Source of the DNA: Eriocheir sinensis
Taxonomy: Eukaryota; Arthropoda; Malacostraca; Decapoda; Varunidae
Length of the DNA: 64,000 nt
Reading direction: 5' to 3'
Assembly: GCF_024679095.1 (NCBI RefSeq)
Contig: NC_066544.1
Span: 2,498,283 to 2,562,282 of the forward strand
The stretch's first letter is position 1. Each line of letters starts with the position of its first letter. Made by a program: the position numbers and the translations under genes. The notes under the pieces were generated by a model, which saw only the letters and a program-made list of their open reading frames with translations, was not told the DNA's origin and did not search any database. Of this stretch, positions 1 to 64,000 are shown one piece after another.

Positions 1-365
1 TACTGCTGAGTGAGTAAGTGATTTTTCTTCTCTACGTTGTCGTCATCTGATAGTTGTATTTCTGTTAGTTTTGTCGGATTTCTACAAAGTTAGCTCTTTG
101 AAATTGGGCACCTTTACTTTATTTTCAGTCACTGATGATTGAGTTAATGTCGCCAAGACTAATTTATGATCGCAAGAACCGAGGTGTTCTCCTACCATGA
201 CACTACTGACAAGGTTATCTTGGGTCGTTATAACAAGGTTTAGTATATTATTTTGTCGAGTTGGCTCAGAAACCATTTGGCTTAGATAATTTTCTTCTAG
301 AAATTCGATCATTCTATGTGACTCGCCTTCTGTACCTGACAGTGTCGCCCAGTCGATATGGGAGA
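1..365 (-). mobile_element. CR1-like LINE fragment, end of endonuclease domain
   Basis: This minus-strand segment is a second copy of roughly 10123-10505, with small substitutions and a ~21-bp deletion near its left end. It encodes the end of an apurinic-like (EEP) endonuclease of a non-LTR retrotransposon; the late motif GSCDHKLV matches the family's conserved SDH region. It stops at about 361-368, where the other LINE begins. Only a fragment of the element is present. Confidence 0.8.
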
Positions 366-399
366 GGTGTCCTGATACCCTCCTCTTGAAAGAGTTCAA
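82..399 (-). pseudogene. Chimeric LINE frame: C-terminus of one LINE fused to endonuclease of another
   Basis: This 105-codon open frame starts with the last residues of the LINE at 363-3020 (NSFKRRVSGHLS) and runs straight on into the endonuclease part of the second LINE family (HIDWATLSGTEGE). The second half is almost identical to the copy at 10211-10505. The switch falls at about 361-368, where both parents have a GGGRGAGGT-like stretch, so short homology may have mediated the join. No intact LINE has this order of parts. It is a junction artefact of two insertions or a deletion, not a functional gene. Confidence 0.7.
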
Positions 400-3020
400 T
401 TTGTAGGCAAGAGGAAATACAGATGAAGGAAGATTGTTCCAGAGTTTACCAGCGTGAGGGATGAAAGAGTGAAGATGCTGGTTAACTCAGGGTTTGGACA
501 GTATAGGGATGAGCATGAGTAGAAAGTCGGTGCAGCGGGGGGGGAGGGGGGGGAAGGCATGCAATTCGCAAGTTCAGAAGAGCAGTCAGCGTGAAACTAT
601 CGATAGAAGATAGAAAGAGATGCAACATTTTAAAGGAATTTAAGAGGTAGAAGACTATCAGTATGAGGAGGAGAGCTGATGAGACGAAGAGCCTAGCCTC
701 CACTCTGTCCAGAAGAGCTGTGTGAGTGGAGCCCCCCACATGAGATGCATACTCCATACGAGGGCGGACAAGGCCCTGTATATGGACAGCAACTGTGCAG
801 GGAGAAGAACTGGCGGAGACGGTACAGAACGCCCAGCCTCAAGGAAGCTGATTTAGTAAGAGATGAGATATGAAGTTTCCAGTTGAGATTTTGAGTTAAG
901 GATAGACCGAGGATGTTTAGTGTTGAGGAAGGTGATAGCTGGGTGTTGTCAAAGAATAGGGGATAGTTGTTTGGAAGATTGTGTCGAGTGGATAGGTGGA
1001 GAAACTGTGTTTTTGAGGCGTTGAAGGACACCAGGTTCTTCTTGCCCCAATCAGAAATAATAGTAAGGTCTGAGGCTAGGCGTTCTGCAGCCTCCAGCCT
1101 TGAGTCGTTAAGTTCCTGTAGGGTGGGTCTTCTATTAAAAGAAGTTGAGTAATGCAGAGTGGAATCATTGGCGTAGGAATGGATAGGACAGTTCGTTTTG
1201 GAAAGAAGATCATCAATGAACAACAGAAAAAGAGTGGGAGATAGGACAGAACCCTGTGGGACACCACTGTTAATAGATTTAGGGGAAGAACAGTGACCGT
1301 CTACCACAGCAGAAATAGAACGGTCAGAAAGGAAACTGGAGATAAAGGTACAGAGAGAAGGATAGAAACCGTAGGAGGGTAGTTTGGAAAGCAAAGATTT
1401 GTGCCAGACCCTATCAAAAGCTTTTGATATGTCCAGCGCAATAGCAAAAGTTTCACTGAAACGGCTAAGAGAGGATGACCAAGAGTCAGTTAAGAAGGCT
1501 AGGAGATCACCAGTAGAACGCCCCTTGCGGAACCCATACTGGTGATCAGATAGAAGGTCAGAAGTGGAAAGGTGCTTTTGAATCTTCCGGTTAAGGATTG
1601 ATTCAAAAGCTTTAGATAGACAAGAAAGTAAAGCTATAGGACGGTAGTTTGAGGGATTGGAGCGGTCACCCTTCTTAGGCACAGGCTGTATGAAGGCATA
1701 CTTCCAGCAAGAAGGAAAGGTAGATGTTGACAGGCAGAGGCGAAAAAGTTTGAGCAGGCAGGGTGACAGCACGGAGGCACAGTTTTTAAGGACAATAGGA
1801 GGCACTCCATCAGGTCCATAAGCCTTCTGAGGATTGAGGCCAGAGAGGGCATAGAAAACATCATTTTGAAGAATCTTTATAACAGGCATAAAGGAGTCAG
1901 AGGGATGATGAGTAGGAGGAATATGCCCAGAATCGTCCAGAGTGGAGTTTTTTTTAGAAAAAGTTTGAGAGAAGAGTTCAGCCTTAGAGATAGATGAGAC
2001 GGCAGTGTTGCCATCAGGACTGAGGAGTGGAGGGAAAGATGAAGAAGTGAAGTTGGAGATGTTTTTGGCTAGATGCCAGAAGTCACGGGAAGAGTTAGAG
2101 AAAGCAAGGTTTGGGCATTTTCTATTAATGAAAGAATTTTTGGTTAGTCGGAGAATAGATTTTGCTCGATTTCGGGCAGAAATGTAAAGTTCATAATTAG
2201 CATTAGTTTGAAGGCTCTGGTACCTTTTGTGAGCTACCTCTCTATCATTGACAGCACGAGAACAAGCGTGATTAAACCAAGGCTTTTTAGCGTGAGGAGT
2301 AGAGAAAGAACGAGAAATGTATGCCTCCATTCCAGAGACAATCACCTCTGTGATGCGCTGAGCACACACAGAGGGGTCTCTATCCTGGAAGCAATAATCA
2401 TTCCACGGGAAATCGGAAAAGTACATCCTCAGGTCGTCCCACCGAGCTGAAGCAAAATGCCAGAAGCATCGCCTCTTCGGTGGGTCCAGAGGGTGTACAG
2501 GAGCGATAGGACAGGATGCAGAAATAAGATTGTGATCGGAGGAGCCCAACGGAGAGAACAGTTTGACAGAATAAGCAGAAGGGTTTGAGGTAAGGAAGAG
2601 GTCTAGAATGTTGGGCCGGTCTCCAAGACGGTCGGGAATACGTGTAGAGTGCTGGACCACCTGCTCTAGGTCGTTGAGGATAGCAAAGTTGTAGGCTTGT
2701 TCACCAGGATGGTCAGTGAAAGAGGATGAAAGCCAAAGCTGGTGGTGAACATTGAAATCTCCTAGGATGGAGATTTCAGCGAAGGGAGAGTGGGTCAAGA
2801 TGTGCTCCACTTTAGAATTCAAATAGTCAAAGAATTTTACATAGTTGGTAGAGTTAGGTGAGAGATAAACAGCACAGATGTATTTAGTAATAGAATGACA
2901 ATGAAGTCTTAGCCAGATGGTAGAAAATTCAGAAGAGTCAAGGTCGTGGGCACGAGAGATATCAATGCATGACGTCACAGGGAGCGATGAGCATGGGTTA
3001 GACTCTCGCCCGAGGCCGAG
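363..3020 (-). pseudogene. Jockey/CR1-like LINE ORF2 (endonuclease plus reverse transcriptase), disrupted
   Basis: This is the replication protein of a non-LTR retrotransposon, truncated at its N-terminus. Reading on the minus strand from about 3020, the endonuclease end is visible (ILGDFNVHH, then GSSDHNLIS). The reverse transcriptase follows, with [30 protein letters not shown] and [11 protein letters not shown]. The catalytic box reads YAND instead of YADD, so the first of the two catalytic aspartates is replaced by Asn. The frame is open from 2978 to 693, then shifts near 750 and again near 482; the C-terminal tail (HSFIPHAGKLWNN) is recognisable to about 363. It is inactive by several criteria. 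The family name is approximate. Confidence 0.85.
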
Positions 3021-3263
3021 TCACAGACACATACACGAACGCGGGCTAGTTCTACGGCAAAAAAAAGTTACTAATTTCTACTCATGATTACTCGGCAACC
3101 AGTGGACCTAGAGCGGTCTACTAAATGCCATTCGACAGAGGACAGCGAGTACTAGAAATAGTATATGGTTAATTTCCATTATGTTTATTTACGTTGTAAT
3201 TAGAATGTAAACATGACCCTAAATTTTCCCAAAACCCCCGGACATGGGAGTCGCCTTCTTTAA
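3021..3263. other. Unassigned spacer
   Basis: No coding region, repeat or terminal motif was recognised here. The stretch lies between the 5' end of the minus-strand LINE and the left end of the TTAA-flanked element. Confidence 0.5.
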
Positions 3264-4645
<1,382 letters not shown>

Positions 4646-4681
4646 TTAAACCCATTTGGAGCAGGAGGGTTGAGGAATCAC

Positions 4682-4839
4682 GTGTGACGGCGACAGTAGG
4701 TAGACGTGACCCGTACATGTCAAAGCAGCGCGAAACTCAGGGCGATAATGCGCGAAAGTCAGGATGGTAAGAATTTAGGATTGAGCTCGAAACTCGAGGA
4801 TCACAAAACTCGGATAGCGCGAAACTTGGGAGGGCACTG
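4682..4839. mobile_element. Family B DNA element, right-end fragment
   Basis: This 158-bp piece matches the right end of the fold-back element at 20430-20573: the same order of GCGAAACTC / GCGCGAAA / GATCRCAAAACT motifs, ending in GGGCACTG followed by TA at 4840-4841. The left part is missing. It abuts the (TA)n tract at 4843. Confidence 0.7.
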
Positions 4840-5049
<210 letters not shown>

Positions 5050-5302
5050 GTATTTTCCAGCGTATAGCGCGCACCTTTTCACATAAAAAATGCCTGAAAG
5101 TTTAGCCCTGCGCATTATACGCCGAATGTACAAATTTTTTATGATTTTTTCCTTCTTTGGTGTGTTTTTGAGGGTCTGTTTTTCGTCTTATCCAATAGCA
5201 ACTGCACACTTACCTTTGTTTATTATTGTTAATGATCCTTCATAGTCTATAGCCGTCTTATAATATGTTGCCATAGAATACAGGGCGATCAAGCAACTAC
5301 TA

Positions 5303-7071
5303 CAATACCCTCTCAAGTTTCACGCTATCCGAGTTTTGCGATCCTCGAGTTTAGCGCTTAGTACTAAATTCTTACCATCACGACTTTCGCGCATTACCGC
5401 CATGAGTTTCGCGTTGCTTTGACATGTACGGGTCGCGTCTACTTACCGTCAGCGTCATGTGTGCTGCCTTAAAAGGCGGTGTCCAACCATTGGGGCTATG
5501 GGCAACCGCAATTGCCCGTATGCCCGACCGGGAGCGAGTTGTTGGTTGTCCGTATGAATGGAAAACAGCTGTGAGTACGAGCATGGGTACGTGGGTACCG
5601 AACGGCTGCATGTAAACAAACAGACGACGGCAGTGGCTGAGGAGTGAGGAGCAGTGGAAGATGGCCCACCAAGAGACTCGTAAAATGGACTGGCTGAGCT
5701 GCTTTGCTTACTACTTGATTAACAAGATAAGAGAACACCCCGTGCTGGGGAACCACAGTCCAAAAATCTTTTTATCAAGTCTGTGAAAATTGTAGATCTC
5801 CCGGTGTTGTTTTCCTCTTTTTCTTCTTCTTTTGACCTGTAATGCATGGCAGCGACAGTGAAAAGTAACAATGGAAAATAGCAAAAGGGCATAGAAAACC
5901 AAATTCAGGGAAAGAAAAGAAAAGAAATACACCTAAGTTCAGGGTGAAGTGTATAAGTGCGCAGTGTTAAGTAACTAAAGGCCGATTTCACAGTCACTGT
6001 TTGTTTTGATCATTACCAGTGGCGGCGATCGACACTTTAGTTTTCCATGTGAAATTGGCCTGCAGAGAAAGCGACAGGTGTTGAGAGTGTGTAGTAAGGT
6101 GCGGGCGAGGCTAACCCCGCAGCCGCCACGAAGTGCCATTGTAAAGGCAATACCTCCGACACCATCACCTCACATCACTACCCATCGGCCAGTTTCACTT
6201 GGAAATACTAGAGCAGCGATCCCTGCGACTGATAACGATCAATACAAACAAAATGACTGTGAAAGCGGCCCTAAGCGCATGTTGTGAAGAATAAAAGTGT
6301 GGAAAAGGAGGACCTAAGAAGCGATACAAAGCATTACGGGTCAAAAGAAGAAGAAGGTCCACTATACACTGGCCAGCGTTGCGAGAAATATCTTCCCGAT
6401 GAAATTAGTCATTTTGCTGTATACCATGCATGCGCGTTGTGGGAATACACAGCATTAAAAGTGTTAGTTTGCCTGGATTTGTTCTTTTTTGTCCGCTTGT
6501 GGTCTTTGTGAGCGGTTAGGGAAATATGGAAGCAGTAAACAAGTTGAACCCCTCTGTGAGGTATTTTGTGATTGCGGCGGCAGTTTACGTTCAACAGGCA
6601 TTGGCAAGTCAATCATGATGTTAGTGATTTGATGATATATAACAGAAAGAGTTAGCAGATTATACCATAACACAGAAAACTATCACAAACTATAGCTTTG
6701 TCCAACTGTCCCATGGGTGACCGCGAGCAACCGCCCTTACTTTAGCAGACGACACCACGTGGATCACAAGCGTATATTCAGAACTGCCAGCCAATTGTAA
6801 GACAGCTGCCTTCAACTGCGGCTTCAGAACGACCTGTTCTCACTTCCCATTTTCTGCCTATTGACAAGGTAAATATTTTGAGATAACAAGAAAGTAAAGT
6901 CGAAAAAATTGTGATAACAAGGGAGTAAAGTCGAAAAAAAAAGTATTTTTTTTCCACAGGCCGGAACCAATAAGCGCTTTTTCATGTATTTCAATACCTC
7001 GAGTTTCGCGATTCTCGAGTTTAGCGTTATACCTTCGGAATGAAGCAAGCGCAAAACTCAAGCGGGTACTG
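5303..7071. mobile_element. Family B TA-target DNA element nested in family A
   Basis: Ends are CAATACCCTCTCAAGTTTCA on the left and, read inward from the right, CAGTACCCGCTTGAGTTTTG. TA duplicates lie at 5301-5302 and 7072-7073. The consensus start is close to CAGTACCCTCTCGAGTTTCG and recurs at 18636, 20573, 24043 and 4839. Positions 5396-5800 are nearly identical to 24055-24474. No long coding region is present. It is probably a non-autonomous pogo/Tigger-type element. Confidence 0.75.
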
Positions 7072-7263
7072 TATACAAAAATTAAATCGGTGGAGGATCG
7101 CCCATGCCTTGCTCTTATCCCATTTTTCCATCGGGCGCCATTTGTATGATCTTGATCTTGATGTCACAGGCGCCTTAAGATTGTATGACTAAGGAGCAGT
7201 ACAAGCTACATAAAAAATCATATTGGAAAAAATATCCATGTGTTCATTATTAATTATTAATAC

Positions 7264-7571
7264 TAGTGAGAATAATGAGGTAAATATGATATCATAAACT
7301 GTACATCATGAGTCTTGTACGAGGAGTTATTTCGCGCAACACCAGCCCGGCCGCCATTTGCTTTGTTTACAAACCACACCCATACAACAAACAGCTGCAT
7401 GCCGCGTGTCACCAGAACCGTGTGAATTGTGTCTTCCCTAGTTGTCTGTCATAACCAACGAGTGATGGTGAGAATAATATGCTAATTATGATATCAGAAG
7501 CTGTACATCATCAGTATGTATGGGGATGTATTTCTCACAACACCAGCCCGGCCGCCATTTTCATTGCTTTA
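7264..7571 (+). repeat. Tandem duplication, ~100-bp segments ~200 bp apart
   Basis: The segments 7264-7370 and 7466-7571 share the order GTGAGAATAAT, ATGATATCA, CTGTACATCAT, and CAACACCAGCCCGGCCGCCA. They lie inside family A. The function is unknown. Confidence 0.7.
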
Positions 7572-7773
7572 CTCAAGGACACTTGTCAATTCAAGCAGTA
7601 AAGATTACACCAAAAATATATAAATTTCAGTAAACTGTACATCGTCAATGTTCTTTGACCCATACATATTTCTGAGCATTTTAAGAACTTTTTTTTTTTT
7701 TTTTTCCAAAATTGTTGTCTCAAAGTTTGGGGTGCGCGTTATATGGCGGTGCACGTTATACGCCGCAAAATAC

Positions 7774-7775
<2 letters not shown>

Positions 7776-7849
<74 letters not shown>

Positions 7850-7862
7850 TACATATATATAT
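7776..7862. repeat. (TA)n tract between families A and C
   Basis: An AT dinucleotide run with a few interruptions. It separates the right end of family A from the left end of family C. Confidence 0.95.
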
Positions 7863-7981
7863 ACAGGTAACTCTCGATTTACGCGAGTATTGTGTCCTTA
7901 AAGAGGTCGCGTAAATCAAAAACAATGTAACTCAAACAAGAGGTAGGTTTCTATCGAAAAATAAATATTCACTTCATTCAG

Positions 7982-8041
<60 letters not shown>

Positions 8042-8128
8042 CATAGATTTACATAGAAAATCAGACCACACAGACCCCATGCTCCAGACTAGGTGGTCTG
8101 TCCTTAAACCTAAGTGATTTTACATTAA

Positions 8129-9247
8129 TCAGATGGCTCCAAAACGTTGCTTTTCTACTCTAGTTAATATAATATTAAGTTCAAGGAAGTGATGGTCGAG
8201 CTTGTTTTTAAAGGAGTCAATCGTGTTACACTGGACCACTGATGGTGGGAGTTTATTCCATTCTCGCACTACAACGTTGGTGAAGAAAAATTTGGTACAG
8301 TCTGAATTTACTTGTCTACATTTGAGTTTTGTGCCATTGTTCCTCGTTCGCAAAGTGTCATCGATCATAACCAATTTTGTTCTGTCTACATTCGTGAAAC
8401 CATTAAGTATTTTAAAACATTCGATCAGTTTTCCTCGGAGGCGACGTTTCTCAAGAGAGAACATGTTATGGGTGGAAAGCCTTTCTTCGTAGGATTTGTT
8501 GCGCAAGGAAGGGATCATTTTTGTTGCTCGACGCTGAACACCTAGTTTAGCAATGTCCTTTGCATGGTGGGGAGACCAAAACTGTACCGCATATTCCAAG
8601 TGGGGTCTGACTAAACTATTGTAGAGCGGAAGTATTACATCTTTATTCTTGAATAAAAAGTTTCTTTTAATGAAGCCCAACATTCTGTTCACTTTATTTG
8701 CTGCATCGATGCATTGATGTGAGAATTTGAGGTTTGACACGATTTTAATCCCCAGGTCCTTAACGCATTGAACACTTGTAAGTTTAACGCCGCGTATTTG
8801 GTAATCGAACTTCTTATTTTTTGTTCCAACTTGAAGGACCTGGGACTTGTCTACGTTAAAGGGCATCTCCCATTTATCCGACCAAGCTGAAATTTTGTGC
8901 AAATCCTCTTGGAGGCTTTGCCTGTCTTCGTCAGTGAGAACCGAGGTACCAATCTTTGTGTCGTCTGCAAATTTACTAATGCGATTATTGAGTCCAACAT
9001 CCACATCGTTGATGTAAATAATGAAGAGCACTGGACCAAGAACCGAGCCCTGAGGGACGCCACTAGTGACTGGCGCCCACTTTGAGTTACATCCGTCAAT
9101 CACAACTCTTTGTTGCCTGTTGCTCAACCAATTCGCGATCCATTGGTTTACTTGACCGTCAATGCCTATTTGCTTTAATTTATAAAGTAATTTATGATGT
9201 GGGACTTTATCAAACGCTTTCTGGAAATCAAGATAGACTACGTCCAT
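8129..9247 (-). pseudogene. LINE reverse transcriptase and C-terminal domain (372 codons open)
   Basis: This is the second half of ORF2. It shows [27 protein letters not shown] and the catalytic FADD (KFADDTKIG), then the thumb/C-terminal region typical of CR1/L2 elements (LVRPHLEYAVQFW, EKRRLRGKLIECF, REWNKLPPSVV). The frame ends at a natural-looking stop at 8129. Upstream, between 9248 and 9470, the RT N-terminal motifs (GNYRPISLTS) continue in other frames, so at least one frameshift or stop separates this from the rest. The catalytic residues themselves are intact. Confidence 0.88.
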
Positions 9248-9469
9248 TGATTTGGTTACGTCATAAATTGAGAAGAGATCGTTATAAAAGGTCAGTAGGT
9301 TTGACAGGCATTATCTTTTGTTACGGAAGCCATGTGTGAATCCCCAATTAATGAGTGGCTTTCGAGGTAACTCACAATTTTGTCTCTAATTATGCTCTCA
9401 AGTAGCTTACCTACAATTGAAGTTAGACTAATGGGTCGGTAGTTACCTGGTATTTTTTTGTCTCCTTTC

Positions 9470-10108
9470 TTAAAAATCGGTTACATTAGCCATTTTCCAA
9501 TCCGAAGGGACGATGCCTTGTCGCAAGGACATATTGAATACGGTAGTGAGGGAGGAGAGTATTTCACTCTTTGTTTCTTTAAGCAGTATAGGATATACTT
9601 TGTCGGGTCCGGGACTTTTATTTGTTTTAAGTGAATGGAGAGCTTTAAGGACTTCATCAGTTGTTATTTTAAAATTAGGCAATGCATGCACGAGATTTAC
9701 AATAGTACTGGTGTTGGTGGTAGCGAGAGGAAGACTGTTAGTATTAAACACCGAGGAAAAGTAATTGTTTAAGAGGCTTGCAATGTGTTGGCTGTCAGTC
9801 ACTAGTGCACCGTCGCTGTTTGTTAAAGGTCCAATACCACTTTTGATTGCCTTTCTGTTGTTTATGTAACTGAAGAAAGATTTCGGATTATTTTTACAGT
9901 TGGCTGCAATATTTTCTTCATATCTACGCTTTGCCTGACATACTAGTCTTTTTACTCGTCGCCTGGCATCATTATAAAGTCTAATGTTTTTGGGCGTGCT
10001 TTGTTCTTTCTTTAACCTGTAAAACAATTTTCTCTCATTGACTGATTGTTTAATTTCGCTGTTAAACCACGGTGGGCTTTTATTAGTGTTAATTCGCTTC
10101 TCGCACAA
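9470..10108 (-). pseudogene. LINE ORF2 middle segment (linker and start of RT)
   Basis: A 212-codon open stretch upstream of the RT core. It holds the linker between endonuclease and RT (SPPWFNSEIKQSVNERK, then FFSYINNRKAIKSGIG) and the first RT motifs (KTNKSPGPDKVYP, GIVPSDWKMANV). It is lost by frameshift at about 9470, and it belongs to the same element as 8129-9247. Confidence 0.82.
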
Positions 10109-10210
10109 GGGGACAAATGTGTTCTGCTGAGTGAGTAAGTGATTTTTAAAGCTTAGCCAGGCTTCCTCTACGTTGCCGTCATCTGATAGTTGTATTTCTG
10201 TTAGTTTTTG

Positions 10211-10692
10211 TCAGATTTCTACGAAGTTAGCTCTTTTGAAATTGGGCACCTTTACTTTATTTTCAGTCACTGATGATTGAGCTCTAATGTCGACGCGCAC
10301 TAATTTATGATCGCAAGAACCGAGGTGTTCTCCTACCGTGACATTACTGACTAGGTTATCTTGGGTCGTTATAACAAGGTCGAGTATATTATTTTGTCGA
10401 GTTAGCTCAGAAACCATTTGGCTTAGATAATTTTCTTCTAGAAATTTGATAATTCTACGTGACTCGCCTTCTGTACCTGACAGTGTCGCCCAGTCGATAT
10501 GGGGGAGGTTAAAGTCTCCTAATATCAGTGAGTCGTTGTTATTAAATGACTGCCTTAAGACGCTGTACATTTCAAGGTCGTCATCGAGTGATTGCCCGGG
10601 AGGTCTGTAGGTGACAGATATATTTAAATTGAGTTTTGCAATGTTTATTCGCACGCACAAATGTTCAACGTTACTGTTTCCCGGTGTTTTGT

Positions 10693-10696
<4 letters not shown>
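10211..10696 (-). pseudogene. LINE endonuclease domain fragment
   Basis: The C-terminal two thirds of the EEP endonuclease of the same LINE: SVTYRPPGQSLDDD, LILGDFNLPHIDW, and GSCDHKLVRVDI near the end. It is truncated upstream by a (GA)n run at 10694-10758. Amino acids read beyond 10697 come from microsatellite and hAT sequence, not from the LINE. A stop at about 10211 separates it from the next segment. Confidence 0.8.
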
Positions 10697-10760
<64 letters not shown>

Positions 10761-10850
10761 ATGAGCGACTGGCTAGTATTGGTACCAGTACCATACCGTA
10801 TAGCTGGTACCGTTAGTACCGGTTCTGGTACCGGTACCTGCCCACCCCTA
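10697..10850. mobile_element. hAT-like element, right-end fragment
   Basis: After the (GA)n run, this piece has the GGTACC-rich pattern of the palindromic hAT-like family and ends GGTACCTGCCCACCCCTA at 10850. That equals the right end of the complete copy at 41330. No left end was found nearby; sequence from the same family at 7940-8038 is probably the other side, split by the LINE. Confidence 0.6.
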
Positions 10851-11088
10851 TTGTTGAGTAGTGTGGCAGCGTGGGTATTGTATTTTCGTTCAAGTGGCGC
10901 GCGGGAAGAACTGAGCTCAGCTGTGTGGCCGCAGCGCCGTGTGAGTCCAGTTGCGTGAGACATCTGGTGGCCACTCCATAAAATATCGCGTATAAGTGAA
11001 AAAACGTGTAAATTAAACATTTATTTGGATTTTGGACCCCGCGTTATTTAAAAAACGCGTATACCAAACGCTTAAATCGAGTTTCCTG
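10851..11088. other. Right arm of family C
   Basis: Non-coding remainder of the family C element, ending in its right inverted repeat. No other feature seen. Confidence 0.5.
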
Positions 11089-11233
<145 letters not shown>

Positions 11234-12348
11234 TCATTTTTTACTAGAGAGGTTTTTAACTTTTTACACATGATTACAATATTCTGTGGCTTTATTGGAA
11301 AACTTTGTATTGACCTATTTGATGCAAAATTTGTTAGTGAAGAGAACTAAGGCAATCTAGACTTCATTTTTTCAAATTTAGATGATATTATAGCAGTTTT
11401 AATGAACATGACACAAACTTGTGACGTTATGAATCCAAAACTAAGGACAAAGTTGATAATAACAACAAATAATACATTATATCTACAAAAATATTGTATT
11501 TGAAAGGAAGGATTTTTAGTAAAGTGAATAAAATGACGCTTCTCCATTGTACACAGCAAATGATAAGGATAAGAAAAACGCTGTATAAACTTTTAGATTT
11601 ATTCTGTAGAAAAGAGCAAAATAATCTTCATGAAATACAATTCCTTCTGTGCATTAATAATGCAATAATGAACATGTGGTATCACATAAAAAAATCAAAC
11701 AAAATGAAAATGTTTCACTAATTTTTCATATAATAAACTTTGTTTATCTTCTGCCTAAGGATGCTGTTATTAGCATGGCTGCAGAGTCGGATGGTTGAAA
11801 TCCGACTCTGAGTCCCGACTCAAGACTCTAAGAAAAGCTCCGACTGTGCAACCCTGCTTATTAGAAGAGACAGAAAAAATGGCATCATTGTAAATATAAA
11901 AGATGAGCAAAATACATGTAACGTAAAATCGTATTTCTGTAACTTAAGCATCTCTTGAATAAATAAAAAAATAATTCGCATTTCCAAGCTGGGACAAAAA
12001 CATAAGAAATAACTTTGGTAATTTTAAGCCTCAACGAGACCTTTATTAGACTAGAGCTAAGTATTGAAAAAAGCAATATTATCGATAGTAAAAAGAGCAA
12101 ACATAAATGTTTATTCATGTATCTTATGCAAGAAAGAAAATACTAATCCCATCCATGAACTGAGAAACTGAGAACTGAGAACATAAGCGATGTAAACAAA
12201 CATCTCGTAAATTAATTAGCTACCTGTTTAATTATTATCTTAGGTAATTTTATGCTTCTGGTGAACGTTTCTTAGACTAGAAAAACTGAACAGACAAAAA
12301 TGCATTGCAACAGAAGTATCTACTGAAAGAAACAAATAAGTAGAGGTT
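11234..12348. other. Non-coding interior of element T, with a small hAT-type relic
   Basis: AT-rich, no coding sequence. At 11776-11862 repeated GAGTCGGA / TCCGACTC words end in CTCCGACTGTGCAACCCTG. This looks like the end of a small hAT-type repeat whose ends start CAGGGTTGCACAGTCGGAG. The assignment is tentative. Confidence 0.4.
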
Positions 12349-13558
12349 CTAAAGGTTTTCATAGAAGGACTTGTACTGTTTAGGGATCAGATTCTTTCTG
12401 CACAGTTCCATCAAGTCTTCTTTCTTGGCTTGGGATATTCCAGGCTTTGAACTGTAACAAGGTATGAGTGCCAAACCGCCACTATTTGTCTTCTTCTTTT
12501 TAAGTACAATCACTTCATGAAAATCCTCCTCATAAGAGTGTTTACAGAAAACTGAGCAGGGTGACTCACTTGATATTTTTAATGCTTTAATCTGGTTCAT
12601 CTGGAGACCTTTAATGTTCAAAGTTCCCAAATCTGTTGCAATCATTTTTATGTTAAAGAAATCTTCAAACGTCATTTCTTTTACTTTGAAGGGTTCTCCC
12701 CTCTTTTTTGCTGTTCTGATTCCAGTAATGAAAGTTTCAGGCAGGAAAATTGGCCCACTTTTTTTAAGCCTTTTCATGTTTCGTTCAATGAGCGAATGGG
12801 CCGAATCACCTTCATTCTGGGTGTGCCCTCAAATCAAGTACTTGTGAGTAACAGATTTAATATTCAAGAAGTTGACTGCATATAGGTACAATGAGAGCAT
12901 GAATTTGTTTTTCTGTTGGCCACCACAATTATCAGAATAGAATGTTATATCAGTAATTCCCTTGTCTGAGCATTTTTTCATGAAATCTAGTACACAGCTA
13001 CCCAATTCATTAACGCCTCTGTGACCATTTGATTCGTCCCACACATAGCAATAACATTCATTGGACTTTAAATCGTAGATAGTGAAGTTCAGAACGTTAA
13101 GCTTTGATTTATAGTAGAAGAGGGAAACGTCTCCTTTGGGAAGAGGGAAGACTGCTTGTAGGTCATACACTGCGACAGCATGGGTAGATGGAGTAGTTGT
13201 TTTGTCTAAATTTTTTTCGTTTCTGGAGAGCTGCTTCTGTAAGTGATGTTGATCATAATTTTCTTTCATACTCTGTTTCTCATCATCGTTTGCATTCTCA
13301 AACGCCTGACAGGTATCACATTGGTCTTTTTTAGGGCTGAAAAATGAAATGTTGTATTCATTTTTGAATATGTTATAGTAGTAGGCATAATTTACATATT
13401 CAATTTTTTCTTCTTTACAAATGTTCACATAGTCTCTATGAAGTTCTGCAACTGTTTTACTGCCATCTATGAATTGTCTCGATGTATTGGCTCTCATGTA
13501 GTGGCTTTCTATTCTTGGGATTGAATCGATGTGTTCCCGTACTTTGCTAGATTGGGTG
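12349..13558 (-). pseudogene. Transposase-like protein of element T (RNase-H-like motifs), one in-frame stop
   Basis: On the minus strand a single frame runs from about 13558 to 12349, broken only by TGA at 12829-12831. Conserved-looking parts in order: REHIDSIPRIESHY at the start; a CDTCQAF metal-binding-like motif; YDLQAVFPLPKGD, a possible first catalytic Asp; then CYCYVWDESNGHRG; FYSDNCGGQQKNK, a possible second Asp; and, just after the stop, GHTQNEGDSAHSLIE, a possible Glu. The order Asp-Asp-Glu with such motifs suggests an RNase-H-fold DDE transposase, but I cannot name the superfamily. A CGA-to-TGA change would explain the stop, so the copy is recently dead. The N-terminus is uncertain; an upstream exon is possible. 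Confidence 0.65.
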
Positions 13559-14166
13559 AACGTAAGTGGTTAGAGTGTCATAATTCGAAATAATTTTAAT
13601 GATATATTTCACACGTCATCATAGTTCAGATTTAAAACGACTTATTTCTACTTAGAGTTCAATCATAAGACACCTATTTATCCTAATTTTGTGACAATAA
13701 TGACACATCTTCAGATAACCAACAAGAGTGTCTGCATTTTCAGTTGCAAAATGTATCATTTTGTTTACACCCAAAAAGGGTGTCTGCATTTTCAGTAGCA
13801 TACTGTATTATTTTGAAATAGTTTCCAAAGCAGTTAAGTACGTCTCAAATGAATACTGTATTAAGACTAGAATAATACACTATAACACTAAATAATCCAT
13901 TACAAAAGATACTTACATTTGCTTCAAGATAGGCACATCAAGACATATGTCACTTCAGGAGTAAGCTCGCACACCCATCCCCTGAGACGGTTGAAGCACA
14001 ACTGAGATAAGACAGTGTTACCACTAACCTATTGTACTTTTGGTTTGGTGTAATGGAGACATTTAGCGCCACCATGCGGGTAATTTTTCAAGTAGAGATA
14101 TGACATTTATACAATTAAAAAGCTTGCATTTTGAGGAATATGATGGTGTACTCAACTCAAAATTCT

Positions 14167-14589
<423 letters not shown>

Positions 14590-14804
14590 CCCGGTAGCAG
14601 CGACAGGCAAAATTTGAGGCTTTACCGTGTAGCAGCGACGGGCCAAATTTGTGCCATGATATAAACCCAAAAAAATAAATGATACATCAAGTGATCACAA
14701 ATGCTTTGATATTAATTATGAAATGGTTTGTGTGAGTGATGATTTTTTCTCATCTTACTTGCTTAGAGGGACCATTAAGAAACATGATCCCCGCTGCTAC
14801 CGGG
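14590..14804. mobile_element. Small CCC...GGG inverted-repeat element (215 bp)
   Basis: Inverted ends CCCGGTAGCAGCG, perfect over 13 bp. TTAA follows on the right (14805-14808), while the left flank is GTAA. The inner copy GTAGCAGCGACGGGC repeats part of the end. Probably a piggyBac-type MITE with one mutated flank. Confidence 0.5.
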
Positions 14805-15221
14805 TTAAACAACCGCACCCGGTAACTACTCCCTTTATCTGCTGTCCCATCCTTCAGTTACTGTAGTCTTTTTCAGCCTACAGTATTTCCCGCCTTATAA
14901 AACGCACCTATAATTTGGCAAGATGTATTTAGTCCCTATTTAGAAAAAAAATAAACAATAAAAAATTCCCTCATCTGGATTTTTCAGAAATAATAGGACA
15001 TCAGACCTAAAGATTGAGATCTAAGGCAAATTCACACAGTAGAGGGAATAAGACAGCAAAAATATTTTATGGGAGGTAAAAGGTTATGAAAGTGAATGAG
15101 AAAGAGGAAATGGTAACAGTATTTAGACTTTTCCATATTTGTAAAATAGTAAAACATAGTTTCTTAGATAACCAGGCTGGGTATTTCTCTTTATTTGTCC
15201 AATGTGATGAATCCATTTTCA
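14805..15221. other. AT-rich non-coding region with an isolated family A-like terminus
   Basis: At 14881, after TA, the sequence CAGTATTTCCCGCCTTATAA followed by AACGCACC resembles the family A end. No partner end was found. The rest looks like intron upstream of the exon at 15222: a splice-acceptor-like tract ends in TTTTCAG at 15215-15221. Confidence 0.4.
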
Positions 15222-15346
15222 GACTGCAGTATAGCCAGGACAATCTCCACCTCTGTGGCATCACTGAGAGTGGCATTCTGGTGGTGTGGGAGTCCTCTCT
15301 TGTCAAGACCAAGATCCCCAAGTTTATCACTGTCCCACCTGTGTAG
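15222..15346 (+). CDS. Putative terminal exon of a WD40-repeat-like host gene
   Basis: A candidate 3' splice site (CCATTTTCAG) is followed by a short open frame reading LQYSQDNLHLCGITESG, ILVVWESSLVKTK and IPKFITVPPV, then TAG at 15344-15346. The pattern of hydrophobic residues followed by G-x-L-x-VW resembles the last strands of a WD40 blade. Codon use is richer in G and C than the surroundings, and the frame is not part of any repeat seen here. The frame stays open upstream to 15086, but that part looks intronic. I cannot name the gene, and no other exon is visible. Confidence 0.5.
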
Positions 15347-15640
15347 CTACTCACCCTTCAGAAAAACTTTCTCAAGTCACCTAAGGGAGATTCATTGTTT
15401 TCTGTATATTTTGAATTTTGGGTTGGTAATGATTGTTGGTGAACAGTTTTCTTTCATCTTCAGCTTGTCACAGAAATTTCACCTTTCTTGTTATTTTTGT
15501 AGGGAGATGGAAATTTATTCATATGAGTTTTAATAATTCTCTTTTTAGCTTTAGTAGAGACAGTATGTATAGGTAATATGTCTTTTAGAAGCCAGTTGAG
15601 CCATGAATACATTTTTTATGGGAAATAAATTTCAAAAGTT
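15347..15640 (+). terminator. Probable 3' UTR with poly(A) signal
   Basis: AT-rich sequence after the stop codon, with an AATAAA hexamer at 15624-15629, about 280 bases downstream. This suits the 3' end of the putative exon. The cleavage site is not identified. Confidence 0.4.
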
Positions 15641-16065
15641 ATTTTCAGAATTTCTTATGTGGGCATTTAAGCATGGAAGCAGCATGCTTGTACAGTACTT
15701 TTTGGTCAAGTACTTATTTGTCTTCCAAGCTTTTTCTTTTCTGTATAAATCTCCATGCCAATGCAATGCTACTTAAAACTAGAGACATGTTAAATTACCT
15801 GATATAGTGTAGGTGGAATACATATTTACCGTCCCATTTATCTGGGTATATCTATGAATACGCTTTGTGTATGCTGCTACAAGACTGTACAAAGAACTTA
15901 ATAGTGATGTAAAGAGTCCCTATTTAGTATTTAAGCAGTCAGCAAGCTAAAGTATGCAGTACCTCAGAAATCTCATTGATTACATCATTTTTTTTCTTTC
16001 CTTGTTTTGGTGTGTGTATGTGTGTGCATGCATGTATGCATTTCCGTGAGTGCATGTGCACGCAC

Positions 16066-16101
<36 letters not shown>

Positions 16102-16568
16102 TGTAGGACCTATGAGGATACAGGCAGCTGGTCAGCTTTACTGGCCACAATGTTGGTAGTGGCAGCTGCTAAGCTACTCTGGTTGCAGTGCGAAGGCAGT
16201 AGCTGTGCCCAAGATTCTGCTTCACTTCTACCATGGCAGTTTGTACCTGGGGCTCATCAGGCTAGGTAGGCACCACCTACCCACTTTAGCATTCAGCACT
16301 GCATCAGGTAATAGGATATAGAATAGAGAGCAGTCAAATTGGCATATGAAATTGACATCTTCATATTTTAAATGGAATATTTTAATGCAAATATTTTCTC
16401 CAAATCACACACACAAAAAAAATGGAATCTCCTAAGTTCAGCACAGAACAGAGGCTGATGTTTATGCTGTACCTGGCAGCATCAAGGAGCTGTAATTACT
16501 TAGTCTTTTATTCAAGTTTTCTTGACTGTGAAAGATGAATTAGTTTCTTCTGTTTTGTATGTACTTAT
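15641..16568. other. Intergenic AT-rich DNA with GT/GA microsatellite
   Basis: No coding sequence recognised. A degenerate TG/CATG stretch (16009-16076) runs into (GA)n at about 16077-16101. Confidence 0.5.
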
Positions 16569-16959
16569 GTAATGCGGGGGAAACATAAAAATCAATAACC
16601 TTAAATAACTGAGGTATTAACTGAATCATGTGAGTGCAAGACACAGGGCAGACATTCAGACCAACAGGTGAACAAGTGCTGAACCAGACTTGTGTGATCA
16701 TGAGTCCAGACATTCAGACCAACAGGTGAACAAGTGCTGAACCAGACTCGTGTGATCATGAGTCCAGACATTCAGACCAACAGGTGAACAAGTGCTGAAC
16801 CAGACTCGCGTGATCATGAGTCATGAACACACAAGTCTGGTTCAGCACTTGTTCGCCGGTTGGTCTGAATGTCTGCCCTGTGTTTTGCAATCACATGATT
16901 CAGTTAATACCTCAGTTATTTAAGGCTATTGATTTTTATGTTTTCCCCCATTGCATTAC
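16569..16959. mobile_element. Fold-back MITE with three 58-bp tandem repeats and 6-bp TSD
   Basis: The outer arms (about 16569-16700 and 16828-16959) are near-perfect inverted copies beginning GTAATGC. Between and overlapping them are three tandem 58-bp units starting GACATTCAGACC at 16651, 16709 and 16767. Flanks are ACTTAT at 16563-16568 and 16960-16965, a likely target duplication. It has no coding capacity, and the transcript would fold into a long hairpin. Confidence 0.8.
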
Positions 16960-17600
<641 letters not shown>

Positions 17601-18137
17601 CTCAAGCAAGACTGTTCCAGAGTTAACCATCAATTTTGATTAAAGCATGCATAAACGATTAAGCCACCTCAGGGGAGCTAGAGTAGAGCAGGGCAGCATA
17701 AATATAAATTTATACGGCTCTGGAGCACTGTTATGAGTTGCATCTGGTGCACACAAATCTAAACTATTTTTGAATTTGAAATAATTTTGAGAGGAAGCCT
17801 TTGTTTTGAAATGACACGGTCCATACTCTTCTCAAATTCCTATATTCAAACCAGGTCTTCGACTGCTTTACAATACCATCCCGATGCTGTCCGGACACAT
17901 GTAGAACGTTGCTTCTAAATTGGGGACTTGCTGTAGTACATGTCTGATACTCATAGCATATCCATAACAATAACCCCCCCACAGGCCCCCATCGCCAACC
18001 TGCCAGCCTCAGTGCCTCACAGCCCGTCGCTAAGCATGCTGTTCGGCTATTCAGACAACTGTGCATGCAGCTATGCAGACAGCATCCACAATAAAAAAAC
18101 AATATACTTATTTTTATTAGGTTTGTCAGTATTATTA
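17601..18137. other. Non-coding DNA, nothing recognised
   Basis: No coding region recognised. May be the interior of the element starting at 17499. Confidence 0.4.
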
Positions 18138-18176
18138 TAGTAGAACCTCATTTATCCGGTACAAATGGGGGGAAGC

Positions 18177-18422
18177 TCATGCTGGATAACCCGTTTTGCT
18201 GTTGTTTTCAGACCTACTCCTGTAGGATTGCCAAAAGTCATAGATGATGGAGGATGAACAGCCGAATTCCTCCATCAGACTATGGCAGGACTCATGTTTC
18301 TTAAGTCTCTGGCAGATCTCTAACTTCTGCTTCAACGTAAGCACCTTGCGCTTCCTCTTCTCCATAACCTTAGGCATGTTGCTACCGAATAACAGTCCCA
18401 ATGGTCCAGTAATAACGGTCAA
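18177..18422 (-). pseudogene. Tigger/pogo transposase N-terminus (CENP-B-type HTH), truncated
   Basis: The minus-strand frame contains KRKRKVLTLKQKLEICQRLK, then SLMEEFGCSSSIIYDFWQSY. This is the CENP-B N-terminal / Psq helix-turn-helix that pogo and Tigger transposases use to bind their ends. Only about 80 codons remain: the second DNA-binding domain and the DDE catalytic domain are gone. The likely start Met lies in NMPKVMEKRKRK. Context within TA-flanked inverted ends supports transposon origin rather than a host gene. Confidence 0.8.
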
Positions 18423-18635
18423 AGGCAGGTCTCATTACGGCAGCACACCACTCTGGTCTATGGCGGGTAAATGCATCGGCGATGCCACATAGTTGCCAAC
18501 TCCACTTTGGCAGCCTTGGCGTAAACAACCAGTGTTGCCATTCTTGCAATTTTCCCACTAGATCTAGAGATTTTGGGTAATGACCTAGCAGGAAAATTTG
18601 CCATTTAGCAGCTAGAGTTTTAGTGAAAATTCCTA

Positions 18636-19873
18636 CAGTACCCTCTTGAGTTTCACGCTCGCTTCGTTCCGAAGGTATAGCGCTAAACTCGAGGACCGCG
18701 AAACTCAAGGTATTGAAAACACTGGAAAAGCACTTATCTGTTCCGACCTGTGGATATTTTTTATTTATTTATTTATTTATTTTTTTTTTTTTTACATGTG
18801 GGCTATGGCGCCGGTAGACTATACATCTGGGCCTGATGGTCGGCCCCGAGCCCGCCATGGTGCAGGTAACTGTTTATAGTGGCGCTATTATAATTGGCTC
18901 ATGCTGCCCCCCGGAGCTCACTTTTTTTCCTCCTTTACTCCCATGTTATCTCAAAATACGTACCTTGGAAAAAGGAAGAAAACAGGAAGAGAGAACGGGT
19001 CATTTTAAAGCCACAGATGAAGCCCTACGATTGGCTGAGCTCTGAAAACACGCTTGTGATTCGCAGGGAGTCCGATGACGTCATCGATGCCGCTCACCCG
19101 GTCAGCGGCCTCGCTGCCTTGGGGCAGTGTCACACTGGCCGTTTTCCTCTAACCATTGTGTCTACTCACCCGTGCGCCCATCCGGGAGCGAGTTGTCGGT
19201 TGTCCGTAACCTGGTGTCACACTGGGCCTTTCTTCCCACCACGTTGGTGGCAGCTTGGGCAACCGGCAAATCAAACTTTTCCGGGTGCGCGTCACACACG
19301 GCCAAGGTCGGTTGCCCGTATCCACATCCACAATGTAAACAAAGCACTTGCCCTGTATCGACATGGCGTTGTCTGCTAAAGTAAGGGTTGCTGCGGTTTG
19401 TGCTGCCATTACCCAAGTTATGGACTTGTTGCATCAGTTAAATGGCAGGAAGAAGCTGTTGTGGGTGTGGCGTGTCTGTGGGTCCTCTGTGCCAGTTCTC
19501 ATTGCCACCATTGCGCATGAGCGGCCAACCAACCCATCTAGACTCCGACCACATAAACACGTGGATCGAGTAACAACACACACACACACACACACACACC
19601 AGACTCATCATGAACCATGGCAGATGTTTCTCACAAACAAAAATGGCTTTACCATTTCCTAGAGTGTGTGAGAACTTATTTGGTGAGTGGTTCACACAAA
19701 CCAAACATACCCAATGGCAAGAAGAGAGCAGTGTTAAAGACGATTGCTCTCTTCTTGCCAAGAGCTAGGTTTGGTTCATGTGAGCCACTCACCAAATACG
19801 TTTTAACACACTCAAAAAATGGTGAAGTCGTTTCAGTTTGTCAGAAACATCTGCAATGGTTTCTAATGAGTCT

Positions 19874-19909
<36 letters not shown>

Positions 19910-20308
19910 TGTTTATTGTTATTCGATCTATGTGAGCAGACGACGCCATGTCGATACAGGGCAAGTGCTTTGTTTACGTTGTGGATGTGGATACGGACAA
20001 CCGAACTTGGCCGTGTGTGACGCACACCAGGAAAAGTTGGAGTTGCCAGTTGCCCTAGGTGGCGCCAACGCGGTGGGAAGAAAAAAGCCCTGTGTGACAC
20101 CAGCTTATGGATAACCGTGAGCTCGCTCCCGGTTGGCCCAACGGTTGGACGAAAACAGCCATCGTGACACCGCCTTAAGGCAGTGAAGCCGCTGATGTGG
20201 TGAGCGTCGGCGATGACGTCATTGGACTCCTAGCGAATCACAAGCATGTTTTCAGAACTGGCAGGCAATTGTAAGGCAGCCGCCTTCAACTGCGGCTTCA
20301 AAACGACC

Positions 20309-20361
<53 letters not shown>

Positions 20362-20573
20362 GCCACAATGTTTGGAGGAAAACGTCCATTGTGACACTAC
20401 CTTTAAAGGCAGCGTGCGTGATGCCGATGGTAAGTAGACGTGACCCGTACGTGTCAAAGCAGAGCGAAACTCGTGGTGATAATGCGCGAAACTCGGGATG
20501 GTAAGAATTTAGGACTAACCGCGAAACTTGTGGATCGCAAAACTTGGATAGCGCGAACCTCAAGAGGGTACTG
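18636..20573. mobile_element. Family B fold-back element (1.94 kb palindrome)
   Basis: Ends are CAGTACCCTCTTGAGTTTCA on the left and CAGTACCCTCTTGAGGTTCG on the right read inward; TA lies at 18634-18635 and 20574-20575. The interior folds back on itself. GGCAAGAAGAGAGCA at 19716-19730 faces its complement at 19745-19759 across a 14-nt loop, and matching arms extend outward: CA repeat at 19577-19598 against GT repeat at 19874-19907, then 19090-19400 against 19920-20210. It contains two TGACGTCA octamers (19076, 20214). Non-coding. Confidence 0.8.
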
Positions 20574-20756
20574 TATTTAGGCATTTTTGAAGGGTATAAT
20601 TATTACATTACTTAAAATCTACCAATTTAGGGCTCTGATCTAGCGATTTTTGAAGGTAAATCTAACGGGACTGAATATTTTTTATAACAACAATCTAAAC
20701 AACACCAGAGCATATTCATGCCATTGTTTTGGCTGCTGGATAACAAGATTCTACTG

Positions 20757-21547
20757 TATAAGTATTATTAAATTTCCGCCACTTCTAACGGACGAAGTTC
20801 TCCCCCAATTAGTTCTTTGTACTGAGGATGTACTGTGTATATATATCAAACAAACATTCCTTCTATGTGACTGTGATCGTAGGAGCCACACACCAATGCT
20901 TATCTCGGGTACCAAGCAGTTTCTTCCTCCAGACAAACACTACTAGACATCTTTGGAACCAAGTCCACTATAACATAGAAGTAGAAATTTTGTTCACCAT
21001 GATGATTGACAACTGGCATCACTCTCTTAATCCTCTCGTGCATCACAAAGTGTAAAGCGTTTTGTAAAGTACCACCAGACTAGTGTTTATCCTTGAACCC
21101 TACCTCTCCTTTTCATTGGATATGTTTTAGTTTATGGCCATGAGCTGTTATTTAACCAAGAATAGAAAGTACATAATTAAAATGCAAAATAACTTATTGA
21201 AAACTTCTTGCATTAGACATTATTACATAAACATGAATTCCCATTGCTAGAACCATTATATTCAGATGATGGGAAGCAAAATTAAACATAGTAATGATAG
21301 TATTATCAGATGAACTAGCCAACACTATAAATGCTAAAAATAAGAATGGGAGAAGTATAATGCTATAGTTATATTAAATACATTGCAGCCAGAATATTTC
21401 TTGGCTCATGTAGCATGTTTTAAAAGCAGCTTTACCAAGCATTGAAATAAGATGAATGTTGACATATAACAGTGTTATGCACTAGACATTGTGTAATCTA
21501 TGCAAAATTTATACAACATGGCTTGATGGTAAGACTATATTTATTAA
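20757..21547. other. AT-rich DNA, nothing recognised
   Basis: No gene, repeat or terminus seen. Confidence 0.5.
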
Positions 21548-22672
21548 CCCATAAATGCTGAGTATTGGTTTCATAGAAGGTTCTTGAAACACCATAAATA
21601 GCAAATGCTAAATTTTCTTTGTTTATTTGTTTACATGTTCATATGTGAAGTGAGTTCACAGAACACCGTGATGAAATCCAAATCATATGTTGTGTAAAGT
21701 CATGCTAGAGGGTGTGAGATGCCAGCACGAATTGGTCACCAGGTGGCTTAGAGGTGGTCTCAGTCAAGGCTGTACAGCAGTCAACAAAGGCTGGTGAGAA
21801 GGTGGCTACAAATTGCTGTTTTCTTCATACTTTCCCTCTCCTCCTCATGACTGAATGTCAATAATATGAATAGTTTTTTACTCTGAAATAATTTGGACAA
21901 CACATACTTTACTCACTTTTACTCCCTCTTGGAGGTGAATGGGGGATGTTGCAAGGTTTTGAAGGGATTGTGAGATGAAGGCTCGGGCAGTGGTGATGTG
22001 GGTGAATGATGAGGGGATAGAAACGGGATGGTCAAGAGTGGGAGAGAAAAATCAGGAAATGAGAAAACAGGATTGGAACAGGAAGGGTTAGGTGAAGAGA
22101 TACGAAAAGCTGGTGTGATGGATGACTGTGAGAAGGAGAGGAAGGGTGTTGTGATAAATGATTAGGTGAGGAAGGGTGTTGTGGTGAGGAATGAGGAGAA
22201 TTTGAACAGCGTGGCCACAAGTTTCGCCCCAAACACACCTGAAGGGCACCCTTCTTACCCACACTTGCGATGGAGGCCTTTGCTGGAGTAATAAAAGTGC
22301 AGTACAGATGGTTAAGTGACGCCATCACTCACTATTCCTATCACTGCTCGACATATTCATCATGGCTCAGAATAATACTAAGAAGTACTCGTAATAATCT
22401 TCATTTTTTGTCCCATTCCTTCTTTCTATCTTGTCAATCTTTTCTCGTATTTTCTCAAGAAGTGCTTGGTGAGGCATCCACGTTAGCTCAGTTATGACTA
22501 ATGACATTATCTCACATCCATGAGGGTCAGATATGTTGCCATGCAGCAAGACCTGTGATGGATCATGCAAAGTTTGAGTCAAACATTCAAACTTGTGGCA
22601 TTAAATCAACAATGGCTGGCTGAGCAAACCACAGCAGATTTAATTAAATCGGTGATGGCCATCATATATGGG
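21548..22672. mobile_element. Possible piggyBac-type element (TTAA flanks)
   Basis: TTAA at 21544-21547 and 22673-22676 flanks short inverted ends CCCATAAAT / CCCATATAT. No transposase is present. The inverted repeat is only about nine bases, so this is a tentative call. Confidence 0.35.
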
Positions 22673-24042
22673 TTAAAGGTACAAAAGTACGTGAGGATGC
22701 ACAAGGGGGTTAATTGAAAAAGACTAGTCAGTATCTTAATGGAGCTCCATCAACCATAAACATTTCCCACTACTTATTGGAATTCATCGATATCAGGGTA
22801 ATGCTGCATAAATATTAACAAGTTAAAAAGTCACATAACTACTGAACCTAAAACTATCAAATAAAATAATTTTCTTAAATGAGCATTGTAAACATAAAAA
22901 GTTATTACTAATTTCCTCTCCACCATACATATATATGTGGAAAAGCTGGGTGATGGTAATGACTATTTCTTATTTCTTGGTATTACTTCATTGTCATGAA
23001 AACTCAATTAGAGTTTTGTGGAGGAATGGTAGCTGGGAGAGAGTGATGTGCGGTACTGGCTTGAGTTAGTCTCTGCCAGGTCCTGGTTAACCTGTAATTC
23101 TGTGTGATCTTGAATCTCGTGCTTGTCGTGGGTATCTTGCATGCCACTAAATTCATGTCAGTATTCTGTAATCATTCTTGTCTTGTTTGCAGCTTTTTTC
23201 CTGTAGCAGCTGTTTTTCTTTGTAGGAGAGTTTGTGCCACCACCTCATGGCATACCTTCAGTACTCAATATTGCAAATATTTAAATTTTTGCTCAGCAGT
23301 ATACACCATTAGATGTAAGCATACATACAGAATTAGAATTGACTTTTTTAAGCAGTTTTAATATTTTCTGCATCCCATGTTGGGTAGCAAACAACCACCT
23401 CACCCCAGCAGTTAGTAAACTGAATATTTTCATATCTTATTAAGTATTGCATGCTCTAGCTACATAATGATGGCTTTAATATTATTTTATTGAATAATCA
23501 TTTTTGTAGAAAAATTACTTTGTATTACATTTTTAGACAAATAGATTTTCTACCTAGGCTTTCAGGAAAATTTTTGTTTCCAGTCAATTTATACAAGTTT
23601 TATAGTTTTAAAATCCTTCTTTTCAAACTGAAGCTGACATACGATACATGAGATATAAAATGACAAATTCCAGAACTCTGTTGACCTCATGTGCCTTTCT
23701 GTTTGTGGTTTTCCCTGTTTTCTCAGCCTTGCCACAGCTTGCTTGAGCTACAGGAGGCTGGAAGAAGGGTATTACCCTAGTTTCCAGTAAGATTTTGAGG
23801 TGTAGTAACTTGCTGTGATAATTGTATATGTACATCCAGTGTACCTTATGTTTTTTTTTTTTAATATTTAATCATGCTTTACCAAACAATATTTGATTAG
23901 CTTTTAAAGTTGAACTAATTTCAGCAGATTGTGACATCAGATATGCAAATGTATGCTTGGAATAAATTGTACATGAAGAAAATGTTTATTCATCTTGAGC
24001 AATCATTTTCAAACTATCTTTTTAAATGATGCTTCTTATCTA
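22673..24042. other. AT-rich DNA, nothing recognised
   Basis: Single-copy-looking sequence. Short open frames show no recognisable protein. Confidence 0.5.
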
Positions 24043-24474
24043 CAGTACCCTCTCGAGTACCACCACGAGTTTCGCGTTGCTTTGACATGTTCGGGTCACG
24101 TCTACCTACCGTCAGCGTCATGCGTGCTACCTTAATAGGCGGTGTCCAACCATTGGGGCTATGGGCAACTGCGGTTGCCCGTATGCCCAACCAGGAGCGA
24201 GTCGTTGGTTGTCCTTATAAATGGAAAACGGTTGTGAGTATGAGCTTGGGTACGTGGGTACCGAACGGCTGCATGTAAACAAACAGACGACGGCAGTGGC
24301 TGAGGAGTGAGGAGCAGTGGAAGATGGCCCACCAAGAGACTCGTAAAATGGACTGGCAGAGCTGCTTTGTTTACTACTTGATTAACAAGATAAGAGAACA
24401 CCCCGTGCTGTGGAACCACAGTCCAAAAATCTTTTTCTCCAGTCTATGAAAATTGTAGATCTCCCGGTGTTGTT
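24043..24474 (+). mobile_element. Family B element, left-end copy
   Basis: Begins CAGTACCCTCTCGAG after TA at 24041-24042. From 24055 it is nearly identical to 5396-5800 of the nested family B copy. No right end follows; it breaks off near 24474. Confidence 0.75.
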
Positions 24475-24641
24475 TTGCTACGTACCAAATACGTGCATTA
24501 TTCCCACGACCATCCTGCTATGTACATATTAAGTTTTTGCTATGTTACTGCTACCTTTAGTGTGCATATTGCCACGACCTTCCTGCTACATACTATGACC
24601 TTTCTGCAGCAATTCCTGCAACAGCTCCTTCACCCAGTCAC

Positions 24642-24791
24642 ATATCCATATTCTTTACCTTTCTTTTAATGTGTACAGACAACAGTGAAAATCAACGGTA
24701 ACCACGCTTAAACAACCTTCCAAGTGTGAATACCGTTGATTTTTCAGTGTTGTCTACATGCATTAAAAGAAAGGCAAAGAATATGGATATG
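24642..24791. repeat. Inverted repeat / hairpin, ~60-bp arms
   Basis: The left arm 24642-24700 (starting ATATCCATATTCTTTACC) pairs with the right arm 24731-24791 with few mismatches, around a ~30-nt loop. It is non-coding and probably a small fold-back element. Confidence 0.8.
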
Positions 24792-24838
24792 GTTATGGAT
24801 TGATGATCTTGAAAGTCTAATTTGGTCTTAATCATTAA

Positions 24839-25721
24839 CACTATTGCACACGTGGACACGACATACGATCACTCTAACTGTCTGGTCAAAAAGCACGGCT
24901 TGTGATTGATGCGACTCATGTCACTGGGACAAAAAAGTTCATAAAAAATTCTGTAATTCTCATTGATGCGTGATACTTGGTCTGTAGACAGGCTAGCGCA
25001 TGTCGGCTCATGGTAAGCTGATAGACCCTTCTTGCCAGGAAATTTTCCTGGGTGACTGTGACGTGAACAGAAAATCTCTTTAGTTGACTCTCTCTAGCGG
25101 TCGCAGACGGGTTAGTGTGTGGCGGGGAGCAGGGTTACCAAATATTTTTTTCTTTCATTCAAGCCTAACTCATCAACTATACATCATATAAGAAATCTAA
25201 AACAACCATTGTATAGGTAATGATCTGTTCTTTGAGATGAAACCATAAAAAAACTATAACAGTTATGGAGATAAGTGGAAAAAAGACCATTTTTGAAAAA
25301 AAATTTTTTTCGTTTTTTTCCAAATTTATGACTTATAATTGGTGTATCAAAATTCCGTTCGTTGCGCTAATTAGCTCGTAAATGTCCGCTCTTTTGTTAT
25401 AGAACACAATTTGTTATTTTTTTACTCCTATGTGAAAATGTGAGTTTTTTTATTTCAGAAATCGGTTCGCGTCACTTCAACTCACGATATCTCAGCAAAA
25501 TACAAAACAAACATTATTATTTTTCTTTCCATATGAAAGAGCTTACAATTTACAGTGGAATGTATGTAGTTTCATAAAAGTGCACCGAGCAAAAGATTCG
25601 ATAAGCGAATTTTGAACAAAATTATACCACGCGCTCAAGGTACCAAAATCAGGCCATCCAATAGCCAGTTAGGTGTGCATTTTGGACAAGAAAATCAGAT
25701 GGGAGGGTGTGCGTGAAAGTG
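24839..25721. mobile_element. Possible piggyBac-type element (TTAA flanks)
   Basis: TTAA at 24835-24838 and 25722-25725 flanks related ends CACTATTGCACACG on the left and CACTTTCACGCACACC read inward on the right. No transposase. AT-rich interior. Confidence 0.45.
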
Positions 25722-25725
25722 TTAA

Positions 25726-27383
25726 ATGAACAAAAAGCAAAGAATGTTTAAGTAACATTATATTCCTCCTTCTCTTTTGAATACGTATCAGCTGGAATAT
25801 ACAATTCACTATAGTCGGTTTCATTTCCTTTGTCTATCCACAAAGTGTGAGTTTTGAGAGATGTGGCAAATGCTCATTGTTAGTTCAGGATTGCATGAAC
25901 ATGTGGTGATCTATGTTCAAGCCTATCTTATCAATAATATATTTAAATGATTATTAAAAAAAGAAGTATATAAATATAAATTCAAAACATGTCCATCTGC
26001 GACGATGATATACCATTCAAACACATGAAAAACAAGCTTGTATCAAACAGAAAATAATTAGATCATACCTGAATGAACAATGAGTTTTATATATGTATAA
26101 ATATACTCATTTCAATTACATAGACATCTGGCTCTGCAGCTGCAAATAAGAGGTAATTTGAACATTTATTGCATGTATGTCACCAAGTAATAAGCAAAAT
26201 AACATGAAATATCATTGCGATGCTATTTAAAATATTACTCATATGAGTTACATACATTAATAACGAAAATGCTTTTTATTAGCTTTTACATACCTGAAAT
26301 GAGATAAAATATAGATATCTGAAGGCCCGTTGTTGGTTAGAGTATGATGTGACTATATATTTGGTTTGATACAAGCATCTTGTATGCTGGTATGATATAT
26401 TATCTGTATCATTTTCGCCAGTTCTTCTCCCCCGCGCAGTTGCTATCCCTCCCGTCCCCTCTCCTTCGTCCCCTCTCATCCCCTCTCCTGGGTACGCGGG
26501 TGAAGTGTTTTCACCTCAGGGAACTAGACGTCCATGCCCTGCATAATCTCAGGTCACCCCCTGATCTGTCTCCCGTGCCAGGGTCACGGTGAAGCCTCTG
26601 GGCAGCAGCAGTGGTGGATTGGACTGCAGGCAGAGGATCTCTGTATGAGACAATGACTGTAGTTCCAGGGTCCTAGTCAGCTGGACCGTGCCTAATTATT
26701 TAGGCCTGCGGTGTAGAGGAGTGTGGCGACCTCTACACTAAAAAGCCTCCCTGGGAACCAGTTGTCAGTGTGAGCTCCCCGTCCCTCCCCTCTATCGACG
26801 GTACTCCCATCCCTATTCTGCATAACAGCTGGTTCTTGTTTTCTCCTGAAAGAGATGTCTTCCGTGGGCCATTTGAGGTTGTGCCTCCCGACTTCCAGGT
26901 GTTTCTGAGGGTTTTTCTTATACTCAAGGAATATTTCAGCTTTTTAGTCTCTCAGGAAGGGCGTCTGATACTCTCTAGAGTTGGTGGAGAACACCTGGTG
27001 ACAGTTGCCACTGGCCAGGCCTCGAAAGGGTCGCAGAGTTGGGTTAGACGTTTCGGAAAGTGGGAACGAATTGCTGGTTCCTCTCCTCCCTTGCCAGCTC
27101 TGCTTTGTGTGATTACGCCGGCCCCGTTCTATGGGACAAAACTTCGAGGACAATAGCTGAAAAGTGCCGGGTTGTGAAAGTCTCTCTTGTGACTGAGGCT
27201 CAGGACAAGCGATTGGTCTTTGAGGCGTTTTCAAGACCCTGTGGGAGCGAACTCCCAGTGTTGGAGGCATCTAACACAGCAGTATCTAATTTCCATGCAC
27301 AATTTTTATCCAATTCAATTTATGGTCACAATTTAAGTTATTTCGAAAGCGCTTTTAATATTTGCCCAAACTGTTAACTCGCT
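25726..27383. other. Non-coding region leading into a CR1-like LINE
   Basis: 25726-26400 is AT-rich with nothing recognised. From about 26440 base composition becomes more balanced. This may be the 5' UTR or a degenerate ORF1 start of the LINE that follows, because a cysteine pair (CPNC) in the same frame as ORF1 occurs just before 27377. The boundary is not resolved. Confidence 0.35.
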
Positions 27384-28571
27384 TAAATTTCTAACAATGC
27401 CTTCGAACCTAAGTGTGACGTCTGTCCTGGACGATTTGCAGCTCAGTACTTCCAGCTGAGTAGAACTTGCCGCCTCTGCGTTCAAAGATTACAACTTCAG
27501 AAGGCTGTGACTGAATGGAAAGTCAAACATAATGATCTTGAAAAGAAATTCGAAGCCCTTCAAGAATTTGTTGTAAGCCATGTGGCAGTGACTCCACCAT
27601 CGATAGTGGAGAGGCCCTCCACCGAGACTGTGCCCTCTCCAGACGAATCTCCTGCTTCACGGGAGGACGTGTTACCTGCCTCACAGGTTGACTCCCAGCC
27701 TGCCTCACAGGCTAACCCCCAGCCTGCCTCACAGGCTAACTCCCAGCCTGCCTCACAGGCTAACCCCCAACCTGCCTCATAGGACAACTGCCAGTCTACC
27801 TCACAGGCTGACCCCCAGCCTGCCTCACAGGCTAACCCCCAGCCTGCTTCACAGGCTAACTCCCAGCCTGCCTCACAGGACAACTTCCAGCGTGCCCAAC
27901 TTAACGCTTCTCTTCCTGCTTCACAGGATGTCGGGTTCCAACCTGTAAGGAATGGAGCCAAACCGAAGCAGGCAACCAAGGATTTACTGACCCCCACTAC
28001 CTTCAATAGGTTCCAGGTGCTGGCAGACACCATGGAGGATGAGTTTGAGACTCGCCTAGTTGGGGACTCCCTGGTGCGTGGCCAGCTGGTTGAGTTCTGT
28101 GGTCGTTCATCAAACGGCCGCAGAAAACGTTACTGCAATCCAGGTACCAGACTGGGCGACATCACCGCAGCGTGCGATGATGTCACGAGAAATGCCGACC
28201 GAAACACCCTCTTTGTCATTCACGCGGGGACAAATGACATAAAGACAACCCGTTCTGAGGAACTGCTTGAGAAATACCACCGCATGATCAAGCAGTATAA
28301 ACGTAAAACGGATGCCAGTAACATCATAATTTCAGGAATCCTCCCGAGGATCGGTGCCGAATCTAGCTTTTACGGTAAGGCCTTCAGCACAAATAACAGA
28401 CTTCAGTCCCTTTGCTCACAAGAAAACGTCCAGTTCGCTAACTAGTGGAACAGTTTTTACTACGATTCAGACTTGTTCCTTGCTGATGGCATCCACTTAA
28501 ACCCTGTTGGAGCAGCCCGTTTCGGGAGGCTGCTCTGTGACCAAGTGGCTCTTCGAAAGCCAAAAACGTGA
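27384..28571 (+). pseudogene. CR1-like LINE ORF1: zinc-finger, Q/P/S-rich repeat, SGNH esterase
   Basis: One frame carries, in order: a Cys motif (CDVC ... TCRLC) at about 27412-27480; a coiled-coil-like stretch (EWKVKHNDLEKKFEALQ); a low-complexity repeat PASQANPQ (27660-27890); and an SGNH/GDSL-type hydrolase with GDSL (about 28063), GTND (about 28230) and DGIHLNP (about 28485). Such esterase domains are known in ORF1 of CR1-group LINEs, where they are thought to act on lipid or membrane. In-frame stops are TAG at 27781-27783 and TAG at 28443-28445; the natural end is TGA at 28569-28571. No in-frame start is visible. Inactive. Confidence 0.75.
27660..27890 (+). repeat. Coding minisatellite (24-27 bp units)
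   Basis: About nine units of CAGCCTGCCTCACAGGCTAA(C/Y)CC type encode PASQANPQ. The opposite strand is also open but has no independent support. Confidence 0.9.
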
Positions 28572-31304
28572 AGGCGAGAACACCAGCAGCTCCACCGTAA
28601 GGGAGCACTCAACCCGCGAAACCCCCGACTCGAATCACATTAAAGCTTGCTATGTAAACGCTCACAGCCTACATAACAAATTTGAAGACTTAGAAGTCCT
28701 CGCAGCTACAAATCATTATCACATCATCGGAGTCACAGAATCTTGGATAGACACTTCAAGTAGAGATTTCATTGCAGAATATAGATTACCGGGTTATACC
28801 ATCTTTATTCATGAAAGAGAGAATAGACAGGGTGGAGGCATTATCTTTTATATCCACAACTCTCTCCATCCAGTATCCGTGAAAACAGACATTATAACCA
28901 ATGTAGACACGGTCTTCATTGAAATTAAAAATAAATCTTGTAAAATAGTAATTGGACTTATCTACAGACTGCCAAGGCAGACTCTTGATATCGACCACGC
29001 ATTAAGTGAATTATTATTAGAAACAAGTAGCAGTTGCGAAGCAGTAATTGTTGGGGACTTTAACTTGCCAGTGAAAAGATGGGGTGAACTGTTGAACTGT
29101 CATACAGGGCTCGACCTGTACACAAATTTACTAGAAAGTGATTTACATCAACACGTTCGAGAACCGACTCGGGAAAATAATATCCTTGACCTTATCTTTT
29201 CAACGACAGCTGATCTAGTTAACGAAGTAAATGTTGGTCCAATTTTTAGTTCTAGCGATCACCGAACAATCACATTCAGCATCAATATGAAAGAAAGTAA
29301 AGTAACTCCTAGTAAAGAAAAGGTGTCTGATTATCAGAGAGCGAATTTCGTAAGACTCCGATCAATTCTAAATAATTCTGACTGGACTGAAATCTCGGCA
29401 GAAACAGATACTGATAAATCTCTGCTTCACCACAATATTGAACAATGCCATAAGCATATGCGTACCCTATCGTAACAGATGTTCAGCTTTAAAGAAGAAA
29501 CCCAAATGGTGGAATAACAAAATTCAAAATAGCCTATCTCTTAAAAAATGCGTATACAGTAGATACATATCAACTCAAGAGTGAGGCTGACAAACTAGAG
29601 TTGGACAGAATTCGCCGTAAAACCAAGAAATTAATAAAACGAAGCAAGAAAAATCTTGAAGAATATATAGCGGAAACGAGTAAATCTAATCCTAAAGAAT
29701 TTTTTAGCTATGTAAATGTTACGCCACCCCCCCTACCACACACCATACACGGGCAGGCAGGTGGCGTGATCCCCACCAGAACAACCACACGGGCACCAGT
29801 CACTCACAGCGGCCCACACCGCACACCGAGGGGAGGAGAGAACGAGGCAGGGCACAAAGGATACACGTTCAACACTAAGTTCTAGTTTAATGACAGGTTC
29901 CTCACACAGTACAGAGTACAGCAACTTTCAAGGGCACAGAACAGTTAGTTAATCAGGCACAGTACAGGGGCACGGCAGACACGCACACACGGATGCACAC
30001 AGCTCGCGAGCGGAGCAGCTCAACACTCTCTCAAGCCCAGACACGCGTCTTCTCCACTACCCCTCAGCGCCTCTCGCTCGCCACTCTCCACTCTGCCGAC
30101 TCAGCACTTCCTGCCCGGCGGCCGGAGGCCCCGGGCTCCCCTCTGTCTCTCTTGTCCCAACAAGTAGAGTTGCACCATGCTGAGCTAACATTGCATCATG
30201 CTACAATTTCATCACATTACACATACAATCATTCACATACAGCACATTCGTAACATAAATAATAAAAAGTCACTCATTTGTGGTATCGGACTGCTTGCTA
30301 ATGATAATGGTAACCACACAAACGATGAAAATGAAATGGCTACAATCCTAAATAACTTTTTCACATCTGTATTTACCGACGAAGATTGTTTATCACCTCT
30401 ACCGCCGGAGGTTAGAAGGACCGAAAAGATGTTAAGTGACGTGCTCATCGTATAAAGTGTCATTTTACGCACAATTGAAAAGATTAAAGTAAGCAAAGCT
30501 CCTGGTCCAGACAAAATTACCCCTAGAGTCTTAAAAGAAATCAAACATCAAATTTTTAAACCGCTCCCCATCATATTCAATAAATCTTTAACAGCTGGAA
30601 AAGTTCCGTCGGACTGGAAACTAGCAAATGTCACACCAATTTTCATAAAGGGGGACAAGTCTCATCCAGGAAACTATCGACCAATTAGCCTGACATCGAT
30701 TGTTTGTAAGTTAATGGAGACTATCATTCGCGACAATATGGTGAAATTCTTCGAAGAAAATAATAATATAAATAATTCGCAACTTGGCTTCCGTAGTAAA
30801 CGTTCGTGTTTAACTAACTTACTTGATTTTTTTCGTTATATTTTTGAGGTGTTCGATGAAAGCAGATCAGTAGATATCATATATCTGGATTTTCAAAAGG
30901 CATTTGATAAGGTCCCCCACCAACGATTGCTCAGCAAATTATTGGTGCACGGTATCTCGGGTAACATTCACAATTGGCTTGTGGACTGGCTCTCTGAGCG
31001 GAAACAGAGAGTAGTTCTAAACGGTGTTACATCTAACTGGCTCGATGTCAGAAGTAGCGTACCTCAAGGATCAGTGCTTGGCCCCATGCTCTTCTTAATT
31101 TATGTTAATGATATCGATGATGGGCTCACTTGCAAAGTATCAAAATTTGCTGATGACACAAAAATTGCTTGTAAAGTAACTGCGACACTCGACGAAGAAG
31201 CTTTACAATCAGATCTAGATCCTTTTACCCATGCTATTGGTGACAGAGGTACCTCCTTTAAGTTAAAGTTTTCTAAAGAAAGAATTGCTACATTACATTT
31301 GTAA
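28507..31304 (+). pseudogene. CR1-like LINE ORF2 (endonuclease and reverse transcriptase)
   Basis: It overlaps the end of ORF1 by about 65 bases in another frame. Endonuclease, 28507-29475: VNAHSLHNKFEDL, ITGVTES-type motif IIGVTESWID, VIVGDFNLPVKRW, SSSDHRTITF. A frameshift or two lies between 29460 and 29600. The RT follows in one frame from 29601: FFSYVN, APGPDKITP, GNYRPISLTS, YLDFQKAFDKVPH, VPQGSVLGPMLF and the intact catalytic FADD (KFADDTKIA). The frame is interrupted by a solo LTR (29717-30255) and by TAA at 30453-30455. It ends abruptly after about 31300 without the C-terminal domain, so it is 3'-truncated. Confidence 0.87.
29717..30255. mobile_element. Solo LTR (539 bp) inserted in the CR1-like LINE
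   Basis: The sequence starts TGTTACG and ends CGTAACA, an inverted TG...CA terminus of LTR type. It is flanked by the 4-bp duplicate TAAA (29713-29716 and 30256-30259). Insert plus duplicate is 543 bases, so the LINE frame resumes in phase. It is unrelated in sequence to the LTRs at 31500. GC-rich interior, no coding. Confidence 0.8.
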
Positions 31305-31499
31305 GTCACTGACACAACAAAAACACGTCCTCACACTCACCATCACTTTGTTGATGCGTCACTGGTCGTCGTCGTCTTCTGCCGAAGCCTCACCCCGCTC
31401 TCCCTCCTCCCTCCTCACCCCTTCCTACCACCTCCTGTGAGGATCGAGGTGGAAGGACGCTTGGGTGCCATAGTAGAGGTCAAAATGCAGTGTACGTAT
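31305..31499. other. Short GC-rich spacer
   Basis: Unassigned sequence between the truncated LINE and the 5' LTR. The last four bases are GTAT, relevant to the inversion argument. Confidence 0.5.
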
Positions 31500-31904
31500 T
31501 GTTGTGCTGGAAGCTTCCCCCGGCGTCCATAGGCCTCTAGAAGGCTCCAGGAGAAGCGAGCAGGGGGGCGGGGAGCAAAGCCTCGTCCGCGCCCCGCGGG
31601 GTGCGGCCAGGCGCCAGGCGGGAAGTGTTGCCAACTCGCACATACTTTAGCTACATGTTCTTGTATGATCTAAAATATACTGTAACATTCTAGACTGTAC
31701 TGTTCTGGATATATATAGGAGAAGAGGGCGAGAGAGCGGCTAGTTCCAGTCATAGTAAGCTAGTGGTAAGTGAAGAGTCAGAGTGAAGTGTACTACTGAG
31801 GAAGAATATTAAACTACAGAAGCGGTGCAAAGTCTTTACATATCCCCCTCCCACGGAGTCTCCTGACGGCGACACGGAACCCAAGTAACACGTCCGGCAT
31901 AACA
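31500..31904 (+). repeat. 5' LTR (405 bp)
   Basis: TGTTGTGCTGG ... CCGGCATAACA. Copies lie at 37305-37706, 53343-53743 and, inverted, 54656-55060. Confidence 0.95.
31710..31717 (+). promoter_or_regulatory. LTR TATA box
   Basis: TATATATA in CTGGATATATATAGGAG, in the middle of the LTR, where the promoter of such an element is expected. The same motif is kept in all four LTR copies. Confidence 0.6.
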
Positions 31905-31905
31905 C

Positions 31906-31919
31906 TGGTGTCAGGAGTG
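31906..31919 (+). promoter_or_regulatory. Primer-binding site
   Basis: TGGTGTCAGGAGTG lies one base after the LTR. It begins TGG, complementary to the CCA tail of a tRNA. From memory it differs by one base from the complement of the 3' end of a tRNA-Leu (CACTTCTGACACCA). Confidence 0.65.
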
Positions 31920-31939
31920 TAGCCATTTGTTTTTTCGCC

Positions 31940-33403
31940 ATGGAGACTCGTTCCCAAGCTGCCCAGAGGGACGACATGTTGACTGAACTTTTGGAAGCCT
32001 TGAGACTAAAGGGGGAGAAACAAGAAATAACACACCAAGAACTCAAAGAACAACAAGAAAAAGCACACCAAGAACTCAAAGAACAACAAGAAAAAGCACA
32101 CCAAGAACTCAAAGAACAACAAGAAAGAGCACAACATCAACAAGAAGGAACACTCCAAGAACTCAAAGAACAAGAAAAAGCACACCAAGAACTCAAAGAA
32201 CAACAAGAAAGAGCACAGCATCAACAAGAAGGAACACTCCAAGAACTCAAAGAACAGCTAGAAGATCGCTTCACAGGATTACAGCTACAGCTAAAAGCAG
32301 TACAAGATGGCAGTGAATCAGTGCGAAGAGAAATGACTGATGTGACCACGAACTTGGGACAACGCCTGATAGAAGTGGAGAAAGAACACACAAATCTTCA
32401 ACAAGAGATGGAGGTGGTACGGGAGACGACACACAAAGAAATATTAGAAGTAAGTGACAGAGTGAAGGCCCTTGAAGACTGCTTGGCTGGAAACGGACAG
32501 CCAGTGCCTGCAGGGGCTAGTTGTACCCAAGATGCTTCTCCTACGCAAGTCCGGGGTAGTTTGAGCCCTGTTTCGCCTGAGTTTATCCCCGCAAGAAGTT
32601 CCGCCAGCCCCATGAGTCTGCTGGGTTCGCCTGTTAGAAAGAAGCCTCAGGAGTTTGATGGCAAGGTCTCCTGGGAGGCTTACCGCGCTCAGTTTGAGCT
32701 GTTGGCAGCTCGGAACGGATGGGATGACCAAGAGTGCGCGGTACAGCTGGCCACTAGCCTGAAAGGGGCGGCGCTGGAGGTCCTTGCTCAGCTCGACAAT
32801 GCGACAAAGGGCAGCTACAGCGGGCTGGCACAGGCGCTGGCGCAACGATATGGGAATAAGCACCAGAACGAGCTCTTCAGGGTTAGGTTCAGAACCCGCG
32901 ACAGGAGGCGCGGCGAGTCTCTTCAGGAACTCGCTCAGGACCTTGAGAGCATGGCGCACAAGGCATACCCAGGTGCCACCCCTGACCTGCTGACGGTTTT
33001 ACTGCGTGATCAATTCATCGATGCCCTGGACAGCCCTCAGCTGAAGATACAAGTGAACCAAGCTAAGCCAACATCAATGCAGGAAGCTCTGGCACGTGCC
33101 ATGGAGTTTGAGTCCTTTGTTAGGTCTAGCTTGTCAAGCTTCAAGGACGACTCGACTTCTGGCTTTAGGGCACGAAAGGGCGCTGTCAGCAACACAGACA
33201 GGTTCCAAGGAACGTGCTGGTACTGCGAGAAGGTTGGGCACAAGGAGAACGAATGCTATAAGAGGAAGAAGGAATATGAAGGTGGCGCTAAGAAGAAGCC
33301 CAGGGAAGGACCAAAGTGCTGGACCTGTGGAGAAAAGGGGCACTGGAAGAATGAGTGTCGGAAAAATGTGCCCCCAACGAGGAACCACCACTCGGGAAAC
33401 TAA
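31940..33403 (+). CDS. gag: Gag polyprotein, coiled-coil repeats and two CCHC zinc knuckles
   Basis: A 487-residue structural protein of the retrotransposon particle. Residues about 28-110 consist of near-identical 11-residue units (AHQELKEQQEK and variants such as QHQQEGTLQELKEQ), predicted to form a long coiled coil. The middle (about 235-400) is the capsid-like part, with ALEVLAQLD and RGESLQELAQDL. Two nucleic-acid-binding zinc knuckles follow near the end: CWYCEKVGHKENEC and CWTCGEKGHWKNEC. ATG at 31940 is the first in frame after the primer-binding site. The end overlaps pol by 49 bases in the other frame. Confidence 0.92.
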   Translation: METRSQAAQRDDMLTELLEALRLKGEKQEITHQELKEQQEKAHQELKEQQEKAHQELKEQQERAQHQQEGTLQELKEQEKAHQELKEQQERAQHQQEGTLQELKEQLEDRFTGLQLQLKAVQDGSESVRREMTDVTTNLGQRLIEVEKEHTNLQQEMEVVRETTHKEILEVSDRVKALEDCLAGNGQPVPAGASCTQDASPTQVRGSLSPVSPEFIPARSSASPMSLLGSPVRKKPQEFDGKVSWEAYRAQFELLAARNGWDDQECAVQLATSLKGAALEVLAQLDNATKGSYSGLAQALAQRYGNKHQNELFRVRFRTRDRRRGESLQELAQDLESMAHKAYPGATPDLLTVLLRDQFIDALDSPQLKIQVNQAKPTSMQEALARAMEFESFVRSSLSSFKDDSTSGFRARKGAVSNTDRFQGTCWYCEKVGHKENECYKRKKEYEGGAKKKPREGPKCWTCGEKGHWKNECRKNVPPTRNHHSGN

Positions 33404-36400
33404 GAGGGACTGGTTCACGGGGGCAACGACCAGTCTGTCCTGTACATGCCCCGAAGATATCAGTGTGCAGGAGAACCACCATGACAAGCTGCCAAGTGGA
33501 GGGCAAGGTTGACGGAGTGTTGTGGCCTGTGGTCGTCGACACAGGCTCGGAACGCACATTGGTGCGGCCTGACGTGGTGAGTCATCGTCGGCTTCCTAAG
33601 ACGCCGCATCGACTGTGCGGAGTCACAGGACACTACGCAGAGCTCAGAGGCCCAGTGGACGTGAAGTTTGAGCTCGGAGGAAAGGAAGAGTTCCTCTCTG
33701 TGTACGTGGCCGACATGGAGGACCCCTGCATCCTAGGTATGGATTATCTTGTTTCCCACAGGTGCGAGCTGGACTTCCGCGCTAAGCAGCTGACTGTAGG
33801 AGGAAGGAGGGTGCCACTGACGACTGTGAACAAGGAAGACCTGTCAGTGACGGTCAAGCACACCACCATTATTCCTCCGAGGTCGGAGATGCTGTTACCC
33901 TGTCAAATTACGGGTGCCCCCCCGGCTAGCCCATGTGTGGTAGAGAGTGGAAGTCGATGCCCGGTAGAAAACGGGGTGATTGTAGGCAGTACTTTGGTAG
34001 ACCCTGCTGCAGCGGAAGTGCCTGTCATCGTGGCCGATGTCTCCTTCAGCCCAAAGAAAATAAAACAAGGGACCATGGTGGGGTTGTGCCAAGAGATCGA
34101 CCAGAAACCAAGAACCTGTGTCTGCAGGAGAACCCTGACGAAGCCCCAGGAGGAGCTGCCTGACTACCTGCGCGACCTGTTTGACAGGAGCTCCAAGTGT
34201 CTAGAGGAGCCCCAAGTGGAACAGCTCAGGGAGCTTCTCGTGAGGAATGCAGATGTGTTTTCCACAGGAGACCTGGACTTAGGGTGTACGGACCTGGTAG
34301 GGCACCACATCGACACAGGTAGCCACCGCCCAGTGAAGCAAGCTCCTCGAAGGATGGCACCAGCCCGTCGCAAGGAGATGGATGAGGTGATGGATGATCT
34401 CCGGCAACAGGGGTTAATCGAGCGGTCCAGCTGCCCGTGGGCGTCTGCTGTAGTGCTCGTCAGGAGAAGTGACGGTTCCCTCAGGTGCTGCGTGGACTAC
34501 CGAGCCCTCAACGATCTCACCATCAAGGATTCATACCCACTCCCACGGATCGACGACACGCTCGACGCTTTGGTGGGCTCCAAGTGGTTTTCAACACTGG
34601 ATATGAAGTCTGGGTATCACCAAGTCAAAATGGCGGAACAAGACAAAGAGAAAACAGCCTTCTCCTACGGTCAAGGCCTGTGGCAGTTTAAGGTCATGCC
34701 CTTTGGCCTATGCAACGCGCCGGCCACGTTCGAGCGGCTGATGGAGAGGGTGCTGGAGGGACTTCACTGGAAGACGGCACTCATCTACCTCGACGACGTG
34801 ATTGTCTTTGGCCAGACCTTCGAGCAAGAGATGGAAAGGCTATCAGAGGTTTTCGCCCGGTTTAGAGCTGCACACCTTAAGCTCAGCCCGAAAAAATGCT
34901 GTCTGTTCCAAAAGGAGGTCCAATACTTGGGACACATCGTGAGCGAGGCTGGAGTACGCACTGATCCTGAGAAGGTGGCTGCGGTAAGGGACTGGCCGAC
35001 ACCCACCAACGTGAAGGAGCTGCGGAGCTTCCTCGGGTTGTGCTCATACTACCGCAGGTTTGTGAAAGGCTTCGCTACGATTGCTGCACCACTGCACCTC
35101 CTGACGAAGAAGGGGCGCAAGTTTGAGTGGACAGCGGAAACTCAGGTTGCCTTTGAGAAGCTCAAGGAGGCCCTCATCAGCTCGCCCGTACTCACCTACC
35201 CAGACCCCTCTAAGCCTTTTATACTGGATTGTGATGCCAGTGATGAGGGGATTGGTGGAGTGCTATCCCAGGCATGTGCCGACATGGAACGGGTTGTGGC
35301 CTACTTCAGCAAGAAGCTCACTCCAGCCGAGAAAAACTATTGCGTGACCCGGAAAGAACTCCTGGCAGTAGTCAAGAGCCTTGACTTTTTCCATGCTTAC
35401 CTGTACGGTGCAACTTTCACCATCCGCACGGATCACTCTGCATTGCGGTGGCTGAAGTCACTGAAAAACCCTGAGGGCCAGCTTGCTCGCTGGATAGGTA
35501 AACTAGAGCAGCATCACTACACTATTGTGCACCGATCTGGACTAACACACGGTAACGCGGACAGCTTGAGCCGGCGCCCCTGCCTACCTGAGTGTCAACA
35601 TTGCCTCCAGAGGGAAAGCGCCCAGAATATGTGCCGCCGCACTACAGTGGAACAGACAGCGGAGGTGCCATGGGAAGACTTGGGAAAACTGCAACGGGAG
35701 GACCGAGATCTGAGACCAATTATGGAGTGGCTGAGTCAGTCGTCAACGCGACCTGGGTGGGAAGTAATCTCGAGAGAAAGCCCTACCACTAAGAATTACT
35801 GGACTCAGTGGGATACTCTTCGGATGGACGACGGGGTGTTGCAGCGACGCTGGGTCTCTCATGATGGTCTTGACCACTACTGGTCCACGGTGCTACCTGT
35901 GAAGTCCCGGGAAGGCGTCTTGAAAGAAATGCACGACAGCATCACCAGCGGACACCTTGGGGTAAAGAAGACACTGAGTCACCTGCGCCAAAGGTTCTAC
36001 TGGGTTGGCATGAGGAAGGACGTGGAAGAATGGTGTCACGCGTGTGAGGTGTGCTGTGCAAAGAAGGGCCCCAAGAAGCGTCACCGTGCCCCATTGCAAC
36101 TATACCAGGTTGGAGCCCCCATGGAACGGGTGGCAGTGGATATAGCAGGACCCTTGCCTCTGACGACGAACGGAAATAGGTACATCTGCGTCACAATGGA
36201 TTACTTCACCAAGTGGCCGGAAGCCTACGCCATCCCTGACCAGGAAGCCACTACCATCGCCAAGGTTTTGGTGGAGGAGTTCTTCTGTCGCTTCGGTGTG
36301 CCTAACGAGCTCCATTCCGACCAGGGAAGGAATTTTGAGTCAACAGTCCTTGCTGAGTGCTGCAAGCTTCTGGGTATCAAGAAGACCCGGACCACCCCTC

Positions 36401-37239
36401 TGCACCCACAGTCAGATGGAATGGTGGAGAGGTTTAATTGGACGTTGGGCCAGGAGTTGGCCAAGCAGTGCAACAATGATCAGTCTTCATGGGATCAGAA
36501 GCTGCCTGCACTCCTCATGGCCTACAGGTCTGCCGCCCACGAGACTACGGGGTATTCACCGGCAAAGCTGATGTTTGGACGTGAGCTGCGATTGCCGGTG
36601 GACCTACTGACAGGAAGGCCTCCTGGGGAAAGCCTTCCAAGGGACGCCTCCAGTTTTGCCCGTCAACTAGAGAAACGGCTGGAAGAGGTGCACCATCAAG
36701 TCCGTGGTGCCTTGAAGTTCTCCGGAGAGGCCATGAAGCGCGGTTACAATATGAGGGCAAGCCACGTTGACTTCAAGGAAGGAGACCAAGTCTGGCTTTA
36801 CAACCCGCAGAGGAAGAAAGGACAGTCTCCGAAGTTACAGAGCCCCTGGGAAGGCCCTTATACTGTGCTAGAACGCCTCTCCGACGTGACTTACCGAATC
36901 CGGAGAACGGAAAGGACCAAGCCGAAAGTTGTCCACATCAACCGGCTATGGAGGTACCACGGTCCGGGAAACTACACTAGGAACAACTACAGACACCCAG
37001 CAGCCAACGAAAACGCAAGGGACGTCCAGGACCGAGAGGAGGTCGACGACGACATAGGCCTTCTGGACCTTTCAGCCGAGGGAGATAACCTCCCGGCTTC
37101 GGCAGATGTTCCAGGGACACCCCAAGAAGCGGACGTCGACGAGGCGCACCAGGAGACAGACGCGCAGGAGGCACCGAGCAGAAGACAGAGACAACGCAGG
37201 CGTCCACAGCGATACGACGATTATTATGTTTTTGATTAA
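33355..37239 (+). CDS. pol: Pol polyprotein: protease, RT, RNase H, integrase
   Basis: This 1294-codon frame is in the -1 phase relative to gag. It has no ATG of its own at the upstream limit (a TGA precedes 33355), so ribosomal frameshifting in 33355-33403 is the likely route; no perfect slippery heptamer is present, though CGGAAAAAT and GTGCCCCCA are candidates. Protease DTGS at residues 62-65. RT with YLDD at 478-481. RNase H from about 620 (DCDASDEGIGG, then ELLAV and RTDHSAL). Integrase with an HHCC-type finger (SGHLGVKKT ... CHACEVC, about 867-900) and the D,D-35-E triad (D about 929, SDQGRNFE, E about 1025). Then a GPY/F module (EGPYTVLERL) and an acidic tail. All catalytic residues seen are intact. 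Confidence 0.93.
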   Translation: MSEKCAPNEEPPLGKLRGTGSRGQRPVCPVHAPKISVCRRTTMTSCQVEGKVDGVLWPVVVDTGSERTLVRPDVVSHRRLPKTPHRLCGVTGHYAELRGPVDVKFELGGKEEFLSVYVADMEDPCILGMDYLVSHRCELDFRAKQLTVGGRRVPLTTVNKEDLSVTVKHTTIIPPRSEMLLPCQITGAPPASPCVVESGSRCPVENGVIVGSTLVDPAAAEVPVIVADVSFSPKKIKQGTMVGLCQEIDQKPRTCVCRRTLTKPQEELPDYLRDLFDRSSKCLEEPQVEQLRELLVRNADVFSTGDLDLGCTDLVGHHIDTGSHRPVKQAPRRMAPARRKEMDEVMDDLRQQGLIERSSCPWASAVVLVRRSDGSLRCCVDYRALNDLTIKDSYPLPRIDDTLDALVGSKWFSTLDMKSGYHQVKMAEQDKEKTAFSYGQGLWQFKVMPFGLCNAPATFERLMERVLEGLHWKTALIYLDDVIVFGQTFEQEMERLSEVFARFRAAHLKLSPKKCCLFQKEVQYLGHIVSEAGVRTDPEKVAAVRDWPTPTNVKELRSFLGLCSYYRRFVKGFATIAAPLHLLTKKGRKFEWTAETQVAFEKLKEALISSPVLTYPDPSKPFILDCDASDEGIGGVLSQACADMERVVAYFSKKLTPAEKNYCVTRKELLAVVKSLDFFHAYLYGATFTIRTDHSALRWLKSLKNPEGQLARWIGKLEQHHYTIVHRSGLTHGNADSLSRRPCLPECQHCLQRESAQNMCRRTTVEQTAEVPWEDLGKLQREDRDLRPIMEWLSQSSTRPGWEVISRESPTTKNYWTQWDTLRMDDGVLQRRWVSHDGLDHYWSTVLPVKSREGVLKEMHDSITSGHLGVKKTLSHLRQRFYWVGMRKDVEEWCHACEVCCAKKGPKKRHRAPLQLYQVGAPMERVAVDIAGPLPLTTNGNRYICVTMDYFTKWPEAYAIPDQEATTIAKVLVEEFFCRFGVPNELHSDQGRNFESTVLAECCKLLGIKKTRTTPLHPQSDGMVERFNWTLGQELAKQCNNDQSSWDQKLPALLMAYRSAAHETTGYSPAKLMFGRELRLPVDLLTGRPPGESLPRDASSFARQLEKRLEEVHHQVRGALKFSGEAMKRGYNMRASHVDFKEGDQVWLYNPQRKKGQSPKLQSPWEGPYTVLERLSDVTYRIRRTERTKPKVVHINRLWRYHGPGNYTRNNYRHPAANENARDVQDREEVDDDIGLLDLSAEGDNLPASADVPGTPQEADVDEAHQETDAQEAPSRRQRQRRRPQRYDDYYVFD

Positions 37240-37290
37240 TTCTCTTATGTTTGTATATAGTTAAGTGTGTGATCGGGACGATCACAATTA

Positions 37291-37304
37291 AGAGGGGGGG
37301 ATAG
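37291..37304 (+). promoter_or_regulatory. Polypurine tract
   Basis: AGAGGGGGGGATAG directly before the 3' LTR; the expected plus-strand primer site. Confidence 0.8.
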
Positions 37305-37706
37305 TGTTGTGCTGGAAGCTTCCCCCGGCGTCCATAGGCCTCTAGAAGGCTCGAGAAGCGAGCAGGGGGGCGGGGAGCAAAGCCTCGTCCGGGCCCCGCG
37401 GGGCGCGGCCAGGCGCCAGGCGGGAAGTGTTGCCAACTCGCACATACTTTAGCTACATGTTCTTATATGATCTAAAATATACTGTAACATTCTAGACTGT
37501 ACTGTTCTGGATATATATAGGAGAAGAGGGCGAGAGAGCGGCTAGTTCCAGTCATAGTAAACTAGTGGTAAGTGAAGAGTCAGAGTGAAGTGTACTACTG
37601 AGGAAGAATATTAAACTACAGAAGCTGTGCAAAGTGTTTACATATCCCCCTCCCACGGAGTCTCCTGACGGCGACACGGAACCCAAGTAACACGTCCGGC
37701 ATAACA
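37305..37706 (+). repeat. 3' LTR (402 bp)
   Basis: Same ends as the 5' LTR. Differs from it by a 3-base shortening at GGCTCGAGAAGCG and about six substitutions. Followed by AGAG. Confidence 0.95.
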
Positions 37707-37942
37707 AGAGTATAAAAAGAACAATACTAAAAGAAACGATGAAAAATGTTGGAAACAAAAGATTCAAAGAAAGGAAGACAAGGCTAAAAGGATGGTGGGA
37801 CAAAGAGGTGGAAGAAGCATGGAGCACCAGGAAAAAAGAGAACAGGAAGCAGAGAGACCTGAGCAAAATGATGACGAAGCATGGGGAACAGTACAGACAA
37901 AAATGGCAAGAGGCATGGGATATCAGGGCGTTATCGCGATAA
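37707..37942 (+). pseudogene. LINE ORF2 linker fragment
   Basis: The frame reads GWWDKEVEEAWSTRKKENRK and then EQYRQKWQEAWD. This is the region between endonuclease and RT in many LINEs (a WW-x-EV type motif). Only about 65 codons are present. It starts exactly at the LTR boundary. Confidence 0.6.
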
Positions 37943-37998
37943 GTTATCGCGATACTTTATCGCTGATAACAAAATCGGGTTATCGGCCATCCGCTACT
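37925..37998. repeat. TTATCG/CGATAA palindrome cluster
   Basis: CAGGGCGTTATCGCGATAAG followed by further TTATCGCGATA words. Possibly the end of a hAT-type element (CAGGG start); no partner end identified. Confidence 0.4.
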
Positions 37999-39059
37999 TA
38001 TTTAAATATATATCGGTATCTTCGTTACTTTTGTAACCAAACTAGCGAAAATCGCTATTTTTTTCCGCCTCTCAGAAAATAAAAAGTTGTCTCCTACCTA
38101 CTGGGCATGCGTAGCCCGGGCGCCCGGTGTTGTATGAAAAAACTTCGGGGTATGAAATATCTTCGGTGAAGAGATTTCATACTTAGATCATCAACATTAA
38201 AACACTAGGTTATTTTTTTTTATGTTAGACTCAAAAATCAATATATCAAAGAGAAAAATCATTTAACTGTGCCCAAAAAATGATTATTCACTGCCTCAAA
38301 TTTGATATTCCATATTCGTTTGTGAGCATGCCAAGGTATTGAAGGCACACGGTGGTGTGTTATTTGGTGTCCCATCGTCAAAAGCTGGCGCTTTTGTTTA
38401 CAAACACTGGTCTCTCGTGAACTACGCATGTTCAGACCAGTAAGTGTACCCCTGCACAGTCTCACAAAGCTTTTTAACACATTAAGAGTTGCTGGAAGGC
38501 TGAATCAAAGGTCAAAAGAAGAAGAAAAAATACCGCCCCTACCCACCACCAGTGTGTTTCATACAGCGAGCGAGTGCATGATTGTGCAGTGACGCCCATG
38601 GCATGACACAAGCCATAAGTGAGTGAGTGTGTGTGTTAGTGACGCCCCTCCCGGCAGTGCTCACCGTCGGTAGTCAGTGCTTCCCCGACGTAGTTCAGTG
38701 CTCGGTGCTCCGTACACCTCCGGGATGCCTGACGTGACTCTCGGCCTCCTGCCGCCGCGGCCCCTGGCTACACTGCCAGCGTCTCTGGACGCGGCCAAGG
38801 CCTCCACAACCATCACCGACCCTGCACTAACGTGCCCCTCCAAGATGTCCGACGACGACGCTGCGCAGGGCGTGGCCAGCCTCCGTGCCTCCACCGTCAT
38901 CAGCGACAGTCTGACCCACTGTAATGGCCCGAAATGTACTACAATTGTAATGGTATTTTTCCCCATGTAAATAGAGTTAACCTGGGATGTTTGCGCAACC
39001 AGTTATATATGTATGTGGGTTTCTCATGGCAGAGAGAGAGAGAGAGAGAGAGAGAGCCA
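37999..39059. other. Non-coding region before the I-type LINE
   Basis: 38.0-38.6 kb is AT-rich and unassigned. From about 38640 it becomes GC-rich with a 97-codon frame (MPDVTLGLLPPRPLATL ...) that I do not recognise; it may be a degenerate LINE 5' region. A (GA)n run lies at about 39031-39056. Confidence 0.4.
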
Positions 39060-39170
39060 TCTTGGTGAACGGACCTCGCCCCCAGCCTGCCGTCCGTTTT
39101 TCCCTGGTGACCAACCCAGAGTACTTCCCAACCACCCCTAGCTCTACACGACATCCCTGGCAGCCCCTGG

Positions 39171-40377
39171 ATGTCGTCAGACCCGGGAGAAGGCCGCGAG
39201 GCCGCCTCCATGCACATACTCCCACTCGGGGCCTCCCATGCCGACCTTGAACAGTCGCCCTCGCCCGCCGAGAACATGGACGCCACCACCATCACCTCCA
39301 AACGCCAACGCTCTCCAGACGGTGACGTACCCACCAACAAACATAAACAACACGTGTCCTACCACACTCCTGACCCCACCAACCCACCCCATGTGCCCAT
39401 CCTCCAACCCGCAGCCCAGTCCCTCCCTGCACCCACACCTACCTTCACCTTCGCCAACCACCCTGGTCCTGACGGCAAGTCGCCCTTAGTGGTGTGTATG
39501 TCGTCATTCGTCCACAAGCGCTGCTTCATCCATCCGACCAAGGTGGCCACAGCACTACACGGCTCCATCTTTCAAAAGAAGATGATAGAGGGGACCCTGA
39601 AGATCACACACGGGGGGTATGGGGTAGCTACGTTTCGAGGTAGCAAACCTCGACAACCTATCTCAGGCCCCAGAGTCTGTGACCTCTCTGGGGGATTGGC
39701 CCATCCGTTGCCGGGTAATAGACCCAGACCCAACCCACAAACCCACTTATGGACGAATCTACCCAGTTGACACTGCCATGACTGACAAAGACATCCTAGA
39801 CAAGCTGACTGTTCTGGGAGGTTCCCCTTCAGAGCCAATTGCCATATGCCGACTCCCAGGCAAATTCATTGACGGCGCCAGAACTCCAGGTCTGGCGATG
39901 CGCATCAAGTTGAAGGGCTCCCTTCCCTCAAATGTAGCCATAGACAGCATGGCTTACACAGTAAGACCTCACACCATCCCTTCCCTCCAATGCTTCCACT
40001 GCCTGTCGTACGGGCATGGAACGGGGACGTGCAGGGGCCATGTCAGGTGCCGTACCTGCAGCGGTTTCCACTAGGGATGAGCAAGTACCGTTAATTTGAG
40101 TACCGTTAGTACCGGTACCGAAAACTCAAGTACCGTTAGCACCGGTACCGGTACCGGTACCCGAAGGAGATTTTTTTCTTAATGACTTCTGATGAAATTC
40201 CCAAATAAATTTCCTGTAAAAAAAACTCTCTCTCTCTCCTTCAATTTAATATCAACTAGAGTAGAAATGCAACGTTTAGGAGTCTTCTGATTAATGTAAA
40301 ATCACTTAGGTTTAAGGACAGACCACCTAGTCTGGACCATGGGGTCTGTGTGGTCTGATTTTCTATGTAAATCTATG

Positions 40378-40413
<36 letters not shown>

Positions 40414-42274
40414 AAGTGAATATTTATTTTTTCGATAAAAAAATAGCATGTATAGTTATTATGGATGTACTCGATCATAGTCTAATCAATAACAATATTT
40501 ATTAGCAACCTAAAAAGAAAAAGAATCGGACATGAAGAATCCAGTAACTCAATAAATAAATAAAATAATAAAATAATGAAACAGCGAGCTGTGATGGAAA
40601 CGGAAAGCAGTACAAAATGGTACCGGGTACCGCGAGGAATCGATTTCGCGGTACCGGTACTCATCGTCGGTACCTGGTACAGCGAAGCCTCATGATCACT
40701 TGGTTCCGGAAGCACGATCACTCGGCACTGCGCATTGCCGCTAGTCCCGGTACCGGTTGGCTCGTAGTGACGCTCGGCGCTCGCCCGCCTCCTTGTGGTA
40801 TGGGCCCGGGGTGTAGACGCTGAGTCACTGCCCCGCTGACTGTCTCCCCAAGTTCCCACCATTTTGTCCTGCTTTCCGTTTCCATCACAGCTCCCGTTTC
40901 CATTATTTTATTATTTTATTTATTTATTGGAGTTACTGGATAATTCTTCATGTCCGATTCTTTTTCTTTTTTAGTTTGCTAATAAATATTTCTATTGTTA
41001 TTAGACTATGATCGAGTAGTCGAGTACCCATATCACCGAGATATCCACTCACTGAGTGGTGATCTCTCTCTCTCTCTGAATGAAGTGAATATTTATTTTT
41101 TCGATAAAAAAATAGCATGTATAGTTATTATGGATGTACTCGATCATAATCTAATAACAACAATTTTTATTAGCAACCTAAAAAAAAAAATCGGACATGA
41201 AGAATTATCAATAAATCCAACAAATAAATCCGAGCAACTGGTACCGGTACCGAGCAATCTGGTACCGGTACCGTACCGTTTAGCTGGTACCGTTAGTACC
41301 GGTACTGGTACCGGTACCTGCCCACACCTAGTTTCCACGATGGGAAGAATTGCACAAGAGGTCCCCACTGCCTCTACTGCCAGGGCGAACATCAGCCCAC
41401 CTCCAAACTCTGCCCCGCCTATGCAGTCGCAGAGGGGATACAAGAACAACTGGCAAAAGAAGAACTCACAGTGGTTGAATCCCGGCAGCGGATGCGGGAG
41501 ATCAAACCAGGGTCCTTCCGCCCTGGCCCACCACCCCAAACCCCCTCCGCTGCCGCAGTGCAGACTGCCTCCGGGGTGTTGGAGCCAGCACCCTCCACCC
41601 ACCACCCTGGTGCCACTGTCCACCCCACCCAACACCTCCCTGCCCTCTCACTCACCCTGCAACAAGCCAGCGCCCCACCCCCACAGACACTCACCACCAC
41701 TAACTCCCCTCCACGCACTCCTCCACGAACACCTCGGCCCGCTCACCACCCAACACAGCGAACCTCTCCCTCCCGCACTCCCACCTCTAAGGCCAAAATC
41801 CACACCCCCAAGCCACAACGCTCTCCCCGACACCCCACAGCCCACCCTACCATCACCCTTACCCCACACGCAGCACCCAACCTTCCCACCAATCTCCCAG
41901 ACGAGGCTGTCCACTGCCCCGTCCCCCTTGCTCGACACACCCCTGCCGCCCATTCCCAGCCCCAACACACACCCAGTCCCTCCCCAGGCTGTCTGACTCC
42001 ACTCCTGCTCCTCCAGGCAAACCACACACAACCTCCACCCCCGTCCAACCCTCAGCCACCCACTGGCCTGCAAGCCGGCACATCCTCATCATCTCACTCA
42101 CCTAACACTGCTGACCAGCACCCCGCACCCCACTCACTCACCTCCATCATCTGTGGCCTTGCTCCTGTCATCTTGACCTTCTTTTCTCACCTCTCTGCTG
42201 GCCACTCCTTATCAGAGTGCTTCTCCAAAACTCTACCTTCCCTCATCTCCTTCTTTGGCTCCTTTTCAACTTGA
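39171..42274 (+). pseudogene. I-type LINE ORF1 (CCHC knuckles), split by a hAT-like element
   Basis: Pieces: 39171 to about 39640 in one frame (KRQRSPDGDVPTNKHKQ, CMSSFVHKRCFIHP), a frameshift near 39640, then to 40071 with IPVD-type motif GRIYPVDTAMTDKD and the first zinc knuckle CFHCLSYGHGTGTC. The frame stops where the insertion begins. It resumes at 41339, where the next knuckles follow (CLYCQGEHQPTSKLC), and continues as a proline-rich tail to TGA at 42274. Removing the insertion and one copy of its 8-bp duplicate rejoins the frame. ORF1 proteins of this type bind the element RNA. Confidence 0.75.
40072..41330. mobile_element. hAT-like non-autonomous element, complete, with 8-bp TSD
   Basis: Starts TAGGGATGAGCAAGTACCGT and ends GGTACCTGCCCACACCTA. 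The 8-bp duplicate GTTTCCAC lies on both sides (40064-40071, 41331-41338), the hallmark of hAT transposition. The interior is made of inverted modules: a GGTACC-rich palindrome around GAATCGATTT at 40637, the TTCATGTCCGATTCTTTTTC / GACTATGATCGAGTA module in both orientations, (CT)n runs, and a copy of a CR1 LINE 3' UTR (40245-40390). No transposase. Confidence 0.88.
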
Positions 42275-45200
42275 ACCCTCCACCATCCTCTCCCTTCCTC
42301 TTCTGGAATGCCAGGTCCCTCTACTACAAGCTTCCCCAATTCAAAACTTACCTCTCCTCCATCTCTCCTCTCCTAATAGGTGTCTGTGAGACCTGGCTCA
42401 CTGAACCCTACTCCCCATCATTCCCTGGCTACTTTCCCTTTAGGAAGGACCGCCGGGTGGGTGCGGTAGGCGGTGGTCTGCTGATATTGGTCCGACGGCC
42501 CCTTCCTTCCTGTCAGCTGTCCCTCACTCCTTACCCGGGAGGACTCTTAGAGTTCCTGGGAGTTCGGGTCACCTTTAGCACGGGTCCCCTTGACGTCCTT
42601 ATCCTTTACAACCCGTGTCGGGACATATCAACACTAGAATACCGCCACCTCTTCAATCATCTCTCCTCCCCAGCACTCATCATGGGTGATTTTAACGCCC
42701 ACCACGCTCACTGGGAACCGTCCCTCCTGGCGGCTCAACAGAACCGCTCAGGACACTCCCTCGTGGATTTCCTCGCCGGCAGTGCCTCCTTCTCTCTTCT
42801 AACCCCCCCAGACCTTCCCACCCGCATTGACCCCGCTACAGGCAAGGCGTCCACCCTTGACCTGTGCCTGGGAAATGGTCCCCTACACCTCGCCACAATT
42901 ACCACCGGGCCCCACGTCGGCAGCGACCATCTTCCTGTCATCCTTACTTTCGCGGGACTCAACCCTCCCCCCCCTTCACGAGGCCGGCCAAGATGGTCCC
43001 TTGGGGCTGACAACTGGTCATACTTCCTTGACCACCTCTCCACACCACTCCCTCCCAACCCTCCTCCTGGTGAAGCCATTGGGGCCCTAACGGACACCTT
43101 GGTGGAAGTGGGGTCCTGTTGCTTCACCTTCCGTTCCTCCCAGCCCCGCGTCTTCTTCTGGAACCGACGGTGCGAGGCTGCGGTGGGCAAAGCGCGAGGC
43201 ATTCAATGCCTATCGTCGCCGACCTGTCCTGGAGCTGCGCCGGAGGTTCCACCAATTGGAGGCTGCTGCAAGCGCACAATCTTGTCAGCCAAAGGGCATC
43301 TTGGTCTGCCTTCTGTGCCTCCCTTGACTTCTCAACCTCACTCACCAAAACATGGTTATTCTTCAGGAAGATGGTCCGGCCCCAAGCCCCTCTCATGTTC
43401 CCTCTACAACACAACGGTGTTCCACTGGCTGGGATGCCCAGAAAGTGGAACACCTCACACACACTTCCGCACACGGCTGGGCTCCCCGGACCCGGGCCCT
43501 CCCCCTGTATTACCCCCCCCCTCACCCACTCATCCAATCGCCCCGCCCGTCCTCCTACCCGAACTCACAGCAGCCACAGCCGCACGGCCGGGGGGGAAGT
43601 CCGCTGGGGATGATGACATTCCCAGTGATTTTCTTAAACACCTCCCAGAAGCTTACTCCCTCTTCCTGCTTCAGATCTTTAACCACAGCTGGCTCTCCGG
43701 CACTTTTCCTCACCAGTGGCGCCACGCCACCATGCTTCCAATTCCTAAGCCAGGAAAACCCCTCCCTACCCTCCTCTTACTGTCCTATCAGCCTTCTTTC
43801 CTGCGTCAGCAAACTCTTTGAACACCTCGTGCTAACAAGGCTTTCTTGGTGGTTGGAACACAATCATCTCCTTCCCTCCAACATGTCCGGATTCCGGCCC
43901 CGCCGTGGCACCCTTGACACCCTTCTTGACCTCGACCACCATGTCCAGGAGGGTTTTGGCAGGGGACGCTTCACGCTGACCGCCTTCCTCGACCTTGAAG
44001 GAGCCTTTGATTCTGCCTCACACAATGCTATCCTCTATAAGCTTTCCACTCTCGGCCTCTTTGGCACTCCTCTACACTGGGTCCGCTCCTTCCTCTCCAG
44101 TAGAACCTTTTCTGTCTCTATCGGGACCACCCTCTCTCAACCCTATCCTATCTGTAGAGGGGTCCCCCAAGGCTCGCCCCTAAGCCCTCTCCTCTTCAAC
44201 ATCCTCCTCTCAGACCTGCCTTCTCCCCCCGACACTCATACCTTCATCTATGCAGACGACATTTCCCTCCTGTGCTCCGCTCCCTCTCTTCCTGAGGCAC
44301 AAACCCTCCTCCAGAGAGGGCTCGACACCATCAGTCATTGGTGCACTCAGTGGGGCCTCACCCTCAGTGCACCAAAGTCAAGCCTCATGTGCTTCACCCG
44401 TCGCCGCATCCCTGCCATCCCTCAAGCACACCTAACAGGCACAGTCATCCACTTCCGCACAACACATAGATTCCTGGGTCTAGTGTTGGATGGCCCCCGC
44501 CTCACTTGGAGGCACCACGTGAGTGATCTCCGGACCTCCTGCCTCCCCCGGCTGAACCTATTGAGGGCCCTGGCGGGCGTCAAGTGGGGGGCGAACCGGG
44601 CCACGCTTCTTCACTTCTATCGTGTCTACATCCGTAGCAAGATAGAATACGGGTGCGAGGTCTACGGCTCGGCCTCCCTGACGCTCCTCAGACCTCTGCA
44701 GGTGGTGCAGAACACCGCACTCCGGGTGGCCCTCGGGGCCTTCCGGTCGTCACCCACCCTGGCCCTGCAGGCTGAGGCGAGCATTCCCTCACTAGACCAC
44801 AGGCGCAACACCAAGACAGTCACCACCTTCCACAGAATAACATCCTCTCCTCACTCCTCCCTTCACACTGTCCTGTCCCAACACCAACCCAATCCACTTC
44901 CAGCCCCATAGGCTTTCCGTGCTCACACCCCATTCATCACTTGAGCCCTCTCTGTCACCCCTCCCCCTTTCTCACCCCTTGACTACCTCTCACACCTGGG
45001 TCCATGGTTCCCCCTTCCTTCCTTCATTTCCCTGGACCTTCAGTCACCATGGACCAAGGTGGGCTGTCCCCATCAGGGGAAGGCCCTCTTTCTGTCTCTC
45101 CTCTCTACTAAATACAGGGACACCTTTTTCATCTTCACTGATGGCTCCCATATCCCTTCTCCTCCCTCCACCAGCGCAGCCAACAACCTCCCCGCCCAAC

Positions 45201-46009
45201 ACACCTCCACTACCTGGAAGCTCCATCCCCACACCACCATCCTTGGGGCAGAGCTCTTTGGCATCAGGGAGGGCCTCACAGCTGCAACCACACTTCCCCC
45301 ACATCAACATGTCTCCCTCTTCACAGACTCCCTCACGGCCCTCCAACTCCTCTCCACCCACAGACCACACACACACCACGCTCTCTGCTTTGCCATCCAC
45401 TCCCTCTTGGCACAGCTGACCTCTGGGGGCAGACGGGTCCACCTTCAGTGGGTCCCTTCACATATTGGCATTGTGGGCACCACCGTGGCGGACCAAGCGG
45501 CCAACCTGGCACACACACACCCACAGACCATAGACAGACCACCAGACCACACTGACTTACTGATCCACCTCCGCCAATCCTCCCACAGACACTGGACCAC
45601 CGGACTAACGGCTGACCTCAGATGGCTCACCCTTGGACGCTACAGACACTCCCCCGCCCAGCACTGGCGGCCCTACTCCCCCAGTCGTCCCCTCGACACA
45701 GCCATCACCTGCTTGAGGATTGGCCACAGCCGCCTCAATGCACACCTGCACAGACTGTCTATAGTCCAAGACCCACACTGCCCATGGTGCCCCACACAAC
45801 CCGACACACCGGAACACCTCCTTCTCCACTGCCCAGGATTCCACTCCCTCCGCACCAACCTCAGAGCTTCCCTAACAAGACTCTGCATTCACAGGCCAAC
45901 CCTAGAGGACCTGCTGGGCAGCGACACTCTCAGCCCCGGCACAGCCTTCCAAGCCCTCAAGTGTACGCAGACCTTCCTGCAGAAGTCGGGGCAACTCGAT
46001 AGGATCTAA
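42217..46009 (+). pseudogene. I-type LINE ORF2: endonuclease, RT, RNase H
   Basis: Endonuclease 42217 to about 43180: FWNARSLYYKLPQF, IGVCETWL, IMGDFNAHHAHW, GSDHLPVIL. The frame then shifts near 43190 and several more times to about 43770. RT from 43770: YCPISLLSCVSKLFE, FLDLEGAFDSASH, GVPQGSPLSPLLF and catalytic YADD (FIYADDISLL). Stops TAG at 44909 and TGA at about 44942 precede RNase H (FTDGSH about 45137, GAELFGIREG, FTDSLTALQLL, HIGIVGTTVADQAAN) and a C-terminal CPWC ... HLLLHCPGFH motif. Several breaks make it inactive, but each domain still shows its key residues. Confidence 0.87.
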
Positions 46010-46171
46010 CCACCGCACCGGTGACAGAACAACGACCAAAAACAACACCGGATAGCGATTACTACTGACGGGGCTCTAGAGGCTGTGGTCCCATAGCCTA
46101 ACTAGCCCCATAAAAAAACCCAAGAAGAAGAAAGAAGTACACAAGAGAAGGAGAAAAAAATTAAAAGTATG

Positions 46172-46175
<4 letters not shown>

Positions 46176-46254
<79 letters not shown>

Positions 46255-46255
46255 C
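46176..46255. repeat. (GA)n microsatellite
   Basis: GA dinucleotide run following the LINE 3' end. Confidence 0.97.
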
Positions 46256-46784
46256 CAAGAGTGGTGTTGAAACAAAGAGGCCTGTTGTGCTCCCATATCT
46301 CCCCTACAATTTTTCGTGTCAACAAATTTCAGAGGTGTCAGGGGTCAAAACAGGGTATCGTTGCCAAAAAGTGGTCAATCTGCCTTCTTTAAATTACTGC
46401 GGGAGAACGGTAAATATTTATAATGGAAATAAAATACCAGTGACCTTATATTGATATTGGAGGCCTACCAAAGAAATCTCAGGTCTCAAGCAGGCCTAAC
46501 CTGCGATCAGTTTGTCATTCCGTGACGTCACACCAAGAACATTTTGGGGCCGAGACTAACGCCCCTTCCTCGCACTATAGGTTGTGGGAGCAGGCTCATT
46601 CTCACGAGCGACATCGCCCTTTCAGGTGAGGAGAGCTGTTCACGGTGTTCAACTCACTTTGGCTATAATACTATAACTGAGAGCTCATTCTCACGAGTGA
46701 CATCGCCCCTTTCAGGTGCGCCAAAGGCAAACCTGACAGATGGGAAGCTGGGCGTCGCCCAGACCAAGGCCAACATACAGCCAG
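46256..46784. other. Unassigned, with an 88-bp-spaced direct repeat
   Basis: CTCATTCTCACGAGYGACAT followed by CGCCC(C)TTTCAGGTG occurs at about 46596 and again at about 46684. TGACGTCA lies at 46523. No coding region recognised. Confidence 0.5.
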
Positions 46785-46932
46785 TAGGGATGGGCAAGTA
46801 CCGTTAATTTGAGTACCGGTAGTACTGGTACCGAAAACTCAGGTACCGTTAGTACCGGTACCGGTACAGGTACCCGAAGGAGTATTTTTTTATCTATGAC
46901 TTTTGATGAAATTCCCAAATAAATTTCCTGTA

Positions 46933-46992
<60 letters not shown>

Positions 46993-47490
46993 AATTGCAT
47001 GAATATTTATTTTTTCGAAAAAAAAATAGCATGTATAGTTATTATGGATGTACTCGATCATAGTCTAATAACAATAACAATATTTAGTAGCAACCTAAAA
47101 AAGAAAAAGAATCGGACATGAAGAATTATCCAGTAACTCCAATAAATAAATAAAATAATAGAAACGGGAGCTGTGATGGAAACGGAAAGCAGGACAAAAT
47201 GGTGGGAACTTGGGGAGACGGTCAGCGAGGCAGTGACTCAGCGTCTCCACACAGGGCCCATACCGCATGGAGGCGGGCGAGCGCCGAGCGTCACTAAGAT
47301 CCAAACGGCACCGGTACTAGCGGCAATGCGCAGTGCCGAGTGATCATGACGCTTCCCGGCACCCGAGTGATCATGAGGCTTCGCGGTACCAGGTACCGGT
47401 ACCTGGTACCGCGAAGAATCGATTCCTAGCGGTACCCGGTACCGGTACCTGGTACTGCGAAGAATCGATTCCTAGCGGTACCCGGTTAAC
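46785..47490. mobile_element. hAT-like element, right-truncated
   Basis: Begins TAGGGATGGGCAAGTACCGT. Carries a (CT)n run (46937-46987), the GACTATGATCGAGTAC module, and GGTACC arrays with GAATCGATTC at about 47415 and 47465. The expected right end is absent; Ty3-type sequence follows. Confidence 0.75.
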
Positions 47491-47528
47491 TGTGAGGTAT
47501 AATGAACCTACTTAATTAATTAAAAAGA

Positions 47529-47865
47529 GTGCCCATGAACGGCACGACACCACCAGCTCAAGGCTCTCATCACCAAGCTGCAAACGGAGGTCCGCACGCT
47601 CGAGGAGGACATCATATGAGCCTACGACGCCACTCCTCGTCACCGCACAGGCACTCCTCGTCACTGCACAGCCACTCCTCGTCACCGCACAGCCACTCCT
47701 TGTCACCAGATCACCACTCCTCATCACCCCGCTACCACCACCATCGCTCCACCTCTAGTAGTAGCCCCACACACAGCCCCGGCGTCTGCTACTACCACAG
47801 GAGGTTCGGAAAGGATGCCAGGAAGTGCACGTCTCCCTGCAGCCTCCAGGATTCTTCGCAACAGC
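47529..47865 (+). pseudogene. Ty3-2 gag C-terminus
   Basis: Ser/His-rich repeats (HSSSPHSHS) precede [14 protein letters not shown], the short Cys/His motif typical of the end of Gag in several arthropod Gypsy elements. A frameshift at about 47860 leads into the protease frame. Confidence 0.65.
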
Positions 47866-49289
47866 CCCGGCAGGCCCTGACAGCACAAAGCGTCCGCCAA
47901 CCACCTCGAAGCTGCTCCACATCTTCGATCCACTCTCCCGCACCAACTTCCTCATCGACACTGGAGCCGAAGTCAGCGTTCTTCCCGCCACACCAAGCCA
48001 GAGGTCCTTGCCAACCATCATTCGCCTCTACGCGGCTAACGGCATGGGGATCTTTGTCTTTAAGAAACAGACGCTCCAGCTTAACCTCAACCTTTGCCGG
48101 TCGTTCGAGTGGACCTTCTACGTGGCGACAGTTTCGCAACCAATCCTGGGCGCCGATTTCCTGACTCATTACCATTTCCTGATTGACCTCAGAAGCCGCA
48201 AGCTCCTGGATCCACTAACATCCATCTCCACCAGAACCAGAGCAGCAGCAGGAGAAAGCACCCACATCTCTACCGTCAGTGCAGACATCCGATTCGCGTC
48301 TCTCCTGAAGTCCTTCCCGACGCTGACGCAGCCACACACAGCCAACAATCCCATGAAGCACCACGTGACGCACCACACTGAGACAACCGGACCAACAACA
48401 TGCGCCAAGGCTCGCCGCATAGCTCCAGAACTCTACCAACAAGCCAAGGCCGAGTTCGAGTCTCTGATGAGCCAAAGTGTCATCTGCCCCAGCTCAAGCA
48501 ACTGGTCGTCTGCCCTCCATGTATTCCATAAGAAGAACGGTGACATAAGACCATGCGGAGACTACCGAGCTCTCAACTCGCGCACTGTCATGGATCGTTA
48601 CCCAGTGCCGAATATCCATGAGTTCTCCTCACAGCTTGCTGGCTCCACCATCTTCCCCAGGATCGACCTCATCAAAACCTTCCATCAGATTCCAGTCAAT
48701 CCAGCGGACATCCCGAAGACAGCCATTATTACACCTTTTGGCTTGTACGAATACGTCCGGATGCCGTTTGGCCTCAAGAACTCTGCCCAAACCTTCAAGA
48801 GGTTCATGGACGAAGTGCTGCGAGAACTGACATTCTGCTTCGCCTACATCGACGATGTCCTCATCGCCAGTCCTGACGCTGACACACACCGCCAACATCT
48901 AGAACAAGTTTTCACCCGTCTCCAGCTGGCAGGACTACGGCATTCAAATCAGCGTCGACAAGCCAGAGTTCGGTGCTACCTCTGTAGACTTCCTCGGCCA
49001 CACCGTCTCTCCTCCAGGCATCACTCCCATCTCTTCCCACTGCGACGCCATTCAACAGTTCTCGAAGCCGACAACTCAGCGCCAGTTCAAACAGTTCCTC
49101 GGGATGATAAACTACTACAACCGCTTCATTCCACGCTGTGCGCTCATCTTTCAGCCACTCTACTCCATGATCAAGCCCTGCAAGAAAGGCCAGTCCGTCA
49201 CCCTCACCTGGACTCCCGAAGCTGACGACGCCTTCCTCAAAGCCAAGGAGGCACTGAAGGCTGTTACCACACTCAGCTTCCCTACTCCA
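47825..49289 (+). pseudogene. Ty3-2 protease and reverse transcriptase
   Basis: Protease: [13 protein letters not shown] with the active-site DTG at residues 45-47. [40 protein letters not shown], and catalytic YIDD ([11 protein letters not shown]) at about residue 341. Near 48940 the frame shifts; the rest of the RT ([22 protein letters not shown]) continues in the next frame to 49289, where the DNA element inserts. Catalytic residues are intact but the frame is broken. Confidence 0.85.
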
Positions 49290-50313
49290 GGGGCGGAATC
49301 CACAAAGGCTTAGTGCGTAATTTTGGGCCCTTAGTGCGTAGTTTTGAGAACATCGAGATTCACAAAGCTCGCGTGGTAATAACTACCAACTAATCGATGA
49401 CGTCACGGGTTAGCGCGCGGATTTACAAACGTTTACCGCGCTCTGTGTGACACTAAATTTGTTGTTAAATAACTACTGCCTCGGAGCTGACGATAACGCT
49501 AACAATATTATCATATTTACGTATAAGTGCTTATAAATCGCGTTTTTCAATTTGAAATATAACTTTGCGAGTAGAGGAAGCCCATTTCTTTATAAAATGA
49601 TGAGATATACACACTTTGAGAGGTATATGATAAGTGTGGGCGGTATGGCAACACCCGGCCGGGGGATTGCCAGACCTCCCTCCTCCTTCGTCTTCCTACC
49701 TCCTCATCCATTCGATCATCCATCCATCTCTACATTTGTCCCTCCGTGGGACCATGGACCTTTGTCGGGTGACAGCCCATGAGTTGGGCTGCAGATATGG
49801 CAAGACAGTCTTAACTTTTCCTCGTTCCTTCCTTCCGTCCTTGTCTGCCTCGGTATATATATATGCTACATTATTTTTAATTTGCTCTCTTCCTGACTCA
49901 ATCTCCCCCTTATCTTCTTTTTCTTCCCCTTAAGCATGTTCTTAGATAACAAGACATCGAACAGCAGCGTTACCTTGACGTAAATGTGCAGCAAACAACG
50001 ATATAATTGTTCCTAGATTATGATTTAGTACAGTTTGCCTTTAAAAGAAAGAAAATGGGAAAAGAGAACGGGTTCTTTTGAACCAGCAGCTGGAGGGGCC
50101 TCCCTAGGATTGGCTGACGGTTTTGTGAACATGCTTGTGATTCGCCGCAAGGCCAATGACGTCATCAACCAATCAGCGGCCTCGCTGACTTAGCGCGCCT
50201 CTAACTACCATCTAAAGTTTGCTTTGTGAATCTGACGCTAACGTCGGGCGCTAAATCAATAGTGCGTAGTTATGTTAATTTGTAGTTAGTGAGTATGTTT
50301 GTGAATTCCAGCC
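49290..50313. mobile_element. DNA element of the GGAAYTCACAAA family, copy 1
   Basis: Starts GGGGCGGAATCCACAAAG and ends CTTTGTGAATTCCAGCCC-like sequence; read inward from the right the terminus is GGGCTGGAATTCACAAA. Nearly identical over ~1 kb to copy 2. It contains TGACGTCA at 49398 and 50157, the second flanked by ATTGGCTGA and CCAATCAGC. No transposase. The target duplication is unclear; the ends recall PIF/Harbinger, but this is a guess. Confidence 0.75.
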
Positions 50314-50500
50314 CAGATGCCACTACTTCCATCTCCACGGATGCCTCAGACACTGGCGTTGGTGGAGTCTTACAGCAGCACGTAAACGGAGCCTGAGACC
50401 CATTGCATTCTTCTCACAGAAACTCAACAACGCCGAAAAGAAGTACAGCGCCTTCGATAGAGAACTTCTCGCCATCTACAAGGCTGTCAAGCGCTTCAGC
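50314..50500 (+). pseudogene. Ty3-2 RNase H segment between two insertions
   Basis: Reads STDASDTGVGGVLQQHVNG, then after a frameshift FFSQKLNNAEKKYSAFDREL and LAIYKAVKRF. These are the first RNase H motifs (Asp in TDAS, Glu in DREL). Both sides are cut by the ~1 kb DNA elements. Confidence 0.8.
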
Positions 50501-51523
50501 GGCTAGATTCACAAAGGCTTAGTGCGTAGTTTTGGGCCCTTAGTGCGTAGTTTTGAGAACATTGCGATACACAAAGCTCGCGCGGTAATAACTACCAACT
50601 AATCGATGACGTCACGGGTTAGCGCGCGGATTCACAAAGTTTTACCGCGCTCTGTGTGACGCTAAATTTGTTGTTAAATAATTACTGCCTCGTGGGTGTA
50701 GTAAACGCTAACAATATTATTATATTTACGTATAAATGCTTATAAATCGCGTTTTTCAACTTGAAATATAACTTTGCGAGTAGAGGAAGCCCATGTCTTT
50801 ATAAAATGATGAGATATACACACTTTGAGAGGTATATGATTAGTGCGGGCGGTATGGCAACACCCAGCCGGGGGATTGCCAGACCTCCCTCCTCCTTCAT
50901 CTTTCTACCTCCTCATCCATTCGATCATCCATCCATTTCTACATTTGTCCCTCCGTGGGACCATGGACCTTTGTCGGGTGACAGCCCATGAGTTGGGCTG
51001 CAGATATGGCAAGACAGTCTTAACTTTTCCTCGTTCCTTCCTTCCGTCCTTGTCTGCCTCGGTATATATATGTGCCACATTATTTTTAATTTGCTCTCTT
51101 CCTGCCTCAATCTCCTCCTTATCTTTTTTTCTTCCCCTTAAGCATGTTCTTAGATAACAAGACATCGAACAGCAGAGTTACCTTGACGTAAATGTGCAGC
51201 AAACAACGAAATAATTGTTCCTAGATTATGATTTAGTACAGTTTACCTTAAAAGAAAGAAAATGGGAAAAGAGAACGGGTTCTTTTGAACCAGCAGCTGG
51301 AGGGGCCTCCCTAGGATTGGCTGACGGTTTTGTGAACATGCTTGTGATTCGCTGCAAGGCCAATGACGTCATCAACCAATCAGCGGCCTCGCTGACTTAG
51401 CGCGCCTCTAACTACCATCTAAAGTTTGCCTTGTGAATCTGACGCTAACGTCGGTCCCTAAATCAATAGTGCGTAGTTATGTTAGTTCGTAGTTAGTGAG
51501 TATGTTTGTGAGTTCCACCCCTG
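50501..51523. mobile_element. DNA element of the GGAAYTCACAAA family, copy 2
   Basis: Same orientation and almost the same sequence as copy 1. The left end is AGCGGCTAGATTCACAAAGG; read inward, the right end is AGGGGTGGAACTCACAAA. TGACGTCA lies at 50607 and 51364. Confidence 0.75.
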
Positions 51524-52563
51524 GATACTTCGTCGAAGGCCGGGAATTTCACATTTTACACCGACCACAAGCCTCTTGCCACAACTTTCATGAACAACAA
51601 GTCTACCTACACTCCCAGGCAGCTGCGCCACATTGACTTCATCTCACAATTTACGACAGACATCCGGTACGTAGGCGAAGACAACATCCCCGCCGAAGCT
51701 CTCTCCCGCAACATCTTTGCAATATCCTCCTCCCTCATCGATTATGCCGCCATTGCTGCAGACCAAGTTGACGCCGCCGAGCTGCAGCAGTCGGTCGAAG
51801 ACATAACAACGGACACCATCGCCAGAGCCTTCGTCAACACCTGGGTGTCACGCTTCTGTACACCTCTCAGCCTCACATCTGACCGTGGAAGCCAGTTCGA
51901 GTCGAGCCTGTGGGACAAGGTCATGTCCATCCTGGGGATCAAGCGTATCAGAACCGCCAGCTACCATCCTCAATCCAATGACCTTGTCGAACGCTTCCAC
52001 CGCCAACTCAAGGCCTCGCTGGCAGCAACGATACAGGACCGCAGCGACTGGACCTCAACCCTGCCCCTAGCCCTCCTCGGCATACGGACGTCCCTTAAGG
52101 AAAACTTCGGCCACTTCTCTGCAGAGCTCCTGTACGGCACCATTCTCCGCCTACCAGGAGAGGTTCTCTCGCCCACCACTCCTGGCCCTTCCAGTGACAT
52201 CCAGGACTACGCCAGGAACCTCAAGGACACCATGCAGAGACTCCAACCAGTGCCGCCGCGTACATCACCCTCCACGACGTTCGTGAGCCAGGACTTCGAC
52301 ACCTGCACACACGTGTTCGTGCGAGTGGACGCCGTGAAGAAGCCTCTTCAACAACCGTACGATGGCCCCTTCGCCATCCTCAAGAGGACGCACAAAAACA
52401 TCACCATTGACCGCCACGTCAAGTCCGACATCATCGCCATTGACCGGGTCAAGCCAGCGTATCTCCTGCGTCCAGATCATCCACCAACCAACACCGCGTC
52501 AGTGTCCCCTAATCCAGTACCCAAAGACAGTGTCCAGTGTAACAAAAAACAAACAAACATGTA
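51524..52563 (+). pseudogene. Ty3-2 RNase H end and integrase with internal deletion
   Basis: RNase H ends in FTFYTDHKPLATTF-like sequence and RYVGEDNIPAEALSR. Integrase then begins abruptly at DITTDTIARAFVNTWVSRF: the zinc-binding HHCC domain and the first catalytic Asp are missing, apparently by an internal deletion after AELQQS. The second Asp (TSDRGSQFE) and Glu (DLVERFHRQ) remain, 35 residues apart. The C-terminal YDGPFAILKR module is present. The integrase cannot be functional. Confidence 0.83.
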
Positions 52564-52793
52564 CAGTCACCTCTCGATTAACACGAGTTTAAATAACGCG
52601 TTTTTTTATATTTAACACGAGTTGATATTTAAGGAGATACGTTTAACCAAGGATTATATACCATAAGGATAGCTCACTAAGCTTTTGTTTTACCCACAAT
52701 GCACCGCGGATGACGTCACACATGTAAACAAATGGTGCTCGGCGGCAAACTGGGTCACTTCACTACGTTCTCACCGTAGCGTGCTCAGTGAAA

Positions 52794-52979
52794 ATGGTGA
52801 TTTGTGGTGTATATGGGTGTTACAGTGGCTCATCTGCGGAAAGTTGTCAAGGTGTTAAGTTCATTAAGTTTCCTAGAGACAAACACACCTTGAAGAAGTG
52901 GATTTTGGCCTGCAAACGAAAAGATAAAGTGAAGGTGAAGTCTGCGCGGGTGAGGTCCAAACATTTTTCAAGAAAGTGA
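52794..52979 (+). pseudogene. THAP-type zinc-finger N-terminus, degenerate
   Basis: Starts MVICGVYGCYSG, then FIKFPRDKHTLKKWILAC and RVRSKHF, 61 codons in all. The spacing matches the THAP DNA-binding domain: Cys-x4-Cys, the FP motif, the invariant Trp, and the final Cys-x2-His with HF. Here the last Cys is replaced by Arg. Several DNA transposases carry THAP domains, so this is probably the N-terminus of the family E transposase. It ends at TGA and no catalytic part follows. Confidence 0.6.
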
Positions 52980-53066
52980 TAACATTAAAGAAAAGCCAAT
53001 AAAGCTCCATAGTGAAAGTTTGGTAAAGGTAAATTCATTTAGTTAATAATTTGCATAAATATTATA

Positions 53067-54138
53067 CAACATGAGTCCTTGATTTGCACGATAGATGCGT
53101 TCCAGAAGGGAACGTGCAGAGTAAATTTCGTGCAATGTAAGGATGATCACCCCCAGTACTGGAGTAAACTGGGTAATTATTGAAAATCACTCCGCACCTC
53201 CAAAATACGATATTACGCCTCCATATTGTACTTAAGGGACGAAATACATGTCTCTTATCCATAATATGAAGGCGGAAAAACTTAAAAATAATGAAAAAGT
53301 GGTAAAGGTGGTGAAAAGGCATATTATACATACTCTACATACTGTTGTGCTGGAAGCTTCCCCCGACGTCCATGGGGCTCTAGAAGGCTCCGGGAAGAGC
53401 GAGCAGGGGGGCGGGGAGCAAAGCCTCGTGCGCTTTCAGGGCGCGGCCAGGCGCCAGGCGGGAAGTGTTGCCAACTCGCACATACTTTTGCTACATGTTC
53501 TTGTATGATCTAAAATATACTGTAACATTCTAGACTGTACCGTTCTGGATATATATAGGAGAAGAGGGCGAGAGGAGTCCAGTCCCAGTCATAGTAAGCT
53601 AGTGGTAAGTGAAGAGTCAGAGTGAAGTGTACTACTAAGGAAGAATATTAAACTACAGAAGTTGTGCAAAGTGTTTACATATCTCCCTCCCACGGAGTCT
53701 CCTGACGGCGACACGGAACCCAAGTAACACGTCCGGCATAACAATACACTATGTTAAAGGATGGGAGTTGATTGAGTAAACCTCGATCTCTTTGGAGTAC
53801 TACCACATGCTGGAGAATCCGATGGGCGCTTGGGAGCCATGGTTAATTGGTGGTAAGTTGATAACACACTGAACGAATGGGGAGAGAGACGCTACCACAG
53901 CCGTGCGTGGGTAAAGAATGAGCGGCCTGGGTGGCGGTAAACACAGCGGGTGGCGGGAAACACCTAGTGACGCCTGGTGGCTGCATTACTGAACTAAATC
54001 AGCCGCGCCAAACTTGATTTTCTTGAAATCGTGTTATTTTAAGGAATCTGTGTAATATGAGGAAAAAAAACCATATTTTTTGACACCGTGCTATTTTGAA
54101 TTCGTGCAATTAAAGTCGTGCAAATCAAGGACTCCCTG
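53067..54138. mobile_element. Family F TA-target element nested in family E
   Basis: Left CAACATGAGTCCTTGATTTG and right read inward CAGGGAGTCCTTGATTTGCA; both continue CACGA. TA at 53065-53066 and 54139-54140. Interior holds the solo LTR. Non-autonomous. Confidence 0.7.
53343..53743 (+). mobile_element. Solo LTR of the 31.5 kb Ty3 family, with 4-bp TSD
   Basis: A 401-bp copy of the LTR from TGTTGTGCTGG to GGCATAACA, flanked by ATAC on both sides (53739-equivalent left copy at 53339-53342, right copy at 53744-53747). A typical product of recombination between the two LTRs of one insertion. Confidence 0.92.
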
Positions 54139-54655
54139 TATATGTATGTATATAAAAAAATAAAAAAAATCCTTTCATTATATATGACAGGATTAGTTAT
54201 CCCTGCAAATTAAGTTGTAGAAAACTTATGTTAATAAAAGTTAAGAAAAAGTAAGCATCGATGGTAAACAGCAATATTTCTGCAGCTTTTTTACCATGTT
54301 TCTCACATTATTTATATTATTGTATACTATTAGCCAACACAACAACTGCCTAATTTAATTACTTATCCTTAGCAATCAAAAAAGTGCAAAATCTGACCAT
54401 GAATAAGAATAAATAAGGGTTTTCTAGTACATTTTATACCGTGAGGGGAGGGTGAGTGTTAACCAGATGACGCACCGCAGTCATGACATCATCGATGACG
54501 TTTCAGTGAGCTATCCTTATAGTATATAATAGTTGCGTTTAACTAACGCGATATGTTCGATTTAACACGAGTTTCATCGATGACGTCACCGAGCGGAGAC
54601 GCTGTCTCAGTCTGAAGCTAGCCGGCACTGTCAGTGGAATGTTTCTCTGGAATAC

Positions 54656-55060
54656 TGTTATGCCGGACGTGTTACTTGGGTTCCGTGTCGCCGTCAGGAG
54701 ACTCCGTGGGAGGGGGATATGTAAACACTTTGCACCGCTTCTGTAGTTTAATATTCTTCCTCAGTAGTACACTTCACTCTGACTCTTCACTTACCACTAG
54801 CTTACTATGACTGGAACTAGCCGCTCTCTCGCCCTCTTCTCCTATATATATCCAGAACAGTACAGTCTAGAATGTTACAGTATATTTTAGATCATACAAG
54901 AACATGTAGCTAAAGTATGTGCGAGTTGGCAACACTTCCCGCCTGGCGCTTGGCCGCGCCCCGCGGGGCCCGGACGAGGCTTTGCTCCCCGCCCCCCTGC
55001 TCGCTTCTCCTGGAGCCTTCTAGAGGCCTATGGACGCCGGGGGAAGCTTCCAGCACAACA
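54656..55060 (-). mobile_element. Inverted solo LTR of the 31.5 kb Ty3 family, unmatched flanks
   Basis: A 405-bp LTR copy in minus orientation. The left flank is ATAC (54652-54655), the right flank CTCT (55061-55064); they do not match each other, but they match the right and left flanks expected from the Ty3 element at 31500 after an inversion. At diagnostic sites it is a mosaic of the 5' and 3' LTRs of that element. Confidence 0.92.
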
Positions 55061-55573
55061 CTCTGTTCCCACTAGCACTCGTGTTGTTGTCGGGGCGTCA
55101 CTGCACACGCATGCACACATGGCACGGCACTTAGCACGACTGGGTGTAAGGGCGCCTCTGCACTCGATGTTCGCGGGGCGAGAAGAGGTGCTGACGGGCG
55201 TCGGGGGCCACTGCGGAGGGAGTGCAGCTGCAGGAAACGCCAACGGTGATACCGATGCCGCGGGGGTAAGAAGGCGTCGGCAGGGATGCCGGGAGCCACA
55301 GCGACAGGGGACTGGTGAGGTGGCTAGTGAACTGGTGTGTCGGGCTGGCGTAGGAGGAAGGCGGCCGTGGGAGCTGCGTGCGGCAGGGAGAGGCTGAGGT
55401 ACGGTGGTGAGTCGCCCGTAGGAGCGGGTGGCTGGACTGGGCGCCGTGGGCGGGGCAAGGTACAGCGGCGAAGGTGAGACAGCCGTAGGGGTGGCGTTGG
55501 AACGGCTGGCTGGGCCGGGCTGGGCTGGGCTTGGCGAGGTACTGGATCCTGCTGGCGTTGAGGTAGCCATGGG
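55061..55573. other. GC-rich, CpG-rich unassigned segment
   Basis: Base composition is sharply different from the surroundings. A Pro/Ser/Ala-rich minus-strand frame crosses it, but it looks like a composition artefact. It could be a promoter or first-exon region of a host gene, or part of an unknown element. Confidence 0.4.
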
Positions 55574-55789
55574 GAGGGGTGGGCAGGTACCGGTACCAGT
55601 ACCGGTACCAGATTGCTCGGTACCGGTACCAGTTGCTCGGATTTATTTATTGGATTTATTGATAATTCTTCATGTCCGATTTTTTTTTTAGGTTGCTAAT
55701 AAATATTGTTATTGTTATTAGACTATGATCGAGTACATCCATAATAACTATACATGCTATTTTTTTATCGAAAAAATAAATATTCACTT

Positions 55790-55863
<74 letters not shown>

Positions 55864-57361
55864 ACCACTCAGTGAGTGGATATCTCGGTGATATGGGTAC
55901 TCGACTACTCGATCATAGTCTAATAACACATAAAATATTTATTAGCAACCTAAAAAGAAAGAATCGGACATGAAGAATTATCCAGTAACTCAATAAATAA
56001 ATCAAATAATAAAATAATGGCTGTGATGGAAACAGAAAGCAGGACAAAATGGTGGGAACTTGGGGAGACGGTCAGCGGGGCAGTGACTCAGCGTCTACAA
56101 ACAGGGCCCATACCACAAGGAGGCGGGCGACCGCCGAGCGTCATTAAGATCCAAACGGTACCGGTACTAGCGGCAATGCGCAGTGCCGAGTGATCATGAC
56201 GCTTCCCGGAACCCGAGTGATCATGAAGCTTCGCGGTACCAGGTACCGGTACCGGGTACCGGTACCTGGTACCGCGAAGAATCGATTCCTCGCGGTACCC
56301 GGTACCGGTACCTGGTACCGCGAAGCCTCATGATCACTTGGGTGCCGGGAAGCTTAATGATCACTCGGCACTGCGCATTGCCGCTAGTACCGGTACCGTT
56401 TGGATCTTAGTGACGCTCGGCGCTCCATGTGGTATGGGCCCTGTGTGTAGACGCTGAGTCACTGCCCCGCTGACCGTCTCCCCAAGTTCCCACCATTTTG
56501 TCCTGCTTTCCGTTTCCATCACAGCTCCCGTTTCCATTATTTTATTATTTTATTTATTTATTGGAGTTACTGGATAATTCTTCATGTCCGATTATTTTTC
56601 TTTTTTAGGTTGCTAATAAATATTGTTATTGTTATTAGACTATGATCGAGTACATCCATAATAACTATACATGCTATTTTTTCATAAAAAAAAAAAAATA
56701 TTCACTTCATTCAGAGAGAGAGAGAAAGAAAGAGAGATTTACATAGATTTACATAGAAAATCAGACCACACAGACCCCTTGGTCCAGACTAGAAACCATG
56801 AACTAGCCGTGACCTGACACTGCCATGCCCCATCATAGCCAATGAGCTACCTGGCCCTGTTAAATCTGTAATCGAATACCCATAAAATCATGGTAAATCG
56901 CAATTAATATTACAATAAACTTATCAATAACCGTAATTTGTGGGCTGTTGATGCAAACCAGACGAAACCAACAAAACTAACCACTACCCTAAGCTGAAAC
57001 TAAGAACTACTATAGTCATTGTAATTGGTAGAGAATTTAAGTGATGATTAATTTGTTACGCATCTTTATCTCCTTTCCTATTTAACCAACTGCTCTTCTT
57101 GTCATATTCTGTGGTCTGTCCTTAAACCTAAATGATTTTACATTAATCAGAAGGCTCCTAAACGTAGCATTTCTACTCTAGTTAATATTAAGTTGAAGGA
57201 GAGAGAGAGAGTTTTATTTACAGGAAATTTATTTGGGAATTTCATCAGAAGTCATTAAGAAAAAAAAAACTCCTTCGGGTACCGGTACCGGTACTAACGG
57301 TACTTGAGTTTTCGGTACTGGTACTACAGGTACTCAAATTAACGGTACTTGCCCATCCCTA
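55574..57361. mobile_element. hAT-like palindromic element with near-perfect 8-bp TSD
   Basis: Left end GAGGGGTGGGCAGGTACCGG; right end read inward TAGGGATGGGCAAGTACCGT. Flanks GCCATGGG (55566-55573) and GCCATAGG (57362-57369) match at 7 of 8 positions. The interior is a large palindrome centred on GAATCGATTC (56279-56288), with arms of about 370 bp (55912-56283 against 56284-56655) rich in GGTACC. Includes (GA)n at 55795-55861 and CR1 3' UTR pieces at 56735-56790 and 57108-57200. No transposase. Confidence 0.82.
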
Positions 57362-57398
57362 GCCATAGGTCACGTGGTGACTCGTGAGGGCCGGAAGG

Positions 57399-57900
57399 TA
57401 GGGCCGGGTGGGCAGGTACCGGTACCAGCTTAGTGACGAGATTTTCTATTCTCTTTTTTCTATTACTCTCTCGGTCCCACACGTCCTTCTGCGTGTATCG
57501 AAACACACTAGAAAGTAATCACAACAAGGAGAGGGTATTCCCCGGCTGCCTGTGATTGAACCCGCGACCAGCGTGACGGGAGAGCCACTCCTTACCGAGT
57601 CGGCCAAAGAGGTACCCCACTGGCTAAGTGGGTTATGGGAGGCTCGTTCATCAGGCCGTCGCCGCACCACACCAGTACCGGTACTAACGGTACCAGCTAA
57701 ACGGTACGGTACCGGTACCAGATTGTTCGGTACCGGTACCAGATTGCTCGGATTTATTTATTGGATTTATTGATAATTCTTCATGTCCGATTTTTTTTTA
57801 GGTTGCTACTAAATATTGTTATTGTTATTAGACTATGATCGAGTACATCCATAATAACTATACATGCTATTTTTTTTATCCAAAAAATAAATATTCACTT

Positions 57901-57963
<63 letters not shown>

Positions 57964-57977
57964 CCACTCAGTGAGTG
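57399..57977. mobile_element. hAT-like element, right-truncated, with SINE insertion
   Basis: Starts TAGGGCCGGGTGGGCAGGTA. The GGTACC-rich terminal part is interrupted by a tRNA-derived SINE and resumes at about 57670. The usual module (CATGTCCGATTTTTTTTTAG, GACTATGATCGAGTAC) and (GA)n (57906-57960) follow, and it ends near 57977. Confidence 0.65.
57428..57668 (-). mobile_element. tRNA-derived SINE
   Basis: On the minus strand a tRNA-like head carries an A-box-like TGGCCGACTCGG (57595-57606) and a B-box-like GGTCGCGGGTTCAATC (57554-57570) at tRNA spacing, with a plausible anticodon stem GTGGC/GTCAC. About 120 bp of tRNA-unrelated body follows. A genuine tRNA gene is less likely because the acceptor stem is not clear. 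Confidence 0.6.
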
Positions 57978-58088
57978 AGTGTTTATTGTGGTGTGTATTA
58001 CGTGTTTCAGGTTATTCCACAGAGATTGATTGATAGTTATTGTTTCAGGTATTCTGAGGTATACAACAAAGGAGACGGGATCGAGGAA

Positions 58089-58153
<65 letters not shown>

Positions 58154-58689
58154 GCCATCCCAACCCCCATTTGCAGGGTCTGTTAAGAAAAGTCAAGGCT
58201 GTGGGCAGTTATATATAGGTTTTGTTTGAGCACTTTGAGTAGCAGTTAAGGCACAAATCAGATCTTAAAAGTGAACATTAAGGGTTTTTAGATATATCTA
58301 ATGAAATAGGAGAGTTCAATTAAATAATCTGGATTGGTTATTGATGAGTAAATAGTTGATCAGTTAAATTTGAAGTCGAATAGGGTTCTTAGGGCGAAAT
58401 CACGAAAACTGATGGTGGGTGCCGTTGCAAAGACTTCTCCTTGAAACTACAACATCGGCCTTCGGGTCGGGTAGTTCAGGCTTGAAACACTCCAGAAGTG
58501 TAAATAACTTGTTTTCATTTTATCGTTTAGCACGGGTCCAAGAGGAGCGTCAAGCAGTGAAATGACGTTGTGAAGTAAAATTTTGTGAAGGCCATGGTCT
58601 CAGGTGGGCAGGTCAGTGCTGGCAGACTTTTTATTATTTTCTAATTTGTCATGTTGACGGGGTAAAAAGGCAGTTATTTAGGATGGTGC
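57978..58689. other. Unassigned DNA with a (TA)n tract
   Basis: (TA)n at about 58091-58151. No gene or terminus recognised in the rest. Confidence 0.5.
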
Positions 58690-59126
58690 AGTGCAGCAAG
58701 AAATTGCTTCTGAAAAATTACAAACAACTCCAGTATAGGGCCAGATGAACTTTTCCCCAGGGTAATAAAGGAATGTGAAACTGAAATCAGTGGGCAGTTA
58801 ACAGAAGTATTTAGGAAGTCGCTATACACAGGGGTGGTGCCTGTTTCATGGAGGCAGGCACACGTTATTCCAGTATTTAAGAAGGGTGACAAATCTTCTA
58901 TGGAAAACTATAGGTCGATTAGTTTGACGTCAGTTATAGGTAAAATGATTGACTCAATAATAGCTGATAATATTAGGGACCAAATTGACAGACATTATTT
59001 AATTCACGACTCACAGCATGGGTTTATTAAAGGAAAGTCGTGCCTCACTAATCTTTTATCCTTTTACAATAGAGTATACGAGGCAGCTGACAATGATGAG
59101 AGCTATGATGAAGTTTATCTTGATTT
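58690..59126 (+). pseudogene. LINE RT, first part
   Basis: Reads GPDELFPRVIKECETEI, VPVSWRQAHVIPVFKKGDKS, NYRSISLTSVIGKMIDS, HGFIKGKSCLTNLLSF and YDEVYLDL. These are the N-terminal RT motifs. The frame is cut at CTTGATTT by the long-TIR element and resumes in phase at 61354. Confidence 0.85.
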
Positions 59127-59838
59127 GGACAATTTACCGTTTCACCCAACCAATGATTTTCTGACGTGGTTCATGTTTTTCTGGTGATAGATTTAGTAAA
59201 TTGCACGATTTTGTACTTCATTTCCTTCGCAAATGTCTACTTTTTGAATTATACCTCTTTTCAAGTTATGCCTATCCCCTGCCCTAAACAATCTTGGGGA
59301 CCTGTGGGAACACAGGGTTTTTGGGTGGGGGAGCATAAAATCGACTAATGCGCATTTCAAATGAGGTCGAGAAATCAACAGAATCACATTAGAACACCAG
59401 TGAAAAGGCATAGCCTACATTTGTTTTCATGAGAGCGGTGCAGGCGGCCATTAGAAGGAAAGCAGTGTTGCCAACGATCCGCTAGGGGTGAGCAATGTCG
59501 CCAACGATTCGCTGCATAAGCGAGCATAGGTAAGTGAGCAGTGTTGCCAACGACTCGCTACATTTAGCGGATTTAGCGGTGAGGAGCATTGCCATTTCGT
59601 TTTTTACAACAAAGGAAACAGCTCAGTGGCAAAAAATAAAATGGAAACAATCATTTAAAAAATAACGCGAATCACTGCTCCTATAAATAGGGTTCACAAG
59701 ACTAGCCAGCGGTAGCAATATATATTCCTTCCAGTAATGGTAAGGGATTATATATTGTTTGAAAGGGCGGGGGGGTTGGGCCTTGGTTAAGAGATGGGAC
59801 GAAGGGGGCGATGTTAGATAATTAGGTCGCAAGGTTCG

Positions 59839-60310
59839 GCTGGAATAATTTAAATATGCTCACCCACTAGGACCCTCCGAATTCTCAGTGGTCCCCCAAG
59901 ATTGTAAAGTTCAGTTGGAATAATTTAAATATGCTCCCCCACCAGACTGCACCAGGGGGAGGGGGGGTCCAGGGCAAGCCCCTTGGTTAGGAGGGGGTCG
60001 AGGCGGCCCCTCAGTTAGCTAGGTCGAAGTTGGTTGGAATAATTTAAATATGCTCCCCACCAGACCACACCGGGAGGCGGGGTCCAGGGGCAAGCCCCTT
60101 GGTTGGGAGGGCGAGGGGCAAAGCCCCCCTCAGTTAGCTAGGTTGTAAAGTTCGGTTGGAATAATTTAAATATGCTCCCCCACCAGAACCCCCTGAATTC
60201 TCACGGGTCCTCCAAGAGCTTCCCTTGGTTAAGAGGGGGGTCGAGGGGAGCTTCGCTCCCCCCACAGTTAGAGGTTAGGTTATGTAAAGTTGGGTTGGAG
60301 TAGTTCAAAT
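59839..60310 (+). repeat. Tandem repeat, ~75-125-bp units
   Basis: Units contain GGAATAATTTAAATATGCTC followed by CCCCACCAGAMC and GGGGTCCAGGGCAAGCC-type text, at about 59841, 59916, 60031 and 60154, with a degenerate copy at about 60293. It lies within the long-TIR element. Confidence 0.75.
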
Positions 60311-60468
60311 ATATTCGACATTCGCTGTAGGCCATTGGAATACCCAGCGCGGGACGGAGTGGGGGGGCAGTGGTGGGATGAAGCAGTAGTTGTAAAGAAA
60401 TACCGTGTTTGGTGTTTCGAAACTGCGGTCCATTCGAGCAGTAAGATAGTGTTTGCCAGTCAGTTTAA

Positions 60469-60561
60469 AGATGGCCACGGTGTGTGCTGGTTGTACGGAC
60501 AACTACTGGGAATTTATTAATCAATTTAATCCAGACGACGAAGTCATGGTGTCCTTCCTTT
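60469..60561 (+). other. Short unknown frame inside the long-TIR element
   Basis: A 30-codon ATG frame, MATVCAGCTDNYWEFINQFN then PDDEVMVSFL. The Cys pair and aromatic residues look protein-like, but no family is recognised. It may be the start of a lost transposase. Confidence 0.3.
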
Positions 60562-61353
60562 AAAAGTATGGTGCCCAAACTGTAAACTTTCCTGTAGTTA
60601 TAGGGAGGAGAGGCAGCAGCAGCAGTAGCGCCACAAAAACATCAACATATGGCCAGTAAGGTAATGCCGTTGTTGTGGTTTTCATTTCCTGAACTTGGCG
60701 AAAGCAACGATTTTCTTGTGTTTTTTATTTTTTTCTGGTGATACATGTAGTGAGTTGAATGATTTTGTACCTCATTTCCGTCGCAAATGTCTACTTTTCG
60801 TGTTATGCCTCTTTTCAAGTTTTGCCTATCCCATCTAGGAAAGTTAGAAATCTTCGGCCAGGGTATTTCAATAACGATTTTCCCAGAAAAACTCACCCTT
60901 GTGATATGAAGCACTTCGTTGGCAATACTGCTGACCTGCCAGTGGCCGCAGCCATCTTTGCTAAATGTAGCAAATCGTTGGCAACACTGCTCACCCATAG
61001 CGGATCGTTGGCAACACTGCTTACATCAAGATGGCCGCCTCCGCCCCTCATTCAAAACAATGTAGGCTATGCCTTTTCACTGGTGTTCTAATGTGATTCT
61101 GTTGATTTCTCGACCTCATTTGAAATGTGCATTAGTCGATTTTATGCTCCCCCACTCAAAAACCCTGTGTTCCCACAGGTCCCCAAGATCGTTTAGGGCA
61201 GGGGATAGGCATAACTTGAAAAGAGGCATAACTCGAAAAGCAGACATTTGTGACGGAAATGAGGTACAAAATCGTGCAATTCACTAAATCTATCACTAGA
61301 AAAACATGAACCACGTCAGAAAATCGTTGGTTGGGTGAAACGGCAAATTAACC

Positions 61354-62151
61354 CTTGATTTTAGTAAGGCCTTCGATAAGGTACCTCACCAGAGACTGTC
61401 AAATAAAGTCAGGGTTCATGGAATAAGAGGGAAGGTATTTGATTGGATGAAGGCGTGGATTAGCGACAGGAAACAGAGGGTTACCATTAACGGTAAAAAA
61501 TCCGAATGGGATAATGTTACCAGTGGGGTTCCTCAAAGTTCAGTTTTAGGCCCGCTTTTATTCATTATCTACATCAATGACATAGACAATGGGATAACTA
61601 GTGACATAGGTAAATTTGCAGATGACACCAAAATAGGATGCACTATTAGGACAGGGGAGGATGCTAGAGCACTGCCAGCTTGGTCTGAGAAATGGCAGAT
61701 GAATTTTAACATCACCAAGTGTAGCATACTTAGTGTAGGAACACGCAATTCATTACACAGGTATAGTTTAGACTCCACAGTGCTAGGCAGATCAGAATGT
61801 GAAAGGGATTTGTGAGTGTTAGTGAACTCTGACCTAAAACTAAGGAAGCAATGTATTAATGCGAGGAATAGGGCTAACAGGGTATTAGGCTTAATTAACA
61901 GGACTGTAACCAACAGGAGTGCAGAGGTCATCCTCAGACTCTATTTAGCGTTAGTTAGGCCACACTTAGATTATGCTGTCCAGTTTTGGTGCCCACACTA
62001 CAGAATGAACATCAACTTGCTAGAATCAGTTCAGAGGAGGATGACCAAGATGATTCAGGGGCTGAGGAACCTCCCATATCAAAATAGGCTGAAACATCTA
62101 AACTTATATTCACTAGAAAGACAAAGAGTGTGGGGAGATCTGATAGAAGTA
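61354..62151 (+). pseudogene. LINE RT core and thumb
   Basis: In phase with the upstream part: LDFSKAFDKVPHQRLS, SGVPQSSVLGPLLFIIY, the catalytic FADD (KFADDTKIG), then after a TGA at 61813-61815 NSDLKLRKQCINARNRANRV and LVRPHLDYAVQFWCPHY. It is cut by the MITE at 62152. The usual VPQGS box reads VPQSS. Confidence 0.87.
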
Positions 62152-63159
62152 CAGTAATCCCTCGCCATATTGCGGTTCACTTATCGTGGTCTCGCTGTAT
62201 CGCAGATTTTAAAATTGTAAATATTTAGTTTCGTATCGGGGATTTTTCACTATATCACGGAATTTTGCGGTATTGAGGTATTTTAATATTATATTGTTTT
62301 ACTTATTTTGCAGTAAAAGAAGCATTTTCTATCCCCGAAAAATTGTCACCAATATAAAAAAATTAAGAACATATTGAAATAATATTAAATTGAAATACAA
62401 TACATAGTGCACAGCAGATGAGTAGACAAAGACTCGCACGTATGTAAAACACAGCTACGGCCGCTTCCGCTTGAGCTAGTTTGCCCACATGTGATTGTAC
62501 ACGGCACACTATTGGCTGATGTATGGGAAGCGACCAACCAGAGCACTGTGTTCTGTATCCTGGGCGCTGATTGGCTCAGCGACCGAAGCATTTGTTGGTT
62601 CGTCAGTGGTTAGCTCGAAGACAAATGGAGAGTGTGTTACAGCTTGGTACCGTTAAATGCTCGAGAAGTTGGCAGTGAGGACCCAGACAGGATGAGGCAA
62701 TGACTACACTTGAACAAGAGTAAAGTCCTAAACTTGCTCAAAATGATTACTCCAAGCTTATCTAGTTTCGTGGAACTCTTTGCGGTACTGGAATAAACAC
62801 GTGGAGAGCTACTAAATCGAACAGCTGATACGCTCTTCTTCTTCTTGTGACCACAACTTATCGACCACATGAGTAACCGACATGTTGGTGACTGAATTTC
62901 TGACTAGAATTTCGATGAGTTTCCCATGAAATATAGCCGACTTTGAATCTCTCGAGAAACTAGTGGTTGTGCGACCTTGTTCACACGGGCTGAGGCGAGA
63001 TTCACAGAGATATGCGTGCTTCTTTAAATAATATATATATAAAATATAATATATAAATTATATAAATAATAAAATAAATATAAGGTCGCTACTTCGCGGA
63101 TTTTCGCCTATCGCAGGGTGTTCTGGAACCTAACCCCCGCGATAAACGAGGGATTACTG
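62152..63159. mobile_element. pogo/Tigger-like MITE
   Basis: Left CAGTAATCCCTCGCCATATT (continuing GCGGTTCAC) and right read inward CAGTAATCCCTCGTTTATCG (continuing CGGGGGTTAG). TA duplicates at 62150-62151 and 63160-63161. These are classic pogo/Tigger ends. It is 1008 bp without transposase, and it interrupts the LINE coding region. Confidence 0.88.
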
Positions 63160-63161
63160 TA

Positions 63162-63416
63162 TTCAAATGGGTCAAGGGTTACAACAAAGGCGATATAAGT
63201 AAAGTACTGAGAATTAGCCAGCAGGATAGAACACGCAGTAATGGATTTAAATGAAAAAAGTATAGATTTAGGAGAGATATAGGCAAGCATTGGTTTAGTA
63301 ATAGGGTAGTGGGGGAATGGAATAGACTCTGCAATCACATAGTTAGTGCAGGGACGATAGCTTGTTTTAAGAGTAGACTGGATAGGTACGTGGACGAGGA
63401 TGACAGGTGGCAGTGA
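63162..63416 (+). pseudogene. LINE ORF2 C-terminus
   Basis: Continues the LINE after the MITE: FKWVKGYNKGDISKVL, then after a TGA at about 63249, RRDIGKHWFSNRVVGEWNRL and SRLDRYVDEDDRWQ, with the natural stop at 63414-63416. Confidence 0.8.
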
Positions 63417-63612
63417 GGTGTGGGTGCAGTAAGGAGACAGGGTACTGGAACGTATGCCCGTACCGAAGGTAAACGAGGATCAAGCCTCTACCTGTAACCC
63501 CTGAAACTACATCTCACCCATCGTGAGTAATGGGGGGGATTCTGGAGCTGCCCTGTGTAGGCCACTCGGCCTCTTGCAGTTTCCCTATGTTCTTATGTTC
63601 TTATGTTCTTAT
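63417..63612 (+). other. LINE 3' UTR and terminal octamer repeat
   Basis: Contains CTGTGTAGGCCACTCGGCCT followed by CTTGCAGTTTCCCTATG and at least three TTATGTTC units. Marks the 3' end of the LINE. Confidence 0.8.
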
Positions 63613-64000
63613 CCCTTGTTAGGAGGGGATGCTATATTTGGTTAGAATAAAATAAGGGGTTGAGAGGAGGCAAAGCCCACCCTTTCCCTCGTTAGATGGT
63701 GACATTAGCTTTGGTTGGATTTATTAAATAATTAATTACTCCTGGTGAGGTATATATGGGAGGTGAGGAGGGTGCTGTAGCCCTCCATAGACCCTTCCCA
63801 TTACCTCATTAACTGTTTCCCTATTGTCTCATCTACACCAGAGAGTAGTTCAGCATGCTCTCAAAAGACAGATCCTCTCTCTATCCACACCACACTACAT
63901 TCGCAACAACACTCACACCTTTTCCCAAAATTCAAAATTCAATATGGCGGACCATAACAGAGCCTCGGAGTCCCCGCCTGGGGGGGGGGACCACAAATTC
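63613..64000. other. Unassigned DNA at the window end
   Basis: Contains phrases like those of the tandem repeat near 60 kb (GGTTAGAATAAAATAAGGGG, GAGGCAAAGCCCACC). No gene recognised. Confidence 0.5.

Follow-up and report, generated by a model that had tools for sequence, protein, structure and literature searches.

Split host repeats and exchanged target duplicates point to a 17-kb inversion between inverted Ty3-type LTR copies in Eriocheir sinensis

A segment of 16,949 bp (37707–54655) in the window, the whole 64,000-nucleotide stretch of Eriocheir sinensis DNA that was analyzed, has very probably been inverted by recombination between two oppositely oriented copies of one Ty3-type LTR retrotransposon family. 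Two host repeats are each split between the breakpoints, and the 4-bp target duplicates that flank the two LTR copies are exchanged. Both pre-inversion junctions were recovered in uninterrupted repeat copies, and in each the target word, exact or with one base changed, is present once. The segment itself holds several repeats, and the ORFs scanned within it gave transposable element (TE) domain matches only. The locus would represent a well-resolved inversion mediated by an LTR retrotransposon, read at the base-pair level in a single genome with repeat copies serving as empty sites.

The window contains four LTRs of one family, at the coordinates given by the first-pass annotation. A 5′ LTR (31500–31904, + strand, 405 bp) and a 3′ LTR (37305–37706, + strand, 402 bp) bound a full-length Ty3-type element (31500–37706, + strand) that lies beside the left breakpoint; the right end of the 3′ LTR is that breakpoint. 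A solo LTR of 405 bp in inverted orientation (54656–55060, − strand) stands at the right breakpoint and is the proposed recombination partner. It is 99% identical to the LTRs of the full element and opposite to them in orientation. Divergence among the 5′, 3′, and inverted LTRs is 1.0 to 1.5%, which suggests that these copies are young within the family. The remaining solo LTR (53343–53743, + strand, 401 bp) is an older family copy than the others here; it has an intact ATAC duplicate and appears uninvolved in the inversion.

The full element was assigned to the Ty3 type from its LTR pair and from gag and pol domains matched in separate pieces. The LTRs of the family have TG..CA termini and are bordered by short target duplicates, as in Ty3-type elements (Metaviridae). 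An uninterrupted gag ORF (31940–33403, + strand) encodes 487 amino acids with a CCHC knuckle. The pol ORF, also uninterrupted (33355–37239, + strand; 1,294 amino acids in the mechanically compiled ORF list), lies in a different frame and overlaps gag by 49 nt. Pfam matches in the gag and pol pieces were to a CCHC zinc knuckle, aspartyl protease, reverse transcriptase (RT), RNase H, and integrase, in Ty3 order; the integrase core match fell below the Pfam cut-off, while the integrase zinc-binding and C-terminal domains were above it. Directly 3′ of the 5′ LTR is CTGGTGTCAGGAGTG, the start of which recurs in other family copies and which is a candidate primer-binding site that would match the 3′ end of tRNA-Leu. 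A tRNA scan of the window found none.

Gag homologues numbered at least 49 proteins at E ≤ 0.001 among 7,991 candidates scored, with names that include Homarus, Petrolisthes, Chionoecetes, Scylla, Oratosquilla, Portunus, and Octopus among the matches listed. On these matches alone, the host would probably be placed among the decapod crustaceans. The best gag identities per decapod genus among those matches, over 50 to 54% of the query, were 53% for Homarus, 53% for Petrolisthes, 48% for Chionoecetes, and 46% for Scylla. Among the matches listed for the RT piece, an Eriocheir protein was 71% identical. No near-identical named element appeared among the 49 (gag) and 120 (RT) proteins listed, for which only candidates sharing most words were scored, and exact LTR patterns sought in viral contigs gave no match.

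The flanks of these LTRs are exchanged, as the first-pass annotation had reported. Read in the sense of each LTR, GTAT precedes and AGAG follows the full element, AGAG precedes and GTAT follows the inverted LTR, and ATAC stands on both sides of the solo LTR. GTAT at 31496–31499 (+ strand) and at 54652–54655 (− strand) would be the left and right halves of one duplicate (site A), the right half having been moved by the inversion. AGAG at 55061–55064 (− strand) and at 37707–37710 (+ strand) would be the left and right halves of the other (site B). Each common flank word is exactly 4 bp without extension, and comparison of the 100-bp flanks of the LTRs gave no match longer than 14 bp. When the segment was turned back in silico, perfect 4-bp duplicates formed at both sites. 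A point against the exchange is a further GTAT, 3 bp into the right flank of the full element, which could complete a GTAT duplicate if 3 nt of filler are allowed.

To judge what the flanks are worth, the inverted LTR was used as a query against its own 1.77-Gb genome, with only the best candidates scored. At least 43 places were found: 3 in the window, 3 in a second locus copy, and 37 others (36 complete, 1 partial) with flanks. After two LTRs with duplicated flanks were dropped, 43 host-facing ends were surveyed. Their terminal tetranucleotides fit NTAN in 40 of 43 cases and were GTAT in 8 (from five insertions); AGAG occurred at none and is an off-consensus target for the family, which counts against the inversion reading. 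The double flank match has a chance of about 2e-5 from the 4-mer frequencies of the window, a figure that is too small because the family inserts at NTAN and GTAT is common among its targets. Given the target preference, the GTAT half alone would arise with a probability of roughly 0.19 and both halves together with one closer to 1e-3. The annotation had held a chance match of two tetranucleotides unlikely and had warned that a preference for GTAT would weaken one half. The warning was borne out, and the GTAT half of the match carries little weight.

Flanks of other family members were used as a control. They match in all three full elements with both LTRs listed (C2, C14, and C17). A search for the mates of 20 more LTRs located 11, with matching flanks in 8 of the resulting elements (two of the eight with identical flanks); the three mismatched elements include one with an uncertain LTR end and one that is part of a three-LTR array. 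Among solo-type copies, flanks matched in five of nine and were mismatched in four. Mismatched flanks are therefore no rarity here, and an argument built only on the duplicates would be open to real doubt. An earlier HERV survey reportedly dealt with mismatched duplicates.

The host repeats interrupted at the two sites resolve this doubt. At site A, the left part of a split repeat lies at 31300–31499 (+ strand), and alignment to genomic copies places its right part, reversed, at 54538–54655 (− strand). A query with 31300–31499 had at least 45 genomic matches, including those in the window and the second locus copy, and eight others were fetched. In seven of the eight, GTGTACGTAT (or a near variant) leads into the reverse complement of 54655 downward: in these copies GTAT (ATAT in one) gives way to TCCAGAGAAA, in agreement with the reverse complement of 54655. 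In BLAST comparisons, six copies matched over 118 to 120 query bases at 79 to 95% identity (E values of 1.7e-30 to 3.9e-51) and one over 45 bases only (E = 2.6e-15). The eighth copy departs at the boundary; it and the 45-base match tell against the reading. Nothing comparable was found between the site A copies and 37707–38106, the DNA now adjoining the full element (best E value, 0.099).

At site B, the interrupted repeat is a LINE. Its remainder lies at 37707–37939 (+ strand) and includes a 77-amino-acid open stretch at 37709–37939; a homologue search with this piece scored 24 candidates, none at E ≤ 0.1. A query with 37707–37915 had at least 40 genomic matches, namely, the window, the second locus copy, and 38 others at 93 to 98% identity, of which eight were fetched. 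All eight carry AGTGGGAAC directly before the duplicate, followed by AGAG in one, AAAG in five, and AGAA in two. The reverse complement of 55061–55073 is AGTGGGAACAGAG. These 13 nt (55061–55073, − strand) match copy L088 at 13 of 13 positions and the seven others at 12 of 13, and they would be the part of the LINE copy severed from the remainder at 37711 onward. Beyond the duplicate, the reverse complement of 55065–55073 agrees with all eight copies at 9 of 9 bases, and the copies run on as at 37711. A 9-base match has a chance of about 4e-6. The AGTGGGAACAGAG 13-mer occurs once in the window, at site B, and its first 9 bases once more, at 27059. Farther upstream of the 13 nt, no clear similarity to the LINE copies was found; since similarity ends there, the LINE copy was probably 5′ truncated about 13 nt from the insertion.

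Because both repeats are rejoined in uninterrupted copies, in seven of eight at site A and eight of eight at site B, the duplicate swap is not attributable to chance. The rejoined junctions indicate that 37707–54655 was very likely flipped by recombination between the inverted copies. The first-pass annotation had proposed this inversion of about 17 kb between inverted Ty3 LTRs, together with the ancestral joins it predicts, from the sequence left of 31500 to the complement of 54655 and from the complement of 37707 upward to 55061. Those joins are the ones recovered here, in repeat copies elsewhere in the genome. The uninterrupted copies are other repeat members in the same genome rather than the same locus in another genome, and the copies for each site come from one repeat family, so that they do not count as independent events.

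In the proposed sequence of events, two Ty3-type elements of one family, facing opposite ways and separated by about 17 kb, would have inserted at GTAT within the site A repeat on the left and at AGAG within the 5′-truncated LINE at site B on the right. Recombination may then have joined the full element and a solo LTR, with the exchange inside the LTR, or two full elements, one of which later lost its interior by LTR-LTR recombination. Inversion of the intervening DNA would leave each element with one half of each duplicate and each repeat split between the breakpoints. We infer that homologous recombination within the element brought about the exchange; the place of the crossover and the prior solo-LTR state of the partner are likewise suggested rather than observed.

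Alignment of the LTR copies, recommended by the annotation as a means of mapping crossover tracts, did not locate the crossover. The annotation had also described the inverted LTR as a mosaic of 5′ and 3′ diagnostic bases. This claim is weakly supported: with the solo LTRs as the outgroup, most of the changes that set the inverted, 5′, and 3′ LTRs apart are private, each occurring in a single LTR. At alignment column 325, both locus copies have G in the 5′ and inverted LTRs but T in the 3′ LTR, a pattern that fits a 3′ LTR with its right part from the other element. At column 335, the 5′ LTR has C, as in the C2 copy, and the inverted LTR has G, which misfits a simple exchange unless a further change is added. 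Column 91 was considered as another conflict and set aside, as young copies carry G there, so that the C of the 5′ LTR is most simply explained as a reversal private to it.

According to the REANNOTATE report (PMC2672092), recombination between elements is detectable when the LTRs of one element fail to cluster. A comparison and tree of 44 LTRs (eight, four per locus copy, plus 36 further) contained a branch (98/85) with the 5′ and inverted LTRs of the window and without the 3′ LTR, with the bootstrap unsettled. An approximately unbiased (AU) test did not reject a clade uniting the 5′ with the 3′ LTRs from the window and the second copy (P = 0.365); the set included the 5′ LTR of the second copy, which sits apart on a long branch. 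Comparison of the element interior with the C2, C22, C17, and C14 copies gave no clear switch, including between C2 and C22.

A variant of the same explanation places the full element first at the right site, with recombination between its 5′ LTR and a solo LTR on the left. It is equally compatible with the flanks, and it predicts that the 3′ LTR should equal the 5′ or the inverted LTR at column 325. The G/G-versus-T pattern in both locus copies argues against it at this one site, and within the inversion reading we regard the variant as unlikely.

A false path in the assembly, in which the assembler passed through the LTR repeat and flipped the segment, would give exactly the signature of an inversion between LTRs and has to be weighed against the second locus copy. 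This near-identical copy lies on the same contig as the window (C36:2498283–2562282), at C36:1808988 onward, about 0.7 Mb away, and repeats the four LTRs of the window in unchanged order and with unchanged flanks. It matches from 1808988 to 1860000 and, in a sample, at 1900001–1904581; its left edge corresponds to window position 31097, with 4,647 consecutive N a few kilobases to the left of it. Those N, which mark a gap or a withheld stretch, and the prospect that the assembly holds uncollapsed haplotypes, favor an artefact. Against it, the repeat is only 0.4 kb, the contig of the window is 17.7 Mb (others reach 45 Mb), the window has no N, private variants distinguish the LTRs, and the arrangement is identical in the second copy. 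We therefore consider misassembly very improbable. The second copy may have arisen by recent duplication or may be a haplotype left unpurged; it therefore repeats the reading of the structure without supplying an independent history. In the element interior, it differs from the window in a patchy manner, with bins of 0% and bins of 4 to 7% with small gaps. An interpretation of it as an older paralogue, 3 to 4% diverged, was rejected, since the patchy bins make uneven consensus quality likely.

If there had been no inversion, the duplicates would have been lost for unrelated reasons, and the tetranucleotides would be alike by chance. Given the NTAN preference, the GTAT match costs such a reading little, and the mismatched flanks of other family members lend this reading some substance. 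It cannot account for both repeats resuming at the opposite breakpoint, however, and is hardly credible.

Equally hard to credit is an inversion through another repeat pair, 40068–41309 and 55591–57962, with the LTRs as bystanders: the two are mutually inverted, with pieces about 90 to 96% alike, and copies of the large repeat at 40 to 57 kb point in one direction inside the segment and in the other outside it (chance of 1/8 for four loci), but both host repeats are split exactly at the LTR ends, which is unexpected under that reading. The repeat orientation at 40 to 57 kb agrees with an inversion, but a 50-bp piece at 10780–10829 points the opposite way.

An inversion between the Ty3-type copies, the reading we prefer, has consequences for how such events are recognized. 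Target preference weakens swapped duplicates as evidence and can also hide such events. With insertion at NTAN and the same few duplicates (ATAT and GTAT) shared by most copies, flips of this kind would be mostly invisible. It is possible, though doubtful, that LTR-LTR flips of the family are frequent in the genome and that the present one is visible through its off-consensus AGAG partner. If so, the NTAN preference would hide most such inversions, and uninterrupted copies of the surrounding repeats could reveal them genome-wide without a second genome.

As described by Delprat and colleagues (PMC2775673), the marks of ectopic recombination between TE copies are opposite orientation, exchanged duplicates, and chimeric copies. 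The orientation of the copies in the window, the breakpoints at the LTR ends, and the exchanged duplicates are those expected of ectopic recombination between TEs. A literature search limited to one library and to set phrases returned no LTR-retrotransposon case of exchanged duplicates, only Drosophila inversions mediated by DNA transposons. Inversion 2z3 of Drosophila buzzatii, generated by Galileo, likewise has inverted copies at both breakpoints, exchanged duplicates, and known non-inverted junctions; it differs in that Galileo is a DNA transposon with 7-bp duplicates, the inversion is a natural chromosomal one, the non-inverted chromosome was sequenced, and the copies were shown to be chimeric (PMC2775673). 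Exchanged duplicates also mark inversion 2s of D. mojavensis (BuT5), for which the authors called them "unequivocal" evidence of ectopic recombination, although BuT5 is a MITE with 9-bp duplicates, the inversion is a fixed chromosomal one, and one copy is reduced to a footprint (PMC3355041). HERV-K rearrangements resemble the present locus in that LTR recombination alters local structure, whereas that report describes a three-LTR array and an inverted LTR rather than a flipped host segment bearing exchanged duplicates (PMC3625200). The mechanism itself is already known, and the window locus is a clean case of it.

The inversion locus, in which a 16,949-bp segment (37707-54655) lies flipped between inverted copies of a Ty3-type LTR element, has a second copy about 0.7 Mb away on the same contig, C36. 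This copy (C36:1808988-1860000 and 1900001-1904581; fetched loci L009-L012, L014, L049 and L051) corresponds to window positions 31097-64000 and beyond, and it carries additional stretches of ~10.7 kb and 1 kb. The patchiness of its divergence from the window locus points to uneven consensus quality. The second copy may represent either a recent duplication or an unpurged haplotype.

The LTR family has a very strong target preference for NTAN, which was present at 40 of 43 host-facing ends among 34 loci fetched from the same genome (L015-L048). On contig C3 (L076, taken with L048), an LTR is preceded by a polypurine tract and followed by a primer-binding site, apparently forming an LTR-interior-LTR-interior-LTR array.

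The window also holds other repeats. A LINE (28017-31301) to the left of the full element has ORFs for an endonuclease and a GDSL-lipase-like product (weak, below Pfam's cut-off), and its RT domain ends prematurely near 31.3 kb. A ~1-kb direct repeat (49298-50314 and 50507-51521; 95.6% identity, 1.2-kb spacing), flanked on one side by an RT-bearing ORF (47825-49222) and on the other by an ORF that weakly matches integrase (51590-52612), may have arisen by duplication inside a different LTR element. A composite repeat that contains palindromic units rich in GGTACC as well as (GA)n arrays (40068-41309, 46781-47508, 55591-57962 and 7948-8179) has its large copies in one orientation within the inverted segment and in the opposite orientation outside it.

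Reciprocal flank mismatch was also observed between contigs. The full element to which the LTR L046 belongs (C5:7341102-7341505, mate in L074) is flanked by ATAT/GTAG, and the LTR L045 (C16:8366142-8366545) by GTAG/ATAT. Both tetranucleotides are compatible with NTAN, and the reciprocity, which may be due to chance, resembles that at the window's inversion locus.
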